From Celeribacter indicus (GTDB lineage: Bacteria; Pseudomonadota; Alphaproteobacteria; Rhodobacterales; Rhodobacteraceae), in contig NZ_CP004394.1 of NCBI RefSeq assembly GCF_000819565.1, positions 62,001 through 126,000 on the forward strand: 64,000 nucleotides of DNA, given 5' to 3'. Within the stretch, counting starts at the first letter, position 1. Every line of letters starts with the position of its first letter. Position numbers and translations under genes: made by a program. This document shows positions 1 to 64,000 of this stretch, one piece after another. The notes below the pieces were generated by a model. It worked only from the letters and a program-made list of their open reading frames with translations, was not told the origin of the DNA and did not search any database.

Positions 1-956
1 TAGTTGAGCGCCGCCGAATAGGTGCCGGCCTGAAGGCTGCTCGGGGTGGTGCCGTGGCGCTCCGCGAAGGCCTCGAGCCAGGCGCGGCCTTCCTCGTTGC
101 GGTACATGTTGTATTGCGACAGCACCTGCACGCCCTGCATCACGTCGAGGCCGTTGGCGTCGATCACATCCGTCGTCAGCGCGGCGGCGAGAAGCTGCAC
201 CCCCGGCGTGACGCCGAATTCCATCGCCTGCCGCACGGCGGTGCCGAGATCGGTGCCGGCATTGGCGAGCATGATGCCCTTCGCGCCGGAGGCCTGTGCC
301 TGGAGCAGGTAGGAACTCATGTCGGGCGTGTTGAGCGGATGACGCACCACCCCGACGATCTCCCCGCCCATCCGTTCGATGGAATTCGTGAAGGTCTCGA
401 TGATCGAATCCCCCAGGGCGTAGTCGACCGCGATGATGAAGAAGCTGTCGAGCCCCTCGTCGATCATCTGCTGGGTCACGACCTTGTCCGCCGCGGAGAA
501 GACGCTGTATTGCCATTGCACCGAACGCGGCGCGCAGTCCTCGCCGCTCAGCGCCGCCGAGGCGGAGGTGTGCAGCACAAGCTTGTTGTTGTTCTTCACC
601 AGCTCGTTGACCGCAAGGCTCACCGCCGAGTTGCCGATGTCCATGATCACGTCCACGCCGTCCGCATCATACCATTTGCGCGCGATGCTCACGCCCACGT
701 CGGGTTTGTTCTGGTGGTCGGCGAAGACGATCTCCACCGGCACGCCGGCGACCTCGCCGCCGAATTCCTCGGCCGCCATGCGCGCGGCCTCCACGGAGCC
801 CTCGCCCGCCATGTCGGCATAGAGGCCGCTGCGGTCGTTGAGCACGCCGATCCGCACCACCCCGTCGGAGATCGCGTCCTGTGCCGTCGCCGGGCCGGCC
901 GCGCCGAACAGCGCGGCGGCAAGGGCGATCGGGCTGAGAAGGGTCGTCTTGGTCAT
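1..956 (-). CDS. ABC-type branched-chain-amino-acid-like substrate-binding protein (3' end outside window)
   Basis: I translated this minus-strand frame by hand; it is open from the ATG at 954-956 to the left edge, about 318 codons, so the C-terminus is missing. It begins with a signal peptide (basic MTK, hydrophobic core, ATAQ-DA cleavage site around residue 26). A periplasmic-binding-protein fold of the Peripla_BP_6/LivJ type follows, starting IRIGVLNDRSGLYAD-like. The protein should bind a small organic solute in the periplasm for an ABC importer, whose permease and ATPase genes would lie further left if present. An SD-like AGGGAGAG lies about 8 nt upstream of the start. A sigma-54 promoter at 1053-1068 reads into it, back to back with that of the amidohydrolase. 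The family is clear; the ligand is unknown. Confidence 0.85.
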   Translation of the reverse strand, partial: MTKTTLLSPIALAAALFGAAGPATAQDAISDGVVRIGVLNDRSGLYADMAGEGSVEAARMAAEEFGGEVAGVPVEIVFADHQNKPDVGVSIARKWYDADGVDVIMDIGNSAVSLAVNELVKNNNKLVLHTSASAALSGEDCAPRSVQWQYSVFSAADKVVTQQMIDEGLDSFFIIAVDYALGDSIIETFTNSIERMGGEIVGVVRHPLNTPDMSSYLLQAQASGAKGIMLANAGTDLGTAVRQAMEFGVTPGVQLLAAALTTDVIDANGLDVMQGVQVLSQYNMYRNEEGRAWLEAFAERHGTTPSSLQAGTYSAALN

Positions 957-1052
957 TGGATGTCTCTCCCTGTTGTCTGGCGTCCCTGTCATCCGCAGGG
1001 CTGGTCCTCCTCGCCCGCGCGATGCGCCATTTCCGGGACACCCCCGGTCTCA

Positions 1053-1068
1053 AGCAATGGACGTGCCA
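1053..1068 (-). promoter_or_regulatory. sigma-54 promoter for the ABC binding protein
   Basis: Minus-strand TGGCACGTCCATTGCT matches the -24/-12 consensus TGGCAC-N5-TTGC exactly. The leader to the ATG at 956 would be about 85 nt. It is divergent from the site at 1108-1123, with 39 bp between them. Confidence 0.8.
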
Positions 1069-1107
1069 TATCGCGCCGCGCCGGTCCGGCGGCCTGCCGG
1101 GGCGAAA

Positions 1108-1123
1108 AGGCACGCGGATTGCA
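1108..1123 (+). promoter_or_regulatory. sigma-54 promoter for amidohydrolase 1
   Basis: AGGCACGCGGATTGCA has the essential GG and GC at the right spacing, with one mismatch in the -24 element (A for T). It lies about 63 nt upstream of the ATG at 1186. Confidence 0.65.
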
Positions 1124-1185
1124 TCTCCCGGCACGGCTCCGCGGCAGCGGCGGGGGCGTTTGGGCGAGGAGGAGGCGCGCAGGTC

Positions 1186-2241
1186 ATGGATGGGCGGCAG
1201 GACGAGACGATCTGGGGCGGGGTCCACGCGCCCGACGAGGACTTTCTGGCACGGGCGCGGCCCGAGGCGCCGCTCGAGCCGGATTTGCCGATCGTGGACA
1301 CGCATCTGCATCTGTGGCGCCTGTTTCCCGACAGGCCCTATCTGTTGCCCGAACATGCCGCGGACATCGCGGCCTCGGGCCACAATGTCACCGGCTCCGT
1401 CTATGTCGAATGCGGCGCCTTCTATCGCGCCGGGGGGCCGGAGCACCTCCGGCCCGTGGGCGAGACGGAATTCGCCGTCGGGCAGGCAGCGATGGCCGCG
1501 AGCGGTCGGCTGACCCGCGCGAAGGTGGCGCAGGCCATCGTCGGCCATGTCGATCTGACCCTCGGCGACCGGGTCGAGGAGGCGCTTGCCGCCCATCTCG
1601 AGGCGGCGAACGGGCGGTTCCGCGGGGTGCGCGACCGCGCGAAATGGGATGCCGATCCGGTGGTGAAGGGTAAGTGGAGCGCCGATGCGCCGCACCGCTT
1701 CGTCGATCCGCGCTTTGCCGAGGGGCTGCGCCGGCTGACGCGGCTGGGGCTCAGTTTCGATGCGAGCATCTATCATCCGCAACTGCCCGACGTGACGGCC
1801 ATGGCGCGGGCGCATCCGGAGGCGAATATCGTGCTGATCCATACGGCAAGCCCGGTCGGCCATGCCTCCTATGCCGGGCGGGAGCGCGAAAACCTCGCGG
1901 ACTGGACGCGCTGGATGAAGGAGCTTTCCACCTGCCCGAACGTGTCGGTGAAGCTCGGCGGCATCCTCATGAACCTGGCGAACTGGGATTTCACCACGGC
2001 GGAACGGCCGCTGACCTCGGAGGAACTGGCGGACCTGTGGCGGCCCTATCTCGAACCCTGCCTGGAGATGTTCGGGGCGGCGCGCTGCATGGTTTCCTCC
2101 AACTTCCCGGTGGACCGGGTCGGCTTTCCCTATGGCACGGTCTGGAACATGTTCAAGCGGATCGCCGCCGGCTGTTCGGAGGAGGAAAAGCGCCTGATTT
2201 TCAGTGGCACGGCCGAGCGCGTCTATCGCCTCGCCGGCTGA
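1186..2241 (+). CDS. amidohydrolase-2 family metal-dependent hydrolase (paralog 1)
   Basis: A 351-residue TIM-barrel hydrolase of the Amidohydro_2 type (the LigI / fuconolactonase / decarboxylase-like group). The metal-binding HxH lies near residue 37 in IVDTHLHLW. Further conserved segments are RAKWDADPVVKG, a VLIHTASPVGH strand and the C-terminal SNFPVDR, where an Asp ligand is expected. Members hydrolyse lactones or decarboxylate; the substrate here is unknown. It is closely related along its whole length to the protein at 49317-50366, sharing EPLEPDLPIVD, VGETEFA, WNMFK and FSGTA. The ATG at 1186 was chosen because it follows GGAGG and the sigma-54 site; a longer frame upstream would start before that promoter. 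The TRAP binding protein follows 80 nt downstream with its own promoter. Confidence 0.88.
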   Translation: MDGRQDETIWGGVHAPDEDFLARARPEAPLEPDLPIVDTHLHLWRLFPDRPYLLPEHAADIAASGHNVTGSVYVECGAFYRAGGPEHLRPVGETEFAVGQAAMAASGRLTRAKVAQAIVGHVDLTLGDRVEEALAAHLEAANGRFRGVRDRAKWDADPVVKGKWSADAPHRFVDPRFAEGLRRLTRLGLSFDASIYHPQLPDVTAMARAHPEANIVLIHTASPVGHASYAGRERENLADWTRWMKELSTCPNVSVKLGGILMNLANWDFTTAERPLTSEELADLWRPYLEPCLEMFGAARCMVSSNFPVDRVGFPYGTVWNMFKRIAAGCSEEEKRLIFSGTAERVYRLAG

Positions 2242-2251
2242 GCGCCGCCGG

Positions 2252-2267
2252 TGGCAGCGAATTTGCA
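2252..2267 (+). promoter_or_regulatory. sigma-54 promoter for the first TRAP binding protein
   Basis: TGGCAGCGAATTTGCA has an intact GG/GC core and N5 spacing with one -24 mismatch (G for C). It sits between the amidohydrolase stop (2241) and the next ATG (2322). Confidence 0.65.
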
Positions 2268-2321
2268 CGGCCCTCCCGAGGATCGCCCGCCCGACGGCGA
2301 TCCGCAACAAGGGAGAGTAGA

Positions 2322-3356
2322 ATGATGAAATACTGGAAAATGGCCGTGGCGCTCGGCTGCGCGGCGCTCGGCGCGGTGCAGGGTGCCGCCGCGCAGGAGG
2401 CGCTGAAGCTCAAGGTCGCCTCCTTCGTCCCCGAAACCCATCACGTGGCGATGCAGGGCACGACCTACTGGATGGACCAGGTGAGGGAGACGCTCGGTGA
2501 CGCGGTCGAGTTCGAATATTATCCCGCCCAGCAGGCGGGAAAGGCCGCGCAGCTTCTGGAGCTGCTGAAGGCGGGCGCGCTCGACGTGGTCGAGGTCGGG
2601 ATCGGCTATCACACCGACAAGCTGCCGCTGATGGGCGTGCTGGAGATGCCGGGCCTCGTGCGGAACGCCTGCGAAGGCGCCTATGCGCTGCGCAGCATGT
2701 CCGATCCCGGCGGCCTGATCCAGACCAACGATCTCGCGCCGCTCGGCGTGCGGCCGCTGTCCTATCTCGTCTTTCCGCCCTATTCCGCGATCACCCGCGT
2801 TCCCGTCCGCTCGCTCGACGATTTCGACGGGCTGAAACTGCGCACCGCGGGCGGCGCGATGGAACTCGAGGTCTCGACCCTCGGCGGCGTCCCGGTGAAG
2901 ATGTCCTCGCCCGACATCTACCAGTCGCTGTCGCGCGGCACGCTCGACGGGGTGATGTTCACCTACCTGAGCACCGATCAGTACGACCTGAACGACGTCG
3001 CGAATTACGGTGTCACCGGCTACGGCTTCGCCTCCACCGCGGTGCTGCTGCTGATGACGGAGCAAAGGCTCCAGTCCCTCCCCGAGGACGTGCGCGCGGC
3101 CTTCCTCGAGGCGGGTGTCGCGACCGACGACAATTATTGTTCCTTCGTCGACGAGAACGAGGCGGCGACGCGCGATGAGCTCGTCGCGAACGGGTTCGAG
3201 GTCCACGAATTCAGCGAAGAGGAGGTCGCGCGGCTCGACGAGATGCTCACCGTCGTGTCCGAGGACTGGACCTCGACGCTCGACCGGCGCGGCAAGCCGG
3301 GCTCCGAGGCGCTCGAGACCTTCCGCGGGAAGCTCACCGAAGCGCGCGGAGAGTGA
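2322..3356 (+). CDS. TRAP transporter substrate-binding protein, DctP family (orphan)
   Basis: 344 residues beginning MMKYWK. A signal peptide ends near AAAQEA (about residue 24), and a DctP-fold periplasmic receptor follows. The conserved LKLRTAGG segment near residue 175 is where the carboxylate-binding Arg of TRAP receptors is expected. The SD is GGGAGAG; either of two tandem ATGs (2322, 2325) could be used. No DctQ or DctM gene is adjacent. The only membrane pair in the window is at 29100-30976, so this receptor either shares it or relies on a transporter elsewhere. It is not closely similar to the two other TRAP receptors here (14703, 31043). Its own sigma-54 promoter lies 55 nt upstream. 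Confidence 0.9.
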   Translation: MMKYWKMAVALGCAALGAVQGAAAQEALKLKVASFVPETHHVAMQGTTYWMDQVRETLGDAVEFEYYPAQQAGKAAQLLELLKAGALDVVEVGIGYHTDKLPLMGVLEMPGLVRNACEGAYALRSMSDPGGLIQTNDLAPLGVRPLSYLVFPPYSAITRVPVRSLDDFDGLKLRTAGGAMELEVSTLGGVPVKMSSPDIYQSLSRGTLDGVMFTYLSTDQYDLNDVANYGVTGYGFASTAVLLLMTEQRLQSLPEDVRAAFLEAGVATDDNYCSFVDENEAATRDELVANGFEVHEFSEEEVARLDEMLTVVSEDWTSTLDRRGKPGSEALETFRGKLTEARGE

Positions 3357-3362
3357 CACGCG

Positions 3363-3387
3363 CCGGCCCGGCCTCGCGCCGGGCCGG
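3363..3387. terminator. hairpin between convergent genes
   Basis: CCGGCCCGGC and GCCGGGCCGG form a perfect 10-bp stem around a 5-nt loop. There is no T-tract. It is placed between the TRAP receptor stop (3356) and the convergent peroxidase-like stop (3402), where a bidirectional terminator is expected. Confidence 0.5.
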
Positions 3388-3401
3388 ATCGCCGCAGCCG
3401 G

Positions 3402-3956
3402 TCAGCCCGGCTTGCGGAAGGTGCGGTAGATGTTCACATAGCCATGTTCGACGCGCTTGCCGGCATGGCTTTTCGCCACTTCGGGATCGAGCGGGGCAAA
3501 GCCCATCCCCTGCACCAGCCGGTGCATGAAACCCGCCCGCGCCGTCACCGCCACCGCATCGTGCAGCGCGTCTTCGTCCCAGCCCGCGGCAAAGACCGCG
3601 TCGGCATCCTCCTGCCGCATCCCGTTCGGATCGGCCGCGAGCTTGCGCACGAAGGCGAGGAGCGGACGCAGCCTGTCGTTCACCGGGGCGCTGTCCGGGT
3701 CCTCGAGAAGCGCCTCGAGCGTGCCGCGCGGGATGCCGCGGGCATAGGCCACCTCGGAATGGCCGGTATAGACGAAATCGCAGCCCATCACCCCCGCGGC
3801 ATAGGCGAGGATCAGCTCGCGCTCCGCCTGGGACAGGGGCGAGGGCCCGTTCATCAGCGCCTCGCTCATCTCCGAAAACGGCCCGTAGACCTCGGGATGG
3901 CGTTTGAAGACATGCGGCGGCCCGGCGTTTTCGGGCAGCGATTTCAGGAAGGGCAT
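3402..3956 (-). CDS. AhpD/carboxymuconolactone decarboxylase-like protein
   Basis: 184 residues of the 'uncharacterised peroxidase-related enzyme' type in the AhpD/CMD superfamily. AhpD enzymes carry CxxCxxxH in the helix that holds the redox site. Here the helix reads GCDFVYTGHSEVA, so the first Cys and the His are kept but the second Cys is Val. A two-cysteine thiol-disulfide mechanism is therefore unlikely, and a decarboxylase, lactonase-like or one-Cys role is possible. It is the last gene of the ten-gene operon read from about 13.5 kb, 45 nt after the cupin gene, with an SD-like AAGGAGAG upstream. Confidence 0.75.
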   Translation of the reverse strand: MPFLKSLPENAGPPHVFKRHPEVYGPFSEMSEALMNGPSPLSQAERELILAYAAGVMGCDFVYTGHSEVAYARGIPRGTLEALLEDPDSAPVNDRLRPLLAFVRKLAADPNGMRQEDADAVFAAGWDEDALHDAVAVTARAGFMHRLVQGMGFAPLDPEVAKSHAGKRVEHGYVNIYRTFRKPG

Positions 3957-4001
3957 CCGTCTCTCCTTGCAACAGGGGCATCGGCGGGCGGCGGCCCGGC
4001 C

Positions 4002-4397
4002 TCAGCCGTGATACTGGTCGTCCGTGACGTGTTCGAGCCAGGTCACGGCGCTTCCGTCCACCGATTCCGTCACGGCGATATGGGTCATGGCCGTGGTCGC
4101 CGTCGCGCCGTGCCAGTGTTTTTCCCCCGCCGGGAACCAGACGGAATCGCCCGGCGTCACCTCCTTGCGCGGGCCGCCCTCGGTCTGGACCCAGCCGCGC
4201 CCGGCGGTTACGATCAGGATCTGGCCCGCCGGATGGGTGTGCCAGGCCGTGCGCGCGCCCGGTTCGAAGGTGACGAGCCCGGTGGAGACGCGGCCCGGCG
4301 CCTCCGACCCGATCAGCGGATCGCGGCGGACGGTCCCGGTGAAGCTCTCCGGCGGCGCCCAGCTCGAGGGGCCGGATCCGGCCTTGTTGATTTTCAT
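4002..4397 (-). CDS. small cupin, hydroxynitrile-lyase-like
   Basis: A 131-residue single-domain cupin. Motif 1 is [13 protein letters not shown] and motif 2 is [16 protein letters not shown], giving the usual His-rich metal site. From memory, the overall pattern ([33 protein letters not shown]) closely resembles the bacterial cupin-type hydroxynitrile lyases such as the Granulicella enzyme and their annotated '(R)-mandelonitrile lyase-like' relatives. The physiological reaction of most relatives is unknown; quercetinase-like or isomerase functions are possible. The ATG at 4397 is preferred over an upstream in-frame ATG because AAAGGAGA sits 8 nt before it. It follows the 3-hydroxyacyl-CoA dehydrogenase by 25 nt in the same operon. 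Confidence 0.8.
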
Positions 4398-4422
4398 CGC
4401 GTGTCTCCTTTCCGTGTCGATG

Positions 4423-5847
4423 TCACGCCGCATCCTCGGCGGCGATGCGCAAGGCGAGCGAGGCGCGGTAGCGCGGATCGCCGGTCAGCGCGTGGATATG
4501 GTCGAGCGTCGCGACGACCCGGCCGAGGCCGATCTCGCGCGCCCAGCCGATCGGCCCGCGGGGGTAGTTCACGCCATGGCGCATCGCGGCGTCCACCGCG
4601 CCGGCATCGGCCACGCCCTGCATGACCGCCTCGAAACCTTCGTTGGCGAGCATCGCGACGGTGCGCAGCACCACGAGCCCCGGCCAGTCCGGCAGATGCG
4701 TCGCCGCGATCCCCTGTGCCGCCAGCGTGGCGACGAAGCGCGCGATCGCCGCCTCGGGCACGTCGGGCGAGGCGGCAAAGCCCAGGCGCGTCGTCTCGCC
4801 GGGCACGATGAGATCGTGGACGATCGCTGGCGCGCCTTCGGCCGTCGCCACCGCACGGGCGCGCCGCCCGTCGGAGGGCAGGATCCTCACCCCGTCGATC
4901 TCGCCGGGCTCCCCGAGGGCAAAGCCCTCCGCCCCGGTCCCTTCCGCCGTCTCGGTCCGCGGCGCGGGCGCCTCCGCCCCGGTGCCGTAGTCGTAGAACC
5001 CGCGCCCGCTCTTGCGTCCGAGCCGCCCGGCGTTCACCAGTTCGAGCTGGATCTGCGAGGGCCGGAACCGAGGCTCCTGGTAATAGGCGTCGAAGACCGA
5101 CTGGCTCACCGCGTAATTCACGTCATGCCCGATCAGGTCCATCAGCGTGAACGGCCCCATGCGGAACCCGCCGCCTTCGGTGAGCAGCGCGTCGAGCGTC
5201 GCCGGATCGGCCACCTGCTCCTCGAGGAGCCGCAGCGCCTCGGCATAATAGGGCCGGGCCACGCGGTTGACGATGAAACCCGGCGTCGATTTCGCATGCA
5301 CCGCGACCTTGCCCCAGGCCTCGGCCGTGTCGAACACCCTCTGCGCCACGCCGGGCGCGGTCGCGACGCCGGAGATCACCTCCACGAGCTTCATGATCGG
5401 GGCGGGATTGAAGAAATGCATGCCCACGACCCGCTCCGGATGCTCGAGATCGCGCGCGATCGAGGTGACGGAGATCGAGGAGGTGTTGCTTGCGAGGATC
5501 GCCTCCGGCCCCACGATCCCCTCGAGCTCGGCGAAGACCGCCCGCTTGACCTCGAGCTTCTCGACGATGGCCTCGACGACGAGCGCGACGCCGCGGAAAT
5601 CGGACAGGTCGGCCGCGACCCGGATCCGTCCCACCAGCGCCTCCACGGCCTCCGCCGTCATCTTCCCGCGGGAGACGAGCTTTTCCAGCCCTTCTGCCAC
5701 GCGCGCCCTGCCGGTGTCCGCCGCGCCCCCGACCGCATCGTAGAGCAGCACCTCATGGCCCGCCGCCGCCGCGAGCTGCGCGATCCCCGCGCCCATCGTC
5801 CCGGCGCCGATCACGCCGATCTGTCCTGTGGTGTCTATCCCGCTCAT
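4423..5847 (-). CDS. 3-hydroxyacyl-CoA dehydrogenase (474 aa)
   Basis: An NAD-dependent L-3-hydroxyacyl-CoA dehydrogenase. The N-terminal Rossmann domain has [14 protein letters not shown] at about residues 11-24. The [11 protein letters not shown] and [16 protein letters not shown] segments, with the catalytic His in the latter, lie around residues 115-150. Two successive C-terminal 3HCDH domains explain the length, typical of the PaaH-like two-domain form. It oxidises a 3-hydroxyacyl-CoA during beta-oxidation. Its ATG overlaps the stop of the upstream oxidoreductase as ATGA, indicating translational coupling. A second, divergent HAD (6854) is in the same operon, so two different hydroxyacyl-CoA intermediates may be handled. 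Confidence 0.9.
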
Positions 5848-6857
5848 GCCCCTGCGTCCCCTGCCTTCCCGGTTGTCAGAATGATCTTGCCCCGCGCCGA
5901 TCCGGTGGACAGCGCGCGGAGCGCCTCGGTGATCCGGTCGAGCGGCAGCGTCGCGCTGATCCTCGGCGCGAGCCGGCCCTCGCTCCAGAGCGCGAAGATA
6001 TGCGCCTGCGCGTCCCGCACCCGCTCCGGCTGGCGCGCGCGGTAATCCGTCCATTGCAGGCCCGAGACCGAGATGTTTTTCACCAGCAGGTAATTGCCCG
6101 CAAAGCTCGGGATCTCGCCGGAGGCGAAGCCAACCACCACGAGCCGCCCGCACCAGGCCATCGTGCGCAGCGCCGCCGCGGACAGCGCGCCGCCCACCGG
6201 GTCGATGACCACATCCGCGCCTTGCCCCTCCGTGGCCGCCATCACCGCCGCGCGTAGCCCGTCGCGCAGGTTCTCCATGCCGGAATCCACCGTGGCATCC
6301 GCCCCGAGGGCGCGGGCGAAGTCCGCCCCCTCCGCCCCGCGCGTCGCCGCGATCACCTGTCCCGCGCCGAGCGCCTTCGCGAGCTGGACCGCGGCCATGC
6401 CGATCCCGCCCGTCGCGCCAAGCACCAGCACGCGCTCGCCCGGCGCGATCCGGGCGCGGTCCGTGAGCGCGAAATAGGCGGTCTGGTATACGAGCCCGAA
6501 GGCGGCCGCGACCGTGCAGGGCATCTCCTCCGGCATCGGAAAACAGAATTCCGCCGGGGCCACGAGCTTTTCGGCATGGCTGCCGTACTGCGGCAGGACG
6601 AGCACCTTCTGCCCTTCGCGCGGCGCCGTGACCCCGGCGCCGACCCGGCTCACCCGCCCCGCCCCGGCAAGGCCGGGCGAAAAGGGAAAGGGCGGCTTCT
6701 TCTGGTACCTGCCCTCGATATAGAGGATGTCGGGATAGTTCGCCTCGCTCGCCTCGATGTCGACGACGACCTCGCCGGGACCGGGCGCCGGATCGGGCAA
6801 CGTGCCGGTCCGCGCCTCCTCGAAGGGCGTGAAGGACTGGACGACGACCCCCTTCAT
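5844..6857 (-). CDS. zinc-independent NADPH:quinone oxidoreductase-like MDR protein
   Basis: 337 residues of the quinone reductase / enoyl reductase branch of the MDR superfamily. The GroES-like domain has GEVVVDIEASEANYPD and no zinc-binding Cys cluster. The Rossmann motif VLVLGATGGIGMAAVQLAKALGA is near residue 150, followed by ADVVIDPVGG. Members reduce quinones or 2-enoyl-CoA/ketone double bonds with NADPH. The first ten bases of this gene (ATGAAGGGGG) lie inside the 6.6-kb duplicated segment; the rest is unique. Its start therefore has the same ribosome-binding region as the unrelated racemase-like gene at 41309. The ATG overlaps the preceding HAD stop (ATGA). Confidence 0.85.
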   Translation of the reverse strand: MKGVVVQSFTPFEEARTGTLPDPAPGPGEVVVDIEASEANYPDILYIEGRYQKKPPFPFSPGLAGAGRVSRVGAGVTAPREGQKVLVLPQYGSHAEKLVAPAEFCFPMPEEMPCTVAAAFGLVYQTAYFALTDRARIAPGERVLVLGATGGIGMAAVQLAKALGAGQVIAATRGAEGADFARALGADATVDSGMENLRDGLRAAVMAATEGQGADVVIDPVGGALSAAALRTMAWCGRLVVVGFASGEIPSFAGNYLLVKNISVSGLQWTDYRARQPERVRDAQAHIFALWSEGRLAPRISATLPLDRITEALRALSTGSARGKIILTTGKAGDAGA

Positions 6858-8368
6858 TCGCTTTTCGCCCTTATTTTTTGTATTGTTGGTGCTCTTTGTG
6901 GAGCGAAAGCGGTTTGTCCTGTGATTTTGAAGATGTTGTTGGAGATTTCGCAATGGCGCGCGAGGCCGCCGCGTGTGACGCGTTCGATGGGGCCGTCGGG
7001 GTATCCGAGGCCCATGCGGCAGGTCCTGTCGATTTCTTCGGCGGCGGCGAGGCCGTCGTCGAGGAAGCGCAGGGCGTCGTTGTATTTGGGGCGCACGAGG
7101 CGGTCGACGATGCGGCCGGGGCGGTCGGCGCAGGTGACGACGTCGAAGCCTGCGCAGTCGAACACGGCGCGGGCGGCGGCGAGGGCGGCGGGGTCGGTGG
7201 CGGGCTGTCGCACCAGTTCGATGAGGTTGGAGGGCGGGTCGTCGCCGTTGCGGTAGCGGGCGAAGCCGACGGCGTTGGAGCCCTCGCGGCCCATGTCCTC
7301 GCCGGTGTGCAGGCCGAGGCATTCGGTGTCGAGCTCGACGAGCACGGCGGTCTTCGCGGGGTCGGGGGCGAAGCCGCTGCCGAGGTGGATCGTGACCTCC
7401 GCCGCGTCGCCGTCGCGGGCGCCGGCGAGGAAGGGATCGCCGGCGGGGAAGGAGCGGCTTTCGCCGGCGGAGCGCAGGCTGTAGGCGGGGGCCTCGACGG
7501 CCTTTTCGGGCAGGCGGCCGGTGAGCAGCCCGCCGCCCGACTTGGTGCCGAGCCGCCCGGCGGCGACCATCCGGCGGCAGAGCGGCGGCACCGCGGCGCG
7601 CGGGTCGAGCGTGATCGGGTAGAAGGCCTCGCCGAGCCGCAGCTGGGTGTCGAGCCCGATCAGGTCGAGCAGCGTGCAGGGCCCCATCCTGTAGCCGAGC
7701 GCGGAGCGGATCGCGAGGTCGATCTCCTCGGCGGAGGCGAGCCCGGCCTCGATCGCGCGGATCACGTCGTTGTTGAACGGCACCAGCAGCGCGTTGAGGA
7801 TGAAGCCGGGCTTGTCCTGGGTCTCCACCGGGCTCTGCCCGCAGGCCTCCGTCCAGGCCCAGGCGGCCCTGAAGGTCTCGTCCGAGGTGTTGAGGCCGCG
7901 CGACATCTCGATCAGCTTCATCACCTGCGCCGGCAGGCAGAAGTGCATCCCCACGACGCGGTCGGCCCGGCCCGAGCCGGCGGCGATCTCGGTGATCGAC
8001 AGGGTCGAGGTGTTGGAGGCGAAGATCGTGCCCTCCTTGCAGATCCGGTCCAGCTTGCCGAACAGATCCTTCTTGATGTCGAGATCCTCGAAGATCGCCT
8101 CGATCACCAGGTCGCACTCCGCCAGATCGGCCAGATCGGTCGTGTCGCTCATCCGGGCGAGCGTGGCCTCCCTGTCCCCGGCGCTCATCCGGCCCTTCTC
8201 GACCGAGGTGCCGAAGAACGTCCCGGCCGCCCTGCGCTGGCGCGCCAGCGCCTCGGCGGACATGTCGAAGCAGACGGTCTCGAACCCGCCGCGGGCCGCG
8301 ACGATGGCGATGCCCGCGCCCATGGTGCCACCCGCACCGCAGATGGCGACTTTCCTGATATCGGTCAT
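6854..8368 (-). CDS. 3-hydroxyacyl-CoA dehydrogenase (504 aa), cassette copy 1
   Basis: NAD-binding motif [21 protein letters not shown] at the N-terminus, then NTSTLSITEIA, and GMHFCLPAQVMKLIEM carrying the catalytic His. Two C-terminal 3HCDH domains follow. The usual HFFNP is HFCLP here, so this is a different subfamily from the 474-aa HAD downstream. The last 30 or so codons are unlike the rest: A/T-rich and using AGA, ATA, AGG and ACA, in a gene otherwise biased to G/C third positions. This tail (KITGQTAFAPQRAPTIQKIRAKSE region) overlaps the ribosome-binding region of the next gene, whose ATG overlaps this TGA. The start at 8368 overlaps the acyl-CoA dehydrogenase stop (ATGA). An identical copy lies at 41306-42820. 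Confidence 0.92.
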   Translation of the reverse strand: MTDIRKVAICGAGGTMGAGIAIVAARGGFETVCFDMSAEALARQRRAAGTFFGTSVEKGRMSAGDREATLARMSDTTDLADLAECDLVIEAIFEDLDIKKDLFGKLDRICKEGTIFASNTSTLSITEIAAGSGRADRVVGMHFCLPAQVMKLIEMSRGLNTSDETFRAAWAWTEACGQSPVETQDKPGFILNALLVPFNNDVIRAIEAGLASAEEIDLAIRSALGYRMGPCTLLDLIGLDTQLRLGEAFYPITLDPRAAVPPLCRRMVAAGRLGTKSGGGLLTGRLPEKAVEAPAYSLRSAGESRSFPAGDPFLAGARDGDAAEVTIHLGSGFAPDPAKTAVLVELDTECLGLHTGEDMGREGSNAVGFARYRNGDDPPSNLIELVRQPATDPAALAAARAVFDCAGFDVVTCADRPGRIVDRLVRPKYNDALRFLDDGLAAAEEIDRTCRMGLGYPDGPIERVTRGGLARHCEISNNIFKITGQTAFAPQRAPTIQKIRAKSE

Positions 8369-9531
8369 TTCCTGATAAAACTCCGTCCGATGAGCTGGCG
8401 GTGGACCTGGTTGGTCCCCTCCCAGATCTGGGTGATCTTCGCGTCGCGCATCAGCCGCTCCGCCCGGTAGTCCCGGCAATAGCCGTAGCCGCCGTGGACC
8501 TGCACGCATTCCGTGGCCATCCGCATCGCCAGGTCCGAGGCGCGCATCTTCGCCACCGAGGCCTCCATGCCGAACTCCTCCGCCCCGCCGTCGACCAGGC
8601 CGGCGACATGGTCGAGCCAGCTCTCCACCAGCACGAGCTCGCTGGCCAGGTCCGCCAGCATGAACTGGTTGCCCTGGAAGTCGAGCACCCGCCTGCCGCC
8701 CTGGACCCGGTCGCTGCCATAGGCGACCATGTCGCGGAACGCCGCCCGCGCGATGCCGAGCGCATGCGCCGCCACCGAGGGCCGCGAGCGGTTGAGCGAG
8801 CCCAGCAGGATCTTCAGCCCCTCGCCCGGCTCCCCGACCAGGTTGGCGCGCGGCACGCGGACGGTGTCGAAGGACAGCGCGCAGGTCGAGGAGCCGTGGT
8901 GGCCCATCTTCTTCTCTTTCGAGATCACGCTGAACCCCTCGGCCCCCTTCTCGAGGACCAGCACGGAGATCGCCTTCTTCGGCTCCGCGATCCCGGCCCA
9001 TTTGCCGAACAGCAGGATCCGGTCGGCCACGTCGCCATTGGTGATGAAGATCTTGCTGCCCTTCACCACGATCTCCTCGCCCTCCGGCGTGAAGGAGGTC
9101 TTCATCCCGGTCGCGTCCGAGCCGGCGGTGGGCTCGGTGATCGCCAGCGCGCCCAGCCCGCCCTCGGCGATGGCCGGCAGCAGGCGCGCCTTCTGCTCGG
9201 CGCTGCCGTATTCGATCAGCGGCTTCATCCCGTGGTAATTCGTGGCATAGATGATCCCGGTCGAGGCGCAGGCCTCCGAGAGGATCGCCACGATCTCCAG
9301 GTAGAGCCGGTAGGACATCGGCATGCCGCCATATTCCTCCGGCACGAAGACCGCGTTCAGCCCGAGCGCGTTGATCGCCTCGACATTCTCCCAGGGGAAT
9401 TCGCCGGTCGCGTCCACCCGCTCCGCATTCGGCGCGATCACCTCGTCGCTCATGCGCTGCACCTGCTCGAGGATCGCGCGCTCCTCGTCGTTCCAGCCGC
9501 GGCCTTGCAGCATCCGCTCATGCATGTTCAT
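8365..9531 (-). CDS. acyl-CoA dehydrogenase (388 aa), cassette copy 1
   Basis: An FAD-dependent acyl-CoA dehydrogenase of normal length. It has ITEPTAGSDATGMKT in the FAD/substrate-binding middle domain and a C-terminal helical domain with VQVHGGYGY. The IWEGTNQVHR segment contains the Glu expected to act as catalytic base. It would introduce a 2,3 double bond into an acyl-CoA and pass electrons to ETF; an ETF pair with the same promoter type lies at 54543-56215. If the cassette acts on cyclohexanecarboxyl-CoA, this would be the AliB step. The ATG at 9531 shares one base with the SDR stop (TGATG). An identical copy is at 42817-43983. Confidence 0.92.
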   Translation of the reverse strand: MNMHERMLQGRGWNDEERAILEQVQRMSDEVIAPNAERVDATGEFPWENVEAINALGLNAVFVPEEYGGMPMSYRLYLEIVAILSEACASTGIIYATNYHGMKPLIEYGSAEQKARLLPAIAEGGLGALAITEPTAGSDATGMKTSFTPEGEEIVVKGSKIFITNGDVADRILLFGKWAGIAEPKKAISVLVLEKGAEGFSVISKEKKMGHHGSSTCALSFDTVRVPRANLVGEPGEGLKILLGSLNRSRPSVAAHALGIARAAFRDMVAYGSDRVQGGRRVLDFQGNQFMLADLASELVLVESWLDHVAGLVDGGAEEFGMEASVAKMRASDLAMRMATECVQVHGGYGYCRDYRAERLMRDAKITQIWEGTNQVHRQLIGRSFIRK

Positions 9532-10238
9532 CAGTGGTTCATCCCCTGTGCCCCGTCGATGTAGATCGTCTCCCCGGTCAGAAAGCCGATGTCCTCCCCG
9601 AACAGCGCCGCGACCAGCCGCGCCACGTCCTCGGGCCGGCCCGGCGCCCCCGTCGGGATCCGGCTGCGCATCCAGGCGCGCACCTTCTCGCGCGCGAGGT
9701 AGTCGCGGTTCAGGTCGGTCTCGATATAGCCCGGCGCCACCGTCAGCGCCCGGATCCCGTCGCGCGCCCATTCCACCGCCATGCAGCGCGTCATCGCCGC
9801 CACCGCCGCCTTGGAGGCGCAATAGGCCAGGTTGTCGGGCACGCCCAGCTTGTCGAAGAACGAGCCGATGTTGACGATCGTGCCGCCGCCTCCCGCGCGC
9901 AGGTGCGGATAGGCCTCCCGCGCCGCCACCATCACCGCCGTCGCGTTCAGCGCCATCGTCTCCTCGAAGCTCTCCACGCTCAGCGCCGCGATCGGCCCGC
10001 CGATATGCACCCCCGCATTGTTCACCAGACCCGCCACCGGGCCCTCCGCCGCGATCGCCGCAAAGGCCGCGGCGACCGCCGCCTCCTCGGTCATGTCGCA
10101 GGCGATCTGCCGCCCCGCCGGCCCCCGGCCCGAGCGCGACAGGCAGACCACCGGATGGCCCCGCCCCTCGAGCTCCGCGGCAATCGCCGCCCCGATCCCC
10201 TTCGACGCCCCCGTGACCACGATCTGTCCCTCAGCCAT
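9531..10238 (-). CDS. short-chain dehydrogenase/reductase, cassette copy 1
   Basis: A 235-residue classical SDR: TGASKGIG cofactor motif at residues 8-15, NNAGVHIGG, active-site Ser in NIGSFFDKLG, YCASKAA (YxxxK), then a PGYIETD segment and a C-terminal GETIYIDGAQG. It is expected to oxidise a secondary alcohol (hydroxyacyl-CoA) or reduce the ketone. In an ali/bad-type pathway it would fill the BadH (2-hydroxycyclohexanecarboxyl-CoA dehydrogenase) role; that is inference. The ATG at 10238 overlaps the end of the hydratase gene by 8 nt. A longer in-frame start upstream would run far into that gene and lacks the family's N-terminus. Identical copy at 43983-44690. Confidence 0.9.
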   Translation of the reverse strand: MAEGQIVVTGASKGIGAAIAAELEGRGHPVVCLSRSGRGPAGRQIACDMTEEAAVAAAFAAIAAEGPVAGLVNNAGVHIGGPIAALSVESFEETMALNATAVMVAAREAYPHLRAGGGGTIVNIGSFFDKLGVPDNLAYCASKAAVAAMTRCMAVEWARDGIRALTVAPGYIETDLNRDYLAREKVRAWMRSRIPTGAPGRPEDVARLVAALFGEDIGFLTGETIYIDGAQGMNH

Positions 10239-11001
10239 CCCTGAACTCCGGTTTGCGTTTCTCCTCGAAGGCGGCCATGCCCTCCTCCGCATCCGCCGTG
10301 CGATAGGCCAGCGTCGAGAGATCCGCCTCGGTCTCCAGCCCCGCCTGAAGCGCCGTGTCCCCGGCCCGCTGCACCGCCCGCCGCGCCAGCTCCAGCACCG
10401 GCAGGCTGTAGCGCGTGAACCGCCCGGCGAACGCCCGCCCCGCCTCCAGCAGGTCGCCCTCCGCCACCGCGTTCACCAGCCCGATCCGCTCGGCCTCCGC
10501 CGCCGGCACGGTGCGCCCGGTCAGGATCAGCTCCAGCGCCCGCGCCTCCCCCACCAGCCGCGGCAGCCGCTGCGTGCCGCCATAGCCGGGGATCAGCCCC
10601 AGCTTGATCTCCGGCAGGCCGAACGCCGCCTGCGGCGCGGCCAGCCGGAAGGTGCAGGCCATCGCCAGCTCCGCCCCGCCGCCGAAGGCATAGCCGTTCA
10701 CCAGCGCCACGGAGGCCACCGGCAGCCGGTCCAGCTTCGCGAAGACCGCCTGCCCCAGCTCCGCCCCGTGCTTCTGCTCGGCCAGCGACCGGTGGCGCAG
10801 CTCCTTGATGTCGGCGCCGGCGCAGAACGCCTTCTCCCCCGCCCCGGTCACCAGCAGCGCCCGCACCCCCGCCATCGCCGCCACCGCGTCCAGCGCCGCG
10901 CCGATCTCGTCCAGCACCGCGAAGGACAGCGCGTTCAGCGCCTCCGGACGGTTCAGCCGCAGCACGGCAAGCCCGCCCTCCCGCTCGAGGTCTACTGCCA
11001 T
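10231..11001 (-). CDS. enoyl-CoA hydratase (256 aa), cassette copy 1
   Basis: A crotonase-fold enoyl-CoA hydratase. The oxyanion-hole segments are AFCAGADIKEL (about residue 60) and NGYAFGGGAELAMAC. Both catalytic glutamates are in place, in GGGAELA and FGLPEIKLGLIPGYGGTQRL. It hydrates a 2-enoyl-CoA; in an alicyclic pathway it would match BadK. It ends FEEKRKPEF, a common crotonase C-terminus. Four bases separate it from the ligase stop and it overlaps the SDR start, so the genes are translationally coupled. Identical copy at 44683-45453. Confidence 0.92.
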   Translation of the reverse strand: MAVDLEREGGLAVLRLNRPEALNALSFAVLDEIGAALDAVAAMAGVRALLVTGAGEKAFCAGADIKELRHRSLAEQKHGAELGQAVFAKLDRLPVASVALVNGYAFGGGAELAMACTFRLAAPQAAFGLPEIKLGLIPGYGGTQRLPRLVGEARALELILTGRTVPAAEAERIGLVNAVAEGDLLEAGRAFAGRFTRYSLPVLELARRAVQRAGDTALQAGLETEADLSTLAYRTADAEEGMAAFEEKRKPEFRDG

Positions 11002-11005
11002 CCGT

Positions 11006-12628
11006 TCACACCCCCTGTTTCCGCGCCCCGTAGCGCACCGGCTCCGGCGACAGCGCGCCCCGCGCCACCATCTGCGCCAGCTCGCGCTTGAGGATCTTCC
11101 CGCTCGCCGTCAGCGGCAGGTCCTCCACCGCCGCGAACCATTCCGGCATGTCGAATTTCGACAGCCCCTCCCGCGCCAGATGCGCCAGCATCTCCGCCGC
11201 GCCCACATCGCCGATCACCGCAAGGCACACCTTCTCCCCCAGGCGCGCGTCCGGAACCCCGAACGCCGCCGCCTTCTCCACCCGCGGATGGCTCAGCGCC
11301 AGCGCCTCGATCCGCGACGGGAAGATGTTGTGACCGCCCCGGATGATCAGGTCCTTGATCCGCCCCTCGATCCGCAGGTTGCCCTGCCCGTCGAACGAGC
11401 CCAGGTCGCCCGACAGCAGGTAGCCGTGCCGGTTCATCGTCCGCTCCGTCGCCGCCTGGTTGGCAAAATATCCCAGCATCATCGCCGCGCCGCGCCCGCC
11501 GATCTCCCCCGACTGGCCGGGCGCAAGCTCCCGGTCCGGATCCTCCGGGTCCCAGATCCGCACCTCATAGGCCGGACCGCCCCGCCCGCAGGTCCGGATC
11601 CACACCTCCGGCGGATCCCCCGGATGGGTGTATTGATGCGACGAGCATTCCGTCATCCCGTAGATGTTCTGCGGCGCGATCCCCTGGTCTACGAAGGCCT
11701 TCGCCACCACCTCGGGGATCGGCGCCCCCGCCATGTAGAAGGTCTGCACCTGCCCCAGACGCTCCAGACCCCGCCGCTTCTGCTCGGCCAGGATGTCCAT
11801 CGCATGCGTCGGCACCCCCAGAACATAGGTCGCCCCCGTCTCCGTGATCCAGTCCAGCCGGCTCATCCCCTCCGGCGGGTCGTCCATCACCAGCGTCCCG
11901 CCGCACACCAGCCATTGCCCCAGCGCCACCCAGGCGATGTGATGCGAGAACGGGCTCAGCGTCAGGATCACCGACTGATCCGACAGCGCCCAGTCCCGCG
12001 CCAGGTCCCGCGCATTCGCCAGAAGCGTGTTGCTCGAATGCATCACGCATTTCGGCCGCCCCGTCGTCCCCGAGGTGAAGGCCAGGTAGACCACGCTGTC
12101 CGGGTTGCCATGCGCCACCCGGTTCACCTGCGTGATATGGCCCGGAAACCGCTCCGGCGTATAGACCTTCCCCAGGCTCGGCACCTCCGACAGCATCGCC
12201 TCGAAGTCCCGCTCCGCCCGGTCCGCGCCCCAGCCCGGCTCCGTCACCAGCGCCCGCGCCCCCAGCTCGTTCAGAAGCTCCACGATCTCGGCGCAGGTGT
12301 AGCTGCGGTGCAGCGACGGGTTGCAGGCGATCCCCTCCCGCGCGCAGGCCAGGAAGGTGATCACCACCTCCACACGGTTCGACATCCACACCGACAGACG
12401 GTCCCCCGCCACCAGGCCCTCCTCCACAAGGTTGTCGGCCATCGCGTCGACCCGCGCCTTCAGTCCCTGCCAGTCCAGGAACACCCGCCCGTCGCGCAGC
12501 GCCATCGCCTCCGGCCGCGCCTGCGCATGCCGCGCCAGAAGCCCGTAGAAGGTCTCCCCCCGCCACAGCCCGGCCTCGTAATAGCCCCGCGCCGTGCCCG
12601 GATCGTGAAGTGTCAGGAACGGTTTCAT
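11006..12628 (-). CDS. AMP-forming acyl-CoA ligase (540 aa), cassette copy 1
   Basis: An ANL-superfamily adenylating enzyme that activates a carboxylic acid to its CoA thioester through an acyl-AMP. Visible signatures are the P-loop YLAFTSGTTGRPK (about residues 180-192), the A5-type IYGMTE, the hinge region SGDLGSFDGQGNLRIEGRIKD, and the C-terminal PLTASGKILKREL with the catalytic Lys. The substrate is unknown; cyclohexanecarboxylate (AliA-like) is a candidate because of its neighbours. It lies 16 nt downstream of the BadI/MenB-like crotonase. Identical copy at 45458-47080. Confidence 0.92.
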   Translation of the reverse strand: MKPFLTLHDPGTARGYYEAGLWRGETFYGLLARHAQARPEAMALRDGRVFLDWQGLKARVDAMADNLVEEGLVAGDRLSVWMSNRVEVVITFLACAREGIACNPSLHRSYTCAEIVELLNELGARALVTEPGWGADRAERDFEAMLSEVPSLGKVYTPERFPGHITQVNRVAHGNPDSVVYLAFTSGTTGRPKCVMHSSNTLLANARDLARDWALSDQSVILTLSPFSHHIAWVALGQWLVCGGTLVMDDPPEGMSRLDWITETGATYVLGVPTHAMDILAEQKRRGLERLGQVQTFYMAGAPIPEVVAKAFVDQGIAPQNIYGMTECSSHQYTHPGDPPEVWIRTCGRGGPAYEVRIWDPEDPDRELAPGQSGEIGGRGAAMMLGYFANQAATERTMNRHGYLLSGDLGSFDGQGNLRIEGRIKDLIIRGGHNIFPSRIEALALSHPRVEKAAAFGVPDARLGEKVCLAVIGDVGAAEMLAHLAREGLSKFDMPEWFAAVEDLPLTASGKILKRELAQMVARGALSPEPVRYGARKQGV

Positions 12629-12644
12629 CCTCTGCCTCCCCTGC

Positions 12645-13424
12645 TCACTGGCCGAATTTCGACGGGTCCGGACGCCGCCGCCCGCTGAAGCTCTCGCTGA
12701 GCTCCCCGTGCTCCGCAGAGCGCAGGTATTGCGTCAGAAGAAGGTCGTGCGTCACCCGCGACAGGCCCCCCACACCGCCGTGGCGCGCGTTGAACGCCCC
12801 CTTGATCGCCGCCAGCGCAAAGGACCCCCGGTCCGCGATCTCCAGCGCGAACTCCCGCGTCTTCTCCGCAAGCTGGTCGTCCGGAACCACCCGGTTGATC
12901 ATCCCGATCTCCAGCGCCTCCGCCGCCGTCATCTTGCGGTTGCAATACCAGATCTCCTTGGCCCGCTTCTTGCCCACGAGATCCTCCAGATACCACGTCC
13001 CGTAGCCCGCATCGAACGACCCCATCATCGGACCCACCTGCCGGAACACCGCGCTCTCCTTCGCGATCGTCACGTCGCAGACCACCTGCAACACGTTGCC
13101 GCCCCCCACCGCGAACCCGTTCACCGAGGCGATCACCGGCTTCTGGAGCTTGTCGATCGCCTCGTACATCTCCAGAACCGGCAGCGTCCCCGCATACAGC
13201 GTCGTCTGCTCCATCCCGTCCTTCTGGCCCCCGATGCAGAAGAACCGCTCCCCCGCCCCCGTCAGAACCACCACACGCGTCCGCGTCTCCCGACGGATCC
13301 CCTCGATACAGTCCCGGATCTCGTGACACATCCGCGCCGTGAACATGTTCCCGTGGTCCGGACGGTTCAGCGTGATCACCCCCACAGGGCCCTCCTCGAA
13401 ATACTCGATCTCTTCAAAACCCAT
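12645..13424 (-). CDS. MenB/BadI-like crotonase, cassette copy 1
   Basis: A 259-residue crotonase whose middle section, GSFDAGYGTWYLEDLVGKKRAKEIWY, is the pattern of the MenB (dihydroxynaphthoyl-CoA synthase) and BadI (2-ketocyclohexanecarboxyl-CoA hydrolase) branch rather than of ordinary hydratases. The catalytic Glu of hydratases is not conserved; the Asp of SFDxGYG is present. BadI cleaves the ring of 2-ketocyclohexanecarboxyl-CoA to pimeloyl-CoA. No other men genes are present, so a catabolic ring-opening or C-C-cleaving role is more likely than menaquinone synthesis. It heads the cassette, with a strong SD (AAGGAGGG) before the ATG at 13424 and a sigma-54 promoter at 13485-13500 outside the repeat. 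Identical copy at 47097-47876. Confidence 0.85.
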   Translation of the reverse strand: MGFEEIEYFEEGPVGVITLNRPDHGNMFTARMCHEIRDCIEGIRRETRTRVVVLTGAGERFFCIGGQKDGMEQTTLYAGTLPVLEMYEAIDKLQKPVIASVNGFAVGGGNVLQVVCDVTIAKESAVFRQVGPMMGSFDAGYGTWYLEDLVGKKRAKEIWYCNRKMTAAEALEIGMINRVVPDDQLAEKTREFALEIADRGSFALAAIKGAFNARHGGVGGLSRVTHDLLLTQYLRSAEHGELSESFSGRRRPDPSKFGQ

Positions 13425-13484
13425 CCCGAATTCCCTCCTTAAACGCGTGGTGCCCCGCCGCCGGGGGCTCTTGCCCGACCCTTA

Positions 13485-13500
13485 CGCAAGGGGCGTGCCA
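13485..13500 (-). promoter_or_regulatory. sigma-54 promoter for the ten-gene operon (cassette copy 1)
   Basis: Minus-strand TGGCACGCCCCTTGCG is a perfect core match. It starts 36 bp beyond the right edge of the repeat, so it is not part of the duplication. The leader to the ATG at 13424 is about 50 nt. It is divergent from the site at 13558-13573, with 57 bp between. Confidence 0.8.
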
Positions 13501-13557
13501 GAACCGGGGAAGGCGGGAGATTTCCGGGCGTGGCCGCGCCGCCGGTCGCGGCGCGCG

Positions 13558-13573
13558 TGGCACCGGATTTGCG
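13558..13573 (+). promoter_or_regulatory. sigma-54 promoter for alcohol dehydrogenase and second TRAP receptor
   Basis: TGGCACCGGATTTGCG is a perfect core match. Its -12 GC is 42 nt upstream of the ATG at 13614. Confidence 0.8.
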
Positions 13574-13613
13574 CCGTTCGGGGGGCGATCCCACTGTCCG
13601 GACTGGAGACGAG

Positions 13614-14666
13614 ATGTATTGTGAATGCATGCACGAATTCGCCGCGCCCCTGGTGCACGAGGAGCGGGAAGAGGCCGCGCCGACAGGCAGCGAGGTGCTG
13701 TTGCGCATCACCGCCGCGGGGCTGTGCCACAGCGATCTGCACATCCACAGCGGGGAGTACGATCTCGGCCATGGCCGGCGGCTGGACTTCGCCAGCCGGG
13801 GGCTCGAGCTGCCGGTGATCCTCGGCCACGAGATCGCCGGGGAGATCGCGGCCTGCGGCCCGGAGGCGACGGGGCTCGACCCCGCGCGCACCTATGTCGT
13901 CTATCCCTGGCAGGGCTGCGGCGGCTGCCGTGTCTGCCTCGAGGGGCGGGAGAATTTCTGCCCCACCCCGCGCAACCTCGGCTTCCACACGGATGGCGGG
14001 TTCGCGAGCACGCTGCGCGTCGCGCATCCGCGCTACCTGTTTGACATCGGCGATCTCGATCCGGCGCGGGCGGCGCCGCTGGCCTGTTCCGGCCTCACCT
14101 CCTTTTCCGCGCTCAAGAAGGTGGAGGAGACCATCGCGGAGGTGCCGCTCGTCCTCATCGGCGCCGGCGGGCTCGGGCTCATGTGCATCGGGCTGACGCT
14201 GGCGCTCGGGGGGCTGCCGCCGGTGGTGGTGGAGATCGACCCGGCCAAGCGCGAGGCGGCGCTCAGGGCCGGCGCGGGACATGTGGTCGACGGCACCGCG
14301 CCCGACGCGCTGGCGCAGGTCCGGGAGGCCGTCGGGGCGGTGGTGCCCGCGGTGATCGACTTCGTCGCCGCGCCCGCGACGGCGGGCCTGGCCTTCGACC
14401 TGCTGGGCAAGGGCGGCAGGATGGTCCTCGTCGGGCTGTTCGGCGGTGCCTCCGACTGGCCGCTGCCGCTCATCCCGCTCAAGGCGGTGAGCATCCTCGG
14501 CTCGGTCGTCGGCAGCCTGCCGGAATTCCGCGAGCTGGTCGACCTCGCCCGCGCGGGAAAGGTGCCGCCGGTGCAGACCACGCTCTATCCGCTCGCGGAG
14601 GCGAATGCGGCGATGCGGGCGCTCGGGGAGGGGCGCGTCGTCGGGAGGGCCGTGCTCGTGCCCTGA
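13614..14666 (+). CDS. zinc-dependent alcohol dehydrogenase (MDR, 350 aa)
   Basis: The catalytic-zinc Cys is in AGLCHSD (about residue 39) and GHEIAGE follows. The structural-zinc cluster is GCGGCRVCLEGRENFC, and the Rossmann motif is VLIGAGGLGLMCIG. It should oxidise an alcohol, or a hydroxyacyl-CoA as in the Had-type 6-hydroxycyclohexenylcarbonyl-CoA dehydrogenases, with NAD(P). The exact substrate is unknown. The ATG at 13614 was chosen because GGAGACGAG precedes it and because the longer upstream frame would begin before the predicted transcription start. The TRAP receptor follows 36 nt downstream, so the two are probably co-transcribed. Confidence 0.87.
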   Translation: MYCECMHEFAAPLVHEEREEAAPTGSEVLLRITAAGLCHSDLHIHSGEYDLGHGRRLDFASRGLELPVILGHEIAGEIAACGPEATGLDPARTYVVYPWQGCGGCRVCLEGRENFCPTPRNLGFHTDGGFASTLRVAHPRYLFDIGDLDPARAAPLACSGLTSFSALKKVEETIAEVPLVLIGAGGLGLMCIGLTLALGGLPPVVVEIDPAKREAALRAGAGHVVDGTAPDALAQVREAVGAVVPAVIDFVAAPATAGLAFDLLGKGGRMVLVGLFGGASDWPLPLIPLKAVSILGSVVGSLPEFRELVDLARAGKVPPVQTTLYPLAEANAAMRALGEGRVVGRAVLVP

Positions 14667-14702
14667 ACCCGGAGAGATCATGCAACGAGGGAGGAGACCC
14701 AC

Positions 14703-15848
14703 ATGAAGACCACCATCAGACACCTGTTCGCGGCAGGCTGCGCCGCGGCGCTCGTCGGCGCGGGACCCGTGGCCGCGGCGGAACAGCTGACCTTCGCCGT
14801 CGGCTTTCCCTCGGGCAGCACCGTGGTGCAGAGCCTCGAGACATTCGTCGAGAAGGCGAAGGAGTACGGCGGGCCGGAGATCAAGCTCTTTCCGCTCTCG
14901 CTGCTCGACCTGAAACAGACGGGACCGGGGCTGCGGGACCATATCGTCGACATGGGCTATGTGATCATGCCCTACCATCCGGCGGAATATGCCAACAGCA
15001 ATCTCGGCGCGGATCTCAACATGCTGGCCACGGTGGGCGAGCGGATCGAGGCGCCGGGCTTCGCGATGACCGGGGCGCTGACCGAATACATCATGCTCGA
15101 CTGCCCCGAATGCGTCGCGGAATTCGCGCGCCAGCAACAGATCTACCTGGGCGGCATCTCGACCCATGACTACGCGCTCCTGTGCACCACGCCGATCCGG
15201 GAGGTCGCGGATCTCCAGGGCAAGAAGATGCGTGTCGCCGCGGACAACTGGGGCCGGTGGGCCGAGGCGATGGGAGCGACGCGGGTCAGCATCTCCGCCA
15301 ACGAGACCTATGAGGCGCTGAGCCAGGGCGTCGTGGACTGTACCGTGGTGCATGCGGCGGACCTTCTGGACCTGCAACTCATGGACGTGACGAAATACAT
15401 CACCCTCGGCGTTCCCGGCGGCCTGTTCGCGGGCGTGGGCGCTGCGAATATCAACATCGACACCTGGCGCGGGTTGTCCGCGGAGGCGCGGGCCGCGCTT
15501 CTGAAGGCGGCGGCCTACAACAGTGCGGATCTGTCCAACAACTACTATCTCCGCCCGATGGAGGCGCTCGAGCAGGCGCGCGCGAACGGGATCGAGATCA
15601 TCGAGGCCGGACCGGAGCTCACCGAGGCGACCGAGGCCTTCGTGGCCGAGGACACGGCGGTGATCGCGGAGCTCTTCACCGACAATTACGGGGTGGAGAA
15701 CGCCGGGGAAAAGGTCGCGACGATCCGCGCGCTGGTGGAGAAGTGGAAGGGCCTGACGAGGGATGTGCGCGATGTCGAGACGCTCGCGCAGATCTACGAG
15801 GAGGAGATCTTCTCGAAGATCGACCCCGCCACCTACGGGATGGAATGA
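14703..15848 (+). CDS. TRAP transporter substrate-binding protein (orphan, paralog of 31043)
   Basis: 381 residues with a signal peptide (KTTIRHLFAAGCAAALVG... cleaved near VAAAEQ) and a DctP-type receptor domain. It aligns along its length with the receptor at 31043-32194: GFPSGST, IKLFPLSLLDLKQT, CPECVAEFA, ISANETYEALSQGVVDC and VPGGLFAGVG. No membrane subunits are adjacent. Because its paralog sits with a DctQ/DctM pair, the two receptors probably feed the same membrane complex with different solutes; this is inference. The SD is GAGGGAGGAG. Confidence 0.9.
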   Translation: MKTTIRHLFAAGCAAALVGAGPVAAAEQLTFAVGFPSGSTVVQSLETFVEKAKEYGGPEIKLFPLSLLDLKQTGPGLRDHIVDMGYVIMPYHPAEYANSNLGADLNMLATVGERIEAPGFAMTGALTEYIMLDCPECVAEFARQQQIYLGGISTHDYALLCTTPIREVADLQGKKMRVAADNWGRWAEAMGATRVSISANETYEALSQGVVDCTVVHAADLLDLQLMDVTKYITLGVPGGLFAGVGAANINIDTWRGLSAEARAALLKAAAYNSADLSNNYYLRPMEALEQARANGIEIIEAGPELTEATEAFVAEDTAVIAELFTDNYGVENAGEKVATIRALVEKWKGLTRDVRDVETLAQIYEEEIFSKIDPATYGME

Positions 15849-15928
15849 ACCGCGGCCCTGGCCGGGGCATCCCGGTCGGGGTCCGTTATTGCAGGACCGG
15901 GCGGGGTGCCGTGCCGGTCCGGCCGCGG

Positions 15929-16747
15929 TCACCGCACATAGGCGGTTCCGGGGCTGCGCAGCGCGTGGCGGGTCATCACCGCGACAAGATGCGCCCGGTA
16001 TTCGGCGGAACCGTTCAGGTCGGCGATCATGCCGCCCGCGTCGGGTTCCATCCCCTCGACGGCCTCCGGCGTGAAATCGGCGGCCAGCGCCGCCTCGGCC
16101 TCGGTCCAGCGGAAGACGCCGTCATTGCCCGCGCCGGTGACGCCGACGCGCACCCCGGTCCCGCGACGGCTCACGAAACTGCCCGCGACGGGATAGCGCG
16201 AGGCCTGGCTGCACAGTTTGGCATAGCCCGCGAAGTCCGGCAGCGGGAAGGAGAAACGCAGGATGATCTCCCCCTCCTCGAGGGCGGTGCCGAACAGCCC
16301 GTCGAAGAAGTCGTCGGCCGGGATGCTGCGCCGGTCGGTCACCACATCGGCACCGAGCGACAGCACGGCCGCGGGATAGTCCGCCGAAGGATCGTTGTTG
16401 GCGACGGAGCCGCCCATCGTGCCGACATGGCGGACCTGCGGGTCCGCGATGCTGCCGGCGAGCGCGGCGAGGGCGGGAATGGCTTCCTTCACCGCCTCCG
16501 ATGTCGAGGTCTCGAAATGCGTCGTCGCCGCGCCGATCTCGAGCCGGTCGCCGGTGCGCCGGATGCCGTTCAGCTCGGGAATGGCACGCAGGTCGATCAG
16601 GACATCGGGCGCGGCGAGGCGGTTCTTCATCGTCGGAATGAGCGTGTGCCCGCCGGAGACGAAGCTCGGGTTGTCGAACTCCCCGAACAGCCCGGCGGCC
16701 TCCGCGAGCGTCTTCGGCCGGCGATAGGCAAATTCGTACATATACAT
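15929..16747 (-). CDS. FAD-binding medium subunit of a CO-dehydrogenase/xanthine-dehydrogenase-type hydroxylase (CoxM-like)
   Basis: 272 residues of the molybdopterin-dehydrogenase FAD-binding family. It has FVSGGHTLIPTMKNRLAAPDVLIDL (the first FAD motif) near residues 31-55 and GTMGGSVANNDPSADYPAA (the second) near residues 109-127, then a C-terminal CO_deh_flav_C region. It carries electrons from the 2Fe-2S subunit (16760) to an acceptor. It is the last gene of a CoxG-CoxS-CoxM order read from 17714. The molybdenum-binding large subunit is not here but at 35088-37436. Two tandem near-start ATGs (16747, 16741) are possible. Confidence 0.92.
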   Translation of the reverse strand: MYMYEFAYRRPKTLAEAAGLFGEFDNPSFVSGGHTLIPTMKNRLAAPDVLIDLRAIPELNGIRRTGDRLEIGAATTHFETSTSEAVKEAIPALAALAGSIADPQVRHVGTMGGSVANNDPSADYPAAVLSLGADVVTDRRSIPADDFFDGLFGTALEEGEIILRFSFPLPDFAGYAKLCSQASRYPVAGSFVSRRGTGVRVGVTGAGNDGVFRWTEAEAALAADFTPEAVEGMEPDAGGMIADLNGSAEYRAHLVAVMTRHALRSPGTAYVR

Positions 16748-16759
16748 CCCGCGGCCCTC

Positions 16760-17239
16760 CTATGTCCGCTTCGCGCGGTGTTTTCCCGCCGCGTCGAGCA
16801 CCGCCTTCACGATATTGGTATAGCCGGTGCAGCGGCAGATATTGCCCTCGAGCTGTTCGCGCACGGTGTGCTCGTCGAGCTCGCCGTCGTAGCGGCGGAT
16901 GAGGTCGGTGCCCGCCATCACCATGCCGGGCGTGCAGAAGCCGCATTGCAGGCCGTGGTGCTGCTTGAACGCCTGTTGCAGGTCGGAGAGTTCCCCGCCC
17001 TGCGCCAGCCCCTCGATCGTGGTGACCTGCGCGCCGTCCACGGCGGCGGCGAGGATGGTGCAGGATTTCACCGCCCGCCCGTCGAGATGGACGGTGCAGG
17101 CGCCGCATTGCGTGGTGTCGCAGCCGACATGGGTGCCGGTCAGCCCGGCATGGTCGCGCAGGAAATGCACGAGCAGCGTCCGGTCCTCGACATCATGGGT
17201 CTGGAGCTCGCCGTTTACAGTGATGCTGATTTCCGTCAT
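16760..17239 (-). CDS. 2Fe-2S small subunit of the same molybdo-hydroxylase (CoxS-like)
   Basis: 159 residues with an N-terminal plant-type ferredoxin domain ([16 protein letters not shown], then SCT) and a C-terminal alpha-helical [2Fe-2S] domain ([12 protein letters not shown] and [12 protein letters not shown]). All eight cluster cysteines are visible. It relays electrons between the molybdenum site of the large subunit and the flavin subunit. It lies 12 nt upstream of the CoxM-like gene and 34 nt downstream of the CoxG-like gene. Confidence 0.95.
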
Positions 17240-17273
17240 GCACTCTCCTTTCCTGCCGGGCGCCGGGGCTGTC

Positions 17274-17714
17274 TTACCCCGAGGCCTTTTCCGCGAAACA
17301 GCCGAAGAATTCGCCGGCCAGCTTGTCCGAGGTCGACTTGATCAGGCGCGAGCCGAGCTGCGCGAGCTTGCCGCCGACCTTCGCATTTACCTCATAGCGC
17401 AAAATCGTGTCGTCTCCGTCCTCCGTCAGGTGGACATCGGCGCCGCCGGTGGCGAAGCCCGCGACGCCGCCCTTGCCCTCGCCGGTGATGGTGTAGCTCT
17501 CCGGCGGGTTGAGGTTGCTCAGGGTGACCGCCCCCTTGAAGGTCGCGCCGACCGGGCCGATCTTGAGCTTGACCGTGGCGGCGAAACCCTCCTCCGCGCT
17601 GCCCTCGAGTTCCTGGCAGCCGGGGATGCAGTCGCGCAGGACCTCCGGATCGTTCAGCATTGCCCAGACCTTCTCCCGTGGCGCGGGAATTCGATATTCA
17701 CCCTGAAGATCCAT
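17274..17714 (-). CDS. CoxG-like SRPBCC protein
   Basis: A 146-residue START/SRPBCC-fold protein of the CO-dehydrogenase subunit G family. It opens [31 protein letters not shown] and contains the typical [17 protein letters not shown] stretch. CoxG homologues are membrane anchors or accessory proteins for molybdo-hydroxylases. The ATG at 17714 (before DLQGEYR) is used because GAGGGAGA precedes it; an upstream in-frame start would add residues unlike the family. A perfect sigma-54 site lies 72 nt upstream. Confidence 0.9.
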
Positions 17715-17785
17715 TCTGTTCTCCCTCAATCTTTCAACTCGGTGCGACATGCGCAAGCCGGCCCATGCCCGTCACGCCGCGGTGC

Positions 17786-17801
17786 CGCAAACCCCGTGCC
17801 A
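17786..17801 (-). promoter_or_regulatory. sigma-54 promoter for the coxG-coxS-coxM-like operon
   Basis: Minus-strand TGGCACGGGGTTTGCG is a perfect core match, with a leader of about 60 nt to the ATG at 17714. It is divergent from the site at 17880, with 78 bp between. A second GTGCCA at 17804-17809 has no -12 partner. Confidence 0.8.
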
Positions 17802-17879
17802 CCCGTGCCACCCGGCGGCCCGGTCCGGTGCGCGCGGATGCAGAGCCCCTGTGACGAAATCCGGCACGGGCGGCGCGGA

Positions 17880-17895
17880 TGGCACGGCGATTGCG
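17880..17895 (+). promoter_or_regulatory. sigma-54 promoter for the NDP-forming acyl-CoA synthetase
   Basis: TGGCACGGCGATTGCG is a perfect core match. The predicted leader to the ATG at 18017 is about 110 nt. Confidence 0.8.
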
Positions 17896-18016
17896 GCTTG
17901 CCGCGCTGCAAGATGACTGCTTCGGCGCGACCCCCGCGGGCCGGCGGCCCCAGGCCCCCCGGAGTGCCGTATCGACCCGGCCGCCGGCTGATTGTACGAA
18001 ACCAGAAAGACGAGAC

Positions 18017-20143
18017 ATGAACACAATGGACAGCCAGACCTTCGCATATGACGATATCGTCGTTCCCCCGCTCGACAAGATCTTTCGCGCGGAAAGCGTG
18101 GCGATCGTCGGGGCGTCTCCCAAGCCCGGCGCGCGCAACCGCATCGTCAAGGTGCTGATCAAGCACGGGTTCGAGGGCCGGATCTATCCCGTCTCCCCCA
18201 GCGCGGACGAGGTCGAGGGGCACAAGGCGTACAAGACCCTCGCGGATCTGCCCGAGGTGCCGGACGTGGCGCTGATCATCACGCCCGCGGCGACCGTGCC
18301 GGGCCTGATCGAGGAATGCGGCGAAAAGGGAATCACCTGCGCCATCGTCTACAGCGCCGGCTTCGAGGAGATCGAGAGCGGCAAGGACCTCGCGCGGCAG
18401 CTCAAGGAGGCGGCGCGAAAACACAATGTCCACGTCCTCGGACCGAACGGCCAGGGCGTCTGGTCGATCCGGGCCAGGACGATGCTCACCTTCGGCGCTG
18501 CGGCCATCGGCCTCGACAGCCTGCGCCATTCCCCGATCGCCATCGTCAGCCAGTCCGGCGCGCTCGCCGGCGCGATCGGCAACTACCTCCAGCGCAACGG
18601 CCTCGGCTGCTCCTATATCGTCAGCGTCGGCAACGAGACCTGCATGGACGCGCTCGACGCGCTGTCCTGGGTGATCGAACAGGACGACGTGCGGGTGGTC
18701 GCGCTCTATCTCGAGGGGCTCGACAATGCCGCCCGCCTCATCCCCATCGCCGCCCGCGCGCGTGCCCGCGGGGTGCAGATCGTCACGCTGAAGGCCGGCC
18801 GCTCCGCCTTCGGCCAGGAGGCCACCGCCTCCCACACCGGCAAGATCGCCTCGCCCTACGGCATCTACAAGGACGTGCTCGACCAGGCCGGGATCATCAT
18901 GGTCGAAAGCCTGGGCGAGGCCATGGCGGCGGTGGAGGTGCTGTCCTTCATGCCCGATCCGCGCGTCTCCGGCGATCCGCTGGGCGGCATTTCGGTGATG
19001 AGCTCCTCGGGCGGCGCCGGTGCGCTCCTTGCCGATCACAGCGACGAGCGGGGCCTGCCGATGGCGACCTTCAGCGACGCCGCCGCCGGGAAGCTCGAGG
19101 AGATCCTGCCCGAATTCGCGCGAAAGGCGAACCCGGTCGATCTCACCGGCCAGATCCGCTCCTTCCCCAACCTCTTCCGCGACACGCTCGCCGTGCTCAA
19201 CGACGATCCGCGCACCGAGGCCATCGTGGTGCAATTCGCCTCGAGCGGCTTGCGCGACCTGATCGACAACGGCGAGGATTTCAAGACCGCGGCCAGGACC
19301 AGCGGCCTGCCGATCATCATCACCTTCGCGCAGGAAAAGGTGGACCTGTCGGTGAAGGAGGAGTTCATGCAGGCGGGGATCCTGCTGTCGGACGATCCGG
19401 CGAACACGATGCGTGCGCTGAAATGGCTCTATGACCGCACCCGCTTCAAATCCATCGAGATCGCCGCGCGCGACAGGACCGCCGCCACGCTGACCCCGCC
19501 GGAAAGCTGGCAGGAGATGATGGACTTCCTCGAAGGTGCCTCGGTCACCCCGGCGAAATGGCGCATCCTCGGCCCCGAGGACAAGGCCGCCGATGTCTGC
19601 AAGGATCTCGCCTGGCCGCTGGTGGTGAAGGTGCTGCCCGACGCCGCCGGGCACAAGACAGAGCTTGGCCTCGTGAAGCTCAAGGTGCAGACGCCCGAGG
19701 ACGTGGACGCCCATGCCGCCGAATTCCGCAGGATCCTCGACAAGCCCGACATGGGTGTTCTCGTGCAGGAAATGGTGACCGACGGCGTCGAGGTGGTGCT
19801 CTCCTGCCTCGGCAACACCGATTTCGGCCCGGTGCTGTCGATCGGCTCCGGCGGCGTGGCGATCGAGCTCTATCGCGACGTGACCTATCTGGCCCTGCCG
19901 GTCACGCCGAAACAGGTCGAGGACGGGCTGAAGAAGCTGAAGCTCTGGACCCTGCTGCAAGGTTTCCGCGGGGCGCCCAGGGCCGATATCGACGCGCTGG
20001 TGAAGGCGGCCGTCGGCTTTGGCGACATGATCCTGCGCACGCCCGCGCTGGCCGAGGCGGAGGTGAATCCCGTTCTCGTGCGCCCCGAGGGCAAGGGGCT
20101 CGTCGCCGTTGACTTCCTCGGCACCACGCGCGAAGAGGCGTGA
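18017..20143 (+). CDS. NDP-forming acyl-CoA synthetase (fused alpha/beta)
   Basis: 708 residues in the order of acetate-CoA ligase (ADP-forming)/Pat-like synthetases. The CoA-binding domain (VAIVGASPKPGARN, about residue 30) is followed by succinyl-CoA-ligase-like flavodoxin domains (AIVSQSGALAGA; GQEATASHTGKIASPYG, where the phospho-His lies in ASHTG). An ATP-grasp domain completes it (PLVVKVLPDAAGHKTELGLVKL and the C-terminal AEVNPVLV). It makes an acyl-CoA from a free acid with ATP giving ADP, or works in reverse. It is a second CoA-activation route beside the AMP-forming ligases. The start at 18017 has a weak SD; 18026 is an alternative ATG. A terminator-like hairpin follows at 20155. Confidence 0.9.
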   Translation: MNTMDSQTFAYDDIVVPPLDKIFRAESVAIVGASPKPGARNRIVKVLIKHGFEGRIYPVSPSADEVEGHKAYKTLADLPEVPDVALIITPAATVPGLIEECGEKGITCAIVYSAGFEEIESGKDLARQLKEAARKHNVHVLGPNGQGVWSIRARTMLTFGAAAIGLDSLRHSPIAIVSQSGALAGAIGNYLQRNGLGCSYIVSVGNETCMDALDALSWVIEQDDVRVVALYLEGLDNAARLIPIAARARARGVQIVTLKAGRSAFGQEATASHTGKIASPYGIYKDVLDQAGIIMVESLGEAMAAVEVLSFMPDPRVSGDPLGGISVMSSSGGAGALLADHSDERGLPMATFSDAAAGKLEEILPEFARKANPVDLTGQIRSFPNLFRDTLAVLNDDPRTEAIVVQFASSGLRDLIDNGEDFKTAARTSGLPIIITFAQEKVDLSVKEEFMQAGILLSDDPANTMRALKWLYDRTRFKSIEIAARDRTAATLTPPESWQEMMDFLEGASVTPAKWRILGPEDKAADVCKDLAWPLVVKVLPDAAGHKTELGLVKLKVQTPEDVDAHAAEFRRILDKPDMGVLVQEMVTDGVEVVLSCLGNTDFGPVLSIGSGGVAIELYRDVTYLALPVTPKQVEDGLKKLKLWTLLQGFRGAPRADIDALVKAAVGFGDMILRTPALAEAEVNPVLVRPEGKGLVAVDFLGTTREEA

Positions 20144-20154
20144 CAGATCTGACT

Positions 20155-20180
20155 GCCCGGAGGCCATCGTGCCTCCGGGC
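20155..20180 (+). terminator. Rho-independent-type terminator
   Basis: GCCCGGAGGC and GCCTCCGGGC form a 10-bp perfect stem with a 6-nt loop, starting 12 nt after the stop at 20143. A short TTT follows four bases later. It may only attenuate, because the transporter ATG follows at 20228. Confidence 0.7.
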
Positions 20181-20227
20181 GGCTGTTTCGGACGGACCTC
20201 CCGGCCGTCCCCTCGGAAGGATGCGTC

Positions 20228-21139
20228 ATGACCGCCCTGCCTGCCGCCCCGGTCGGACGGCCCCTGATCGGCATCGCCATCGTCGCCTTCGCGGTGATGA
20301 ACTTCGCACTCGGCGACACGCTCACCAAGGCGCTCACCGAACGGTTTCCGGTGCCCGCGATCATCGCGGCGCGCTTCTGGATCAACTTCGTGCTGCTGGT
20401 GATCTTTCTCGGCCCGCGCCACGGCGCGCGGCTGTGGCGCACCACCCGCACCTGGCTCGTCGTCCTGCGCGGGTTGATCCTCGCGATGGGATCGCTCTCG
20501 ATGGGCTTCGCGCTGCGGCTCATCCCGGTGGGGGAGGCCACCTCCCTCGTCTATCTCGCGCCGATCGTCGTCATCCTCCTGTCCACCCCGATCCTCGGCG
20601 AACGTCCCACCCGCGTGAGCGTCGCCGGCGCGGCGGTCGGGTTCTGCGGCGTCCTGCTGATCGCGCGGCCCGGCTCGGGCCTCAATCCCGAGGGCGTCCT
20701 GTGGGCGCTGACCGGGGTCGTGGTCACCGCCTTCTACCACCTGACGACGCGGCTGCTCGCCCGCACCGAAACCGCCGTCTCGATGCAGTTCTACAGTGCC
20801 CTCGTCGGCGCGCTGGTCTTCACGCCGCTCTCGCTCGCCGGACCGGCGGTGCCGATGCCCGACGGGCTCGACCTCGCCCGGCTGATGGGGGTGGGGGTCG
20901 CGATGACGGCGGGCCATTACCTCTTTACCCTGGCCTATCGGGAGGCGCCCGCCACGCTGATCGCGCCCTTCACCTACCTCCAGCTTCTCTGGGCGGTGAT
21001 GCTGGGCTGGCTGGTCTTCGGCCACGTGCCCGACTGGATCAGCACCGCGGGCATCGCGCTCATCGCGGGATCGGGGGCGGCCATCGCGGCCACCGGCCAC
21101 ATGATGTCCCGCCGCGTGCCCCCGCCGCCGGCGGGATAG
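20228..21139 (+). CDS. DMT-superfamily (EamA) transporter
   Basis: 303 residues with about ten hydrophobic segments and two EamA repeats. The first runs from GIAIVAFAVMNFALGDTLTKAL, including GEATSLVYLAPIVVILLSTPILGERP; the second from about residue 155 (GVLWALTGVVVTAFYH). The second-repeat signature APFTYLQLLWAVMLGWLVFG is clear. It sits in the inner membrane and probably exports or imports a small metabolite. It lies 84 nt after the acyl-CoA synthetase, beyond a hairpin, with no sigma-54 site of its own, so it may be expressed by read-through. It converges with the HIBADH-like gene, which ends 15 nt away. Confidence 0.87.
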   Translation: MTALPAAPVGRPLIGIAIVAFAVMNFALGDTLTKALTERFPVPAIIAARFWINFVLLVIFLGPRHGARLWRTTRTWLVVLRGLILAMGSLSMGFALRLIPVGEATSLVYLAPIVVILLSTPILGERPTRVSVAGAAVGFCGVLLIARPGSGLNPEGVLWALTGVVVTAFYHLTTRLLARTETAVSMQFYSALVGALVFTPLSLAGPAVPMPDGLDLARLMGVGVAMTAGHYLFTLAYREAPATLIAPFTYLQLLWAVMLGWLVFGHVPDWISTAGIALIAGSGAAIAATGHMMSRRVPPPPAG

Positions 21140-21154
21140 GCCGCGCGGCGCCGG

Positions 21155-22054
21155 TCACTCCGCGGGCGTCTGCGGCACGACCTGCGTGCCGGACATCCGG
21201 TCCACGATCCGCGCGACCTCGTTCACCTGTGCATCGCGGCCGATCTCGTTGATGCACATCGTATAGAATTCGCGCACGAGGTTGCCGAAGATCATTGTCA
21301 CGTCGGAGGCGATGCCGAGCTCGGTCGCGAGCTTCACATCCTTGTGCGCGAGGCCCAGCGTGAAGCCGGAGGCGAGATTGCCGGTCAGCACGCGCGGCGC
21401 CATCGTGTGTTCGAGGAAGAAATTGCGCGCCGACCCTTTCGAGAGGATCTCCACCGCCTTCTCCGGCGCGAGGCCGTTCTTCGCGGCCAGCGCGACCACC
21501 TCGAAGGTCATGAGCCGCTGCGCGGAAAACAGCAGGTTGTTGGCGAGCTTCGCCACATAGCCCGTGCCGAAGGCGCCGGCATGGATGACGTTCGGGCTGA
21601 TCGTGGACAGGATCGGCTCCACCCGGTCGAACTGCGCCGCCGTGCCGCCGACGAGCATCGCGATCGTCCCCGCATTCGCCCCTTCCGGTCCGCCGGAAAC
21701 CGGGGCGTCCACCATCTCCACCCCGCCCTGCGACAGCCGGCCGGCAAGGCTGCGCGACAGGACCGGATCGCCGGAGGTCTGGTCGATCACCAGCGTGCCC
21801 GCGCGCATCTCCGCCGCGATGCCCTCCTCGCCGAAGAGCAGCGCCTCGACATGCTGCGAGGTCGGCAGGCACAGGAGGATGACGTCGCACTCTCGGGCGA
21901 GCGTGGCGGCGTCCGGCGCGATCTCCGTCCCGCGCTCTGCCATCTCGGCGCAGGCCGCCGGGCTGCGGTCATGGACCAGCAGCGGATATTTCAGCGACAG
22001 CCGCCGCGCCAGCGGTCCGCCCATGTTGCCAAGCCCGATATATCCGATACGCAT
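21155..22054 (-). CDS. 3-hydroxyisobutyrate-dehydrogenase-family oxidoreductase
   Basis: 299 residues of the beta-hydroxyacid dehydrogenase family: NAD motif GYIGLGNMGGPLARRL at residues 4-19, substrate motif DAPVSGGPEGANAGT near residue 120, and the catalytic Lys in GTGYVAKLANN near residue 170. It oxidises a 3-hydroxy acid such as 3-hydroxyisobutyrate, or reduces the semialdehyde. It lies 77 nt downstream of an acyl-CoA dehydrogenase and has no promoter of its own, so the two are probably co-transcribed from 23607. This pairing suits breakdown of a 2-methyl-branched chain. Confidence 0.88.
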   Translation of the reverse strand: MRIGYIGLGNMGGPLARRLSLKYPLLVHDRSPAACAEMAERGTEIAPDAATLARECDVILLCLPTSQHVEALLFGEEGIAAEMRAGTLVIDQTSGDPVLSRSLAGRLSQGGVEMVDAPVSGGPEGANAGTIAMLVGGTAAQFDRVEPILSTISPNVIHAGAFGTGYVAKLANNLLFSAQRLMTFEVVALAAKNGLAPEKAVEILSKGSARNFFLEHTMAPRVLTGNLASGFTLGLAHKDVKLATELGIASDVTMIFGNLVREFYTMCINEIGRDAQVNEVARIVDRMSGTQVVPQTPAE

Positions 22055-22131
22055 CGCGATCCCCCTGCCCTGTCTGTCTTCATGTCGTGCCGGCGGCGAA
22101 GGTGCCGCCGCCGGACCGCCGCGACGCAGGC

Positions 22132-23364
22132 CTATTCCGCGCCCTGCAATTCGCGCGCGACATCGCTCATCCGCGGATTGCGCAGGTCGCTCGTGCCGTG
22201 GTGGCGGTCGGCGAGCTTGTAGCCGAGCGCATCCTCCGCGATCACGATCTTCTGGACGTTCGCCGTGCCTTCGCCGGTGTAGAACATGTCCGAATAGGCC
22301 TTCAGGTAGGAAATCTTGTATTCCGTCGAAAGCCCGTAGCCGCCGAAGATCTGCTGCGCCTTGTCCGCGACGCTCTTGGCGGTGAGCGAGGCGTGGTATT
22401 TCGCGATGGAGGCGATCCGGTTCGACGGCAGGTTCGCATCGAGGCATTGCGCGGCGTGATAGACCAGCGTCCGGCTGGCCTCGATCTGGGCCGCCATGTC
22501 GGCGATGTCGGACTGGATCATCTGGAACTTGCCGATCGGGCTGCCCTTGATCACCCGCTCGTTGGCATATTTCACCGCCTCGTCAAAGGCCGCGCGGGCG
22601 ATGCCCAGGGCCTTCGCCGCGACCGTCACCCGCCCCGGCTGGAGCGCGCGCATCGCGATCTTGAACCCGTCGCCTTCCTTGCCGATCAGGTTTTCCGCGG
22701 GCACCACGAAATCGTCCAGGAACAGCGCGTTGGTGCGGAAGGCCTTCGACAGGCCCAGCATCGGCACGGGCTGGGCCGTCCAGCCCGGATATTTCTTCGG
22801 CTCGACGATGAAGGCGGAGACACCCTTCGCCCCCGCGTCGGGATCGGTCTTGCACACCAGCACGCCCACGTCGGTCTCATTGGCGAGCGAGGCCCACATC
22901 TTCGACCCGTTGATCCGATAGACGTCGCCGTCCCGCCTTGCCACGGTCTTCATCGCGCCCAGCGGGTCCGAACCGCCGCCCGGTTCGGACAGGGACATCA
23001 TGCCGATGGTCCGCCCGGCCAGAAGGTTCGGCACGTATTTCATGACCTGTTGCGGCGTGCCGCCGTAATAGATGAAATTCGGGCAGGTCGAGCTTTGCTG
23101 GTTGAGGCAGGCGGCAAAGCGGATGTCGTTGCGCGCCACTTCCTCCTGGATGACCACCGCAGCGAGATAGCCGAGGTCGGTGCCGCCCACGGATTCGGGA
23201 AAGACCGCGCCGAAGAACCCGGCATCGCCCGCCTCGATGACCAGATCGCGGGGCGCCTCGCCGCGCTCCTCATAGCCGTCCATCACCGGGTTGACCCGTG
23301 TTTCCATGAACCTGATGACGCTTTCGCGGATTGCCGGAATCTCCTCCGGGAAAAATTCGTCCAT
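22132..23364 (-). CDS. acyl-CoA dehydrogenase (410 aa, paralog of 50465)
   Basis: An FAD-dependent acyl-CoA dehydrogenase with LSEPGGGSDPLGAMKT in the middle domain, FGGYGLSTEY, and YTGEGTANVQK carrying the expected catalytic Glu. It is clearly paralogous to the protein at 50465-51670: both start MDE-PEEIPAIR, share PIGKFQMIQ and end ALGYK-ADRHHG. The two are unlike the cassette enzyme at 8365. They may act on different chain stages of the same substrate. The ATG at 23364 follows AAGGAG; the transcript leader would be unusually long (about 230 nt) if the promoter at 23607 is used. Confidence 0.92.
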   Translation of the reverse strand: MDEFFPEEIPAIRESVIRFMETRVNPVMDGYEERGEAPRDLVIEAGDAGFFGAVFPESVGGTDLGYLAAVVIQEEVARNDIRFAACLNQQSSTCPNFIYYGGTPQQVMKYVPNLLAGRTIGMMSLSEPGGGSDPLGAMKTVARRDGDVYRINGSKMWASLANETDVGVLVCKTDPDAGAKGVSAFIVEPKKYPGWTAQPVPMLGLSKAFRTNALFLDDFVVPAENLIGKEGDGFKIAMRALQPGRVTVAAKALGIARAAFDEAVKYANERVIKGSPIGKFQMIQSDIADMAAQIEASRTLVYHAAQCLDANLPSNRIASIAKYHASLTAKSVADKAQQIFGGYGLSTEYKISYLKAYSDMFYTGEGTANVQKIVIAEDALGYKLADRHHGTSDLRNPRMSDVARELQGAE

Positions 23365-23606
23365 TCTTGCACTCCTTGTCCTGGCTCCGCGCCCGGCGGG
23401 CGCAGGTTGCGAATTGATGATCGGCCGGTCGGCGGAACCGCCGCCGCTGCGGCGCGGTCCCGTGGTGCAGCGGCGCGATTTTCCTTGCCGGACCTCTCTC
23501 CTCCCGGCCCCGTCTGCCGACCCCTGCATGTTCCGGAGGCGCGCGGCGGCGGCCCCCGCGCCGGGACCGACACCGAGACCGCCGCGATCCGGAACGCTTG
23601 GAAAGT

Positions 23607-23622
23607 CGCAATCGCCATGCCA
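23607..23622 (-). promoter_or_regulatory. sigma-54 promoter for acyl-CoA dehydrogenase and HIBADH
   Basis: Minus-strand TGGCATGGCGATTGCG has T for C at the last base of the -24 element. The 16-mer is identical to the divergent site at 23684-23699. The region from here to the ATG at 23364 contains no other gene. Confidence 0.75.
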
Positions 23623-23683
23623 TAGAGGGCGCACACCGGTGCCGGCAGTCCCGAGGGCGCCCGCTGCGCGCGGCGCTGCCGGC

Positions 23684-23699
23684 TGGCATGGCGATTGCG
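23684..23699 (+). promoter_or_regulatory. sigma-54 promoter for the AbrB-family membrane protein
   Basis: TGGCATGGCGATTGCG is identical to its divergent partner at 23607-23622, with 61 bp between. The leader to the ATG at 23886 is about 175 nt and contains a strong hairpin (23770-23794). Confidence 0.75.
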
Positions 23700-23769
23700 G
23701 GAAAATCCGGCACATGCGCCACATGCGCGTGCCCTCAGTCGCCCGCTCAGCGGATGGACCGATCGTTCG

Positions 23770-23794
23770 CCGGCAGGGACACCCGTCCCGCCGG
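23770..23794 (+). other. stem-loop in a 5' leader
   Basis: CCGGC-A-GGGAC and GTCCC-GCCGG pair in a 10-bp stem with one bulged A and an ACCC loop. It lies about 60 nt into the predicted leader of the AbrB-family gene and about 90 nt before its ATG. It has no T-tract. It could be incidental in GC-rich DNA or could affect translation. Confidence 0.35.
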
Positions 23795-23885
23795 GGCGCC
23801 GCTCCCCCCGCGTCTCCGATGCCATCGGAACCGGTCCCATTCCGCCCGTGCCGCGCCGGCGCGGGTCCCCGTAGTCAAGGTTTCG

Positions 23886-24932
23886 ATGCCGCAAACTGTC
23901 CGATCTCTGAAGACCGCCTTCGTCTATCTCCTCGCCGCCGCCGGCGGATATCTCTTTTTCAGGCTCGGCCTGCCGCTTCCCTGGATGATCGGCCCGCTCG
24001 TCGCCACCGCCGCGCTCACCTTCTCGGGGCTGATGGACGTGCGGATCCCGGTCCAGACCCGCCCCTTCGGACAGGGCATCGTCGCCTCCCAGGTGGGGCT
24101 GTCCTTCTCCCCCGCCGTCTTCGCCTCCCTGCTGCAAATGGCGCCGCTGCTGATCGGCATGGCGCTGGTGATCATCCTGGTCGGTTTCGCCATCGCTCTC
24201 CTGCTGTCCCGCATGGCCCGGATCCGCCTGTCTTCGGCCCTGATCGCGACGCTGCCGACGAGCCCGGTCGAAGCGGCCGTGATCGCGGAGCGCTACGATT
24301 TCCCGCCCGCGCCGATCATCCTGTCGCAGACCATGCGGATCTCCACCGTGGTCGTGCTGATCCCGATGGCGATCTTCTTCATCGACGGGGAACTCGGCCG
24401 CTCCGCCCGGCCGATGAACACCGTCTTCGACGTTCACAGCCTCCTGGTGCTTCTCGTCCTCTGCGTGGCCGGCATGTTCGTGTTCCGCAAGCTGAAGATC
24501 TCCAACCCCTTCTTCCTCGGCCCGCTCGCCCTGAGCTCGGCGGTGACCGCGGCGGGGATCGAGCTGGCGCCCTATCCCTCCGTCGTCCTCTGGGGCGCGC
24601 AGGTGGTCCTCGGCACCTGGCTCGGGTCCAACTTCCGCCGGGCGCTGTTCACCTCCGCCGGGCGGCTGGTCTTTGCCTCGGTGGTCTCGACACTGCTGTT
24701 CATCGTCGTCGCCGCCCTGATCGCGGCGGGGATCGCCTGGCTGCTGGACATGCCCTGGGAGCTGCTGGTGCTCGCCTCGACCCCCGGCGGGGTGACGGAA
24801 ATGGCGCTGACCGCGAAATTCCTCGAAATGGACGTCGCGCTGATCACCGCCTTCCACATCACGCGGATCTTCATCGTCGTGCCGAGCATCCCCTTCCTCA
24901 TCGACTGGCTCTATCTCCGCGAAGGCCGCTGA
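23886..24932 (+). CDS. AbrB-family integral membrane protein (PF05145 type)
   Basis: 348 residues, almost entirely hydrophobic, with the internally duplicated layout of the 'AbrB' / ammonia-monooxygenase-like membrane family. The G-LPWMIGPLVATA segment near residue 32 and the second-half counterpart SNPFFLGPLALSSA near residue 205 mark the two repeats, followed by STPGGVTEMALTAKFL. Despite the family name it is not the DNA-binding AbrB. Members are putative inner-membrane transporters or regulators of unknown substrate. The ATG at 23886 has a weak SD (CAAGG), and the frame stays open upstream. Here it belongs to the sigma-54 set and is followed by the PrpD-like gene. Confidence 0.82.
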   Translation: MPQTVRSLKTAFVYLLAAAGGYLFFRLGLPLPWMIGPLVATAALTFSGLMDVRIPVQTRPFGQGIVASQVGLSFSPAVFASLLQMAPLLIGMALVIILVGFAIALLLSRMARIRLSSALIATLPTSPVEAAVIAERYDFPPAPIILSQTMRISTVVVLIPMAIFFIDGELGRSARPMNTVFDVHSLLVLLVLCVAGMFVFRKLKISNPFFLGPLALSSAVTAAGIELAPYPSVVLWGAQVVLGTWLGSNFRRALFTSAGRLVFASVVSTLLFIVVAALIAAGIAWLLDMPWELLVLASTPGGVTEMALTAKFLEMDVALITAFHITRIFIVVPSIPFLIDWLYLREGR

Positions 24933-24947
24933 GGGTCCGCCGGGCTC

Positions 24948-24963
24948 CGGCACGGGGTTTGCG
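24948..24963 (+). promoter_or_regulatory. sigma-54 promoter for the MmgE/PrpD gene
   Basis: CGGCACGGGGTTTGCG has an intact GG/GC core with one mismatch (C for T at the first base). The leader to the ATG at 25001 is about 27 nt. Confidence 0.7.
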
Positions 24964-25000
24964 CTGATCCTCCCCAGATCTGCTGTCCGGGGGAGAACAC

Positions 25001-26356
25001 ATGGACGCCACCACCATCCGCCTTGCCGAAACTGTCGCGCGCCTGACGCCGGATGTCCTCACGGAGGACACCGTCACCCAGGCAAAGCGCCGGATCGTGG
25101 ATGCCATCGCCTGCGCCATGGGCGCCTTCGACGAACCGTTCTGCGCCCGGATGCGGGAGATCGCCGGACGCTGCGGCGGGGGCGACACCGCCCGGATCTG
25201 GGGCACGGAGCTGCGCAGCTCGGTCGAGATGGCGGGCTTCTGCAACGGCGCGACGCTGCGCTATCTCGATCTCAACGACACGTTCCTCGGCGCCTCCGCG
25301 GGCCATCCGAGCGACATGATCCCGGCCCTCATCGCGCTGGCCGAGGCGGAGGACACCCCCGGCGGAACGCTCATCGCGGCCATCGTGGCGGCCTACGAGC
25401 TTTATTGCGGCCTGTGCGACGCCACGGCGCTCGGTCCGAAGGGGCTCGACCAGTCCACCGCGGCCGCGCTCGGGGCGGCGGGCGGGGCGAGCCGTCTCCT
25501 TGGCCTGGACGTCGCGGCCACCGGCAATGCCATCGCCCTCGCGGTCGGGGCCAATCTCAACCTCTACAACGTGCGCTGCGGCACGCTGTCGGACTGGAAG
25601 GCCTGCGCCGGCCCGAACGCGGCGCGCAACGGCGTCTTCGCCGCGCTGCTCGCGCGCGAGGGGATCACCGGGCCGACCGCGGTCTTCGAGGGCAAGGGCG
25701 GGCTCGGCACCGTGCTCGGCCCTTTCGGGCTCCGCGAGACCGCGCCGGACAGGCCGCGGCTGCTCGAGACCCGGCTGAAGGCCTATCCCGTCTGCTATCA
25801 CGGCCAGTCCGCCGTCGATGCCGCGCTGGACCTTGCCGGCCGGATCGGCACGGCCGCGATCGCGCGGGTGCGGATCGACACCTATGAGGCGGCGGTGCGG
25901 ATGATGGGGGCGGATCCGACCCGCTGGGCCCCCGAGACGCGCGAGACCGCCGATCACAGCCTGCCCTTCACCGTGGGGGTCGCGCTGACGACCGGACGGC
26001 TGACGTCCGGCGACTATGCCGCCGGCCGCCTCGCCGACCCGGAGCTGCGCCGCTTCATGCAGAGGATCGAGGTGCGCGAGGACCCGGAGATGACGCGGGC
26101 CTACCCGTCGCGCAACCGGACCCGGATCACCGTCACGACCGCCGGAGGGGAGGAGTTCACCGCCAGCCGCGACCATCCGAAGGGCCATCCCGACAACCCG
26201 CTGTCGCAGGCCGAGCTTGCCGGGAAGCTCGAAAGCCTCTGGCCGGTGGACCGCCTGCCGGCGGCGCAGGTGCATCAGGTGCTCGCGGCGGTCGAGGGAC
26301 TGGCGCATGCGCCCTCGGTCGCGCCGCTCGTGGACGCGCTCTGCCCGCCCCGCTGA
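25001..26356 (+). CDS. MmgE/PrpD family protein
   Basis: 451 residues spanning the whole MmgE/PrpD fold. The helical N-terminal domain has KRRIVDAIACAMGAF and the family-typical NGATLRYLDLNDTF, then AGHPSDMIPALIALAE. The C-terminal lid domain contains ETRLKAYPVCYHGQSAVDAALDLA and the late NPLSQAELAGKLESL. Known members are 2-methylcitrate dehydratase (PrpD), cis-aconitate decarboxylase and other dehydratases or epimerases. Which reaction occurs here is unknown. No prpB or prpC is present, so propionate catabolism proper is not supported. The SD is GGGGGAGA, 6-8 nt before the ATG. Confidence 0.88.
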   Translation: MDATTIRLAETVARLTPDVLTEDTVTQAKRRIVDAIACAMGAFDEPFCARMREIAGRCGGGDTARIWGTELRSSVEMAGFCNGATLRYLDLNDTFLGASAGHPSDMIPALIALAEAEDTPGGTLIAAIVAAYELYCGLCDATALGPKGLDQSTAAALGAAGGASRLLGLDVAATGNAIALAVGANLNLYNVRCGTLSDWKACAGPNAARNGVFAALLAREGITGPTAVFEGKGGLGTVLGPFGLRETAPDRPRLLETRLKAYPVCYHGQSAVDAALDLAGRIGTAAIARVRIDTYEAAVRMMGADPTRWAPETRETADHSLPFTVGVALTTGRLTSGDYAAGRLADPELRRFMQRIEVREDPEMTRAYPSRNRTRITVTTAGGEEFTASRDHPKGHPDNPLSQAELAGKLESLWPVDRLPAAQVHQVLAAVEGLAHAPSVAPLVDALCPPR

Positions 26357-26371
26357 ACGCCGGGCGCGGCC

Positions 26372-27469
26372 TCAGAAGTCGATGACGACCCGCCGCGCCT
26401 GTCCCGAGGCGAGAAGCTCGAACCCCTCGTTGATCTGTTCGAGCCCGATGCGATGCGAGATGAGGTTGTCCTGCGTGAGCCTGCCCTCGACATACCAGTC
26501 GATGAGATCGGGGAATTGCGACAGCGACTTGATGTTGCCGAGATAGGATCCCATCACCGAACGTCCCGCCTGGATGGAGCGCGGCCGCATCGGGATCGTG
26601 TCCGTCATGCTGCCCGGCATGATCCCGATGAGCACCGTGGTCCCCCATCCGATCCGGGTGCAATCCACCGCCTGCTGCGCCAGCACCGGATGGCCGACGC
26701 ATTCGAATCCGTAATCCGCCCCGCCGCCGGTGATCTCGCGGATCGCCTCCACGACGCCGTCGCCCTCGAAGTCGCGGGCGTTGAGGAAATGGGTCATGCC
26801 CGCCCGGCGCGCCGGGGCTTCCTTGTCGGTATTGGTGTCGATACCGATGATCGTCGTCGCCCCCGCCAGCCGCGCGCCGTCGATGACGTTGAGTCCGATG
26901 CCGCCCAAGCCGAAGATCGCGACCGAAGAGCCGGGTTCGACCCGCGCGGTGTTGAGCGCCGCGCCGATGCCGGTGACGCCCGCGCAGCCCATGCAGCACA
27001 CCTGGTCGAGCGGCGCGTCGGACCGGATCTTCGCGACGTGGAAGGCGCGGACGGTCATGAACTGCGCAAACGTGCCGAGGTTGATGAAGGAGGTGACCGG
27101 CCGCCCCTTCCACGAGAAGGGCGCGCGCGGATGCGGCTTGAAATATTCGTCGCAGAGGTTGCTCTTGCTGCTGCGGCAGGCCGGGCAGGTGCCGCATTCC
27201 GGCATGGCCAGCGGGATCACCGCGTCACCCGGTTTCAGCCGGGTCACGCCGGGGCCGACCTCGCGCACGATGCCCGCGCCCTCATGCCCGAGGATCACGG
27301 GGTAATTCGGCCAGTCGCGCGATCCGTCGATCAGCATCTGGTCGGTGTGGCACAGGCCCGCGGACCGGATCTCGATCAGCACCTCGCCCTCGCGCGGGCC
27401 GTCGAGATCGACCTCGTCCACCACCAGCGGCTGAAGCTGTCCGGTGGCGATCGCGGCTTTGACTTTCAT
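26372..27469 (-). CDS. zinc alcohol dehydrogenase, class-III-like (365 aa)
   Basis: An MDR alcohol dehydrogenase with AGLCHTD (catalytic Zn), GHEGAGIV and the four-Cys structural zinc loop CGTCPACRSSKSNLC. The NAD motif is VAIFGLGGIGLNVIDGA. Length and order match the class III / S-(hydroxymethyl)glutathione dehydrogenase-like group, which also includes general long-chain and aromatic alcohol dehydrogenases. It is the last gene of the TRAP-ALDH-ADH operon. Alcohol oxidation here followed by ALDH would give the acid for CoA activation. The start at 27469 begins MKVKAAIA, typical of the family. Confidence 0.9.
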   Translation of the reverse strand: MKVKAAIATGQLQPLVVDEVDLDGPREGEVLIEIRSAGLCHTDQMLIDGSRDWPNYPVILGHEGAGIVREVGPGVTRLKPGDAVIPLAMPECGTCPACRSSKSNLCDEYFKPHPRAPFSWKGRPVTSFINLGTFAQFMTVRAFHVAKIRSDAPLDQVCCMGCAGVTGIGAALNTARVEPGSSVAIFGLGGIGLNVIDGARLAGATTIIGIDTNTDKEAPARRAGMTHFLNARDFEGDGVVEAIREITGGGADYGFECVGHPVLAQQAVDCTRIGWGTTVLIGIMPGSMTDTIPMRPRSIQAGRSVMGSYLGNIKSLSQFPDLIDWYVEGRLTQDNLISHRIGLEQINEGFELLASGQARRVVIDF

Positions 27470-27533
27470 GGTGACCCCCCTTTCGAAAACCGAAGGCGCG
27501 CGGGACCGCCGCGCGCCTCCCCCTGTCGTCGTC

Positions 27534-29021
27534 TCAGCCGGCGATGCGGCCCGCGTTCGACGGCATCCCGTCGAGCACCACCACCTTCGTCTCGAGATAG
27601 GGGTGCAGCCCCTCGGTGCCGCCCTCGCGCCCGAGGCCCGATTGCTTGAACCCGCCGAAGGCGAGGCCAAGCTCGGCACGATAGCTGTTCTGCCCGACCG
27701 TGCCGGAGCGGATCTCGCGCGCGACCGAATAGGCCTTGTCGAAATCGTTGGTGAAGACGGAGGCGTTCAGGCCGAAATTCGTGTCGTTCGCCACGTCGAT
27801 CATCTCGCGTTCCCCGTCCACCGGAATGACCGACAGCACCGGACCGAAGATCTCCTCGCGCGCGATGGTGAAGCTGTTCTCGACGTTGCCGAAGACGGTC
27901 GGCTCGACGAAATAGCCGCGGTTGAGATGCGCCGGGCGGCCGCCCCCGGTGGCAAGCACCGCGCCCTCGTCCTTGCCCTTGGCGATATAGCCCTCGACCC
28001 GGTCGCGCTGGCGGCTCATGGCAAGCGGCCCCATCTGGCAGGCGCTCTCGAAGGGGTCGCCCACGTTCACCGTGGCGAAATTGCTGCTCAGCGCCTCCAC
28101 GAGATCGTCATGGCGCGACCGCGACACGAGGATGCGGGTCAGCGAGGCACAGACTTGCCCGGTGAGGAAGGTCGCCTTTTCCGTGATCGTGCGGGCCGCC
28201 GTCTCCACGTCGTAATCGTCGAGGATCAGCGCGGGGGACTTGCCGCCGAGTTCGAGCGTCTGCCGCGCGATGCGCCCGCCGCAGATCGCGCCGATCTTCA
28301 TTCCCGCCACGGTCGAGCCGGTGAAGGCGATCTTGTCCACGCCGGGATGGGCGACGAGCTTTTCGGAGACCTCGCGGTCGGCGGTGAGGATGTTGACCAC
28401 GCCCTCGGGCAGGCCGGCGGCATGGGCCGCCTCGGCAAGGATATAGGCGGAGCCGGGCGCCTCGGGCGAGGCCTTCACGATCACGGTGCAGCCCGCGAGG
28501 AGCGCCGGCGCCACCTTGCTCGTGATCAGGCCGGGCGTGCCGTTCCAGGGCACGATCGCCCCCACCACGCCCACGGGTTCCCGCACCAGGAGCGCCAGCT
28601 CCCCGCCCGAGGCGGAGGGGTGCCGTTCCTGGAACGGATAGGTCGCGGCCAGGTCGGCATAATAGCGATAGGTCGCGGCGATGGAGCCCATCCGCGCCGC
28701 CGCGATGGAATGCAGCACGCCCGACTCGGTCGTCCAGATCCGCGCATGCCGCTCGGCACGCTTGTCGAGTTCGTCGGCGAGGCGACGCAGGTAATCCGCC
28801 CGCTCCTCATGGGACATGCGCGGCCACGGGCCCCGGTCGAAGGCGCGGCGGGCGGCCTCGACGGCGCGGTTCACATCCGCTTCCTGCGCCTCCGCCACCA
28901 CCTCGAAGACCTCCTCTGTCGCGGAGTTCAGGACGGTGATCTGCGCCGTGCCCGACGGAGCGGTCCAGGCGCCGTCGATGTAGAATTTTTCCGGGTTTTC
29001 AATGATGTCATGGACGGTCAT
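27534..29021 (-). CDS. NAD(P)-dependent aldehyde dehydrogenase (495 aa)
   Basis: Canonical ALDH fold: VPWNGTPGLITSKVAPALLAGCTVIVKASPEAP (coenzyme region), FTGSTVAGMKIG, LELGGKSPAL with the general-base Glu, and TGQVCASLTRILV with the catalytic Cys. C-terminal FGGFKQSGLGREGG. The common PWNFP is PWNGTP here. It oxidises an aldehyde to a free acid. It lies 78 nt after DctM and 64 nt before the ADH, all read from the sigma-54 promoter at 32320. Confidence 0.93.
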   Translation of the reverse strand: MTVHDIIENPEKFYIDGAWTAPSGTAQITVLNSATEEVFEVVAEAQEADVNRAVEAARRAFDRGPWPRMSHEERADYLRRLADELDKRAERHARIWTTESGVLHSIAAARMGSIAATYRYYADLAATYPFQERHPSASGGELALLVREPVGVVGAIVPWNGTPGLITSKVAPALLAGCTVIVKASPEAPGSAYILAEAAHAAGLPEGVVNILTADREVSEKLVAHPGVDKIAFTGSTVAGMKIGAICGGRIARQTLELGGKSPALILDDYDVETAARTITEKATFLTGQVCASLTRILVSRSRHDDLVEALSSNFATVNVGDPFESACQMGPLAMSRQRDRVEGYIAKGKDEGAVLATGGGRPAHLNRGYFVEPTVFGNVENSFTIAREEIFGPVLSVIPVDGEREMIDVANDTNFGLNASVFTNDFDKAYSVAREIRSGTVGQNSYRAELGLAFGGFKQSGLGREGGTEGLHPYLETKVVVLDGMPSNAGRIAG

Positions 29022-29099
29022 TCCGATGTCCTCTCCTTCGGTGGGCCGGGCAGTCGCGCGCCGGACGGTGGCGGTCCCGCCGCCGCTTTCGCGGCGGCG

Positions 29100-30407
29100 T
29101 CATTTGAGCAGCGAGGGCAGGTAGGTGACGATCTCCGGGAACACGATGACCGCGAGCACGATGAAGAGATCCGCCAGCAGGAACCAAAGGATCCCCCTGA
29201 AGATCGTGCTGAGGCTCGCGGAATTCCCGACCACCCCCTTCAACACGAAGACGTTGAGCCCGATGGGCGGCGTGATCATCCCGATCTCCAGGTATTTCGC
29301 GAGCAGCACGCCGAACCACAACAGGTCATAGCCGGTGTCCTTCAGGATCGGCAGCAGGATCGGCAGCGTGAGCAGCATCGCCCCGATGGGATCGAGGAAC
29401 ATGCCGAGCAGCAGGTAGACGATGGTGATCGCCAGCAGCAGCACGTACCGGTTCGCCCCGAGGTCGCTGACCATCGCGGCGAGCGCGTCGCCCGAGCCGC
29501 TGAAGGCGATGAAGCGGGTGAGCATGTTGGCCCCGATCGCGATGATGAAGATCGAGCCGGAGACCATCAGCGTCTCGTAGAGCGAATCCCACATCCGCTT
29601 CCATGTCAGCGTGCGCTTGATCAGCGCGATCAGGACCGAAAGCGACGCGCCGACGGCGCCCGCCTCGGTCGGGGTGAACATGCCGCTGAACAGCCCGCCG
29701 AACACGCCGATGATGAGCAGGAGCACCGGCCAGATCTCCGCCAGCGCGCGCAGCCTCTCCGACCAGCTCGCGTCAGAGTCCGAGCGTGGCGCGAGATCGG
29801 GATTGAGCATCACCCGCACCATGATGACGGCGACATAGGCAACCATCGTCAGGACGCCGACGCCCACCCCGCCCAGGAACAGCGCGCCCACGGGCACCTG
29901 GGCGATGATGCCGTAGAGGATCAGCAGGATCGAGGGCGGGATCAGCGCGCCGATCGTGCCCGCCGCCGCGATGCTCCCGGTGGCGAGCGCCGCATCGTAG
30001 CGCGATTTCATCATCTCCGGGATGGCGATCCGCCCCATCGCCGCCGCGCAGGCGAGCGAGGAGCCGGTGACCGCGGCAAAGCCCGTCGCCCCGAACACGC
30101 CCGCGATCGCGAGCCCGCCGGGCAGCCGTGCGAGCCACAGCCGGGCGGCGTCGAACAGTCCTTTCGTCAGCCCCGCATGGAAACAGACGAAGCCCATGAG
30201 CACGAACATCGGCACGGAGCTGAGCTGCCAGGAGGCGGCGAATGTGTAGGGGATGAGGCCAAGCGATCCCCAGGCGGCACTTTCGCCGACGAGGATCCAG
30301 AGCCCCGAGAAGGAGACGAGGATGAGCGAGAGGCCGATGGGGATCCGCAGAAGGATCAGCATCAGCAGGACGGCGATGCCCGCATATCCGATTTCAGCTG
30401 GCGTCAT
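29100..30407 (-). CDS. TRAP transporter large membrane subunit (DctM)
   Basis: 435 residues, about twelve hydrophobic segments, normal DctM length. The family signatures ATGFAAVTGSSLACAAAMGRIAIPEM (about residues 105-130), IGALIPPSILLILYGI and FTPTEAGAVGA are present. It forms the Na+-driven transport channel in the inner membrane. It overlaps the DctQ gene by 4 nt. This is the only DctM in the window, against three TRAP receptors. Confidence 0.95.
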   Translation of the reverse strand: MTPAEIGYAGIAVLLMLILLRIPIGLSLILVSFSGLWILVGESAAWGSLGLIPYTFAASWQLSSVPMFVLMGFVCFHAGLTKGLFDAARLWLARLPGGLAIAGVFGATGFAAVTGSSLACAAAMGRIAIPEMMKSRYDAALATGSIAAAGTIGALIPPSILLILYGIIAQVPVGALFLGGVGVGVLTMVAYVAVIMVRVMLNPDLAPRSDSDASWSERLRALAEIWPVLLLIIGVFGGLFSGMFTPTEAGAVGASLSVLIALIKRTLTWKRMWDSLYETLMVSGSIFIIAIGANMLTRFIAFSGSGDALAAMVSDLGANRYVLLLAITIVYLLLGMFLDPIGAMLLTLPILLPILKDTGYDLLWFGVLLAKYLEIGMITPPIGLNVFVLKGVVGNSASLSTIFRGILWFLLADLFIVLAVIVFPEIVTYLPSLLK

Positions 30408-30976
30408 TTCTCCTGCGCCTCCCGGTTTTCCTCGGATGTGGCGACCTCGTTGGCGCGCTCGTAGCTTTCCGCGAGGCTTTCACGCTTCAGGTCGAAGCGG
30501 CGGCCGAGCAGCTTGCTCAGGATCATGAGCGCCATCAGCCCGGTGCCCACCGGCACGATGTAATAGGACGGCCAGGTGATGATCTTCACCCGTTGCTCGG
30601 TCTCGAACGCCCCGACCGAGAGCTTGTCGTTGGCCACGGAAAAGGTCTTCCAGGTGAAGGCGACGAAGACCACCAGCCCGATCACCAGCGCCAGCGCCGT
30701 CAGCATCCGCTGGACGCGCTGCGGGAAGTGTTCCGCGACGAGCTCGACGTCGATATGCCCGTTGCGGGCCTCGACGACGCAGAGGCAGAGGAAGGTCACC
30801 ACCACCATGTAATAGTTCGACACCAGCGCGGTGGTGCCGGGGAGCGGCCGTGAAAAGACGAACTTGGACACCACGTCGGCCGTCACGTGCACCATCATCA
30901 GGACGACCACGATCGCCCCGATGAAGGTCGCGATCCGCGACAGGCCCATCACGAACCTTTCGAACTTCGCTATCAT
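30404..30976 (-). CDS. TRAP transporter small membrane subunit (DctQ)
   Basis: 190 residues with four predicted transmembrane segments (IGAIVVVLMMVHVTADVV; YYMVVVTFLCLCVVEA; ALALVIGLVVFVAFTW; YYIVPVGTGLMALMIL) and the RNGHIDVELV motif typical of DctQ. It partners DctM, whose start overlaps its stop. The ATG at 30976 follows GAGGAGGG; a longer upstream frame is rejected because it lacks an SD and lies outside the first membrane segment. Confidence 0.92.
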   Translation of the reverse strand: MIAKFERFVMGLSRIATFIGAIVVVLMMVHVTADVVSKFVFSRPLPGTTALVSNYYMVVVTFLCLCVVEARNGHIDVELVAEHFPQRVQRMLTALALVIGLVVFVAFTWKTFSVANDKLSVGAFETEQRVKIITWPSYYIVPVGTGLMALMILSKLLGRRFDLKRESLAESYERANEVATSEENREAQEK

Positions 30977-31042
30977 CTTGCCCTCCTCGCAAGGGATGTC
31001 GGCGGACCGCCCGGACCGGGCCGGGCGGCGCATCGGATCAGC

Positions 31043-32194
31043 TCACTGCATCGCGTAGGCTTCGGGGTCGAGCTTCGAATAGATCTCGTCCCAGTAGATC
31101 TGGTGCAGGGCCTCCGCCGACTCCACGTCGGCGGTCAGATCCTTCCACTTGGTGATCAGGTCGGCCACGACGACGGATTTTTCCTCCGCGTCGGAGACGC
31201 CGTATTTGGAGACGAATTCCTGGATGATGACCGGCTTGTCCTCTTCGACGAAGGCCGCGGAAGCCTCGAGCAGCTCGTCCGAGGGCTCGTGGATCTCGAT
31301 CCCGGCCTCGCTGGCGATGTCCATCGCCTCTTCGGAAGCCTGGACATAGGCCCAGGTGCCCTCCGCGACGAGATAGGCGGCGGTGTCGATGAGGCCCGCG
31401 CGCTCCTCGGACGTCATGTCGCGCCAGGTGTCGATATTGGTGTTGGCATCGCCCACGCCGGGGAACACCCCACCCGGAACCGCCGTGGTCATGTCGGTGA
31501 CGACGTCGGTGAGCTGGAAATTCACCAGTTCGGTCGGCGCGAAGAACACGCAGTCGACCACGCCCTGCGACAGCGCGTCATAGGCCTCGTTGGCAGAGAT
31601 CGTGACGCTGGTCGCCCCCATCGCCTCCGCCCAGCGGGCCCAGCTCGGCGCCGCGGTGCGCACCTTGAGGCCGCGGAAATCCGCCTTCTCCACGACCGGC
31701 CGCGTGCATTGCGTGATGTAGACGCCGGTCGAGTGCCCGCCCAGGTAGACCTGGTTCTGGGTGGCGAATTCCGCCACGCATTCCGGGCAGTGCAGCATCA
31801 CGTATTCGGACACCGCCCCCGCCATGGCAAAGCTCGCCACCGCGGCCTCGGTGTCGGCGGTCGCGAGCATGTTCATCGCCGCGGCAAGGTTGCTGTTGGC
31901 GAATTCGGCGGGCTGGTACTGATAGGTCGCCCATCCCATGTCGACCATGTGGTCGGCGATGCCCTGCGGCGTCTGCCGCAGATCGAGCAGCGACATTGGG
32001 AAGAGCTTGATGTTGAGCCCGTGGTTTTCCTGCGCGTAGGTCACCACCTTCTCGAGCGCATTGACGGGCGTGCTGCCCGTCGGAAAACCGATCGCGTAGG
32101 TCAGATCCCGTGCCGTGGCCGGTGCGGCGGCGGCAAGCCCCGCCATCGTCCCGATGGCCATCGCATGTCTCAGCGTAGTTCCCGTAGTTCCCAT
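31043..32194 (-). CDS. TRAP transporter substrate-binding protein with DctQM
   Basis: 383 residues with a signal peptide ending near PATARD (about residue 27) and a DctP-fold receptor. It is a paralog of 14703-15848, sharing CPECVAEFA, MGATSVTISANEAYDALSQGVVDC, VPGGVFPGVGDANTNIDTWR and the C-terminal IYWDEIYSKLDPEAYAMQ. It heads a five-gene unit: receptor, DctQ, DctM, ALDH, ADH. The SD is GGGAGGAAG before the ATG at 32194. It would capture an organic acid in the periplasm. Confidence 0.93.
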   Translation of the reverse strand: MGTTGTTLRHAMAIGTMAGLAAAAPATARDLTYAIGFPTGSTPVNALEKVVTYAQENHGLNIKLFPMSLLDLRQTPQGIADHMVDMGWATYQYQPAEFANSNLAAAMNMLATADTEAAVASFAMAGAVSEYVMLHCPECVAEFATQNQVYLGGHSTGVYITQCTRPVVEKADFRGLKVRTAAPSWARWAEAMGATSVTISANEAYDALSQGVVDCVFFAPTELVNFQLTDVVTDMTTAVPGGVFPGVGDANTNIDTWRDMTSEERAGLIDTAAYLVAEGTWAYVQASEEAMDIASEAGIEIHEPSDELLEASAAFVEEDKPVIIQEFVSKYGVSDAEEKSVVVADLITKWKDLTADVESAEALHQIYWDEIYSKLDPEAYAMQ

Positions 32195-32319
32195 GTGATC
32201 TTCCTCCCTGTGAATGTCGCCCCCGGCACATCCGCGCCGGCTGATCCGGCCCTCCCTCCGCTGCGCGGCCCGTCCCTCCCGGTCCGCGCCGGACGTCGTG
32301 ACCCGGCACTCCGGGAGCA

Positions 32320-32335
32320 CGCAAACGCTGTGCCA
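32320..32335 (-). promoter_or_regulatory. sigma-54 promoter for the TRAP-ALDH-ADH operon
   Basis: Minus-strand TGGCACAGCGTTTGCG is a perfect core match, identical over 16 bases to the divergent site at 32409-32424. The leader to the ATG at 32194 is about 115 nt. Confidence 0.8.
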
Positions 32336-32408
32336 GCCCTCCCGCCCGGACCGCCGCGCCGCCATTCCGCCGCCGCGGCCGGTCCCGCGCAGGGATCTGC
32401 CGGGTCCG

Positions 32409-32424
32409 TGGCACAGCGTTTGCG
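32409..32424 (+). promoter_or_regulatory. sigma-54 promoter for the GMC oxidoreductase and MBL genes
   Basis: TGGCACAGCGTTTGCG is a perfect core match, separated from its divergent twin by 73 bp. The leader to the ATG at 32483 is about 48 nt. Confidence 0.8.
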
Positions 32425-32482
32425 CGCCCCCGAGCGTCGCCCCGAGACGGGCCGGGCAGCAGAAACACGGGAAAGGCAAGGC

Positions 32483-34099
32483 ATGGAAGAATTCGATTTC
32501 GTCATCGTCGGAGCAGGCTCCGCAGGTTGCATCGTTGCCTATCGCCTGGCGGAGAAGGGCCACAGCGTCTGCGTGCTCGAGGCGGGGCCGGAGGACCGCA
32601 ACATCTACATCCGCATCCCCGCCGGGATCGTGAAGACATCGACCAACGACAGGCTGCTGTGGAAGTTCGAACACCAGCCCGCGCCCAACACGAACAACCG
32701 CACGATCCCGCTCATCCAGGGGAAGATGATCGGCGGCGGCAGCTCGCTCAACGGCATGGTCTACAGCCGCGGACAGGCGGGCGATTTCAACCTCTGGGCC
32801 AGCCGCGGCGCCGAAGGCTGGGACTACCACAGCGTCCTGCCCTATTTCCGCAAGTACGAACGTTTCCGCGACGGTGATGCCGACCCGGCCTATCGCGGCC
32901 GGGAGGGGCGGGTGCAAACGAGCCGCCAGCCGCGCCGCGATCCGCTGTGCGAGGCGTTCATCGCCGCGGCGCAGGCCGACGGCATCCCCGCCAATCCGGA
33001 TTACAACGGCCGCGTCCAGGAGGGCGTGGGCTACGCCCAGGCCACGATCCATCGCGGCCAGCGGTCGAGCTCGGCCCGCGCCTATCTGCACCCGGCGCGC
33101 CGGGAACTCGGCGTGCGCGTCATCACCGGCGCGCAGGTGCGCCGTGTCCTTGTCGAGGACGGTCGTGCCACGGGTGTGGAATTCTCCCGCGAGGGCAGCG
33201 ACCGGGCCGAGACGGTCACCGCCCGGCGCTGCACCATCGTCAGCGCAGGCACGGCCAACACTGCGAAACTGCTCCAGCTTTCCGGCATCGGTCCGGCGGC
33301 GCTGCTGAAGGAGCACGGCATCCCGGTGCTGCGCGACCTGCCGGTGGGGGAGAATTTCTCCGATCACTATGCCTGCCGCGTCGTGGCGCGGGTGAAGCCG
33401 CGCTACAAGACCGTGAACCAGCTCTCGCGCGGGCTGAACCTCGTGGGGGAGGTGGCGAAATGGCTGCTCGACCTGCCCTCCATCCTCGGCATGAGCTCGA
33501 TGTCGGTCTACGGTTTCTGCAAGATGCAGCCGGGCACCGCCGACAACGATTACTGCGTGACCTTCACCCCGGCGAGCCTCAAGGCCGGTCTGACGCGCAA
33601 GCTCGACGATTTCCCCGGCGTGACCTCGGGCGGCTGGCGGCTGCGCCCGGAGAGCCGCGGCCATGTCCGCCTGCGCTCGGCGGACTGGCGCGACGCGCCG
33701 CTGGTCCAGCCCAACCACCTGGGCGAGGAGAGCGACCGGGCGATCACCATCGCTGCGATCCGGCGCTGCCACCGGATCCTGACGGGCGCGGCGATGCGCG
33801 ACTATGTCGAGGTGATGGAACTGCCGAAGACGCCGCCCGCGACGGAGGACGAATGGCTCGACTACGTCCGGCAATACGGCTCCACCGCCTATCACCTCGT
33901 CGGGACCTGCACGATGGGGGCCGCCGACGATCCGAAGGCCGTGGTCGATCCGCGCCTGCGCCTGCGCGGCATCGAGGGGCTGCGGGTCATCGACGCCTCG
34001 GTGATGCCGACCACGCCCTCGGGCAACACCAACGCCTCGACCACGATGATCGCGGAGAAGGCCTCCGACATGCTGCTCGAGGACTATCCGCGCACCTGA
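32483..34099 (+). CDS. GMC-family FAD oxidoreductase (choline/alcohol dehydrogenase-like)
   Basis: 538 residues. The N-terminal FAD motif is DFVIVGAGSAGCIVAYRLAE with ...VLEAGP. GMC signature 1 is GKMIGGGSSLNGMVYSRG (about residues 80-97) and signature 2 is SAGTANTAKLLQLSGIGP. The C-terminal active-site pair is the His of YHLVGTCTMG and the Asn of TPSGNTNAST. It oxidises a primary alcohol to an aldehyde using FAD; relatives act on choline, long-chain or polyethylene glycol alcohols, terpenoid alcohols and 4-hydroxybutyrate-like substrates. It may work with the ALDHs in this window. The MBL-fold gene follows 33 nt downstream. Confidence 0.92.
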   Translation: MEEFDFVIVGAGSAGCIVAYRLAEKGHSVCVLEAGPEDRNIYIRIPAGIVKTSTNDRLLWKFEHQPAPNTNNRTIPLIQGKMIGGGSSLNGMVYSRGQAGDFNLWASRGAEGWDYHSVLPYFRKYERFRDGDADPAYRGREGRVQTSRQPRRDPLCEAFIAAAQADGIPANPDYNGRVQEGVGYAQATIHRGQRSSSARAYLHPARRELGVRVITGAQVRRVLVEDGRATGVEFSREGSDRAETVTARRCTIVSAGTANTAKLLQLSGIGPAALLKEHGIPVLRDLPVGENFSDHYACRVVARVKPRYKTVNQLSRGLNLVGEVAKWLLDLPSILGMSSMSVYGFCKMQPGTADNDYCVTFTPASLKAGLTRKLDDFPGVTSGGWRLRPESRGHVRLRSADWRDAPLVQPNHLGEESDRAITIAAIRRCHRILTGAAMRDYVEVMELPKTPPATEDEWLDYVRQYGSTAYHLVGTCTMGAADDPKAVVDPRLRLRGIEGLRVIDASVMPTTPSGNTNASTTMIAEKASDMLLEDYPRT

Positions 34100-34132
34100 C
34101 ACCGACCGCCACATTCCGAAGGGAGACCCGCC

Positions 34133-34939
34133 ATGACACCCCCTGCCTGGGAGCTTTTCGCCGTCTGCTATGCCCGCCAGCCGGAGCGCCGCCCGGCGCA
34201 TCTCACCTATGTCGACGGCCGCGAGGCGGAGAGCACGACGGGCTTCGACTATTTCTTCTGGTACGCGGTGCAGGGGGAGCGTGTCGTCGTGATCGACACC
34301 GGCTTCTCGGAAGAGGCGTGCCGCAGGCTCGGGCGCGCGTGGGCGGGGGATCCCGCGACGCTGCTGGCGCGCGCCGGGATCGACGCGGGCGCGGTGCGGG
34401 ACGTGATCCTGACCCATGCCCATCCCGACCATGTCGGCAATCTCGACCAGTTCCCGAACGCGACCTTCTGGATCCATGCCGAGGAGATGCGCGCGCTGAC
34501 CGGGGAGGAAATGAGCTTCGACTTCTTCCGCCACAGCTATCACGGCGAGGACGTCTGCGCGCTGGTGCGCCTGCTCCACGCCGGCCGCCTGCGGATCATC
34601 GCCGAGGACGGCGCCTTCGCGGAGGGTCTCGACCATATCCTGATCGGCGGCCATGCGCCCGGACAGATGGCGCTTCGGATCGAGACGCGGCGCGGTCCGG
34701 TCCTGCTCGCGAGCGACGCGGTGCATCTCTTCGAGGAGATGGAGGGCGAGCGCCCCTTCTTCGTCTTCCACGACATGCGCCGGATGCTGCGCGGGCTGCG
34801 GACCTGCCGGCGGCTCGCCGGAAGCGACGACCGCCTCGTTCCGGGGCACGATCCGCGGGTGACGGAGATCTATCCCTGCCCGGTGCCGGGGATGGAGGGC
34901 ATCCTGCTCGACCTCGGGGAGGCGCCGGCCGGGCCGTGA
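34133..34939 (+). CDS. metallo-beta-lactamase-fold hydrolase (lactonase-like)
   Basis: 268 residues with the zinc motif THAHPDHVGNL (HxHxDH, about residues 99-109). Further metal ligands follow in IGGHAPGQM, ASDAVHLFEEM and the late VPGHDPRV. The layout is that of N-acyl-homoserine-lactonase-like MBL proteins. It could open a lactone or hydrolyse an ester or thioester intermediate; quorum-signal turnover is not supported by context. It shares a transcript with the GMC oxidoreductase. The SD is AAGGGAGA before the ATG at 34133. Confidence 0.87.
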   Translation: MTPPAWELFAVCYARQPERRPAHLTYVDGREAESTTGFDYFFWYAVQGERVVVIDTGFSEEACRRLGRAWAGDPATLLARAGIDAGAVRDVILTHAHPDHVGNLDQFPNATFWIHAEEMRALTGEEMSFDFFRHSYHGEDVCALVRLLHAGRLRIIAEDGAFAEGLDHILIGGHAPGQMALRIETRRGPVLLASDAVHLFEEMEGERPFFVFHDMRRMLRGLRTCRRLAGSDDRLVPGHDPRVTEIYPCPVPGMEGILLDLGEAPAGP

Positions 34940-34975
34940 TAGGCCCGCCCCCTCCCCCCCGGCGCGCGCCGGCCG

Positions 34976-34991
34976 TGGCACAAATATTGCG
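34976..34991 (+). promoter_or_regulatory. sigma-54 promoter for the CoxL-like gene
   Basis: TGGCACAAATATTGCG is a perfect core match with an A/T-rich spacer that stands out in a very G/C-rich region. The leader to the ATG at 35088 is about 86 nt. Confidence 0.8.
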
Positions 34992-35087
34992 CGGCACCCG
35001 GCCAAACCCCTTGGTTTCGGAGCCGATTCCTGCTCCGATACGGGCGTGCCGTCCGAAGGGTGCCGAAACAGCGAGGAAGGAACGAAG

Positions 35088-37436
35088 ATGAAGTTCAGTC
35101 CAGGAGAAGCCAATCCCCGTCACGAGGACGACCGCCTTCTGACCGGGCACGGCCGGTATTCCGACGACGTCAACCTGCCCGGACAGGCCCATGCGGCGAT
35201 CGTCCGGTCCCCCTATGCCCATGCCGCGATCAACGGCATCGACGGCGAGGCGGCGCTCGACATGCCCGGCGTGCTTGCCGTGCTGACCGGCGCGGACTGG
35301 GTGGCGGACGGTCTGGGCGAGGTCGCGAATCCGGGTATCGTGATGAAGACGCCGCTGCTCCGGCCGGACGGCGTGCCCTTTGTCAATCCGGGGCGCCGGC
35401 CGCTTCCGACCGACCGCGTGCGCTATGTCGGCGAGCCGGTCGCGATGGTGGTGGCCGAAACCGCCGCCGCCGCCGCGCTCGCCGCGGAGATGGTGGAGCT
35501 CGACCTCGACCCGCTGCCTGCCGCGACCGCCACGGCCACCGCCCGCGACGCGGAGGCGCCGCTGGTCTGGGAGGACTTCCCGCGCAACGAGGTCTTCGTC
35601 TATCGCGCGGGCGATGCCGATGCGACGGCGAAGGCGCTCTCCGCCGCGCCGCGTGTCGTGACCGACCGGCTGGTGATCAACCGCATCCACGCCAACCCGA
35701 TGGAGCCGCGCTCCTGCACCGGCGATTACGACGCCGGCCGGGACCATTACACGATCTACGGCGGGGTGCAGCGTTCCTTCTCCTTCCGCGACATGCTCGC
35801 GCGGGAGGTGTTCCGCGTGACGCCCGATCAGGTCGACGTGGTGCCGGGCGATGTCGGCGGCTCCTTCGGGCTCAAGGGTTCGATGAACATGGAAATGCCG
35901 CTCGTGGGCTGGGCGTCGAAGCGGCTCGGGCGGCCGGTCAAGTGGACCGCCACCCGGACGGAGATGCTGACCGGCGACGACCACGCCCGCGACGTCATCA
36001 TCGAGGCGACGCTCGCCTATGACGACGACGGCCGGTTCCTCGGCTTCAGGGCGGAGGCCACCTCCAACATCGGGGCGTTCGCGGGCTTCTTCGGCCTCGC
36101 CCCCGCGATCCTCAACCTCGGCTCCATGGCCGGGCCCTACACGATCCCGGCGATGCATGTGGAGGCGGTCGGCGTCTGGACCCACACCGGGCCGGTCGCG
36201 CCCTATCGCGGCGCGGGACGACCCGAGGCGGCCTATGTCATAGAGCGGATGGTCGATCAGGCCGCGCGAGACCTGCACATGGACCCGGTGGAGATCCGCC
36301 GCCGCAACCTGATCCCGGCGGAGGCCCTGCCCTACCGGACCGCCCTGACCTTCACCTACGATTGCGGCGAGTTCGAGGCCGTGCTCGACAAGGCCATCGC
36401 CGCCGCCGGTTACGCGGGCTTTGCCGCCCGCCGGGCCGAGGCGGAGGCGCGGGGCAGGCTGCGCGGCATCGGCGTCGCGATGTGCATCGAGACGGCCGGT
36501 TCGGCGGGGTACGAGACGACGGAGCTCAAGTTTGCCGAGGACGGCACGGTGCGGGTGCTCGCTGGCACCACGAACCACGGACAGGGGCATTCGACCCTGT
36601 TCGCGCAATATGTCTCGCAGCGGCTCGGCTATGACGGCGCCGAGATCTCCGTGGTCGAAAGCGACACGCGCGTGATCGCGGACGGGGTCGGCACCGGCGG
36701 CTCGCGCACCGCCGCCTTCGCCTCCGCCGCGGTGGAGGACGCCATCGCCAAGGCGGTGGAAAAGGGCCGCGGGATCGCCGCGAACCTGTTGCAGGTCGGT
36801 CCCGAGGATCTTTCCTTCGCGGAGGGTGTCTATACCGTCTCGGGCGCCGAACAGCATGTCACCTTCCAGGAGGTGGTGCGCGCCGCCTTCTCCCCCGACA
36901 TGCTGCCGGCGGGGACGGAGGCCGGCTTTCACGTCTTCGGCCGCAGCGAGCTTTCGGGACCGAGCTTTCCGAACGGCTGCCATGTCTGCGAGGTGGAGAT
37001 CGACCCGGAGACCGGCGCGGTGGAGGTGATTTCCCATGTGCTCGTCGACGATGTCGGGTTCGAGATCAACCCGATGATCGTGAAGGGCCAGCTCCACGGC
37101 GGCGTGTTGCAGGGCGCGGGCCAGATCCTGATGGAGGACATGGTCTATGACGAGGACGGCCAGATCCTGACCGGCTCCTTCATGGATTACGCGATGCCGC
37201 GGATTTCCGACTATTGCTCGATCGAGGCCGGGAGCCATCCCGTGCCGACCGCGACCAACCCGACCGGGGTCAAGGGCGCGGGGGAAAGCGGCACGGTCGG
37301 CTCGATGCCCGCGCTCGCCAATGCGATCGACAACGCGCTGGCGCAGCGCGGGGCGAAACTGCCCGACATGCCGATGACGCCCTCGCGGATCTGGACCGCC
37401 CTGCGCGACGCGGCGCGCGGACAGGACGCCGCGTGA
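35088..37436 (+). CDS. molybdenum-binding large subunit of a CO-dehydrogenase/xanthine-dehydrogenase-type hydroxylase (CoxL-like)
   Basis: 782 residues, the usual length for the large subunit. The N-terminal hammerhead domain begins RHEDDRLLTGHGRYSDDV, and the Mo-cofactor-binding half contains GDVGGSFGLKG, TTNHGQGHSTLFAQY, GTGGSRTAAFA and the C-terminal KGAGESGTVGSMPALANAI with the catalytic Glu. The active-site loop reads APYRGAGRPEAAY. Form-I CO dehydrogenases have AYXCSFR; form-II-like enzymes have AYRGAGR. This is therefore probably not a true CO dehydrogenase but a hydroxylase of an organic substrate. The matching CoxM- and CoxS-like subunits are 17 kb away at 15929-17239 under the same promoter type. 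The SD is AGGAAGGA. Confidence 0.9.
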   Translation: MKFSPGEANPRHEDDRLLTGHGRYSDDVNLPGQAHAAIVRSPYAHAAINGIDGEAALDMPGVLAVLTGADWVADGLGEVANPGIVMKTPLLRPDGVPFVNPGRRPLPTDRVRYVGEPVAMVVAETAAAAALAAEMVELDLDPLPAATATATARDAEAPLVWEDFPRNEVFVYRAGDADATAKALSAAPRVVTDRLVINRIHANPMEPRSCTGDYDAGRDHYTIYGGVQRSFSFRDMLAREVFRVTPDQVDVVPGDVGGSFGLKGSMNMEMPLVGWASKRLGRPVKWTATRTEMLTGDDHARDVIIEATLAYDDDGRFLGFRAEATSNIGAFAGFFGLAPAILNLGSMAGPYTIPAMHVEAVGVWTHTGPVAPYRGAGRPEAAYVIERMVDQAARDLHMDPVEIRRRNLIPAEALPYRTALTFTYDCGEFEAVLDKAIAAAGYAGFAARRAEAEARGRLRGIGVAMCIETAGSAGYETTELKFAEDGTVRVLAGTTNHGQGHSTLFAQYVSQRLGYDGAEISVVESDTRVIADGVGTGGSRTAAFASAAVEDAIAKAVEKGRGIAANLLQVGPEDLSFAEGVYTVSGAEQHVTFQEVVRAAFSPDMLPAGTEAGFHVFGRSELSGPSFPNGCHVCEVEIDPETGAVEVISHVLVDDVGFEINPMIVKGQLHGGVLQGAGQILMEDMVYDEDGQILTGSFMDYAMPRISDYCSIEAGSHPVPTATNPTGVKGAGESGTVGSMPALANAIDNALAQRGAKLPDMPMTPSRIWTALRDAARGQDAA

Positions 37437-37458
37437 AACCGGGCGCGGCGTGACAAAC

Positions 37459-37483
37459 GGCGGCGGGACGGAACCCCGCCGCC
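37459..37483. terminator. hairpin between convergent genes
   Basis: GGCGGCGGG and CCCGCCGCC form a 9-bp perfect stem with a 7-nt loop, between the CoxL-like stop (37436) and the convergent crotonase stop (37506). It has no T-tract; it is a likely bidirectional terminator. Confidence 0.5.
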
Positions 37484-37505
37484 CTCCGTCCTCACACCTG
37501 CGGGA

Positions 37506-38312
37506 TCACTCCTCCCGGTCGGGGGCGGCGCGGAAGCGGGAGAAGTCCGGCTTGCGCTTTTCGAGGAAGGCGGTGGTGCCCTCCTTCTGTTCCGTCTCCC
37601 GGTAATCGTCCGGCACCATCCAGCGGCGCAGGCTGTCGCCCTGGCCGAGAAGGTCCTGGAATTCCTGGACGAAGGTGGCCTTGTAGACCTTGAGGCAGGT
37701 GGGCGCGACGGCAAGGAGTTCGTCGCACCATTTCTTCACCTCCGCATCGAGATCAGCCATCGGCACGACCGCGTTCACGAGGCCCCAGTCGAGCATCTGC
37801 TGCGCCGAATATTTCCGCCCGAGCATCCACATCTCCCGCGCGCGCTTCTGCCCGACCACGCGGACCAGGTAATTGACCACCGGCCCGGAGGTCGGATAGG
37901 CGACGCGCGGCTCGCTCTGGCCGAAGATCGCGTGATCCGCGGCGATGGTGAAATCGCAGAAATAGGCGAAATGGTTGCCCCCGCCGATGGCATAGCCGTT
38001 GACCCGCGCGATGATCGGCTTCGGGCACTGGCTGAAGGTCAGGTAGGGCGGCGCGAATTCCCGCGGGCCCGTGTGCCCCATCTTGCCCTCGCGCTGTTTC
38101 GACACGTCCGCCCCCGCGCAAAAGGATTTCTCGCCCGCGCCGGTGAACACCACCACCCCGACCACGGGATCCTTCCCCGCCATGTCGAGCGCCGTCTCGA
38201 TCTCCCGCATCGTCTGCGGCGTGCAGGAGTTCAGCTTTTCCGGCCGGTTGATCGTGATCGTCGCCACATGCCCGTCGATCTCGTAGAGGATGTCTTCAAA
38301 TGTTGCAGCCAT
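37506..38312 (-). CDS. crotonase, BadI/MenB-branch-like (268 aa)
   Basis: A crotonase-fold protein with KSFCAGADVSKQREGKMG and NGYAIGGGNHFAYFCDFTIA (oxyanion hole). It then has VVNYLVRVVGQKRAREMWMLGRKYSAQQMLDWGLVNAVVP, which resembles the BadI/MenB group. The position of the hydratase Glu (GGGAE) is Asn here (GGGNH), and SFDxGYG of MenB is replaced by AYPTSGP, so the chemistry is uncertain: hydrolase, isomerase or C-C lyase. It has its own sigma-54 promoter 40 nt upstream and stands alone, between the hydroxylase subunit and the activator. The ATG at 38312 follows AGGGCGGA; a longer in-frame start would precede the promoter. Confidence 0.82.
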   Translation of the reverse strand: MAATFEDILYEIDGHVATITINRPEKLNSCTPQTMREIETALDMAGKDPVVGVVVFTGAGEKSFCAGADVSKQREGKMGHTGPREFAPPYLTFSQCPKPIIARVNGYAIGGGNHFAYFCDFTIAADHAIFGQSEPRVAYPTSGPVVNYLVRVVGQKRAREMWMLGRKYSAQQMLDWGLVNAVVPMADLDAEVKKWCDELLAVAPTCLKVYKATFVQEFQDLLGQGDSLRRWMVPDDYRETEQKEGTTAFLEKRKPDFSRFRAAPDREE

Positions 38313-38351
38313 GGTCCGCCCTGTCCTGATTGTCTCGTCGACCGGGGGCGG

Positions 38352-38367
38352 CGCAATCCCTGTGCCA
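38352..38367 (-). promoter_or_regulatory. sigma-54 promoter for the crotonase at 37506
   Basis: Minus-strand TGGCACAGGGATTGCG is a perfect core match, with a leader of about 29 nt to the ATG at 38312. Confidence 0.8.
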
Positions 38368-38389
38368 CGGGGCGGGCACCGAAACGGGG

Positions 38390-38410
38390 CGTCTGTCCCC
38401 CGAGCAGACG
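38390..38410. promoter_or_regulatory. inverted repeat CGTCTG-N9-CAGACG, candidate activator or operator site
   Basis: A 6-bp perfect inverted repeat with a 9-nt spacer, centred about 59 bp upstream of the predicted start of the crotonase transcript and about 125 bp before the activator ATG. I could not find the same repeat at most other sigma-54 promoters, so its role is speculative. Confidence 0.3.
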
Positions 38411-38415
38411 ACATA

Positions 38416-38455
38416 TGACCACGATGTGAACAAAATATCGCGTCCTGTGTGGTCA
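38416..38455. promoter_or_regulatory. inverted repeat TGACCAC ... GTGGTCA upstream of the activator gene
   Basis: 7-bp arms at 38416-38422 and 38449-38455 are separated by 26 nt of unusually A/T-rich sequence. They lie just upstream of the sigma-70-like promoter candidate, so a repressor or autoregulation site is possible. Confidence 0.3.
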
Positions 38456-38473
38456 ACGAAGACGATTCCCGGC

Positions 38474-38502
38474 TTGCATGCGGGCTGCCCTGTTTCTACG
38501 CT
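38474..38502 (+). promoter_or_regulatory. sigma-70-type promoter candidate for the activator gene
   Basis: TTGCAT (38474-38479) and TACGCT (38497-38502) are separated by 17 nt, about 24 nt before the ATG at 38526. No sigma-54 site faces this gene. The match is moderate. Confidence 0.35.
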
Positions 38503-38525
38503 GACAGGAGGGAGGACCTTCATCC

Positions 38526-40184
38526 ATGACGACAGAAGAGACGATCAGTATCCAGGGTGTCGCTCTCAACGACAGCCAGGGCGCCCTTGTCACCAGCTTC
38601 GGCGTGGCCACGGATCCGCGGATCCGCGAAATGCTCTCGGATGCCGGCTGGTTCCGGGAGGCGGTGGAGACGCGGATGCGTCCTGTCCTGCTGACCGACC
38701 GGGACCTCATCGCACTCACGACGGAGATCGCCGGCGGCTACCTGACCATCCTGTCGGACAGCCCGAGCGAGGTGGTGCTCAGCTTCGTGCTGAACGTGCC
38801 CTTCGCCTATGACATCTTCAACCACATCCTGTCGGATCCCTACGACGCGATGGCGGTGGTGGACGCGAAACAGAAGGTCGCATTCATCTCCCCCGTGCAC
38901 GAGAAATTCTTCGGCCTCCAGAACGGCGAGGGCATCGGCAAGAAGGTGCGCGACGTGATCGAGAATACGCGCCTGCACCAGGTCGTGCGCACCGGCATTG
39001 CCGAGGTCGGCCAGATCCAGCACATGCAGGGCAACGAGCGCGTCGTTTCCCGCCACCCGATCCGCCACAACGGCAAGGTCGTCGGCGCCATCGGCCGCGT
39101 GATGTTCAAGGGCCCGCAACAGCTCGACGCGATGTCGAAGCGCATCCGCGACCTCGAAAGCGAGATCGCCGCCTACAAGAACCAGTCGCGCCAGAAGATC
39201 CGCGGCGAGGAATTCCTCGACATGATCATCGGCCAGAGCCTCGCCATGCAGTCCGTGCGCGAACAGATCCGCAAGATCGCGCCGCTCGACATCCCCGTGC
39301 TCATCCAGGGCGAAAGCGGCACGGGCAAGGAGCTCGTGGCGCAGGCGCTGCACATGCTGAGCGCCCGCCAGAGCGGACGGCTGGTGACGGTCAACGCCGC
39401 CGCCCTGCCCGACTCGCTCGTGGAAAGCGAGCTCTTCGGCTACGAGGCCGGCTCCTTCACCGGCGCCGACCGCAAGGGCCGGCCCGGCAAGTTCGAACAG
39501 GCCGACAAGGGCACGATCTTCCTCGACGAGATCGGGGACATGGCGCTCGACACCCAGTCGAAGCTTTTGCGCGTGTTGCAGGACCGGATGGTGGAACGGG
39601 TCGGCGGCAGCACCCCCAAGCACGTCGATTTCCGGCTGTGCAGCGCGACGAACCGGGATCTGGAGACCTTCGTGCAGGAGGGGCGCTTCCGCCTCGACCT
39701 GTTCTACCGGATCAGCCCGGTCGTGATCGCCCTGCCGAGCCTCGGGGAGCGGCTGGAGGACATCCCCCTGCTGATCAACCATTTCGCCGAAGATCTGGCG
39801 AAGCAATACAACCGCGTGATCCCGGAGATCGACCCGGACGTGCATTCCTTCCTCATGGAGCAGGACTGGCCGGGCAACGTCCGCCAGCTGCGTCACGTCA
39901 TGGAACGCGCCTTCGTCTTCTGCGAGCGCGGCCGGCTGAGCGTCGCGGATTTCCAGTCGCAGACACCGGGCGTGAAACCCGCCGCCGCCCCGGCCGCCGA
40001 GCTCGCGGCACCGCAGGCGAGGACCGGCTCGCTCAAGGACAGCCTCGACGCGCTCGAGGCCAAGCTGATCCACGACGCGATCATCCGCTTCAAGGGCAAC
40101 AAGAAGAAGGCCGCCGAACATCTCGGCGTGTCCCGCTCCTATCTCTACAAGAAACTCGAAACCCTGCGCGAACCCTCCGCCTGA
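38526..40184 (+). CDS. sigma-54-dependent transcriptional activator (PAS-AAA+-Fis)
   Basis: 552 residues. After an N-terminal segment of about 100 residues with no recognisable domain, a PAS domain covers about residues 105-205 (DAMAVVDAKQKVAFISPVHEKFFGL). The AAA+ domain covers about 230-455, with Walker A GESGTGKE, the sigma-54-contacting loop GSFTGA (GAFTGA variant), Walker B GTIFLDEIGDM and the arginine-finger region FRLDLFYRI. A Fis-type helix-turn-helix near the C-terminus reads NKKKAAEHLGVSRSYLYKKL. There is no receiver domain, so it probably senses a ligand or redox state through the N-terminal/PAS part. It is the obvious candidate activator of the 20 sigma-54 promoters around it. Its own promoter looks sigma-70-like. 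It converges with the racemase-like gene, 12 nt away. Confidence 0.95.
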   Translation: MTTEETISIQGVALNDSQGALVTSFGVATDPRIREMLSDAGWFREAVETRMRPVLLTDRDLIALTTEIAGGYLTILSDSPSEVVLSFVLNVPFAYDIFNHILSDPYDAMAVVDAKQKVAFISPVHEKFFGLQNGEGIGKKVRDVIENTRLHQVVRTGIAEVGQIQHMQGNERVVSRHPIRHNGKVVGAIGRVMFKGPQQLDAMSKRIRDLESEIAAYKNQSRQKIRGEEFLDMIIGQSLAMQSVREQIRKIAPLDIPVLIQGESGTGKELVAQALHMLSARQSGRLVTVNAAALPDSLVESELFGYEAGSFTGADRKGRPGKFEQADKGTIFLDEIGDMALDTQSKLLRVLQDRMVERVGGSTPKHVDFRLCSATNRDLETFVQEGRFRLDLFYRISPVVIALPSLGERLEDIPLLINHFAEDLAKQYNRVIPEIDPDVHSFLMEQDWPGNVRQLRHVMERAFVFCERGRLSVADFQSQTPGVKPAAAPAAELAAPQARTGSLKDSLDALEAKLIHDAIIRFKGNKKKAAEHLGVSRSYLYKKLETLREPSA

Positions 40185-40196
40185 GGGAACACGCCG

Positions 40197-41309
40197 TCAG
40201 CCTTCGGAGGAGCCCTCTCCCAGGCGCGGCGCATGGCGCGGGCCGGGCTCCGCCCGCAGCGGTGCACAGACCGGGATCGGAAGCGCCGGGCTGCGCGTGC
40301 CCGCACCGTTCTCGATCTCGCCCGCGAACAGGCCACGCGCGGTGAAATGGGGATCTCGCATCGCCTCCTCGAGCGTCTGAAGGACGGTGCAGCAGCAATC
40401 CGCCTCCCCGAAGATCGTGCTCCAGTGGGCGGAAGGTTCGGCCGCGATGCGACGCGCCACGGCGGCACGGGTCGCCGCCGGATCGGCGGCATCCTCGCGC
40501 AGCGCGGGGTCGAGCCCGATAGCCTCGCAGAACCGCACCCAGAACTTGTCCTCGATCGGCGCGGCCGCAAGGATCCGCCCGTCCGCCATGGGATAGAGCG
40601 CATAGCGCGGCGAACCGCCGGTCACGAGCGCGTCGCCGTTGCCGGGCCAGTTGCCGCCGAACCGCCCATCGGCCTGCGCCCAGTAGGTGAAGGGAAACAG
40701 GTTCTCCGCCATCGCGATGTCGAGCCAGGCCCCGTCCCCCGTCCGGTCCCGCTGGCGCAGCGCGAGTAGGATGTTGACGAGCGCGGGATAGGTCCCGCCC
40801 GCGATATCCGCGATCAGCGCCGGCGGCAGGACCGGCGCCCCCTCCGGCCCGTGGCTCAGCGCCAGCAGCCCCGCATCGCCCTGGTAATTGAGATCGTGCC
40901 CGGCACGCTGCGCCCGCGGCCCGGTCTGGCCATAGCCGGTGATCGAACAATAGATGATGTCGGGCTTCTGCGCCCGCACCTCGTCGTAGGACAGGCCGAG
41001 CCGCGCCATCACGCCGGGGCGGAACTGTTCGATGAGGATATCCGCCTCCGCGATCAGCGGCGCGAGCCGCGCCCGCCCCTCCGGCGATTTCAGGTCGACG
41101 GCGAGGCTTTTCTTGCCTGCGTTGAGCAGATGGAAATTGCCGCTGTCCTCGCCCCATTTCGGGCTGTAGCTGCGCATCTCGTCGCCGCGGGCCGGGTTTT
41201 CCACCTTGATCACCTCCGCCCCCGCCTCGCGCAGGAACAGGCTCGCCATCGGCCCCGGCAGGAGCGTCGAGAAGTCGAGCACGCGAATGCCGTCGAGCGC
41301 CCCCTTCAT
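40197..41309 (-). CDS. CaiB/BaiF family protein, alpha-methylacyl-CoA-racemase-like
   Basis: 370 residues of the class III CoA-transferase family, starting LDGIRVLDFSTLLPGPMASLFLREAGAEVIKVE. The active-site region reads ITGYGQTGPRAQRAGHDLNYQGDAG, then PALIADIAGGTYPA. The His in GHDLNY and the Asp in ADIAGG match the acid/base pair of alpha-methylacyl-CoA racemase rather than the single Asp of CoA transferases. Racemases invert a 2-methyl group so that (S)-acyl-CoA can enter beta-oxidation. It is the last gene of the second cassette operon. Its first ten bases (ATGAAGGGGG) and ribosome-binding region come from the duplicated segment, and its ATG overlaps the HAD stop (ATGA). Confidence 0.85.
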   Translation of the reverse strand: MKGALDGIRVLDFSTLLPGPMASLFLREAGAEVIKVENPARGDEMRSYSPKWGEDSGNFHLLNAGKKSLAVDLKSPEGRARLAPLIAEADILIEQFRPGVMARLGLSYDEVRAQKPDIIYCSITGYGQTGPRAQRAGHDLNYQGDAGLLALSHGPEGAPVLPPALIADIAGGTYPALVNILLALRQRDRTGDGAWLDIAMAENLFPFTYWAQADGRFGGNWPGNGDALVTGGSPRYALYPMADGRILAAAPIEDKFWVRFCEAIGLDPALREDAADPAATRAAVARRIAAEPSAHWSTIFGEADCCCTVLQTLEEAMRDPHFTARGLFAGEIENGAGTRSPALPIPVCAPLRAEPGPRHAPRLGEGSSEG

Positions 41310-42820
41310 TCGCTTTTCGCCCTTATTTTTTGTATTGTTGGTGCTCTTTGTGGAGCGAAAGCGGTTTGTCCTGTGATTTTGAAGATGTTGTTGGAGATTT
41401 CGCAATGGCGCGCGAGGCCGCCGCGTGTGACGCGTTCGATGGGGCCGTCGGGGTATCCGAGGCCCATGCGGCAGGTCCTGTCGATTTCTTCGGCGGCGGC
41501 GAGGCCGTCGTCGAGGAAGCGCAGGGCGTCGTTGTATTTGGGGCGCACGAGGCGGTCGACGATGCGGCCGGGGCGGTCGGCGCAGGTGACGACGTCGAAG
41601 CCTGCGCAGTCGAACACGGCGCGGGCGGCGGCGAGGGCGGCGGGGTCGGTGGCGGGCTGTCGCACCAGTTCGATGAGGTTGGAGGGCGGGTCGTCGCCGT
41701 TGCGGTAGCGGGCGAAGCCGACGGCGTTGGAGCCCTCGCGGCCCATGTCCTCGCCGGTGTGCAGGCCGAGGCATTCGGTGTCGAGCTCGACGAGCACGGC
41801 GGTCTTCGCGGGGTCGGGGGCGAAGCCGCTGCCGAGGTGGATCGTGACCTCCGCCGCGTCGCCGTCGCGGGCGCCGGCGAGGAAGGGATCGCCGGCGGGG
41901 AAGGAGCGGCTTTCGCCGGCGGAGCGCAGGCTGTAGGCGGGGGCCTCGACGGCCTTTTCGGGCAGGCGGCCGGTGAGCAGCCCGCCGCCCGACTTGGTGC
42001 CGAGCCGCCCGGCGGCGACCATCCGGCGGCAGAGCGGCGGCACCGCGGCGCGCGGGTCGAGCGTGATCGGGTAGAAGGCCTCGCCGAGCCGCAGCTGGGT
42101 GTCGAGCCCGATCAGGTCGAGCAGCGTGCAGGGCCCCATCCTGTAGCCGAGCGCGGAGCGGATCGCGAGGTCGATCTCCTCGGCGGAGGCGAGCCCGGCC
42201 TCGATCGCGCGGATCACGTCGTTGTTGAACGGCACCAGCAGCGCGTTGAGGATGAAGCCGGGCTTGTCCTGGGTCTCCACCGGGCTCTGCCCGCAGGCCT
42301 CCGTCCAGGCCCAGGCGGCCCTGAAGGTCTCGTCCGAGGTGTTGAGGCCGCGCGACATCTCGATCAGCTTCATCACCTGCGCCGGCAGGCAGAAGTGCAT
42401 CCCCACGACGCGGTCGGCCCGGCCCGAGCCGGCGGCGATCTCGGTGATCGACAGGGTCGAGGTGTTGGAGGCGAAGATCGTGCCCTCCTTGCAGATCCGG
42501 TCCAGCTTGCCGAACAGATCCTTCTTGATGTCGAGATCCTCGAAGATCGCCTCGATCACCAGGTCGCACTCCGCCAGATCGGCCAGATCGGTCGTGTCGC
42601 TCATCCGGGCGAGCGTGGCCTCCCTGTCCCCGGCGCTCATCCGGCCCTTCTCGACCGAGGTGCCGAAGAACGTCCCGGCCGCCCTGCGCTGGCGCGCCAG
42701 CGCCTCGGCGGACATGTCGAAGCAGACGGTCTCGAACCCGCCGCGGGCCGCGACGATGGCGATGCCCGCGCCCATGGTGCCACCCGCACCGCAGATGGCG
42801 ACTTTCCTGATATCGGTCAT
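41306..42820 (-). CDS. 3-hydroxyacyl-CoA dehydrogenase (504 aa), cassette copy 2
   Basis: Identical to the protein at 6854-8368: Rossmann [11 protein letters not shown], catalytic region GMHFCLPAQ, two C-terminal 3HCDH domains, and the same A/T-rich rare-codon tail. Here its TGA overlaps the ATG of the racemase-like gene instead of the quinone-reductase-like gene. Confidence 0.92.
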   Translation of the reverse strand: MTDIRKVAICGAGGTMGAGIAIVAARGGFETVCFDMSAEALARQRRAAGTFFGTSVEKGRMSAGDREATLARMSDTTDLADLAECDLVIEAIFEDLDIKKDLFGKLDRICKEGTIFASNTSTLSITEIAAGSGRADRVVGMHFCLPAQVMKLIEMSRGLNTSDETFRAAWAWTEACGQSPVETQDKPGFILNALLVPFNNDVIRAIEAGLASAEEIDLAIRSALGYRMGPCTLLDLIGLDTQLRLGEAFYPITLDPRAAVPPLCRRMVAAGRLGTKSGGGLLTGRLPEKAVEAPAYSLRSAGESRSFPAGDPFLAGARDGDAAEVTIHLGSGFAPDPAKTAVLVELDTECLGLHTGEDMGREGSNAVGFARYRNGDDPPSNLIELVRQPATDPAALAAARAVFDCAGFDVVTCADRPGRIVDRLVRPKYNDALRFLDDGLAAAEEIDRTCRMGLGYPDGPIERVTRGGLARHCEISNNIFKITGQTAFAPQRAPTIQKIRAKSE

Positions 42821-43983
42821 TTCCTGATAAAACTCCGTCCGATGAGCTGGCGGTGGACCTGGTTGGTCCCCTCCCAGATCTGGGTGATCTTCGCGTCGCG
42901 CATCAGCCGCTCCGCCCGGTAGTCCCGGCAATAGCCGTAGCCGCCGTGGACCTGCACGCATTCCGTGGCCATCCGCATCGCCAGGTCCGAGGCGCGCATC
43001 TTCGCCACCGAGGCCTCCATGCCGAACTCCTCCGCCCCGCCGTCGACCAGGCCGGCGACATGGTCGAGCCAGCTCTCCACCAGCACGAGCTCGCTGGCCA
43101 GGTCCGCCAGCATGAACTGGTTGCCCTGGAAGTCGAGCACCCGCCTGCCGCCCTGGACCCGGTCGCTGCCATAGGCGACCATGTCGCGGAACGCCGCCCG
43201 CGCGATGCCGAGCGCATGCGCCGCCACCGAGGGCCGCGAGCGGTTGAGCGAGCCCAGCAGGATCTTCAGCCCCTCGCCCGGCTCCCCGACCAGGTTGGCG
43301 CGCGGCACGCGGACGGTGTCGAAGGACAGCGCGCAGGTCGAGGAGCCGTGGTGGCCCATCTTCTTCTCTTTCGAGATCACGCTGAACCCCTCGGCCCCCT
43401 TCTCGAGGACCAGCACGGAGATCGCCTTCTTCGGCTCCGCGATCCCGGCCCATTTGCCGAACAGCAGGATCCGGTCGGCCACGTCGCCATTGGTGATGAA
43501 GATCTTGCTGCCCTTCACCACGATCTCCTCGCCCTCCGGCGTGAAGGAGGTCTTCATCCCGGTCGCGTCCGAGCCGGCGGTGGGCTCGGTGATCGCCAGC
43601 GCGCCCAGCCCGCCCTCGGCGATGGCCGGCAGCAGGCGCGCCTTCTGCTCGGCGCTGCCGTATTCGATCAGCGGCTTCATCCCGTGGTAATTCGTGGCAT
43701 AGATGATCCCGGTCGAGGCGCAGGCCTCCGAGAGGATCGCCACGATCTCCAGGTAGAGCCGGTAGGACATCGGCATGCCGCCATATTCCTCCGGCACGAA
43801 GACCGCGTTCAGCCCGAGCGCGTTGATCGCCTCGACATTCTCCCAGGGGAATTCGCCGGTCGCGTCCACCCGCTCCGCATTCGGCGCGATCACCTCGTCG
43901 CTCATGCGCTGCACCTGCTCGAGGATCGCGCGCTCCTCGTCGTTCCAGCCGCGGCCTTGCAGCATCCGCTCATGCATGTTCAT
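42817..43983 (-). CDS. acyl-CoA dehydrogenase (388 aa), cassette copy 2
   Basis: Identical to the protein at 8365-9531, with the ITEPTAGSDATGMKT middle domain and the IWEGTNQVHR catalytic-Glu segment. It is coupled by overlap to the SDR upstream (TGATG) and the HAD downstream (ATGA). Having two copies may simply raise the enzyme dose or allow separate induction. Confidence 0.92.
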   Translation of the reverse strand: MNMHERMLQGRGWNDEERAILEQVQRMSDEVIAPNAERVDATGEFPWENVEAINALGLNAVFVPEEYGGMPMSYRLYLEIVAILSEACASTGIIYATNYHGMKPLIEYGSAEQKARLLPAIAEGGLGALAITEPTAGSDATGMKTSFTPEGEEIVVKGSKIFITNGDVADRILLFGKWAGIAEPKKAISVLVLEKGAEGFSVISKEKKMGHHGSSTCALSFDTVRVPRANLVGEPGEGLKILLGSLNRSRPSVAAHALGIARAAFRDMVAYGSDRVQGGRRVLDFQGNQFMLADLASELVLVESWLDHVAGLVDGGAEEFGMEASVAKMRASDLAMRMATECVQVHGGYGYCRDYRAERLMRDAKITQIWEGTNQVHRQLIGRSFIRK

Positions 43984-44690
43984 CAGTGGTTCATCCCCTG
44001 TGCCCCGTCGATGTAGATCGTCTCCCCGGTCAGAAAGCCGATGTCCTCCCCGAACAGCGCCGCGACCAGCCGCGCCACGTCCTCGGGCCGGCCCGGCGCC
44101 CCCGTCGGGATCCGGCTGCGCATCCAGGCGCGCACCTTCTCGCGCGCGAGGTAGTCGCGGTTCAGGTCGGTCTCGATATAGCCCGGCGCCACCGTCAGCG
44201 CCCGGATCCCGTCGCGCGCCCATTCCACCGCCATGCAGCGCGTCATCGCCGCCACCGCCGCCTTGGAGGCGCAATAGGCCAGGTTGTCGGGCACGCCCAG
44301 CTTGTCGAAGAACGAGCCGATGTTGACGATCGTGCCGCCGCCTCCCGCGCGCAGGTGCGGATAGGCCTCCCGCGCCGCCACCATCACCGCCGTCGCGTTC
44401 AGCGCCATCGTCTCCTCGAAGCTCTCCACGCTCAGCGCCGCGATCGGCCCGCCGATATGCACCCCCGCATTGTTCACCAGACCCGCCACCGGGCCCTCCG
44501 CCGCGATCGCCGCAAAGGCCGCGGCGACCGCCGCCTCCTCGGTCATGTCGCAGGCGATCTGCCGCCCCGCCGGCCCCCGGCCCGAGCGCGACAGGCAGAC
44601 CACCGGATGGCCCCGCCCCTCGAGCTCCGCGGCAATCGCCGCCCCGATCCCCTTCGACGCCCCCGTGACCACGATCTGTCCCTCAGCCAT
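43983..44690 (-). CDS. short-chain dehydrogenase/reductase, cassette copy 2
   Basis: Identical to the protein at 9531-10238: TGASKGIG, NNAG and YCASK catalytic motifs. It overlaps the hydratase by 8 nt upstream and shares one base with the acyl-CoA dehydrogenase start downstream. Confidence 0.9.
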   Translation of the reverse strand: MAEGQIVVTGASKGIGAAIAAELEGRGHPVVCLSRSGRGPAGRQIACDMTEEAAVAAAFAAIAAEGPVAGLVNNAGVHIGGPIAALSVESFEETMALNATAVMVAAREAYPHLRAGGGGTIVNIGSFFDKLGVPDNLAYCASKAAVAAMTRCMAVEWARDGIRALTVAPGYIETDLNRDYLAREKVRAWMRSRIPTGAPGRPEDVARLVAALFGEDIGFLTGETIYIDGAQGMNH

Positions 44691-45453
44691 CCCTGAACTC
44701 CGGTTTGCGTTTCTCCTCGAAGGCGGCCATGCCCTCCTCCGCATCCGCCGTGCGATAGGCCAGCGTCGAGAGATCCGCCTCGGTCTCCAGCCCCGCCTGA
44801 AGCGCCGTGTCCCCGGCCCGCTGCACCGCCCGCCGCGCCAGCTCCAGCACCGGCAGGCTGTAGCGCGTGAACCGCCCGGCGAACGCCCGCCCCGCCTCCA
44901 GCAGGTCGCCCTCCGCCACCGCGTTCACCAGCCCGATCCGCTCGGCCTCCGCCGCCGGCACGGTGCGCCCGGTCAGGATCAGCTCCAGCGCCCGCGCCTC
45001 CCCCACCAGCCGCGGCAGCCGCTGCGTGCCGCCATAGCCGGGGATCAGCCCCAGCTTGATCTCCGGCAGGCCGAACGCCGCCTGCGGCGCGGCCAGCCGG
45101 AAGGTGCAGGCCATCGCCAGCTCCGCCCCGCCGCCGAAGGCATAGCCGTTCACCAGCGCCACGGAGGCCACCGGCAGCCGGTCCAGCTTCGCGAAGACCG
45201 CCTGCCCCAGCTCCGCCCCGTGCTTCTGCTCGGCCAGCGACCGGTGGCGCAGCTCCTTGATGTCGGCGCCGGCGCAGAACGCCTTCTCCCCCGCCCCGGT
45301 CACCAGCAGCGCCCGCACCCCCGCCATCGCCGCCACCGCGTCCAGCGCCGCGCCGATCTCGTCCAGCACCGCGAAGGACAGCGCGTTCAGCGCCTCCGGA
45401 CGGTTCAGCCGCAGCACGGCAAGCCCGCCCTCCCGCTCGAGGTCTACTGCCAT
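44683..45453 (-). CDS. enoyl-CoA hydratase (256 aa), cassette copy 2
   Basis: Identical to the protein at 10231-11001. Both catalytic glutamates (GGGAELA and FGLPEIKLG) are present, consistent with a true 2-enoyl-CoA hydratase. It lies 4 nt after the ligase. Confidence 0.92.
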   Translation of the reverse strand: MAVDLEREGGLAVLRLNRPEALNALSFAVLDEIGAALDAVAAMAGVRALLVTGAGEKAFCAGADIKELRHRSLAEQKHGAELGQAVFAKLDRLPVASVALVNGYAFGGGAELAMACTFRLAAPQAAFGLPEIKLGLIPGYGGTQRLPRLVGEARALELILTGRTVPAAEAERIGLVNAVAEGDLLEAGRAFAGRFTRYSLPVLELARRAVQRAGDTALQAGLETEADLSTLAYRTADAEEGMAAFEEKRKPEFRDG

Positions 45454-45457
45454 CCGT

Positions 45458-47080
45458 TCACACCCCCTGTTTCCGCGCCCCGTAGCGCACCGGCTCCGGC
45501 GACAGCGCGCCCCGCGCCACCATCTGCGCCAGCTCGCGCTTGAGGATCTTCCCGCTCGCCGTCAGCGGCAGGTCCTCCACCGCCGCGAACCATTCCGGCA
45601 TGTCGAATTTCGACAGCCCCTCCCGCGCCAGATGCGCCAGCATCTCCGCCGCGCCCACATCGCCGATCACCGCAAGGCACACCTTCTCCCCCAGGCGCGC
45701 GTCCGGAACCCCGAACGCCGCCGCCTTCTCCACCCGCGGATGGCTCAGCGCCAGCGCCTCGATCCGCGACGGGAAGATGTTGTGACCGCCCCGGATGATC
45801 AGGTCCTTGATCCGCCCCTCGATCCGCAGGTTGCCCTGCCCGTCGAACGAGCCCAGGTCGCCCGACAGCAGGTAGCCGTGCCGGTTCATCGTCCGCTCCG
45901 TCGCCGCCTGGTTGGCAAAATATCCCAGCATCATCGCCGCGCCGCGCCCGCCGATCTCCCCCGACTGGCCGGGCGCAAGCTCCCGGTCCGGATCCTCCGG
46001 GTCCCAGATCCGCACCTCATAGGCCGGACCGCCCCGCCCGCAGGTCCGGATCCACACCTCCGGCGGATCCCCCGGATGGGTGTATTGATGCGACGAGCAT
46101 TCCGTCATCCCGTAGATGTTCTGCGGCGCGATCCCCTGGTCTACGAAGGCCTTCGCCACCACCTCGGGGATCGGCGCCCCCGCCATGTAGAAGGTCTGCA
46201 CCTGCCCCAGACGCTCCAGACCCCGCCGCTTCTGCTCGGCCAGGATGTCCATCGCATGCGTCGGCACCCCCAGAACATAGGTCGCCCCCGTCTCCGTGAT
46301 CCAGTCCAGCCGGCTCATCCCCTCCGGCGGGTCGTCCATCACCAGCGTCCCGCCGCACACCAGCCATTGCCCCAGCGCCACCCAGGCGATGTGATGCGAG
46401 AACGGGCTCAGCGTCAGGATCACCGACTGATCCGACAGCGCCCAGTCCCGCGCCAGGTCCCGCGCATTCGCCAGAAGCGTGTTGCTCGAATGCATCACGC
46501 ATTTCGGCCGCCCCGTCGTCCCCGAGGTGAAGGCCAGGTAGACCACGCTGTCCGGGTTGCCATGCGCCACCCGGTTCACCTGCGTGATATGGCCCGGAAA
46601 CCGCTCCGGCGTATAGACCTTCCCCAGGCTCGGCACCTCCGACAGCATCGCCTCGAAGTCCCGCTCCGCCCGGTCCGCGCCCCAGCCCGGCTCCGTCACC
46701 AGCGCCCGCGCCCCCAGCTCGTTCAGAAGCTCCACGATCTCGGCGCAGGTGTAGCTGCGGTGCAGCGACGGGTTGCAGGCGATCCCCTCCCGCGCGCAGG
46801 CCAGGAAGGTGATCACCACCTCCACACGGTTCGACATCCACACCGACAGACGGTCCCCCGCCACCAGGCCCTCCTCCACAAGGTTGTCGGCCATCGCGTC
46901 GACCCGCGCCTTCAGTCCCTGCCAGTCCAGGAACACCCGCCCGTCGCGCAGCGCCATCGCCTCCGGCCGCGCCTGCGCATGCCGCGCCAGAAGCCCGTAG
47001 AAGGTCTCCCCCCGCCACAGCCCGGCCTCGTAATAGCCCCGCGCCGTGCCCGGATCGTGAAGTGTCAGGAACGGTTTCAT
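45458..47080 (-). CDS. AMP-forming acyl-CoA ligase (540 aa), cassette copy 2
   Basis: Identical to the protein at 11006-12628, with the P-loop SGTTGRPK and the C-terminal catalytic Lys in ASGKILKREL. In this operon a CoA transferase is encoded upstream, so two modes of CoA activation are co-expressed. Confidence 0.92.
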   Translation of the reverse strand: MKPFLTLHDPGTARGYYEAGLWRGETFYGLLARHAQARPEAMALRDGRVFLDWQGLKARVDAMADNLVEEGLVAGDRLSVWMSNRVEVVITFLACAREGIACNPSLHRSYTCAEIVELLNELGARALVTEPGWGADRAERDFEAMLSEVPSLGKVYTPERFPGHITQVNRVAHGNPDSVVYLAFTSGTTGRPKCVMHSSNTLLANARDLARDWALSDQSVILTLSPFSHHIAWVALGQWLVCGGTLVMDDPPEGMSRLDWITETGATYVLGVPTHAMDILAEQKRRGLERLGQVQTFYMAGAPIPEVVAKAFVDQGIAPQNIYGMTECSSHQYTHPGDPPEVWIRTCGRGGPAYEVRIWDPEDPDRELAPGQSGEIGGRGAAMMLGYFANQAATERTMNRHGYLLSGDLGSFDGQGNLRIEGRIKDLIIRGGHNIFPSRIEALALSHPRVEKAAAFGVPDARLGEKVCLAVIGDVGAAEMLAHLAREGLSKFDMPEWFAAVEDLPLTASGKILKRELAQMVARGALSPEPVRYGARKQGV

Positions 47081-47096
47081 CCTCTGCCTCCCCTGC

Positions 47097-47876
47097 TCAC
47101 TGGCCGAATTTCGACGGGTCCGGACGCCGCCGCCCGCTGAAGCTCTCGCTGAGCTCCCCGTGCTCCGCAGAGCGCAGGTATTGCGTCAGAAGAAGGTCGT
47201 GCGTCACCCGCGACAGGCCCCCCACACCGCCGTGGCGCGCGTTGAACGCCCCCTTGATCGCCGCCAGCGCAAAGGACCCCCGGTCCGCGATCTCCAGCGC
47301 GAACTCCCGCGTCTTCTCCGCAAGCTGGTCGTCCGGAACCACCCGGTTGATCATCCCGATCTCCAGCGCCTCCGCCGCCGTCATCTTGCGGTTGCAATAC
47401 CAGATCTCCTTGGCCCGCTTCTTGCCCACGAGATCCTCCAGATACCACGTCCCGTAGCCCGCATCGAACGACCCCATCATCGGACCCACCTGCCGGAACA
47501 CCGCGCTCTCCTTCGCGATCGTCACGTCGCAGACCACCTGCAACACGTTGCCGCCCCCCACCGCGAACCCGTTCACCGAGGCGATCACCGGCTTCTGGAG
47601 CTTGTCGATCGCCTCGTACATCTCCAGAACCGGCAGCGTCCCCGCATACAGCGTCGTCTGCTCCATCCCGTCCTTCTGGCCCCCGATGCAGAAGAACCGC
47701 TCCCCCGCCCCCGTCAGAACCACCACACGCGTCCGCGTCTCCCGACGGATCCCCTCGATACAGTCCCGGATCTCGTGACACATCCGCGCCGTGAACATGT
47801 TCCCGTGGTCCGGACGGTTCAGCGTGATCACCCCCACAGGGCCCTCCTCGAAATACTCGATCTCTTCAAAACCCAT
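47097..47876 (-). CDS. MenB/BadI-like crotonase, cassette copy 2
   Basis: Identical to the protein at 12645-13424 (GSFDAGYGTWYLEDLVGKKRAKEIWY signature). In this context an in-frame ATG at 47906 overlaps the upstream CoA-transferase stop and would add ten residues (MITRLRREFG). The internal ATG at 47876 is preferred because the strong SD AAGGAGGG lies before it and because copy 1 can only use this start. Confidence 0.85.
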   Translation of the reverse strand: MGFEEIEYFEEGPVGVITLNRPDHGNMFTARMCHEIRDCIEGIRRETRTRVVVLTGAGERFFCIGGQKDGMEQTTLYAGTLPVLEMYEAIDKLQKPVIASVNGFAVGGGNVLQVVCDVTIAKESAVFRQVGPMMGSFDAGYGTWYLEDLVGKKRAKEIWYCNRKMTAAEALEIGMINRVVPDDQLAEKTREFALEIADRGSFALAAIKGAFNARHGGVGGLSRVTHDLLLTQYLRSAEHGELSESFSGRRRPDPSKFGQ

Positions 47877-47906
47877 CCCGAATTCCCTCCTTAAACGCGT
47901 GATCAT

Positions 47907-49145
47907 TCAGTCCGCATCATGGGCGGTGCGCAGCGCGCCCAGCACGGCCTCCGTATCCGCGCCCAGAGGCGGCGGCAGGCGGCGGCCGTAGCTGGCCTGC
48001 CCGTCGATGCGGATGCCGAGCCCGATCTGCGGCGCCACGCGCCCGGTTTCGTCCTCGAGCCCGTAGAACAGGCCGCGCTCCTGAAGGTGGCGGTCGGAGA
48101 CGACCTCGTCCACGCGGTTGATCGGCCCGGCGGGCACGCGCGCGCCGGCGAAGAGCCGCAGCCAGTCGTCGCGGGTGCGGCTGCGCAGGATCTCCTGGAT
48201 GCGCGCGACGATCGCCGGGCGGTCGCGGCGCCGGTCGGCATTGGTGCGGAACTCGGGCCGCGCGCCATAGTCGGGATCGCCCACCGCGTCCCAGAACCGC
48301 TTCCAGATCGCGTCCGAGCCGAGGCCGAGGGTCATCGGCAGGTCGGCGGTGTCGAAGGGCTGGTAGATCGCGATCACGCTGTCGCGCCCGCCCGAGCGGG
48401 TCGGCACGTCGCCGGAGCCGAGATAGGGCGAGATGCGGCAGGTCAGGAAGCGGGTCATGCTCTCGACGAGGCTCACGTCGATGAGATGCCCCTCGCCGGT
48501 CCGGTGCCGCCCGAGCAGCGCGGCGATGGTCGCCATCGCGGCATCCTGCCCGGCGAGCATGTCGGCGGCGGGCGCCCCGATCTTCTGCGGCTCGCCCCCC
48601 GCCGCGCCGGTGATGTCCATGATCCCGGAATATCCCTCCGCGATGAGGTCGTAGCAGGTCAGGTCGGCCCGCTCGCCATCGAGCCCGAAGCCGGTGATCG
48701 AGACGAAGATGAGATCCGCGCGCTCCTTGCGCAGCGTGTCGTAATCGAGGCCGAGCTTGCGCTGCACCGCGGGCGGCTGGTTCGTCACGATCACGTCCGC
48801 CCCCCGCACGAGTGCGAGAAGATCCTCGCGCCCCTGCTCGGTCTGGGCGTCGACGACGACGCTGCGCTTGTTGCGGTTGACGGCGGTGAACCACAGCGCC
48901 TGCTCGTCGTGGAAGGGCGGTCCCCAGCTGCGCGCGTCATCCCCCGCGGGGCGTTCGATCTTGATGACGTCGGCGCCGAAGTCGGACAGGAGCATCGTCG
49001 CGTAGGGACCGGCCACCGAGGTGGTGAGATCGAGCACCGTCACCCCCGCGAGCATGTCGAAAGACTGGCCGGCCGGATGCACCGGCAAGCTCTCGAACGG
49101 CAGCCGTGCCGTGGTGTCCGCGGGCTCATTCCTGGTCTGGGTCAT
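47907..49145 (-). CDS. CaiB/BaiF family CoA transferase (412 aa)
   Basis: A class III CoA transferase: VTVLDLTTSVAGPYATMLLSDFGADVIKIERP at the N-terminus, then SITGFGLDGERADLTCYDLIAEGYSGIMDITG, where the catalytic Asp is in CYDLIAEG, and a GRHRTGEGHLIDVSLVESM segment. It moves CoA between acids (for example succinyl-CoA or a product CoA to the incoming substrate). Unlike the protein at 40197 it lacks the racemase GHD motif. It is the first gene of the second cassette operon; the next gene follows without a gap. The ATG at 49145 lies just downstream of a perfect sigma-54 site. Confidence 0.88.
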   Translation of the reverse strand: MTQTRNEPADTTARLPFESLPVHPAGQSFDMLAGVTVLDLTTSVAGPYATMLLSDFGADVIKIERPAGDDARSWGPPFHDEQALWFTAVNRNKRSVVVDAQTEQGREDLLALVRGADVIVTNQPPAVQRKLGLDYDTLRKERADLIFVSITGFGLDGERADLTCYDLIAEGYSGIMDITGAAGGEPQKIGAPAADMLAGQDAAMATIAALLGRHRTGEGHLIDVSLVESMTRFLTCRISPYLGSGDVPTRSGGRDSVIAIYQPFDTADLPMTLGLGSDAIWKRFWDAVGDPDYGARPEFRTNADRRRDRPAIVARIQEILRSRTRDDWLRLFAGARVPAGPINRVDEVVSDRHLQERGLFYGLEDETGRVAPQIGLGIRIDGQASYGRRLPPPLGADTEAVLGALRTAHDAD

Positions 49146-49180
49146 TGTGCCGTTGCCTCCTCGTTGTTGGGTGGAGCCTC

Positions 49181-49196
49181 CGCAATCCCCGTGCCA
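49181..49196 (-). promoter_or_regulatory. sigma-54 promoter for the eight-gene operon (cassette copy 2)
   Basis: Minus-strand TGGCACGGGGATTGCG is a perfect core match. The leader to the ATG at 49145 is about 25 nt. It is divergent from 49257, with 60 bp between. Confidence 0.8.
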
Positions 49197-49256
49197 AACT
49201 CCGCGGCACCGGCTCCGACGGCGGCAAAGGCCGCCCCCGCGGGCGGGGCCCGCGGG

Positions 49257-49272
49257 TGGTACGGGATTTGCG
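49257..49272 (+). promoter_or_regulatory. sigma-54 promoter for amidohydrolase 2
   Basis: TGGTACGGGATTTGCG has an intact GG/GC core with one mismatch (T for C at the fourth base). The leader to the ATG at 49317 is about 34 nt. Confidence 0.7.
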
Positions 49273-49316
49273 CCGTGGCGGGCGGAGCGCACAGGCACGG
49301 ACACAGGAGACAGAGG

Positions 49317-50366
49317 ATGAACGCGGACCGGACGGAGACCGATTTCAGCCGCACCCAGGCGCCCCGGCCGGACTGGCTGGCGCGCGCGGAGCCCGAGGAG
49401 CCGCTCGAGCCGGATCTGCCGATCGTCGATGCGCATACCCATCTCTGGGACCATCCGACGGGCTATCGCTATTTCGCGGAGGACCTCGCGCGCGACATCG
49501 CGGAATGCGGCCATCGCGTCACCGACACCGTCTTCGTGGAATGCAACTCGATGTATCGCGCGGAGGGCCCCGCGCATCTGAGAAGCGTCGGAGAGACGGA
49601 ATTCGCCCTCGGCCAGGCCGCCATCGCGGCGAGCGGGAGATACACCGGCGCGCATATTGCCGGGCGCATCGTCGCCCATGCCGACCTGACCCTCGGGGAG
49701 GCGCTTCCCGAACTGCTCGACGCGCAGCAGGCCGCCGGGAACGGCCGTGTCGCCGGGGTGAGGATGCGGGCGAAATGGGATCCCGACCCGGTGGTGAAGG
49801 GCGCGGTCAGCGCCGAGACGCCGGGGCTCTACCTTACGGAGGAGGTCCGCGCGGGGCTGCGCGCGCTGGCCCGGCGCGACCTGGTGTTCGAGGCGAGCAT
49901 CTACTCGCCGCAGATCCCCGACGTGACCGCCCTCGCCCGTGCGGTGCCCGAGGCGCGGATCGTGCTCATCCATTCCGGCAGTCCGGTCGGCCACGGCAGC
50001 TATCGCGGCCGCGGCGACGAGGTCCATGCCGCCTGGAGGCGCGACATGGCCGAACTCGCGCGTTGCCCGAACGTCTCCGTCAAGCTCGGCGGGCTGCTGA
50101 TGACGCTCGCCGCCTTCGATTTCGGGAGGGCGGAGCGGCCGCCCCGCTCCGAAGAGCTCGCCCGGCTCTGGCGGCCCTATACCGAACCCTGTCTCGAGAT
50201 GTTCGGGGCGGACCGCTGCATGGTCGCCTCCAACTTCCCGGTGGAAAAGGCCGGCTGCACCTACGGGAGCCTCTGGAACATGTTCAAGCATATCGCCGCC
50301 GGCGCCTCCGCGGCGGAAAAGACGGCGCTGTTCAGCGGCACGGCGCGACGCGTCTACAAGATGTGA
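49317..50366 (+). CDS. amidohydrolase-2 family metal-dependent hydrolase (paralog 2)
   Basis: 349 residues with the same fold and motifs as the protein at 1186: IVDAHTHLWDH (HxH, near residue 40), RAKWDPDPVVKG, IHSGSPVGHGSYRG, SNFPVEKAG and FSGTARRVYKM. The pair is too similar to be distant family members, yet the genes are 48 kb apart and are not part of the exact repeat, so this is an older duplication. It probably opens a ring or lactone, or decarboxylates an intermediate. The SD is GGAGACAGAGG. Confidence 0.88.
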   Translation: MNADRTETDFSRTQAPRPDWLARAEPEEPLEPDLPIVDAHTHLWDHPTGYRYFAEDLARDIAECGHRVTDTVFVECNSMYRAEGPAHLRSVGETEFALGQAAIAASGRYTGAHIAGRIVAHADLTLGEALPELLDAQQAAGNGRVAGVRMRAKWDPDPVVKGAVSAETPGLYLTEEVRAGLRALARRDLVFEASIYSPQIPDVTALARAVPEARIVLIHSGSPVGHGSYRGRGDEVHAAWRRDMAELARCPNVSVKLGGLLMTLAAFDFGRAERPPRSEELARLWRPYTEPCLEMFGADRCMVASNFPVEKAGCTYGSLWNMFKHIAAGASAAEKTALFSGTARRVYKM

Positions 50367-50408
50367 CAGTTTTTCTCCTGGATGTCCTCGAAACGGACAG
50401 GGCATGAA

Positions 50409-50436
50409 AAAGGCGCCTCCCGGCGGGAGCGCCTTT
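50409..50436. terminator. bidirectional Rho-independent-type terminator
   Basis: AAAGGCGC and GCGCCTTT pair, continued by TCCC/GGGA around a GGC loop with one bulged C. It is flanked by A residues on the left and TTT on the right, so it can work on both strands. It lies between the convergent stops at 50366 and 50465. Confidence 0.8.
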
Positions 50437-50464
50437 CCCGTGTTCCCTTGTGGCGCCGACCCGC

Positions 50465-51670
50465 TCAGGCGGCGCCGCGGCCCATCTGGCGCAGGCCGGT
50501 CTTGCCATGGTGGCGGTCCGCCTGCTTGTAACCGAGCGCATCCTCCGCGATCAGGATCTTCTGGACGTTCGCCGTGCCCTCGCCGGTGAACATGAGATCG
50601 GCGTATTTCTTGTAGCGCGAGATCCGGTATTCGCTCGACAGCCCGTAGCCGCCATAGATCTGCTGCGCCGTGTCGGCACAGAATTTCGCGGTGGTGGAGG
50701 CGTGGAACTTCGCGATGGAGGCGATGCGGTTGGTCGGAAGCTCCCGATCCATCGCCTGCGCGGCCTGGTAGACGAGCGCGCGGCTCGCCTCGATGGCGAC
50801 GGCCATCTCCGCGATCTGGCCCTGGATCATCTGGAACTTGCCGATCGGGCTGCCCTTGATCACCCGCTCGTTGGCATAGCGCACCGCATCCTCATAGGCG
50901 CCGATCGCGATGCCGAGCGCCTTTGCCCCGATCACCGCGCGGCCGCCCTGGAGCGCGCGCATGATGATCTTGAACCCTTCGCCCTCGTTGCCGAGCAGGT
51001 TCTCCGCCGGCACGGTGAAATCGTCGAGATAGACCGCCGCCACGCGGAAGGCGTTCGACAGGCCGACGTCGATCGCCTGGGCGGTGTAGCCGGGGAATTT
51101 CTTCGGCTCGACGATGAAGGCCGACACGCCGCGCGCACCCGCCTCGGGGTCGGTCTTGGCAAAGAGCACGCCGACATCCGCCTCGTCGCCGAGCGTCGCC
51201 CACATCTTCGAGCCGTTGAGCTTGTAGACATCGCCGTCGCGGCGCGCCGTGGTCTTCATCGCGCCCGCCGCGTCCGAGCCGCCGCCCGCCTCGGTCAGGG
51301 CCATCATGCCGACGATATTGCCGGCGAGGAGGTCGGGAACGTATCTGTCGATCTGGTCCTGCGTGCCGCCGAGATAGATGCAGGCCGGGCAGTTGCCGCC
51401 GTTCTGGTTGAAGCCGCCGAAACGGATGTCGGCGCGGGCGATTTCCTCGATGATGACCGCCGCGGCGAGATAGCCCATGTCGCTGCCGCCGACCTCCTCG
51501 GGGAAGGTCGCGCCGTAATACCCGGCCTCGCCCGCCTTGCGGATCAGGTCACGCGGCAACTCGCCGCGCGCCTCGACCTCGTCCATCACGGGGACGACCT
51601 CGGTCGCCATGAACCGGCGGATCGAGTCGCGGATCGCGGGGATCTCCTCGGGAAGCATTTCATCCATCAT
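50465..51670 (-). CDS. acyl-CoA dehydrogenase (401 aa, paralog of 22132)
   Basis: An FAD acyl-CoA dehydrogenase: LTEAGGGSDAAGAMKT, NGSKMWATLGDEADVGVLF, YGGYGLSSEYRISRYKKYADLMFTGEGTANVQK with the expected catalytic Glu. It is a close paralog of the protein at 22132-23364, and both are the first gene of their transcripts under sigma-54 promoters. Two tandem ATGs (51670, 51667) are possible; GAGAGGAC lies upstream. The leader is long (about 160 nt). Confidence 0.92.
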   Translation of the reverse strand: MMDEMLPEEIPAIRDSIRRFMATEVVPVMDEVEARGELPRDLIRKAGEAGYYGATFPEEVGGSDMGYLAAAVIIEEIARADIRFGGFNQNGGNCPACIYLGGTQDQIDRYVPDLLAGNIVGMMALTEAGGGSDAAGAMKTTARRDGDVYKLNGSKMWATLGDEADVGVLFAKTDPEAGARGVSAFIVEPKKFPGYTAQAIDVGLSNAFRVAAVYLDDFTVPAENLLGNEGEGFKIIMRALQGGRAVIGAKALGIAIGAYEDAVRYANERVIKGSPIGKFQMIQGQIAEMAVAIEASRALVYQAAQAMDRELPTNRIASIAKFHASTTAKFCADTAQQIYGGYGLSSEYRISRYKKYADLMFTGEGTANVQKILIAEDALGYKQADRHHGKTGLRQMGRGAA

Positions 51671-51841
51671 CAGATGTCCTCTCTGGTTGACCTCGGCCTC
51701 CGCACGGGCTGCGGGCGTCCGACCTGCGGACCACCCCGGACAGGATAGCACATCCCGTCCCCGCCGCGCCAAAGCCCGGTTGAATTCTCTGAGGACACGG
51801 GCGCGGCCGCGCCGGACCGCCCCATATCCCGCCCCGCTCCA

Positions 51842-51857
51842 AGCAAACCCCATGCCA
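51842..51857 (-). promoter_or_regulatory. sigma-54 promoter for the acyl-CoA dehydrogenase at 50465
   Basis: Minus-strand TGGCATGGGGTTTGCT has T for C at the last base of the -24 element. Only 30 bp separate it from the divergent site at 51888, the tightest pair in the window. Confidence 0.75.
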
Positions 51858-51887
51858 AAGGGAAAGTCCCGCGCAAGTTTCCCCTTC

Positions 51888-51903
51888 TGGCACGGCGTTT
51901 GCT
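51888..51903 (+). promoter_or_regulatory. sigma-54 promoter for the thiolase-MaoC-crotonase operon
   Basis: TGGCACGGCGTTTGCT is a perfect core match. The leader to the ATG at 51990 is about 76 nt. The 318-nt gap between the two genes holds only this promoter pair. Confidence 0.8.
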
Positions 51904-51989
51904 TTGATCCGGCCGACAGACGCGGGCCGTCCGATGTGTCCGCCGGGGGAAACCGGGCCACGCGCCCCGAAACACAGTGAAGGATCGTT

Positions 51990-53156
51990 ATGACATTGCG
52001 CAACAAGGCCGTCATCGTCGGTGTCGGCGAAAGCGATATCGGGCGCCTGCCCCACATGACCGGACTGGGCCTGAACGCGCAGGCGGCGCGCCGCGCCCTT
52101 GCCGATGCGGGGCTGAAGCATACCGACGTGGACGGGCTGCTGACCGCCTATTCCTTTACCGAACCCTATTTCATGCTCGGATCGGTGCTGGCCGAATATC
52201 TCGGCATCTCCCCGAAATACGGCGGCTCGCTCGTGGTCGGCGGCGCCTCCCCGACGGCGATGCTGCACCATGCCGCACAGGCGGTGAGCACGGGTGCCGC
52301 CGAGGTGGTGCTGGTCTGCGCCGGCGAGAACCGGGCGACCGGCATGTCGCGCGACGACGCGGTGAGCGCGCTCTCCGCCGTCGGCCACCCCTATTTCGAG
52401 GCGCCCTATGGCATCGGCATCCCCTCGCTCTACGCGATGGTCGCCACCGCCTACATGGAGAGATACGGCACCAAACGCGAGGAGATGGCGGCCGTCTCCG
52501 TCACCTTCCGCGACAATGCGCTGAAACACCCGAACGCCCAGATGAAAACCCCGCTGACGCTCGACGAGGTCATCGCGTCCAAGCCGATCTCCGACCCGCT
52601 CTGCATGTACGACTGCTGCCTGATCTCGGACGCCGGCGGCGCCTTCGTCGTCACCACGCCCGAGCGGGCGAAGGACCTGCCGGGGCGGGAGGTCTACCTC
52701 GCGGGCATCGGCGAGGCGCATACCCACGAACATCTCACCAGCGCCCCGAGCCTGACCGAGTTCGGCGCGGAGATCTCCGGGCGCACCGCCTATGGCATGG
52801 CCGGGCTCGGGCCCGAGGACATGGATCTCGCCATGCTCTACGACTGTTTCAGCATCGTGCCGATCATCGAGATGGAAGAGCTCGGCCTCGCCCCGCGCGG
52901 AGAGGGCGGCGCGCGTTTCGCCGAAGGCCAGGCGCGGATCGGCGGCCGGCTCCCGGTCAACACCCATGGCGGCATGCTGAGCCATGCCCATGCCGGCGCG
53001 GTCGGCGGGCTCATGGCCATCGTCGAGGCCGTGCGCCAGCTGCGCGGCGAGGCGGGCGAGCGGCAGACACAGGGCGCCTCGGCGGCGCTGGTGCACGGGG
53101 AAGGCGGCGTCATGTCCTCCCATTGCACCGCCATTCTCACCGCCGAAGCCCGCTAA
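51990..53156 (+). CDS. SCP2-type thiolase-like protein, probably not a classical thiolase
   Basis: 388 residues with the SCP2/lipid-transfer thiolase layout (AVIVGVGESDIGRLP; MYDCCLISDAGGAFVVTTPERA; late NTHGGMLSHAHAGAVGG). The nucleophilic Cys of thiolases, expected in the VVGGASPTAMLHH segment, is absent, and the usual C-terminal GHP after NTHGG reads AHA. Such Cys-less members usually act with a DUF35/OB-fold partner, for example as the aldolases that remove steroid side chains. An OB-fold protein is present at 62710-63102, 10 kb away. A retro-aldol or lyase role is therefore as likely as thiolysis. MaoC and crotonase genes follow at 18 and 13 nt. Confidence 0.82.
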   Translation: MTLRNKAVIVGVGESDIGRLPHMTGLGLNAQAARRALADAGLKHTDVDGLLTAYSFTEPYFMLGSVLAEYLGISPKYGGSLVVGGASPTAMLHHAAQAVSTGAAEVVLVCAGENRATGMSRDDAVSALSAVGHPYFEAPYGIGIPSLYAMVATAYMERYGTKREEMAAVSVTFRDNALKHPNAQMKTPLTLDEVIASKPISDPLCMYDCCLISDAGGAFVVTTPERAKDLPGREVYLAGIGEAHTHEHLTSAPSLTEFGAEISGRTAYGMAGLGPEDMDLAMLYDCFSIVPIIEMEELGLAPRGEGGARFAEGQARIGGRLPVNTHGGMLSHAHAGAVGGLMAIVEAVRQLRGEAGERQTQGASAALVHGEGGVMSSHCTAILTAEAR

Positions 53157-53174
53157 TCCCGGAAAGGAAAGAAG

Positions 53175-53639
53175 ATGAGCACGAATGTCAGAGGCATGTA
53201 TTTCGACGATTTCGAGGAGGGCCAGGTGATCGAGACGCCGCGGCGCACCATCACCTCGACCGATATCGTGAATTTCGCCTGCCTGTCGGGCGACTTCAAC
53301 GGGGTCCATACCGATTTCGAATATTGCAGGACGACGCCCTTCGGCGAACCCATCGCCCATGCGCCACTGGTCTACGCGGTGATGGGCGGGCTGCAATATG
53401 CCAGCGGCGTCAACGACGGCACGCTTCTCGCCGTGCTCGGCATCGACGAATGGCGGATGTTGAAACCCGTCAAGCATGGTGACACGGTGCATATGCGGTC
53501 GAAGGTGCTGAGCAAGAAACCCACTTCCAAACCGGGGCGCGGCGTCGTCTCCTTCCGGCGGGAATTCGTCAACCAGCACGACGAGGTGGTGCAGAGCATG
53601 ACCGCCACCTTCCTCTATCGCATGCGCCCCGAAGAATAA
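53175..53639 (+). CDS. MaoC-like dehydratase (hotdog hydratase 2)
   Basis: 154 residues of the MaoC/R-hydratase fold. The catalytic Asp-His pair is in SGDFNGVHTDFEY (D-x4-H, about residues 38-48), and IAHAPLVYAVMGGL follows. It hydrates 2-enoyl-CoA to the (R)-3-hydroxyacyl-CoA or dehydrates it, complementing the crotonase-type hydratases. It sits between the thiolase-like and crotonase genes with a good SD (GGAAAGGAAAG). Confidence 0.92.
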   Translation: MSTNVRGMYFDDFEEGQVIETPRRTITSTDIVNFACLSGDFNGVHTDFEYCRTTPFGEPIAHAPLVYAVMGGLQYASGVNDGTLLAVLGIDEWRMLKPVKHGDTVHMRSKVLSKKPTSKPGRGVVSFRREFVNQHDEVVQSMTATFLYRMRPEE

Positions 53640-53652
53640 GGAACATCCCGGA

Positions 53653-54441
53653 ATGTCAGAAGATCTTCTGTTCGAGGTCGCCGACGGCGTGGCGACCATC
53701 ACGATCAACCGCCCGGACAAGCGCAACTCCTTCACCGACGAGATGGTGCGCCAGTGGGTCGGCTGGCTCGAGGAGTGCAGGACCCGCGAGGACGTGCGCG
53801 TGATCGTCTTCACCGGCTCGGACACGGCCTTCTCCGCCGGCGGCGACATGGGCGGGATGAAGGGCAAAGCGGAACGGACCCCGCTCGAGGCGCGGGCGGG
53901 CATCGTCGCCAACACCCAGTCGCTCGCCCGCTGCGTCGAGACCATCGAGAAGCCGGTGATCGCCGCGATCAACGGCGTCGCGGTCGGCGGCGGGCTCGAC
54001 ATCGCGCTGATGTGCGACGTGCGGCTCGCCACCGCCTCCGCGCGGATGGCCGAAACCTATGCGAAGATGGGCCTCGTGCCGGGTGTCGGCGGGGCCTGGT
54101 TCCTGCCGCGCATCGTCGGCCAGTCGGTCGCGCTCGACATGTTCTGGACCGCGCGCTGGGTCGGGGCGGAGGAGGCGCTGTCGCTCGGGCTCGTCAACCA
54201 CGTCTATCCCGACGAGAGCTTCCGCGAGGAGGTCGCCGCCTATGCCCGCCGCATCGCGGAGGCCGCGCCGCTCTCGGTCCATTTCATCAAGCAGCTCGTG
54301 CGGCAATCGCTCGACGTGGACCTGCGCACCCATCTCGACGCGCTCGCCTCGCATATCGCGCTGGTGCGGACGAGCTCGGACCACAAGGAGGCGGTCGCCG
54401 CCTTCAAGGAGAAGCGCAAGCCGAATTTCAACGGAAACTGA
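53653..54441 (+). CDS. enoyl-CoA hydratase/isomerase family protein (262 aa)
   Basis: A crotonase: [14 protein letters not shown] (oxyanion hole), [51 protein letters not shown]. The first hydratase Glu (GGGAE) is replaced by Leu-Asp (GGGLD) and the second (PE) by AK, so simple hydration is unlikely; isomerase, hydrolase or dehalogenase-type activity is possible. It ends FKEKRKPNF as crotonases often do. Third gene of the operon from 51888. Confidence 0.88.
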
Positions 54442-54457
54442 CCGGCGCGGGCCGCGA

Positions 54458-54473
54458 TGGCACGCCGGTTGCA
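54458..54473 (+). promoter_or_regulatory. sigma-54 promoter for etfBA
   Basis: TGGCACGCCGGTTGCA is a perfect core match 17 nt after the crotonase stop, with a leader of about 59 nt to the ATG at 54543. It ties this electron carrier to the regulon. Confidence 0.8.
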
Positions 54474-54542
54474 ATGCTGCGCTTTCGGGGCCGGGCCGCA
54501 TGGCCGCTCCGGCGCAGACAACGGAAAGTCTGGACTCAGGAT

Positions 54543-55295
54543 ATGAAGATAATCGTACCGATCAAACGGGTGATCGACTACAACGTGAAGGTTAAGGTTA
54601 AGGCGGACGGCACGGGTGTCGATCTTGCGAATGTGAAGATGTCGATGAACCCGTTCGACGAGATCGCGGTGGAGGAGGCGATCCGGCTGAAGGAGGCGGG
54701 TGTTGCGACCGAGGTTGTGGTCGTGTCGATCGGGGAGAAGAAGGCGACGGACACGCTGCGCAACGCGCTCGCGATGGGGGCGGACCGGGCGATCCTCGTG
54801 GAGGAGGCGCAGGGCGTGGAGATCGAACCGCTCGCCGTGGCGAAGATCCTCGCGAAGGTGGCGGAGGCGGAGAGCCCCGATCTGGTGATCCTCGGCAAGC
54901 AGGCGATCGACAACGACATGAACGCCACCGGGCAGATGCTGGCCGCGCTGCTGGGCTGGGGCCAGGCGACCTTCGCCTCCGAGGTGAAGGTCGGGGACGG
55001 CAAGGCCGTGGTGACCCGCGAGGTCGACGGCGGGTTGCAGACCATCTCCGTGCCGCTGCCGGCGATCGTCACCACCGACCTGCGCCTCAACGAGCCGCGC
55101 TATGCCTCCCTGCCGAACATCATGAAGGCGAAGAAGAAGCCGCTCGAGGAGAAGACGGCCGCCGATTACGGCGTCGACACCTCCCCCCGCCTGACGGTGG
55201 TGGCGACCGCGGAGCCGCCGGCGCGGGCCGCCGGGGTCCGGGTCGGCTCCGTCGACGAACTTGTCGCGAAACTCAAGGAAGGAGGGCTCGTCTGA
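54543..55295 (+). CDS. etfB: electron transfer flavoprotein beta subunit
   Basis: 250 residues: [73 protein letters not shown], and the C-terminal [13 protein letters not shown], all typical of group I EtfB. With EtfA it collects electrons from acyl-CoA dehydrogenases and passes them to ETF:quinone oxidoreductase, which is not in the window. The beta stop overlaps the alpha start by one base. The four acyl-CoA dehydrogenase genes nearby (two distinct plus the duplicated one) are the obvious donors. Confidence 0.96.
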
Positions 55296-56215
55296 TGGCC
55301 GTTCTGTGTCTTGCCGAAGTTGCGGGCGGGGAGCTCGCCCCGGATGCCACCGCGAAGGCGGTCACCGCCGCCGCGAGCCTCGGGGAGGTGACGCTGCTGG
55401 TCTGCGGCCCCGCCGCGGCCGGAGAGGCCGCTGCCGGGATCGCGGGCGTCGCGAAGGTGCTCCTCGCGGAGGATGCCGCCTATGCCCACGGGCTGGCCGA
55501 GCCGCTGGCCGGGCTGATCGTCTCGCTGGCGGGCGATTACGCTCATATCGTCGCCCCCGCCACGACCACGGGCAAGAACGTGCTGCCGCGGGTGGCCGCG
55601 CTGCTCGATGTGATGGTCCTCACCGATGTCACCTCCGTCGTGGATGCCGAAACCTTCACGCGCCCGGTCTATGCGGGCAACGCTGTCCAGACGATACGCT
55701 CGAAAGATGAAAAGAAGGTTATCACCTTCCGCACCTCGAGCTTCGAGGCCGCCGGCAGCGGCGGCCCGGCGCCGGTGGAGAGCGTCTCGGGCGCGGGCGA
55801 CAGCGGCCTGTCGGCCTTCGTGGAGGACAAGGTGGCCGAGAGCGACCGGCCGGAGCTGACCTCGGCGAAGATCGTGGTCTCGGGCGGGCGCGGGCTCGGG
55901 TCGGAGGAGAATTTCGCGATCGTCGAAAGCCTGGCCGACAAGCTCGGCGCGGCGGTGGGCGCCTCCCGCGCGGCGGTGGATTCGGGCTATGCGCCGAACG
56001 ATTTCCAGGTCGGCCAGACCGGCAAGGTGGTCGCGCCCGAGCTCTATATCGCCGTCGGCATCTCCGGCGCGATCCAGCACCTCGCCGGCATGAAGGACAG
56101 CAAGGTCATCGTCGCGATCAACAAGGACGAGGAGGCCCCGATCTTCCAGGTCGCCGACTACGGCCTCGTCGCAGACCTCTTCGACGCCCTCCCGGAACTC
56201 ACCGGGAAGCTCTGA
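55295..56215 (+). CDS. etfA: electron transfer flavoprotein alpha subunit
   Basis: 306 residues. The N-terminal domain starts [25 protein letters not shown]. The C-terminal FAD domain has [75 protein letters not shown] segments, the standard EtfA FAD signature. It follows EtfB with a one-base overlap (TGATG). Confidence 0.97.
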
Positions 56216-56312
56216 GCGGAACGCACCGGGACGCGGCGCGCTCCGCTCCCGGCTGCCCCCCAAGGCCCCGGCCGGCCTCTCCTCCCCCGGCCGGGGCCGA
56301 ATATCAAATTTC

Positions 56313-56329
56313 CACCGTGAATCACGGTG
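56313..56329. promoter_or_regulatory. perfect 17-bp palindrome before the thiolase, operator candidate
   Basis: CACCGTGA-A-TCACGGTG is an 8-bp perfect inverted repeat around one base, 22 nt before the thiolase ATG. It lies in the one multi-gene unit with no sigma-54 promoter. It resembles a dimeric-repressor operator (for example TetR- or GntR-sized); no such regulator gene is in view. Confidence 0.45.
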
Positions 56330-56350
56330 TCAGACGCAGGAAAGAAACTT

Positions 56351-57553
56351 ATGGACGCATTCATCTGTGACGGGATCCGCACACCGATCGGGCGCTACGG
56401 CGGCGCGCTGTCCTCGATCCGCGCGGACGACCTTGCCGCGCTGCCGATCGCCGCACTGATGGAGCGCAACCCGCAGGTCGACTGGTCGCGGCTCGACGAG
56501 GTGATCCTCGGTTCGGCCAACCAGGCGGGCGAGGACAACCGCAACGTGGCGCGCATGGCCGCGCTCCTGGCCGGGCTGCCGGTCGAGGTGCCGGGGACAA
56601 CGGTGAACCGGCTCTGTGCCTCGGGCATGGATGCGGTCGGCATGGGCGCGCGCGGGATCCGGGCGGGCGACTACGACATGGTGATCGCGGGCGGCGTCGA
56701 ATCCATGTCCCGCGCGCCCTTCGTCATGCCGAAGGCCACGAGCGCCTTCTCGCGCGCCAACGCGGTCTACGACACGACGATCGGCTGGCGGTTCGAGAAC
56801 CCGAAGATGAAGGCGCAATACGGCACCGACTCCATGCCGCAGACCGCCGACAACGTGGCCGGGGATCACGGCATCTCGCGCGAGGATCAGGACGCCTTCG
56901 CCGCGCGGTCGCAGGCGCGCTGGCAGGCCGCCCATGAGGCGGGCGTGTTCGGCGACGAGATCGCGCCGGTCCAGGTGCCGAGGCGCAAGGCCGACCCGGT
57001 CACGGTGGACAGGGACGAACATCCCCGCCCCGGCACGGATACGGCGACCCTCGCGAAACTGCGCGGCGTGAACGGGCCGGAGCGCACGGTCACGGCGGGC
57101 AATGCCTCCGGCGTGAACGACGGCGCGGCGGCGCTGCTGCTGGCCGGAGAGGCGGCGGTGGCGGCGCAGGGGCTGACGCCGGTCGCGCGCATCGTCGCGA
57201 TGGCCGCCGCCGGCGTGCCCCCGCGGGTGATGGGCATCGGTCCCGTGCCGGCCACGCAAAAGGTGCTCGCGCGCACCGGTCTCTCCATCGCGGACATGGA
57301 TCTGATCGAACTGAACGAGGCCTTCGCGAGCCAGGCGCTCGCCACGCTGCGCGCCCTCGGCGTTCCCGACGATGCGCCGCATGTCAACCCGAACGGCGGC
57401 GCCATCGCGCTCGGCCATCCGCTCGGCATGTCGGGGGCCCGGCTCGTGCTGACGGCGGCGCGCGAACTCAAGCGCCGCGGCGGCAGATACGCGCTGTGCA
57501 CCATGTGCGTCGGCGTCGGCCAGGGCACGGCCCTCGTGCTCGAGGCCGTGTGA
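56351..57553 (+). CDS. acetyl-CoA acyltransferase (thiolase, PcaF-like)
   Basis: A 400-residue classical thiolase with all three active-site motifs: [18 protein letters not shown] (nucleophilic Cys near residue 90), [19 protein letters not shown] (catalytic His) and [14 protein letters not shown] (second Cys). Length and [18 protein letters not shown] start match beta-ketoadipyl-CoA thiolase/PcaF relatives. It performs the last thiolytic step of beta-oxidation or beta-ketoadipate-like pathways. The ATG at 56351 follows AGGAAAG; an upstream GTG at 56327 is less likely because it lies in the palindrome. The ADH and ALDH genes follow closely. Confidence 0.93.
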
Positions 57554-57572
57554 TGAAACCTGAGGAGACAGA

Positions 57573-58604
57573 GTGATGAAAGCAGTGGTTTTTCTCGGGG
57601 AGGGAGAGCTCGAGATCCGGGACTACCCCGATCCCGCCCCCGGCCCCGACGAGGTGATCGTGGAGATCCGGGCCTCCGGCATGTGCGGCACCGACCTGCA
57701 CCACCTGCACGGGCCGAAACGGTCCGAGGACCAGATCGTGATCGAGGGGCACGAACCCTGCGGCGTCGTGGCCGAGATCGGCAGCGCCGTGCATCCGAAC
57801 GAGGCGCGGATCGGGGACCGCGTCATGGTGCACCATTACGACGGCTGCCGGACCTGTCACGAATGCCGCTCCGGCTCGACCCAGCTCTGCACCCATTCGA
57901 AGATCGTCTACGGCGGGCTCAACGGCGACGGCTCGCATGCGCATTACATGAAGGTGCCCGCCCACACCCTCGTGCGCCTGCCCGACGAGCTGTCCTTCAA
58001 GGCGGGGGCGGCGGTCTCCTGCGGCACCGGCACGGCCTTCGGCGCGATCAAGCGCGTCGATCTGACCGGCGAGGACACGGTGGCGATCTTCGGTCAGGGG
58101 CCGGTGGGGCTGAGCTGCACGATGTTCGCGAAAGCCTTCGGCGCACGGGTGATCGCGCTCGACATCGGCGAGGAGCGCCTCGGCATGGCGAAAAAATTCG
58201 GCGCCGACTACGTCATCAACCCGCTGAAGGACGATCCGGTGGAAGCGATCCGCGATCTGACCCGCGGCGGCCACGGCGCGGACAAATCCATCGAATGCTC
58301 GGCCAACCGCGACGCGCGGCGCCAGGCGCTCGAGGCGGTGCGGCTCAACGGCACCGCCTGCATGGTGGGGGCCTATGGCGACATGCAGGTGGACGTGCAC
58401 CAGATCATCCAGCTCCAGAAATCGCTGCTCGGCTCGCTGACCTTCTCGAAGAACATGCAATACGATTGCGCCGCCTTCGTGGCCGAGCGCGGTCTCGACG
58501 TGGAGACGCTGTTCACCCACGATTTCCGTCTCGAGGAGGCGCGGCGCGCCTATGATCTCTTCGACGAACGCAAGATTGGGAAAGGCGTCTTCGTCTTCGA
58601 CTGA
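57573..58604 (+). CDS. zinc-dependent alcohol dehydrogenase (threonine/sorbitol-dehydrogenase-like MDR)
   Basis: 343 residues: SGMCGTDLHHLHG (catalytic Zn Cys), EGHEPCGVV, structural zinc loop CRTCHECRSGSTQLC, NAD motif VAIFGQGPVGLSCTMFAKAFGA. It is closest in pattern to the TDH/sorbitol dehydrogenase MDR branch. It would oxidise a secondary alcohol. It lies 19 nt after the thiolase and 18 nt before the ALDH. Confidence 0.9.
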   Translation: MMKAVVFLGEGELEIRDYPDPAPGPDEVIVEIRASGMCGTDLHHLHGPKRSEDQIVIEGHEPCGVVAEIGSAVHPNEARIGDRVMVHHYDGCRTCHECRSGSTQLCTHSKIVYGGLNGDGSHAHYMKVPAHTLVRLPDELSFKAGAAVSCGTGTAFGAIKRVDLTGEDTVAIFGQGPVGLSCTMFAKAFGARVIALDIGEERLGMAKKFGADYVINPLKDDPVEAIRDLTRGGHGADKSIECSANRDARRQALEAVRLNGTACMVGAYGDMQVDVHQIIQLQKSLLGSLTFSKNMQYDCAAFVAERGLDVETLFTHDFRLEEARRAYDLFDERKIGKGVFVFD

Positions 58605-58622
58605 CGGAGGGCCGGAAAGGAC

Positions 58623-60044
58623 ATGATGAAACAGTACGGACAGTTCTATATCGACGGCGCCTGGGTCGATCCGGTCTCCTCGCGGCCCTTCGAGCTCGTG
58701 AATCCCGCGACCGAGGAGGTCTTTGCCACCGTCGCCCTCGGCAGTCCCGAGGATGTGGACCGTGCCGTGACGGCGGCGCGCCGGGCCTTCGGGAGTTTCG
58801 GGCGCACGACGCCGGCGGAGCGTATCGAGCTCCTGGAGTCGATCATCTCGGTCTACGAGAAGCGCTCCGGCGAGCTGATGGCCGCGCTGACGGAGGAGAT
58901 GGGCGCGCCCGTCTCGCTCAAGCAGCAATGCGGCGCGGGGCTCGCCTCTCTCAGGCAGGCGGTGGAGACGCTGAAGGGCTACGAGTTCGAGACCCGGCTC
59001 GGCGTGAACATCATCCAGCGCGAGCCGATCGGCGTCGCGGGTCTCATCACGCCCTGGAACTGGCCGGCGCAGCTCATCTGCAACAAGATCTCCTCGGCCT
59101 TCGCGGCGGGCTGCACCGTGGTGGTGAAGCCCTCCGAATTCACGCCGGTGGATGCGATCGTGATCGCGGAGATCCTGCACGAGGCGGGCGTGCCCGCGGG
59201 TGTGTTCAACCTCGTGAACGGCGACGGGCCGGGCGTCGGCAACGCGATCAGCAGCCATGAGGACATCGACATCGTGTCCTTCACCGGATCGACGCGGGCG
59301 GGCATCCTCGTGGCCGAGGCGGCGGCGAAGACGGTGAAGCGCGTGGCCCAGGAGCTCGGCGGCAAATCCGCGAACCTCATCCTGCCCGATGCCGACCTGC
59401 GCGCGGCGGCACATTACAACGTGTCCCGCGGTTTCTCCAACAGCGGCCAGTCCTGCCATTCCCCGACCCGCATCCTCGTCCACGAGGACCAGCTCGCCGA
59501 GCTCGAAGGCTACCTTCGCGACTATGCCGCGGAGATCCGCGTCGGCGATCCAACCGATCCGGCCACGACCCACGGTCCGGTGGTCAACCGCGCCCAGTTC
59601 GACCGGATCCAGTCCTATATCGAAACGGGCGTGAAGGAGGGCGGACGCATCATCGTCGGCGGACCCGGCCGCCCCGAGGGGCTCGAGCGCGGCTTCTTCG
59701 TGCGGCCCACGATCTTTTCCGACATCACCCGCGACATGACCATCGCGCGGGAGGAGATCTTCGGCATGGTCACCGCGATCCTCACCTACGGGACGGTGGA
59801 GGAGGCCATCGACATCGCCAATGACACGAAATACGGGCTCGGCGCCTATGTCTTCGGCGCGGACAGGGATCAGGCGCTCGACGTCTGCCGCCGGATGAAG
59901 GCGGGGCGCGTGTTCTACAACGGTGCGCCGGCCAACACGGTCGCCCCGATGGGCGGCTACAAGCAGTCCGGCAACGGCCGCGAGATGGGCGTGTTCGGGA
60001 TGGAGGAATTCCTCGAGATCAAGGCGATCATCGGCTTCGACTGA
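58623..60044 (+). CDS. aldehyde dehydrogenase (473 aa)
   Basis: ALDH signatures: TPWNWPAQLICNKISSAFAAGCTVVVKPSEFTP, FTGSTRAGILVAEAA, ELGGKSANLIL (Glu) and SGQSCHSPTRILV (catalytic Cys), with the C-terminal GGYKQSGNGREMG. It oxidises an aldehyde to an acid with NAD(P). It ends the thiolase-ADH-ALDH unit and is followed by a strong bidirectional terminator. It is a different subgroup from the ALDH at 27534. Confidence 0.93.
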   Translation: MMKQYGQFYIDGAWVDPVSSRPFELVNPATEEVFATVALGSPEDVDRAVTAARRAFGSFGRTTPAERIELLESIISVYEKRSGELMAALTEEMGAPVSLKQQCGAGLASLRQAVETLKGYEFETRLGVNIIQREPIGVAGLITPWNWPAQLICNKISSAFAAGCTVVVKPSEFTPVDAIVIAEILHEAGVPAGVFNLVNGDGPGVGNAISSHEDIDIVSFTGSTRAGILVAEAAAKTVKRVAQELGGKSANLILPDADLRAAAHYNVSRGFSNSGQSCHSPTRILVHEDQLAELEGYLRDYAAEIRVGDPTDPATTHGPVVNRAQFDRIQSYIETGVKEGGRIIVGGPGRPEGLERGFFVRPTIFSDITRDMTIAREEIFGMVTAILTYGTVEEAIDIANDTKYGLGAYVFGADRDQALDVCRRMKAGRVFYNGAPANTVAPMGGYKQSGNGREMGVFGMEEFLEIKAIIGFD

Positions 60045-60065
60045 GGCGAACCGGAAAGACGGCGG

Positions 60066-60097
60066 AAAACCGGCGGGCGCCCTGCCCTGCCGGTTTT
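60066..60097. terminator. bidirectional Rho-independent terminator
   Basis: AAAACCGGC (60066-60074) and GCCGGTTTT (60089-60097) form a 9-bp perfect stem with a 14-nt loop. An A-tract on one side and a T-tract on the other serve both the ALDH (stop 60044) and the convergent thioesterase gene (stop 60099). Confidence 0.85.
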
Positions 60098-60098
60098 C

Positions 60099-60968
60099 TC
60101 ATGCGCTCATCCGCGCGCGATAGGCCGTCATGATGAACTCCGGCACCGGCACGGCGCGCCGTGCCTCCAGGTCGATGATCAGCACGAGCGAGGCCATGGT
60201 CGCCAGCACCTCGCCGCCCTGCGCGGTCTCGAGCTGGTGGCGCATGACCACGCGCTTGTCCTCGAACCGCTCGAACCAGGACACGAGCCGGACGAGCGAC
60301 CCCACCGGCGCGCTCGCGTGGTATCCGAAACACAGCTCCACCATCGCCCGTCCCAGCCGGCGCGCGTAGAGATCCGCGACCACGACACCGCCATGCGCCC
60401 AGAGGTGCGGCGAGCCCTCGTTGAGATAGCCGTGCATCACATCCGCCCGGATCCGCCCCTGTGCATCGAGATCGCCGGGCCGGACGATATCGAGGCGGGA
60501 GACGACCGCCCGGCCGCCTGACAAGAGGTCCGCCCCGTCCACGACCTCCGGCGCCCCGGCCGGCAGGCCGCGCGGGCCGAGCGTCGCGAGCTCCGGCTCG
60601 CTCGCCACCGGGATCGCGGCGACGTCGAAGCCCGGTGCCTCGAAGGACACGGCGGCGAGACGGCCGCTCACGGAATGACGCATCCTGTGGATCAGCCCAT
60701 AGGCGCCGACCGGCTCGGGCAGGCGCGCGGTCTCGATCACCATCGGCTCACCGCCGCGCAGCTCGCGGAAGAACCGGATATGCCGCGCATGGGTCATCGC
60801 CCCGCCGGGCGGCGCATGGGCGAGAAGGACCGCCGCCACTTCCGACGCGCGCTGGAACGCGCCGGTGTAGTAGCGGCCGTTCCAGTGCTCGTTCTCGTCC
60901 CGCTCCCAATGGAGCACATGGCCCCGGTGCGTTTCGGAAAATCCGCCTCTGTCCCCGGTGCTCGACAT
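60099..60968 (-). CDS. hotdog thioesterase-like protein (289 aa)
   Basis: The N-terminal half (HVLHWERDENEHWNGRYYTGAFQRASEVAAVLL) and the C-terminal half (DIVRPGDLDAQGRIRADVMHGYLNEGSPHLWA) each look like a 4-hydroxybenzoyl-CoA-thioesterase-type hotdog, giving a double-hotdog protein. It is expected to hydrolyse an acyl-CoA, perhaps to release CoA from dead-end intermediates. The first half has N-E-H-W-N in the usual D-x-N-x-H-xx-N position. It shares its layout with the gene directly upstream (60982). Last gene of a four-gene unit. Confidence 0.75.
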   Translation of the reverse strand: MSSTGDRGGFSETHRGHVLHWERDENEHWNGRYYTGAFQRASEVAAVLLAHAPPGGAMTHARHIRFFRELRGGEPMVIETARLPEPVGAYGLIHRMRHSVSGRLAAVSFEAPGFDVAAIPVASEPELATLGPRGLPAGAPEVVDGADLLSGGRAVVSRLDIVRPGDLDAQGRIRADVMHGYLNEGSPHLWAHGGVVVADLYARRLGRAMVELCFGYHASAPVGSLVRLVSWFERFEDKRVVMRHQLETAQGGEVLATMASLVLIIDLEARRAVPVPEFIMTAYRARMSA

Positions 60969-60981
60969 CCGGCCTTCTCCC

Positions 60982-61833
60982 CTATTGCACCGCCGCGGGC
61001 ATCGCGGTGCCGAACCCGCGCGCCAGTTCTTCCGGCATCGGAACCGCCTTGCGCGTCGACAGGTCGACCATGACGATGCACTGGGCGGCGCTCGCGATCA
61101 CGGTCCCCGTGGTCGCGGAATAGAGGTCGTGGCGGATCACCGCCGACTTGCCGGTCACCGCGGCGATCACCGAACGCGCGCTCAGGATCGTGCTTTCCGG
61201 ACAGAAGACATGGCGCGTCGTCTTCATCTCCACCGCCATCCGGCTGATGCCTGTGCGGGCGACGAATTCGGGGGTGAAGCCGAGCGCGTTGAGCAGCCCG
61301 TGGGACGCGATGGAGACGAAATTCATCATCCCGTCGGAAGACAGGTCGCCGGTATGGTCGCGCGCCTCCGTCGGCACGGGGCCGAGAATGACGTCGCGCG
61401 CCGCCTCCCCCTCCCGGAGCGGAACGAAATCGCCGGGCGGAAGGCCCCGCGGCAGCGCATGTGTGGCGGCCCCGGCGGGAAAGGCCCCGACCTGCGGCAC
61501 CGGGCCGGGCGTTCGGTCGAGCGCGGTGGCCGACAGCCTGCCGTGGCTTTCGATCAGGTGGAGAAGCGCCCCGGCCTGCGGGCCCCCGGTCAGCACGCCC
61601 GAACGCACCCGCACCGGCGCGCCGGAAAAGAGCTCCCGATGATAGCGCAGATGCCGGGTGGTCACGGAGGCCGCGCCCGGATTGGACGCGCCGCAGAGGA
61701 CCGCCGCGGCTTCGGAGGCGGCCTGGGCCGCCCGCGAATAGAAGCGCACGTTCCAGTGGCCGTTATGGTCGCATTCCCACTGGTTCACCTTGGTGACATG
61801 GGTCAGCACGCCGTCCTGTTCCACCCGCTCCAT
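60982..61833 (-). CDS. hotdog thioesterase-like protein (283 aa)
   Basis: A second double-hotdog protein: HVTKVNQWECDHNGHWNVRFYSRAAQAASEAAAVL (D-H-N-G-H-W-N active-site region, close to the classic D-x-N-G-H-xxN of acyl-CoA thioesterases) and a C-terminal half from about residue 150. It is a tandem paralog of 60099-60968; both end with a ...DL-RKAVP-PEE/EFI motif. It begins 2 nt after the SDR stop, so the two are translationally coupled. The ATG at 61833 is chosen because longer in-frame starts lie inside the SDR gene. Confidence 0.77.
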   Translation of the reverse strand: MERVEQDGVLTHVTKVNQWECDHNGHWNVRFYSRAAQAASEAAAVLCGASNPGAASVTTRHLRYHRELFSGAPVRVRSGVLTGGPQAGALLHLIESHGRLSATALDRTPGPVPQVGAFPAGAATHALPRGLPPGDFVPLREGEAARDVILGPVPTEARDHTGDLSSDGMMNFVSIASHGLLNALGFTPEFVARTGISRMAVEMKTTRHVFCPESTILSARSVIAAVTGKSAVIRHDLYSATTGTVIASAAQCIVMVDLSTRKAVPMPEELARGFGTAMPAAVQ

Positions 61834-61835
61834 CC

Positions 61836-62681
61836 TCACAGCGCCCTGAGGTTGCGGACCTTCGAGGGCACCATGTTGTGCTGGCGCCCGCCGTCGACCA
61901 GAAGATCGGCGCCGGAGATGAAGCTGCCCGCGGGCGAGGCGAGATAGGCCACCGCTTCGGCGATGTCCCCGATCTGGCCGAGGCGCCCGAGCGAGGTGCG
62001 CTCGATCTCCGCGGAGAAGCGTTCGGGATCGTCGGCCATGCGGTTGATCCCGCCCGTGCCGCCGATCGGACCGGGGGCGACGTTGTTCACATGGATGTTG
62101 TAGCGGCCCCATTCGACCGCCAGCGTATGCGCCATGGAAATCAGCCCCGCCTTTGCCGCCGCCGCGTTGACCGACCCCGGCCAGCTCTGCCAGGCGAAGG
62201 GGGAGACGATATTGACGATCCGCCCGCCCTGCTCGGCCTTGCTGAGCGGCTCGAAGGCCGCCTTGCAACAGGCCCAGGCGCCGTTGAGATTGATGTCGAT
62301 CAACACTTTCCAGCCGTTTTCCGTCAATTCCTCGGCCGGCGTGTGGAACAGCCCCGCGGCACAGTTCACCAGGATGTCAAGCGAGCCCAGGCGCGCGACG
62401 GTCTGCGCCACCGCCGCCTCCACCGCCGCAAAGTCGCGGATGTCCGTGGGCACCGCCAGCGTCTCGATCCCCTCGGAGTCGAGCGCGGTGCGGGCGGAGT
62501 TCAGCACCTCCTCCTTGCGGCTCACGATCGCGACCTTCGCGCCGAGGAGCCCGAGCGTGCGCGCGATGCCGAAGCCGATGCCGGTGCCCCCTCCGGTGAC
62601 AAAGGCCGTGCGGCCCCTGAGCATGTCCCTTGCGAATGTCTCGAACGGGCTGCGCGGGTTTTCGGGCGCTGTATCGGCCAT
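61836..62681 (-). CDS. SDR resembling 2,4-dienoyl-CoA reductase (281 aa)
   Basis: SDR fold with VTGGGTGIGFGIARTLG (cofactor motif, about residues 30-46) and NCAAGLFHTPAEEL. The usual YxxxK is missing: the segment reads VNAAAAKAGLISMAHTLAVEW, with Ala at the Tyr position. This, and the following APGPIGGTGGINRM, are features of the peroxisomal and mitochondrial-type 2,4-dienoyl-CoA reductases. It may therefore reduce conjugated double bonds of unsaturated acyl-CoA intermediates. It lies 28 nt downstream of the OB-fold gene in the operon from 63218. Confidence 0.83.
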   Translation of the reverse strand: MADTAPENPRSPFETFARDMLRGRTAFVTGGGTGIGFGIARTLGLLGAKVAIVSRKEEVLNSARTALDSEGIETLAVPTDIRDFAAVEAAVAQTVARLGSLDILVNCAAGLFHTPAEELTENGWKVLIDINLNGAWACCKAAFEPLSKAEQGGRIVNIVSPFAWQSWPGSVNAAAAKAGLISMAHTLAVEWGRYNIHVNNVAPGPIGGTGGINRMADDPERFSAEIERTSLGRLGQIGDIAEAVAYLASPAGSFISGADLLVDGGRQHNMVPSKVRNLRAL

Positions 62682-62709
62682 TCCTGTCTCCTTCTCCGGC
62701 GGGTTGGTC

Positions 62710-63102
62710 TCAGCTGCGTTTGAACTGCGGCAGGGTGTCGCCCTGGGCGTTCGTCTCGAAGGTGACGCGCACCTCGTCGCCGATCCGCACCCCGAGCGCG
62801 TCCTCGCCCACGAGGTTGGTGATCATGCGCGGACCTTCCTCGACCCGCACGGCGGCGACCACATAGGGCACCTTGTCGCGGAACTCCGGCAGCGGCGCGC
62901 GGCGCACGACGGTGAAGCTTTCCACCCGGCCGCGCCCCGTGCTCTCGATCCACTCGGGCGTCTCCTCCCAGCAGCTCGCACAATGGAAGCGCGGCGGAAA
63001 CTGCACGGTGCCGCAGGCGCCGCATTTCTGGAACATCAGGCGGCCGTCGCGCGCGCCTTCCCAATAGGCGACGGAATCGCCGTTCTCCAAGCTGCCGGTC
63101 AT
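62710..63102 (-). CDS. DUF35/OB-fold zinc-ribbon acyl-CoA-associated protein
   Basis: 130 residues with an N-terminal zinc ribbon CGACGTVQFPPRFHCASCW (two CxxC pairs, about residues 29-47) followed by an OB-fold (GRGRVESFTVVRRAPLPEF ... ALGVRIGDEVRVTFE). This family pairs with SCP2-type thiolase-like proteins in lipid-transfer aldolases and hydratases. The Cys-less thiolase-like protein at 51990 is the only such candidate in the window. First gene of the four-gene unit; the ATG at 63102 follows GAGAGGAC. Confidence 0.88.
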   Translation of the reverse strand: MTGSLENGDSVAYWEGARDGRLMFQKCGACGTVQFPPRFHCASCWEETPEWIESTGRGRVESFTVVRRAPLPEFRDKVPYVVAAVRVEEGPRMITNLVGEDALGVRIGDEVRVTFETNAQGDTLPQFKRS

Positions 63103-63217
63103 GTCGGTCCTCTCTCGTTGTCGCGGGATGCCGGCCCGGCCGCCTGCGCAGCCGGACGGAGGGGCGCGCAGGACACGCGGGATGCAGCCCTGCACCCTGT
63201 CCTGATGCGGATCCCGT

Positions 63218-63233
63218 CGCAAATCCCGTGCCA
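63218..63233 (-). promoter_or_regulatory. sigma-54 promoter for the OB-fold-SDR-thioesterase operon
   Basis: Minus-strand TGGCACGGGATTTGCG is a perfect core match between the rpoN stop (63258) and the OB-fold ATG (63102), with a leader of about 105 nt. The gap between the two genes holds nothing else I can identify. Confidence 0.8.
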
Positions 63234-63257
63234 CCGACCGGGGGAGGCGGCGGCGGA

Positions 63258-64000
63258 TCAGGCGCAGACCGCCTCCGTTCCGATCGCCTGCGCGCGCTTC
63301 ATCCGCTTGCGCTTCTGCGAGGTCGGGATATGCAGCATCTCGCGGTATTTGGCCACCGTCCGGCGCGCGATGTCGATGCCTTCCGCCTGGAGCGCGGCCA
63401 TGATCGCGCTGTCCGACAGCACGGTGGCCGCCGTCTCCGCCTCGATCATGTGGCGGATCTTCTGGCGCACGGTCTCCGCCGACAGCTCCTCGCTGCCATC
63501 CGTCGAACCGAGCGAATTCATGAAGAAGAACTTCAGCTCGAACATGCCGCGCGGGGTCATCATGTATTTGTCCGTCGTCGCCCGGCACACGGTGGATTCA
63601 TGCAGCCCCACCGCCTCCGCCACATCGCGCAGATAGAGCGGTTTCAGATGTTCGAGCCCCTGCTCGAAGAAGGCGCGCTGCCGCGTCACGATCTCGGTCG
63701 CGACCCGCAGGATCGTCTGGGCCCGCTGGTCGACATTGCGCACCAGCCAGTTCGCGTTCCTCATGCAGTCGGTGACGAAACGGGCGTCCTCCACCCCGCG
63801 GCTCGCCTGCCGGATCTCCGCGTAATATTCCCGGTCCACCAGAACCCGCGGCATCAGGCTCGTGTTCAGCTCGACGGAGATGCGCCCGTCCTCGTGCATC
63901 TCCACCTGAACGTCCGGCAGCGCCGGCAGCACCGGATCGGTGTCGAAACAACGGCCCGGACGCGGGTCGAGTTCGCGGATCTTCCGGGCCAGCTCCATCA
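63258..64000 (-). CDS. rpoN: RNA polymerase sigma-54 factor, C-terminal part (5' end outside window)
   Basis: About 247 residues of the C-terminal half of RpoN, reading in from the right edge. The core-binding end is visible (LARKIRELDPRPGRCFD), then VEMHEDGRISVELNTSLMPRVLVDREYY. The central region LRDVAEAVGLHESTVCRATTDKYMMTPRGMFELKFFF contains the helix-turn-helix, and the RpoN box is ARRTVAKYRE, which reads the -24 element. The frame has no stop to the edge, and the Met near 63998 is internal, not the start. It lies beside a gene set with sigma-54 promoters, so it may be a locus-dedicated copy. Whether the genome has another rpoN cannot be seen here. Confidence 0.96.
   Translation of the reverse strand, partial: MELARKIRELDPRPGRCFDTDPVLPALPDVQVEMHEDGRISVELNTSLMPRVLVDREYYAEIRQASRGVEDARFVTDCMRNANWLVRNVDQRAQTILRVATEIVTRQRAFFEQGLEHLKPLYLRDVAEAVGLHESTVCRATTDKYMMTPRGMFELKFFFMNSLGSTDGSEELSAETVRQKIRHMIEAETAATVLSDSAIMAALQAEGIDIARRTVAKYREMLHIPTSQKRKRMKRAQAIGTEAVCA

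Follow-up and report, generated by a model that had tools for sequence, protein, structure and literature searches.

The window analysed here, 64,000 nucleotides in full, lies on contig C2 of the Celeribacter indicus genome, a 155-kb repABC plasmid with Pfam matches to ParA-type, RepB and RepC proteins at C2:1-3507. It holds the C-terminal half of the sigma-54 gene rpoN (63258..64000, minus strand), which is cut by the window end; the whole CDS covers about C2:125258-126697, and a perfect sigma-54 site stands upstream of it at C2:126849-126863. All three RpoN domains (activator-interacting, core-binding and DNA-binding) score above cut-off (PF00309 43.3, PF04963 166.2 and PF04552 209.7 bits), and the RpoN box is present in the translation. 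An activator gene occupies 38526..40184 on the plus strand; its product of 552 aa carries a PAS domain (PF00989, 26.5 bits with a cut-off of 22.6), an AAA+ domain matching PF00158 with a GSFTGA loop, and a Fis-type HTH matching HTH_8. Both genes had been named in the first-pass annotation, made from the window alone, and both are borne out. Two copies of a core operon, encoding a crotonase, an AMP-ligase, a hydratase, an SDR and an acyl-CoA dehydrogenase, form a 6.6-kb direct duplication on the minus strand, copy A at 6842..13449 and copy B at 41294..47901, with 99.97% identity. Membership in the cyclohexanecarboxylate (bad/ali) pathway was rejected, all equivalog scores being under the cut-off: badI 206.9 of 467.6 bits, ligase 225.4 of 792.3, dehydrogenase 273.1 of 650 and SDR 137.2 of 350.

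Sigma-54 sites stand before units throughout the window (strand given as + or -). A site at 1054..1068 (-), TGGCACGTCCATTGC, precedes an ABC-type substrate-binding protein gene with its end at 992, and a weaker one at 1108..1122 (+), AGGCACGCGGATTGC, an amidohydrolase gene (about 1255-2241). Core operon copy A has its site at 13486..13500 (-); the site at 13558..13572 (+) is followed by genes for a zinc alcohol dehydrogenase and a TRAP substrate-binding protein. Next come 17787..17801 (-), before genes for CoxG-like, 2Fe-2S and FAD-binding subunits, and 17880..17894 (+), before an acetate-CoA-ligase-family gene whose orthologue on plasmid pPABY4 is 90% identical. Two TGGCAT sites follow, one at 23608..23622 (-) before an acyl-CoA dehydrogenase gene and one at 23684..23698 (+) before the orthologue of a pPABY4 gene annotated as AbrB family; a weaker site, CGGCACGGGGTTTGC, at 24948..24962 (+) precedes an MmgE/PrpD family gene (25001). 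TRAP transporter genes lie behind 32321..32335 (-), GMC oxidoreductase and metallo-hydrolase genes behind 32409..32423 (+), a molybdopterin-binding dehydrogenase gene behind 34976..34990 (+), and an enoyl-CoA hydratase gene (37506-38315) behind 38353..38367 (-). The site at 49182..49196 (-) stands before a CoA-transferase gene together with core operon copy B, and TGGTACGGGATTTGC at 49257..49271 (+) precedes an amidohydrolase gene. Further on, a TGGCAT site at 51843..51857 (-) stands before an acyl-CoA dehydrogenase gene, 51888..51902 (+) before thiolase-like, MaoC-like and hydratase genes, and 54458..54472 (+) before ETF beta/alpha and PcaF-type thiolase genes. The last one, 63219..63233 (-), directly follows rpoN and precedes a ChsH2-like zinc-ribbon/OB-fold gene (about 62713-63105). 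No shared enhancer-type element was seen in the upstream regions inspected.

The window contains 13 exact TGGCACN5TTGC cores and 3 TGGCATN5TTGC cores. Allowing up to one mismatch gives 22 matches, whereas 100 dinucleotide shuffles gave 3.1 on average and at most 9. We kept 19 of the 22 as plausible promoters, namely the 16 strict ones and those at 49257 (TGGTAC), 1108 (AGGCAC) and 24948 (CGGCAC); a match at 2252 (TGGCAG) was dropped, as was the pair 12959/47411 (TGGCCC), which falls within the duplicated crotonase gene. The sites first listed, 20 with 15 perfect, are real, although these counts were slightly high. Their orientation before genes was described correctly, since all 16 strict window sites precede a gene on the right strand, at roughly 30-190 nt where a start could be placed, several starts being estimated from homology. 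Positions outside the search pattern also match the sigma-54 consensus: a purine follows TGGCAC in 15/16 strict window sites, A or T precedes TTGC in 14/16, and C after TTGC is absent in 16/16. A T one position further on occurs in 5/16 (p 0.09, not significant). A distinct promoter class marked by the base after TTGC was rejected, since G is found in 15/23 relaxed C2 sites yet also in 10/21 chromosomal ones.

Counted genome-wide as TGGCAYN5TTGC, strict sites number 22 on C2, 21 on the 4.53-Mb chromosome and 1 on C4; the other 4.81 Mb of the genome thus hold as many as C2 alone, which is 31-fold denser. The rest of the genome predicts 0.71 sites on C2 (Poisson 2e-25), and Markov simulation predicts 0.48, with a maximum of 3 in 60 runs. 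Both comparisons that the first-pass annotation had proposed, with shuffled DNA and with the rest of the genome, therefore came out in favor of the sites. On C2, 21 of the 22 strict sites lie ahead of genes, the exception being 150454, inside a gene; a homology-coverage test had marked four strict C2 sites as covered, and we ascribe 50733, 100353 and 111182 to over-long called ORFs. On the chromosome, 17/21 fall within called ORFs and four precede genes, these four carrying consensus features. A few of the 17 ORF calls are short and doubtful, and two of the four candidate sites lie near paralogues of plasmid genes. The single regulon first proposed for a 60-kb locus is supported in so far as dense sites, activator and rpoN share a replicon; its set of sites exceeds the window, stretching between C2:17131 and C2:131571, and four chromosomal sites may belong to it as well.

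The one activator originally envisaged has a companion: among 16 PF00158 matches genome-wide, two bear a GAFTGA-type loop, both on C2 and both with GSFTGA, the second having a weak HTH_8 match (26.1 bits, cut-off 22). No chromosomal activator with an intact sigma-54 contact loop was found among these matches. The search for other rpoN copies, also suggested at the outset, returned none in the 100%-complete genome, so that the plasmid rpoN is the sole copy found.

Other genera have the rpoN-activator pair as well, and it is divergently arranged in L078, L079, L081, L082, L083, L094 and G228. The linked rpoN is the only one in 5/9 genomes carrying the pair (two of the five are MAGs), and in the four sole-rpoN genomes besides Celeribacter indicus the module activator is the only intact-loop activator found. 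Relatives G397, G399, G402 and G228 have further rpoN genes, including a chromosomal one in the first three. RpoN and adjacent-activator trees agree, with the same three groups. Among the rpoN contigs of the other searched genomes, mostly fragments, repC was not found; a plasmid location is therefore established solely for the Celeribacter indicus genome and pPABY4. Gene content, sole copies, the density and position of sites, and the recurrence of the pair are established directly from the sequence.

The closest known counterpart is pPABY4 of Salipiger abyssi (NZ_CP015095.1), where rpoN is likewise divergent from the activator, at 84% identity, and where 19 strict sites accompany many operons orthologous to those of the Celeribacter indicus plasmid. 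It has one activator instead of two, and a different strain of S. abyssi, SY10-16 (G399), carries a total of three rpoN genes, against one here. In Paracoccus aminophilus, the genome's only rpoN is on the extrachromosomal replicon pAMI4 (PMC3925955); the accessible text of that report does not mention a dedicated activator or promoter set, and the likeness is one of description. Excerpts on Cereibacter sphaeroides describe an own activator for each RpoN paralogue studied (RpoN1-NifA, RpoN2-FleQ, RpoN3-AprX) among four paralogues serving nif, flagella and xrpA (PMC11999139), whereas here a single plasmid RpoN is associated with catabolism. According to the available passages, Bradyrhizobium DOA9 has its second RpoN on a large plasmid (PMC9977809) and Ralstonia solanacearum also has a large-plasmid rpoN (PMC4371752), both with a chromosomal rpoN too, which was not found in Celeribacter indicus. 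Two candidate precedents were set aside, PMC4843759 because it concerns rpoH and PMC9426580 because its plasmid factor is a sigma-70. Outside subscription papers and preprints, we found no earlier account of an rpoN-activator plasmid module, the nearest being P. aminophilus. Plasmid rpoN is already known, even as a sole copy, and the Celeribacter indicus system is a variation on that.

Could the site pattern be chance in GC-rich DNA? In G229, a congener that lacks rpoN, 53 strict matches turn up by chance in 3.1 Mb, and a reversed-pattern control (7 in the genome) underestimated the background. Nevertheless, the 22 sites on C2 against 0.71 or 0.48 expected, their position before genes, the consensus fit at unsearched bases, and the conservation of divergent site pairs in pPABY4 and G400 exclude this for the set, which is real; individual weak sites (1108, 24948, C2:150454) could still be chance matches. 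It is also improbable that the plasmid rpoN governs a broad regulon across the cell, covering nitrogen, motility and so on, of which the catabolic sites are one part. Such a regulon was suggested for the sole rpoN of pAMI4 in the portion of the report available (PMC3925955), and the four gene-preceding chromosomal sites, with two near plasmid-gene paralogues, would fit; against it, C2 sites precede genes almost without exception while chromosomal ones mostly lie inside called ORFs, and the intact-loop activators found are both on the plasmid.

Slightly less improbable, though still unlikely, is an ordinary cluster of the kind found on TOL pWW0, with its own activators using whichever sigma-54 the host has and the plasmid rpoN as a passenger. 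As far as the published text at hand goes, the plasmid-encoded activator XylR turns on plasmid catabolic operons in the TOL system (Pu/Ps), with sigma-54 among the host factors (PMC3253710). Consistent with this, 11/13 plasmid records with an activator homologue lack rpoN, and the module rpoN is possibly redundant in the four relatives with further copies. In Celeribacter indicus, however, the host chromosome supplies no sigma-54 that we could find, the single rpoN being on C2; four other genomes with the pair also lack another rpoN, and the linkage is kept, with matching trees.

We consider it probable (roughly 80%) that the plasmid forms a sigma-54 transcription system complete in itself, mainly for catabolism; the lack of a second rpoN in the genome argues for such a system, beyond a local cluster. 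It looks as if the cell is otherwise without sigma-54 and the plasmid supplies the whole of it: rpoN, two PAS-AAA+-Fis activators and about 21 predicted promoters, which would serve uptake, CoA activation, beta-oxidation-type steps and electron transfer. From these parts we infer transcription and its inducer: a substrate or CoA intermediate would be sensed through the N-terminal/PAS part of the activators, whose oligomers would hydrolyze ATP and remodel RpoN-polymerase poised at the -24/-12 sites. The site before rpoN may then boost the sigma supply, as feedback. Since no other rpoN is present, these promoters would be expected to rely on the sigma factor that the plasmid itself encodes. Given the four consensus-fitting chromosomal sites before genes, the regulon may extend beyond the plasmid.

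Regulated genes transferred to a host without the required sigma factor stay silent. The plasmid seems to answer this problem with sigma factor, activators and promoters on one replicon. It offers a natural test case for how a cell that lacks an alternative transcription system gains an entire one, and it may also be a naturally occurring orthogonal expression channel that could be used in engineering Rhodobacteraceae. We lean, with little more than even confidence, towards a mobile "bring-your-own-sigma" cassette, in which linked rpoN and activator would travel from genus to genus along with catabolic plasmids and restore sigma-54 transcription to a mostly rpoN-less family, as a private, self-amplifying channel maybe capturing chromosomal paralogue operons. 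About two thirds of the genomes in our family sample are without rpoN. A strict site precedes rpoN in G000, L078, L079 and L080, but none was found there in pPABY4, L081, L083 or L094 (up to two mismatches, GG/GC kept); rpoN autoregulation is therefore not general. Also weighing against the self-contained reading, site numbers on the linked contigs of relatives vary widely, between 3 and 14 in the parts covered.

Strict sigma-54 sites (TGGCAYN5TTGC) are strongly concentrated on C2, the contig whose positions 62001-126000 make up the window. The C. indicus genome comprises 4.97 Mb in six contigs (completeness given as 100%); C2 has 155,183 bases and begins with repA, repB and repC, which identifies it as a repABC plasmid. 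In a genome scan, C2 had 22 strict sites, against 21 for the 4.53-Mb chromosome C1 and one for contig C4. The rate in the rest of the genome predicts 0.71 for C2 (Poisson 2e-25), and 60 Markov simulations of C2 gave a mean of 0.48 and a maximum of 3; in this genome-wide check, suggested in the first-pass annotation, the sites are far denser on C2 than elsewhere. That annotation had also counted twenty promoters in the window, 15 of them with perfect cores; the site set is real, but we find 13 exact TGGCAC cores, along with three TGGCAT, and retained 19 of the 22 matches obtained with one mismatch allowed (3.1 by shuffling).

The 16 strict window sites lie upstream of genes in the correct orientation; on C2 as a whole, 21 of 22 precede genes, the site at C2:150454 being within one. 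Positions that were not part of the search pattern are also biased in the window: a purine follows TGGCAC in 15/16, A or T precedes TTGC in 14/16 (p 5e-6), and the base after TTGC is never C (16/16). Several sites form divergent pairs, a layout seen again in the Salipiger abyssi plasmid pPABY4 and in C. litoreus (G400). On the chromosome, 17 of 21 sites fall within called ORFs and four precede genes (C1:2001574, 2004771, 2090604 and 2130069; loci L065–L068 and L130–L132), namely a CoA ligase, a TctC receptor, an AraC regulator and a shikimate-dehydrogenase-like gene. These four all show the purine and A/T features, and part of the chromosomal sites look genuine. Near two of the four are paralogues of plasmid genes (56–62%), e.g., acetate-CoA ligase, GMC oxidoreductase and a molybdopterin enzyme.

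A whole-genome Pfam search found a single sigma-54 gene, the rpoN of C2, whose product has all three sigma-54 domains. Among 16 PF00158 matches, which include pieces of one protein and other AAA+ families, the GAFTGA-type loop occurs (as GSFTGA) in two, both on C2; thus, the single activator of the first-pass annotation (window 38526, activator 1) has a loop-bearing companion outside the window, divergent from rpoN (activator 2, C2:127036-128676). The five chromosomal NtrC-like proteins have GAFPGA in one case and a shortened or lost loop in four. Near-perfect co-occurrence of sigma-54 with loop-bearing activators is reported in PMC3162934, as is Thr/Ser-to-Pro as a recurrent loop deviation. 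No activator enhancer site was found. A perfect sigma-54 site (C2:126849-126863) lies about 150 nt before the rpoN start that aligns with the annotated one of pPABY4, which makes a feedback loop likely; such a loop would require some basal promoter for start-up.

Our scan of named genomes recovered 20 RpoN relatives. In six loci (L078, L079, L081, L082, L083 and L094), a divergent GSFTGA activator adjoins rpoN and a sigma-54 site lies at most ~110 nt after rpoN; a site ahead of rpoN is not shared by all. The Rhodobacteraceae MAG G215 has coordinates identical to L079/G396. In Chelativorans (L080), rpoN and activator are ~19 kb apart, and L084 has a GAFSGA activator with no adjacent rpoN. The remaining 11 relatives are mostly less similar (36–48% identity) and showed no such activator in the stretch examined. 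In Mangrovicoccus ximenensis (L097), a GSFTGA activator adjoins a match to the first 52 residues of RpoN alone, which may be a damaged version of the pair.

Five of nine genomes with the pair have no rpoN other than that of the pair: C. indicus, Celeribacter PS-C1 (G398), C. litoreus, and the Pseudooceanicola (G395) and UBA3069 (G396) genomes, these last two being MAGs that may miss genes. Chelativorans (G397) and Roseovarius pacificus (G402) have two copies, and S. abyssi SY10-16 (G399) and G228, which also has an adjacent pair, have three; G401 (L084, three copies) and G403 (L097, four) are outside this count. In the four other sole-rpoN genomes, the module activator alone has the loop among 3–5 PF00158 matches each (E ≤ 1e-20). 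The congener G229 lacks rpoN, and the loop is in none of its four PF00158 matches. Across 395 sampled family genomes, rpoN is above cut-off in 135 and not in 260, which suggests repeated loss of sigma-54. With no more than three candidates per genome scored, the module activator (E ≤ 1e-120) was found in 3/395, each with rpoN within ~2 kb of one copy.

Site numbers vary widely among relatives, a point against reading C2 as a self-contained sigma-54 system: the pieces read hold 3 (G395), 5 (G398), 6 (G396), 7 (G402), 13 (G397), 14 (G400) and 19 (pPABY4) strict sites, and whole genomes 26–49 matches each, many presumably by chance. Chelativorans alearense, of a genus outside the family, has RpoN, activator and core operon on one contig (L080, G397 contig C9; 13 strict sites in 100 kb), suggesting transfer between distant hosts.

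The tree of RpoN and that of the adjacent activators agree in three groupings: {pPABY4, C. litoreus}, {PS-C1, R. pacificus} and {Chelativorans, C. indicus, Pseudooceanicola, UBA3069}. Activator 1 falls in the first and activator 2 in the last. Both flanks of the hydratase–activator 1 locus (window 37506-40184) align with pPABY4 (84–87%), and the 1.8-kb middle with rpoN is missing, which would fit the loss of a second rpoN. Given the different tree groups and this rpoN-less locus, C2 looks like two modules with one common rpoN.

Thirteen plasmid records carry an activator homologue (E ≤ 1e-120). Only two have rpoN, adjoining in pPABY4 and ~100 kb away in a Burkholderia multivorans record; it was not found in the other 11. 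On Aminobacter and Cupriavidus plasmids, the activator adjoins an operon of crotonase, ligase, hydratase, SDR, acyl-CoA dehydrogenase, 3-hydroxyacyl-CoA dehydrogenase and CaiB genes, with a sigma-54-like site between them; these hosts presumably carry a chromosomal rpoN. The simplest reading would make the operon with its activator the older unit, rpoN having been added, or kept, where hosts were without it.

Plasmids commonly carry rpoN: a match to the C2 RpoN (E ≤ 1e-40; nearest, pPABY4) occurs in 202 of 72,556 plasmid records, about two thirds being rhizobial by genus name. A sole plasmid-borne rpoN is reported in Paracoccus aminophilus (PMC3925955), and RpoN–activator pairing in Cereibacter sphaeroides (PMC11999139). 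In the open literature searched, we found no report of the complete, recurrent package in which one plasmid brings together the only sigma-54, the only activators with the loop and a dense set of predicted catabolic promoters.

Gene functions were assigned by homology to annotated pPABY4 genes and by family searches. The plasmid encodes TRAP and ABC uptake, two types of CoA-ligase, acyl-CoA dehydrogenases, hydratases, ETF, a Mo-dehydrogenase, GMC proteins and a PcaF-type thiolase (above its family cut-off). A ChsH2-like gene accompanies a thiolase-like one. The core operon resembles alicyclic-acid degradation, but all scores, obtained for five of ten intended proteins, fall below the family cut-offs. 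For four of its genes (crotonase, ligase, hydratase and dehydrogenase), all or most of the seven other linked contigs carry relatives. The substrate is probably, with low confidence, a cyclic or branched acid. The core operon is present in two copies, one downstream of the promoter at 13486 (window 6842-13449) and one after a CoA-transferase gene with its promoter at 49182 (window 41294-47901). They form a 6.6-kb direct duplication of 99.97% identity, which could reflect recent duplication, gene conversion or assembly error.
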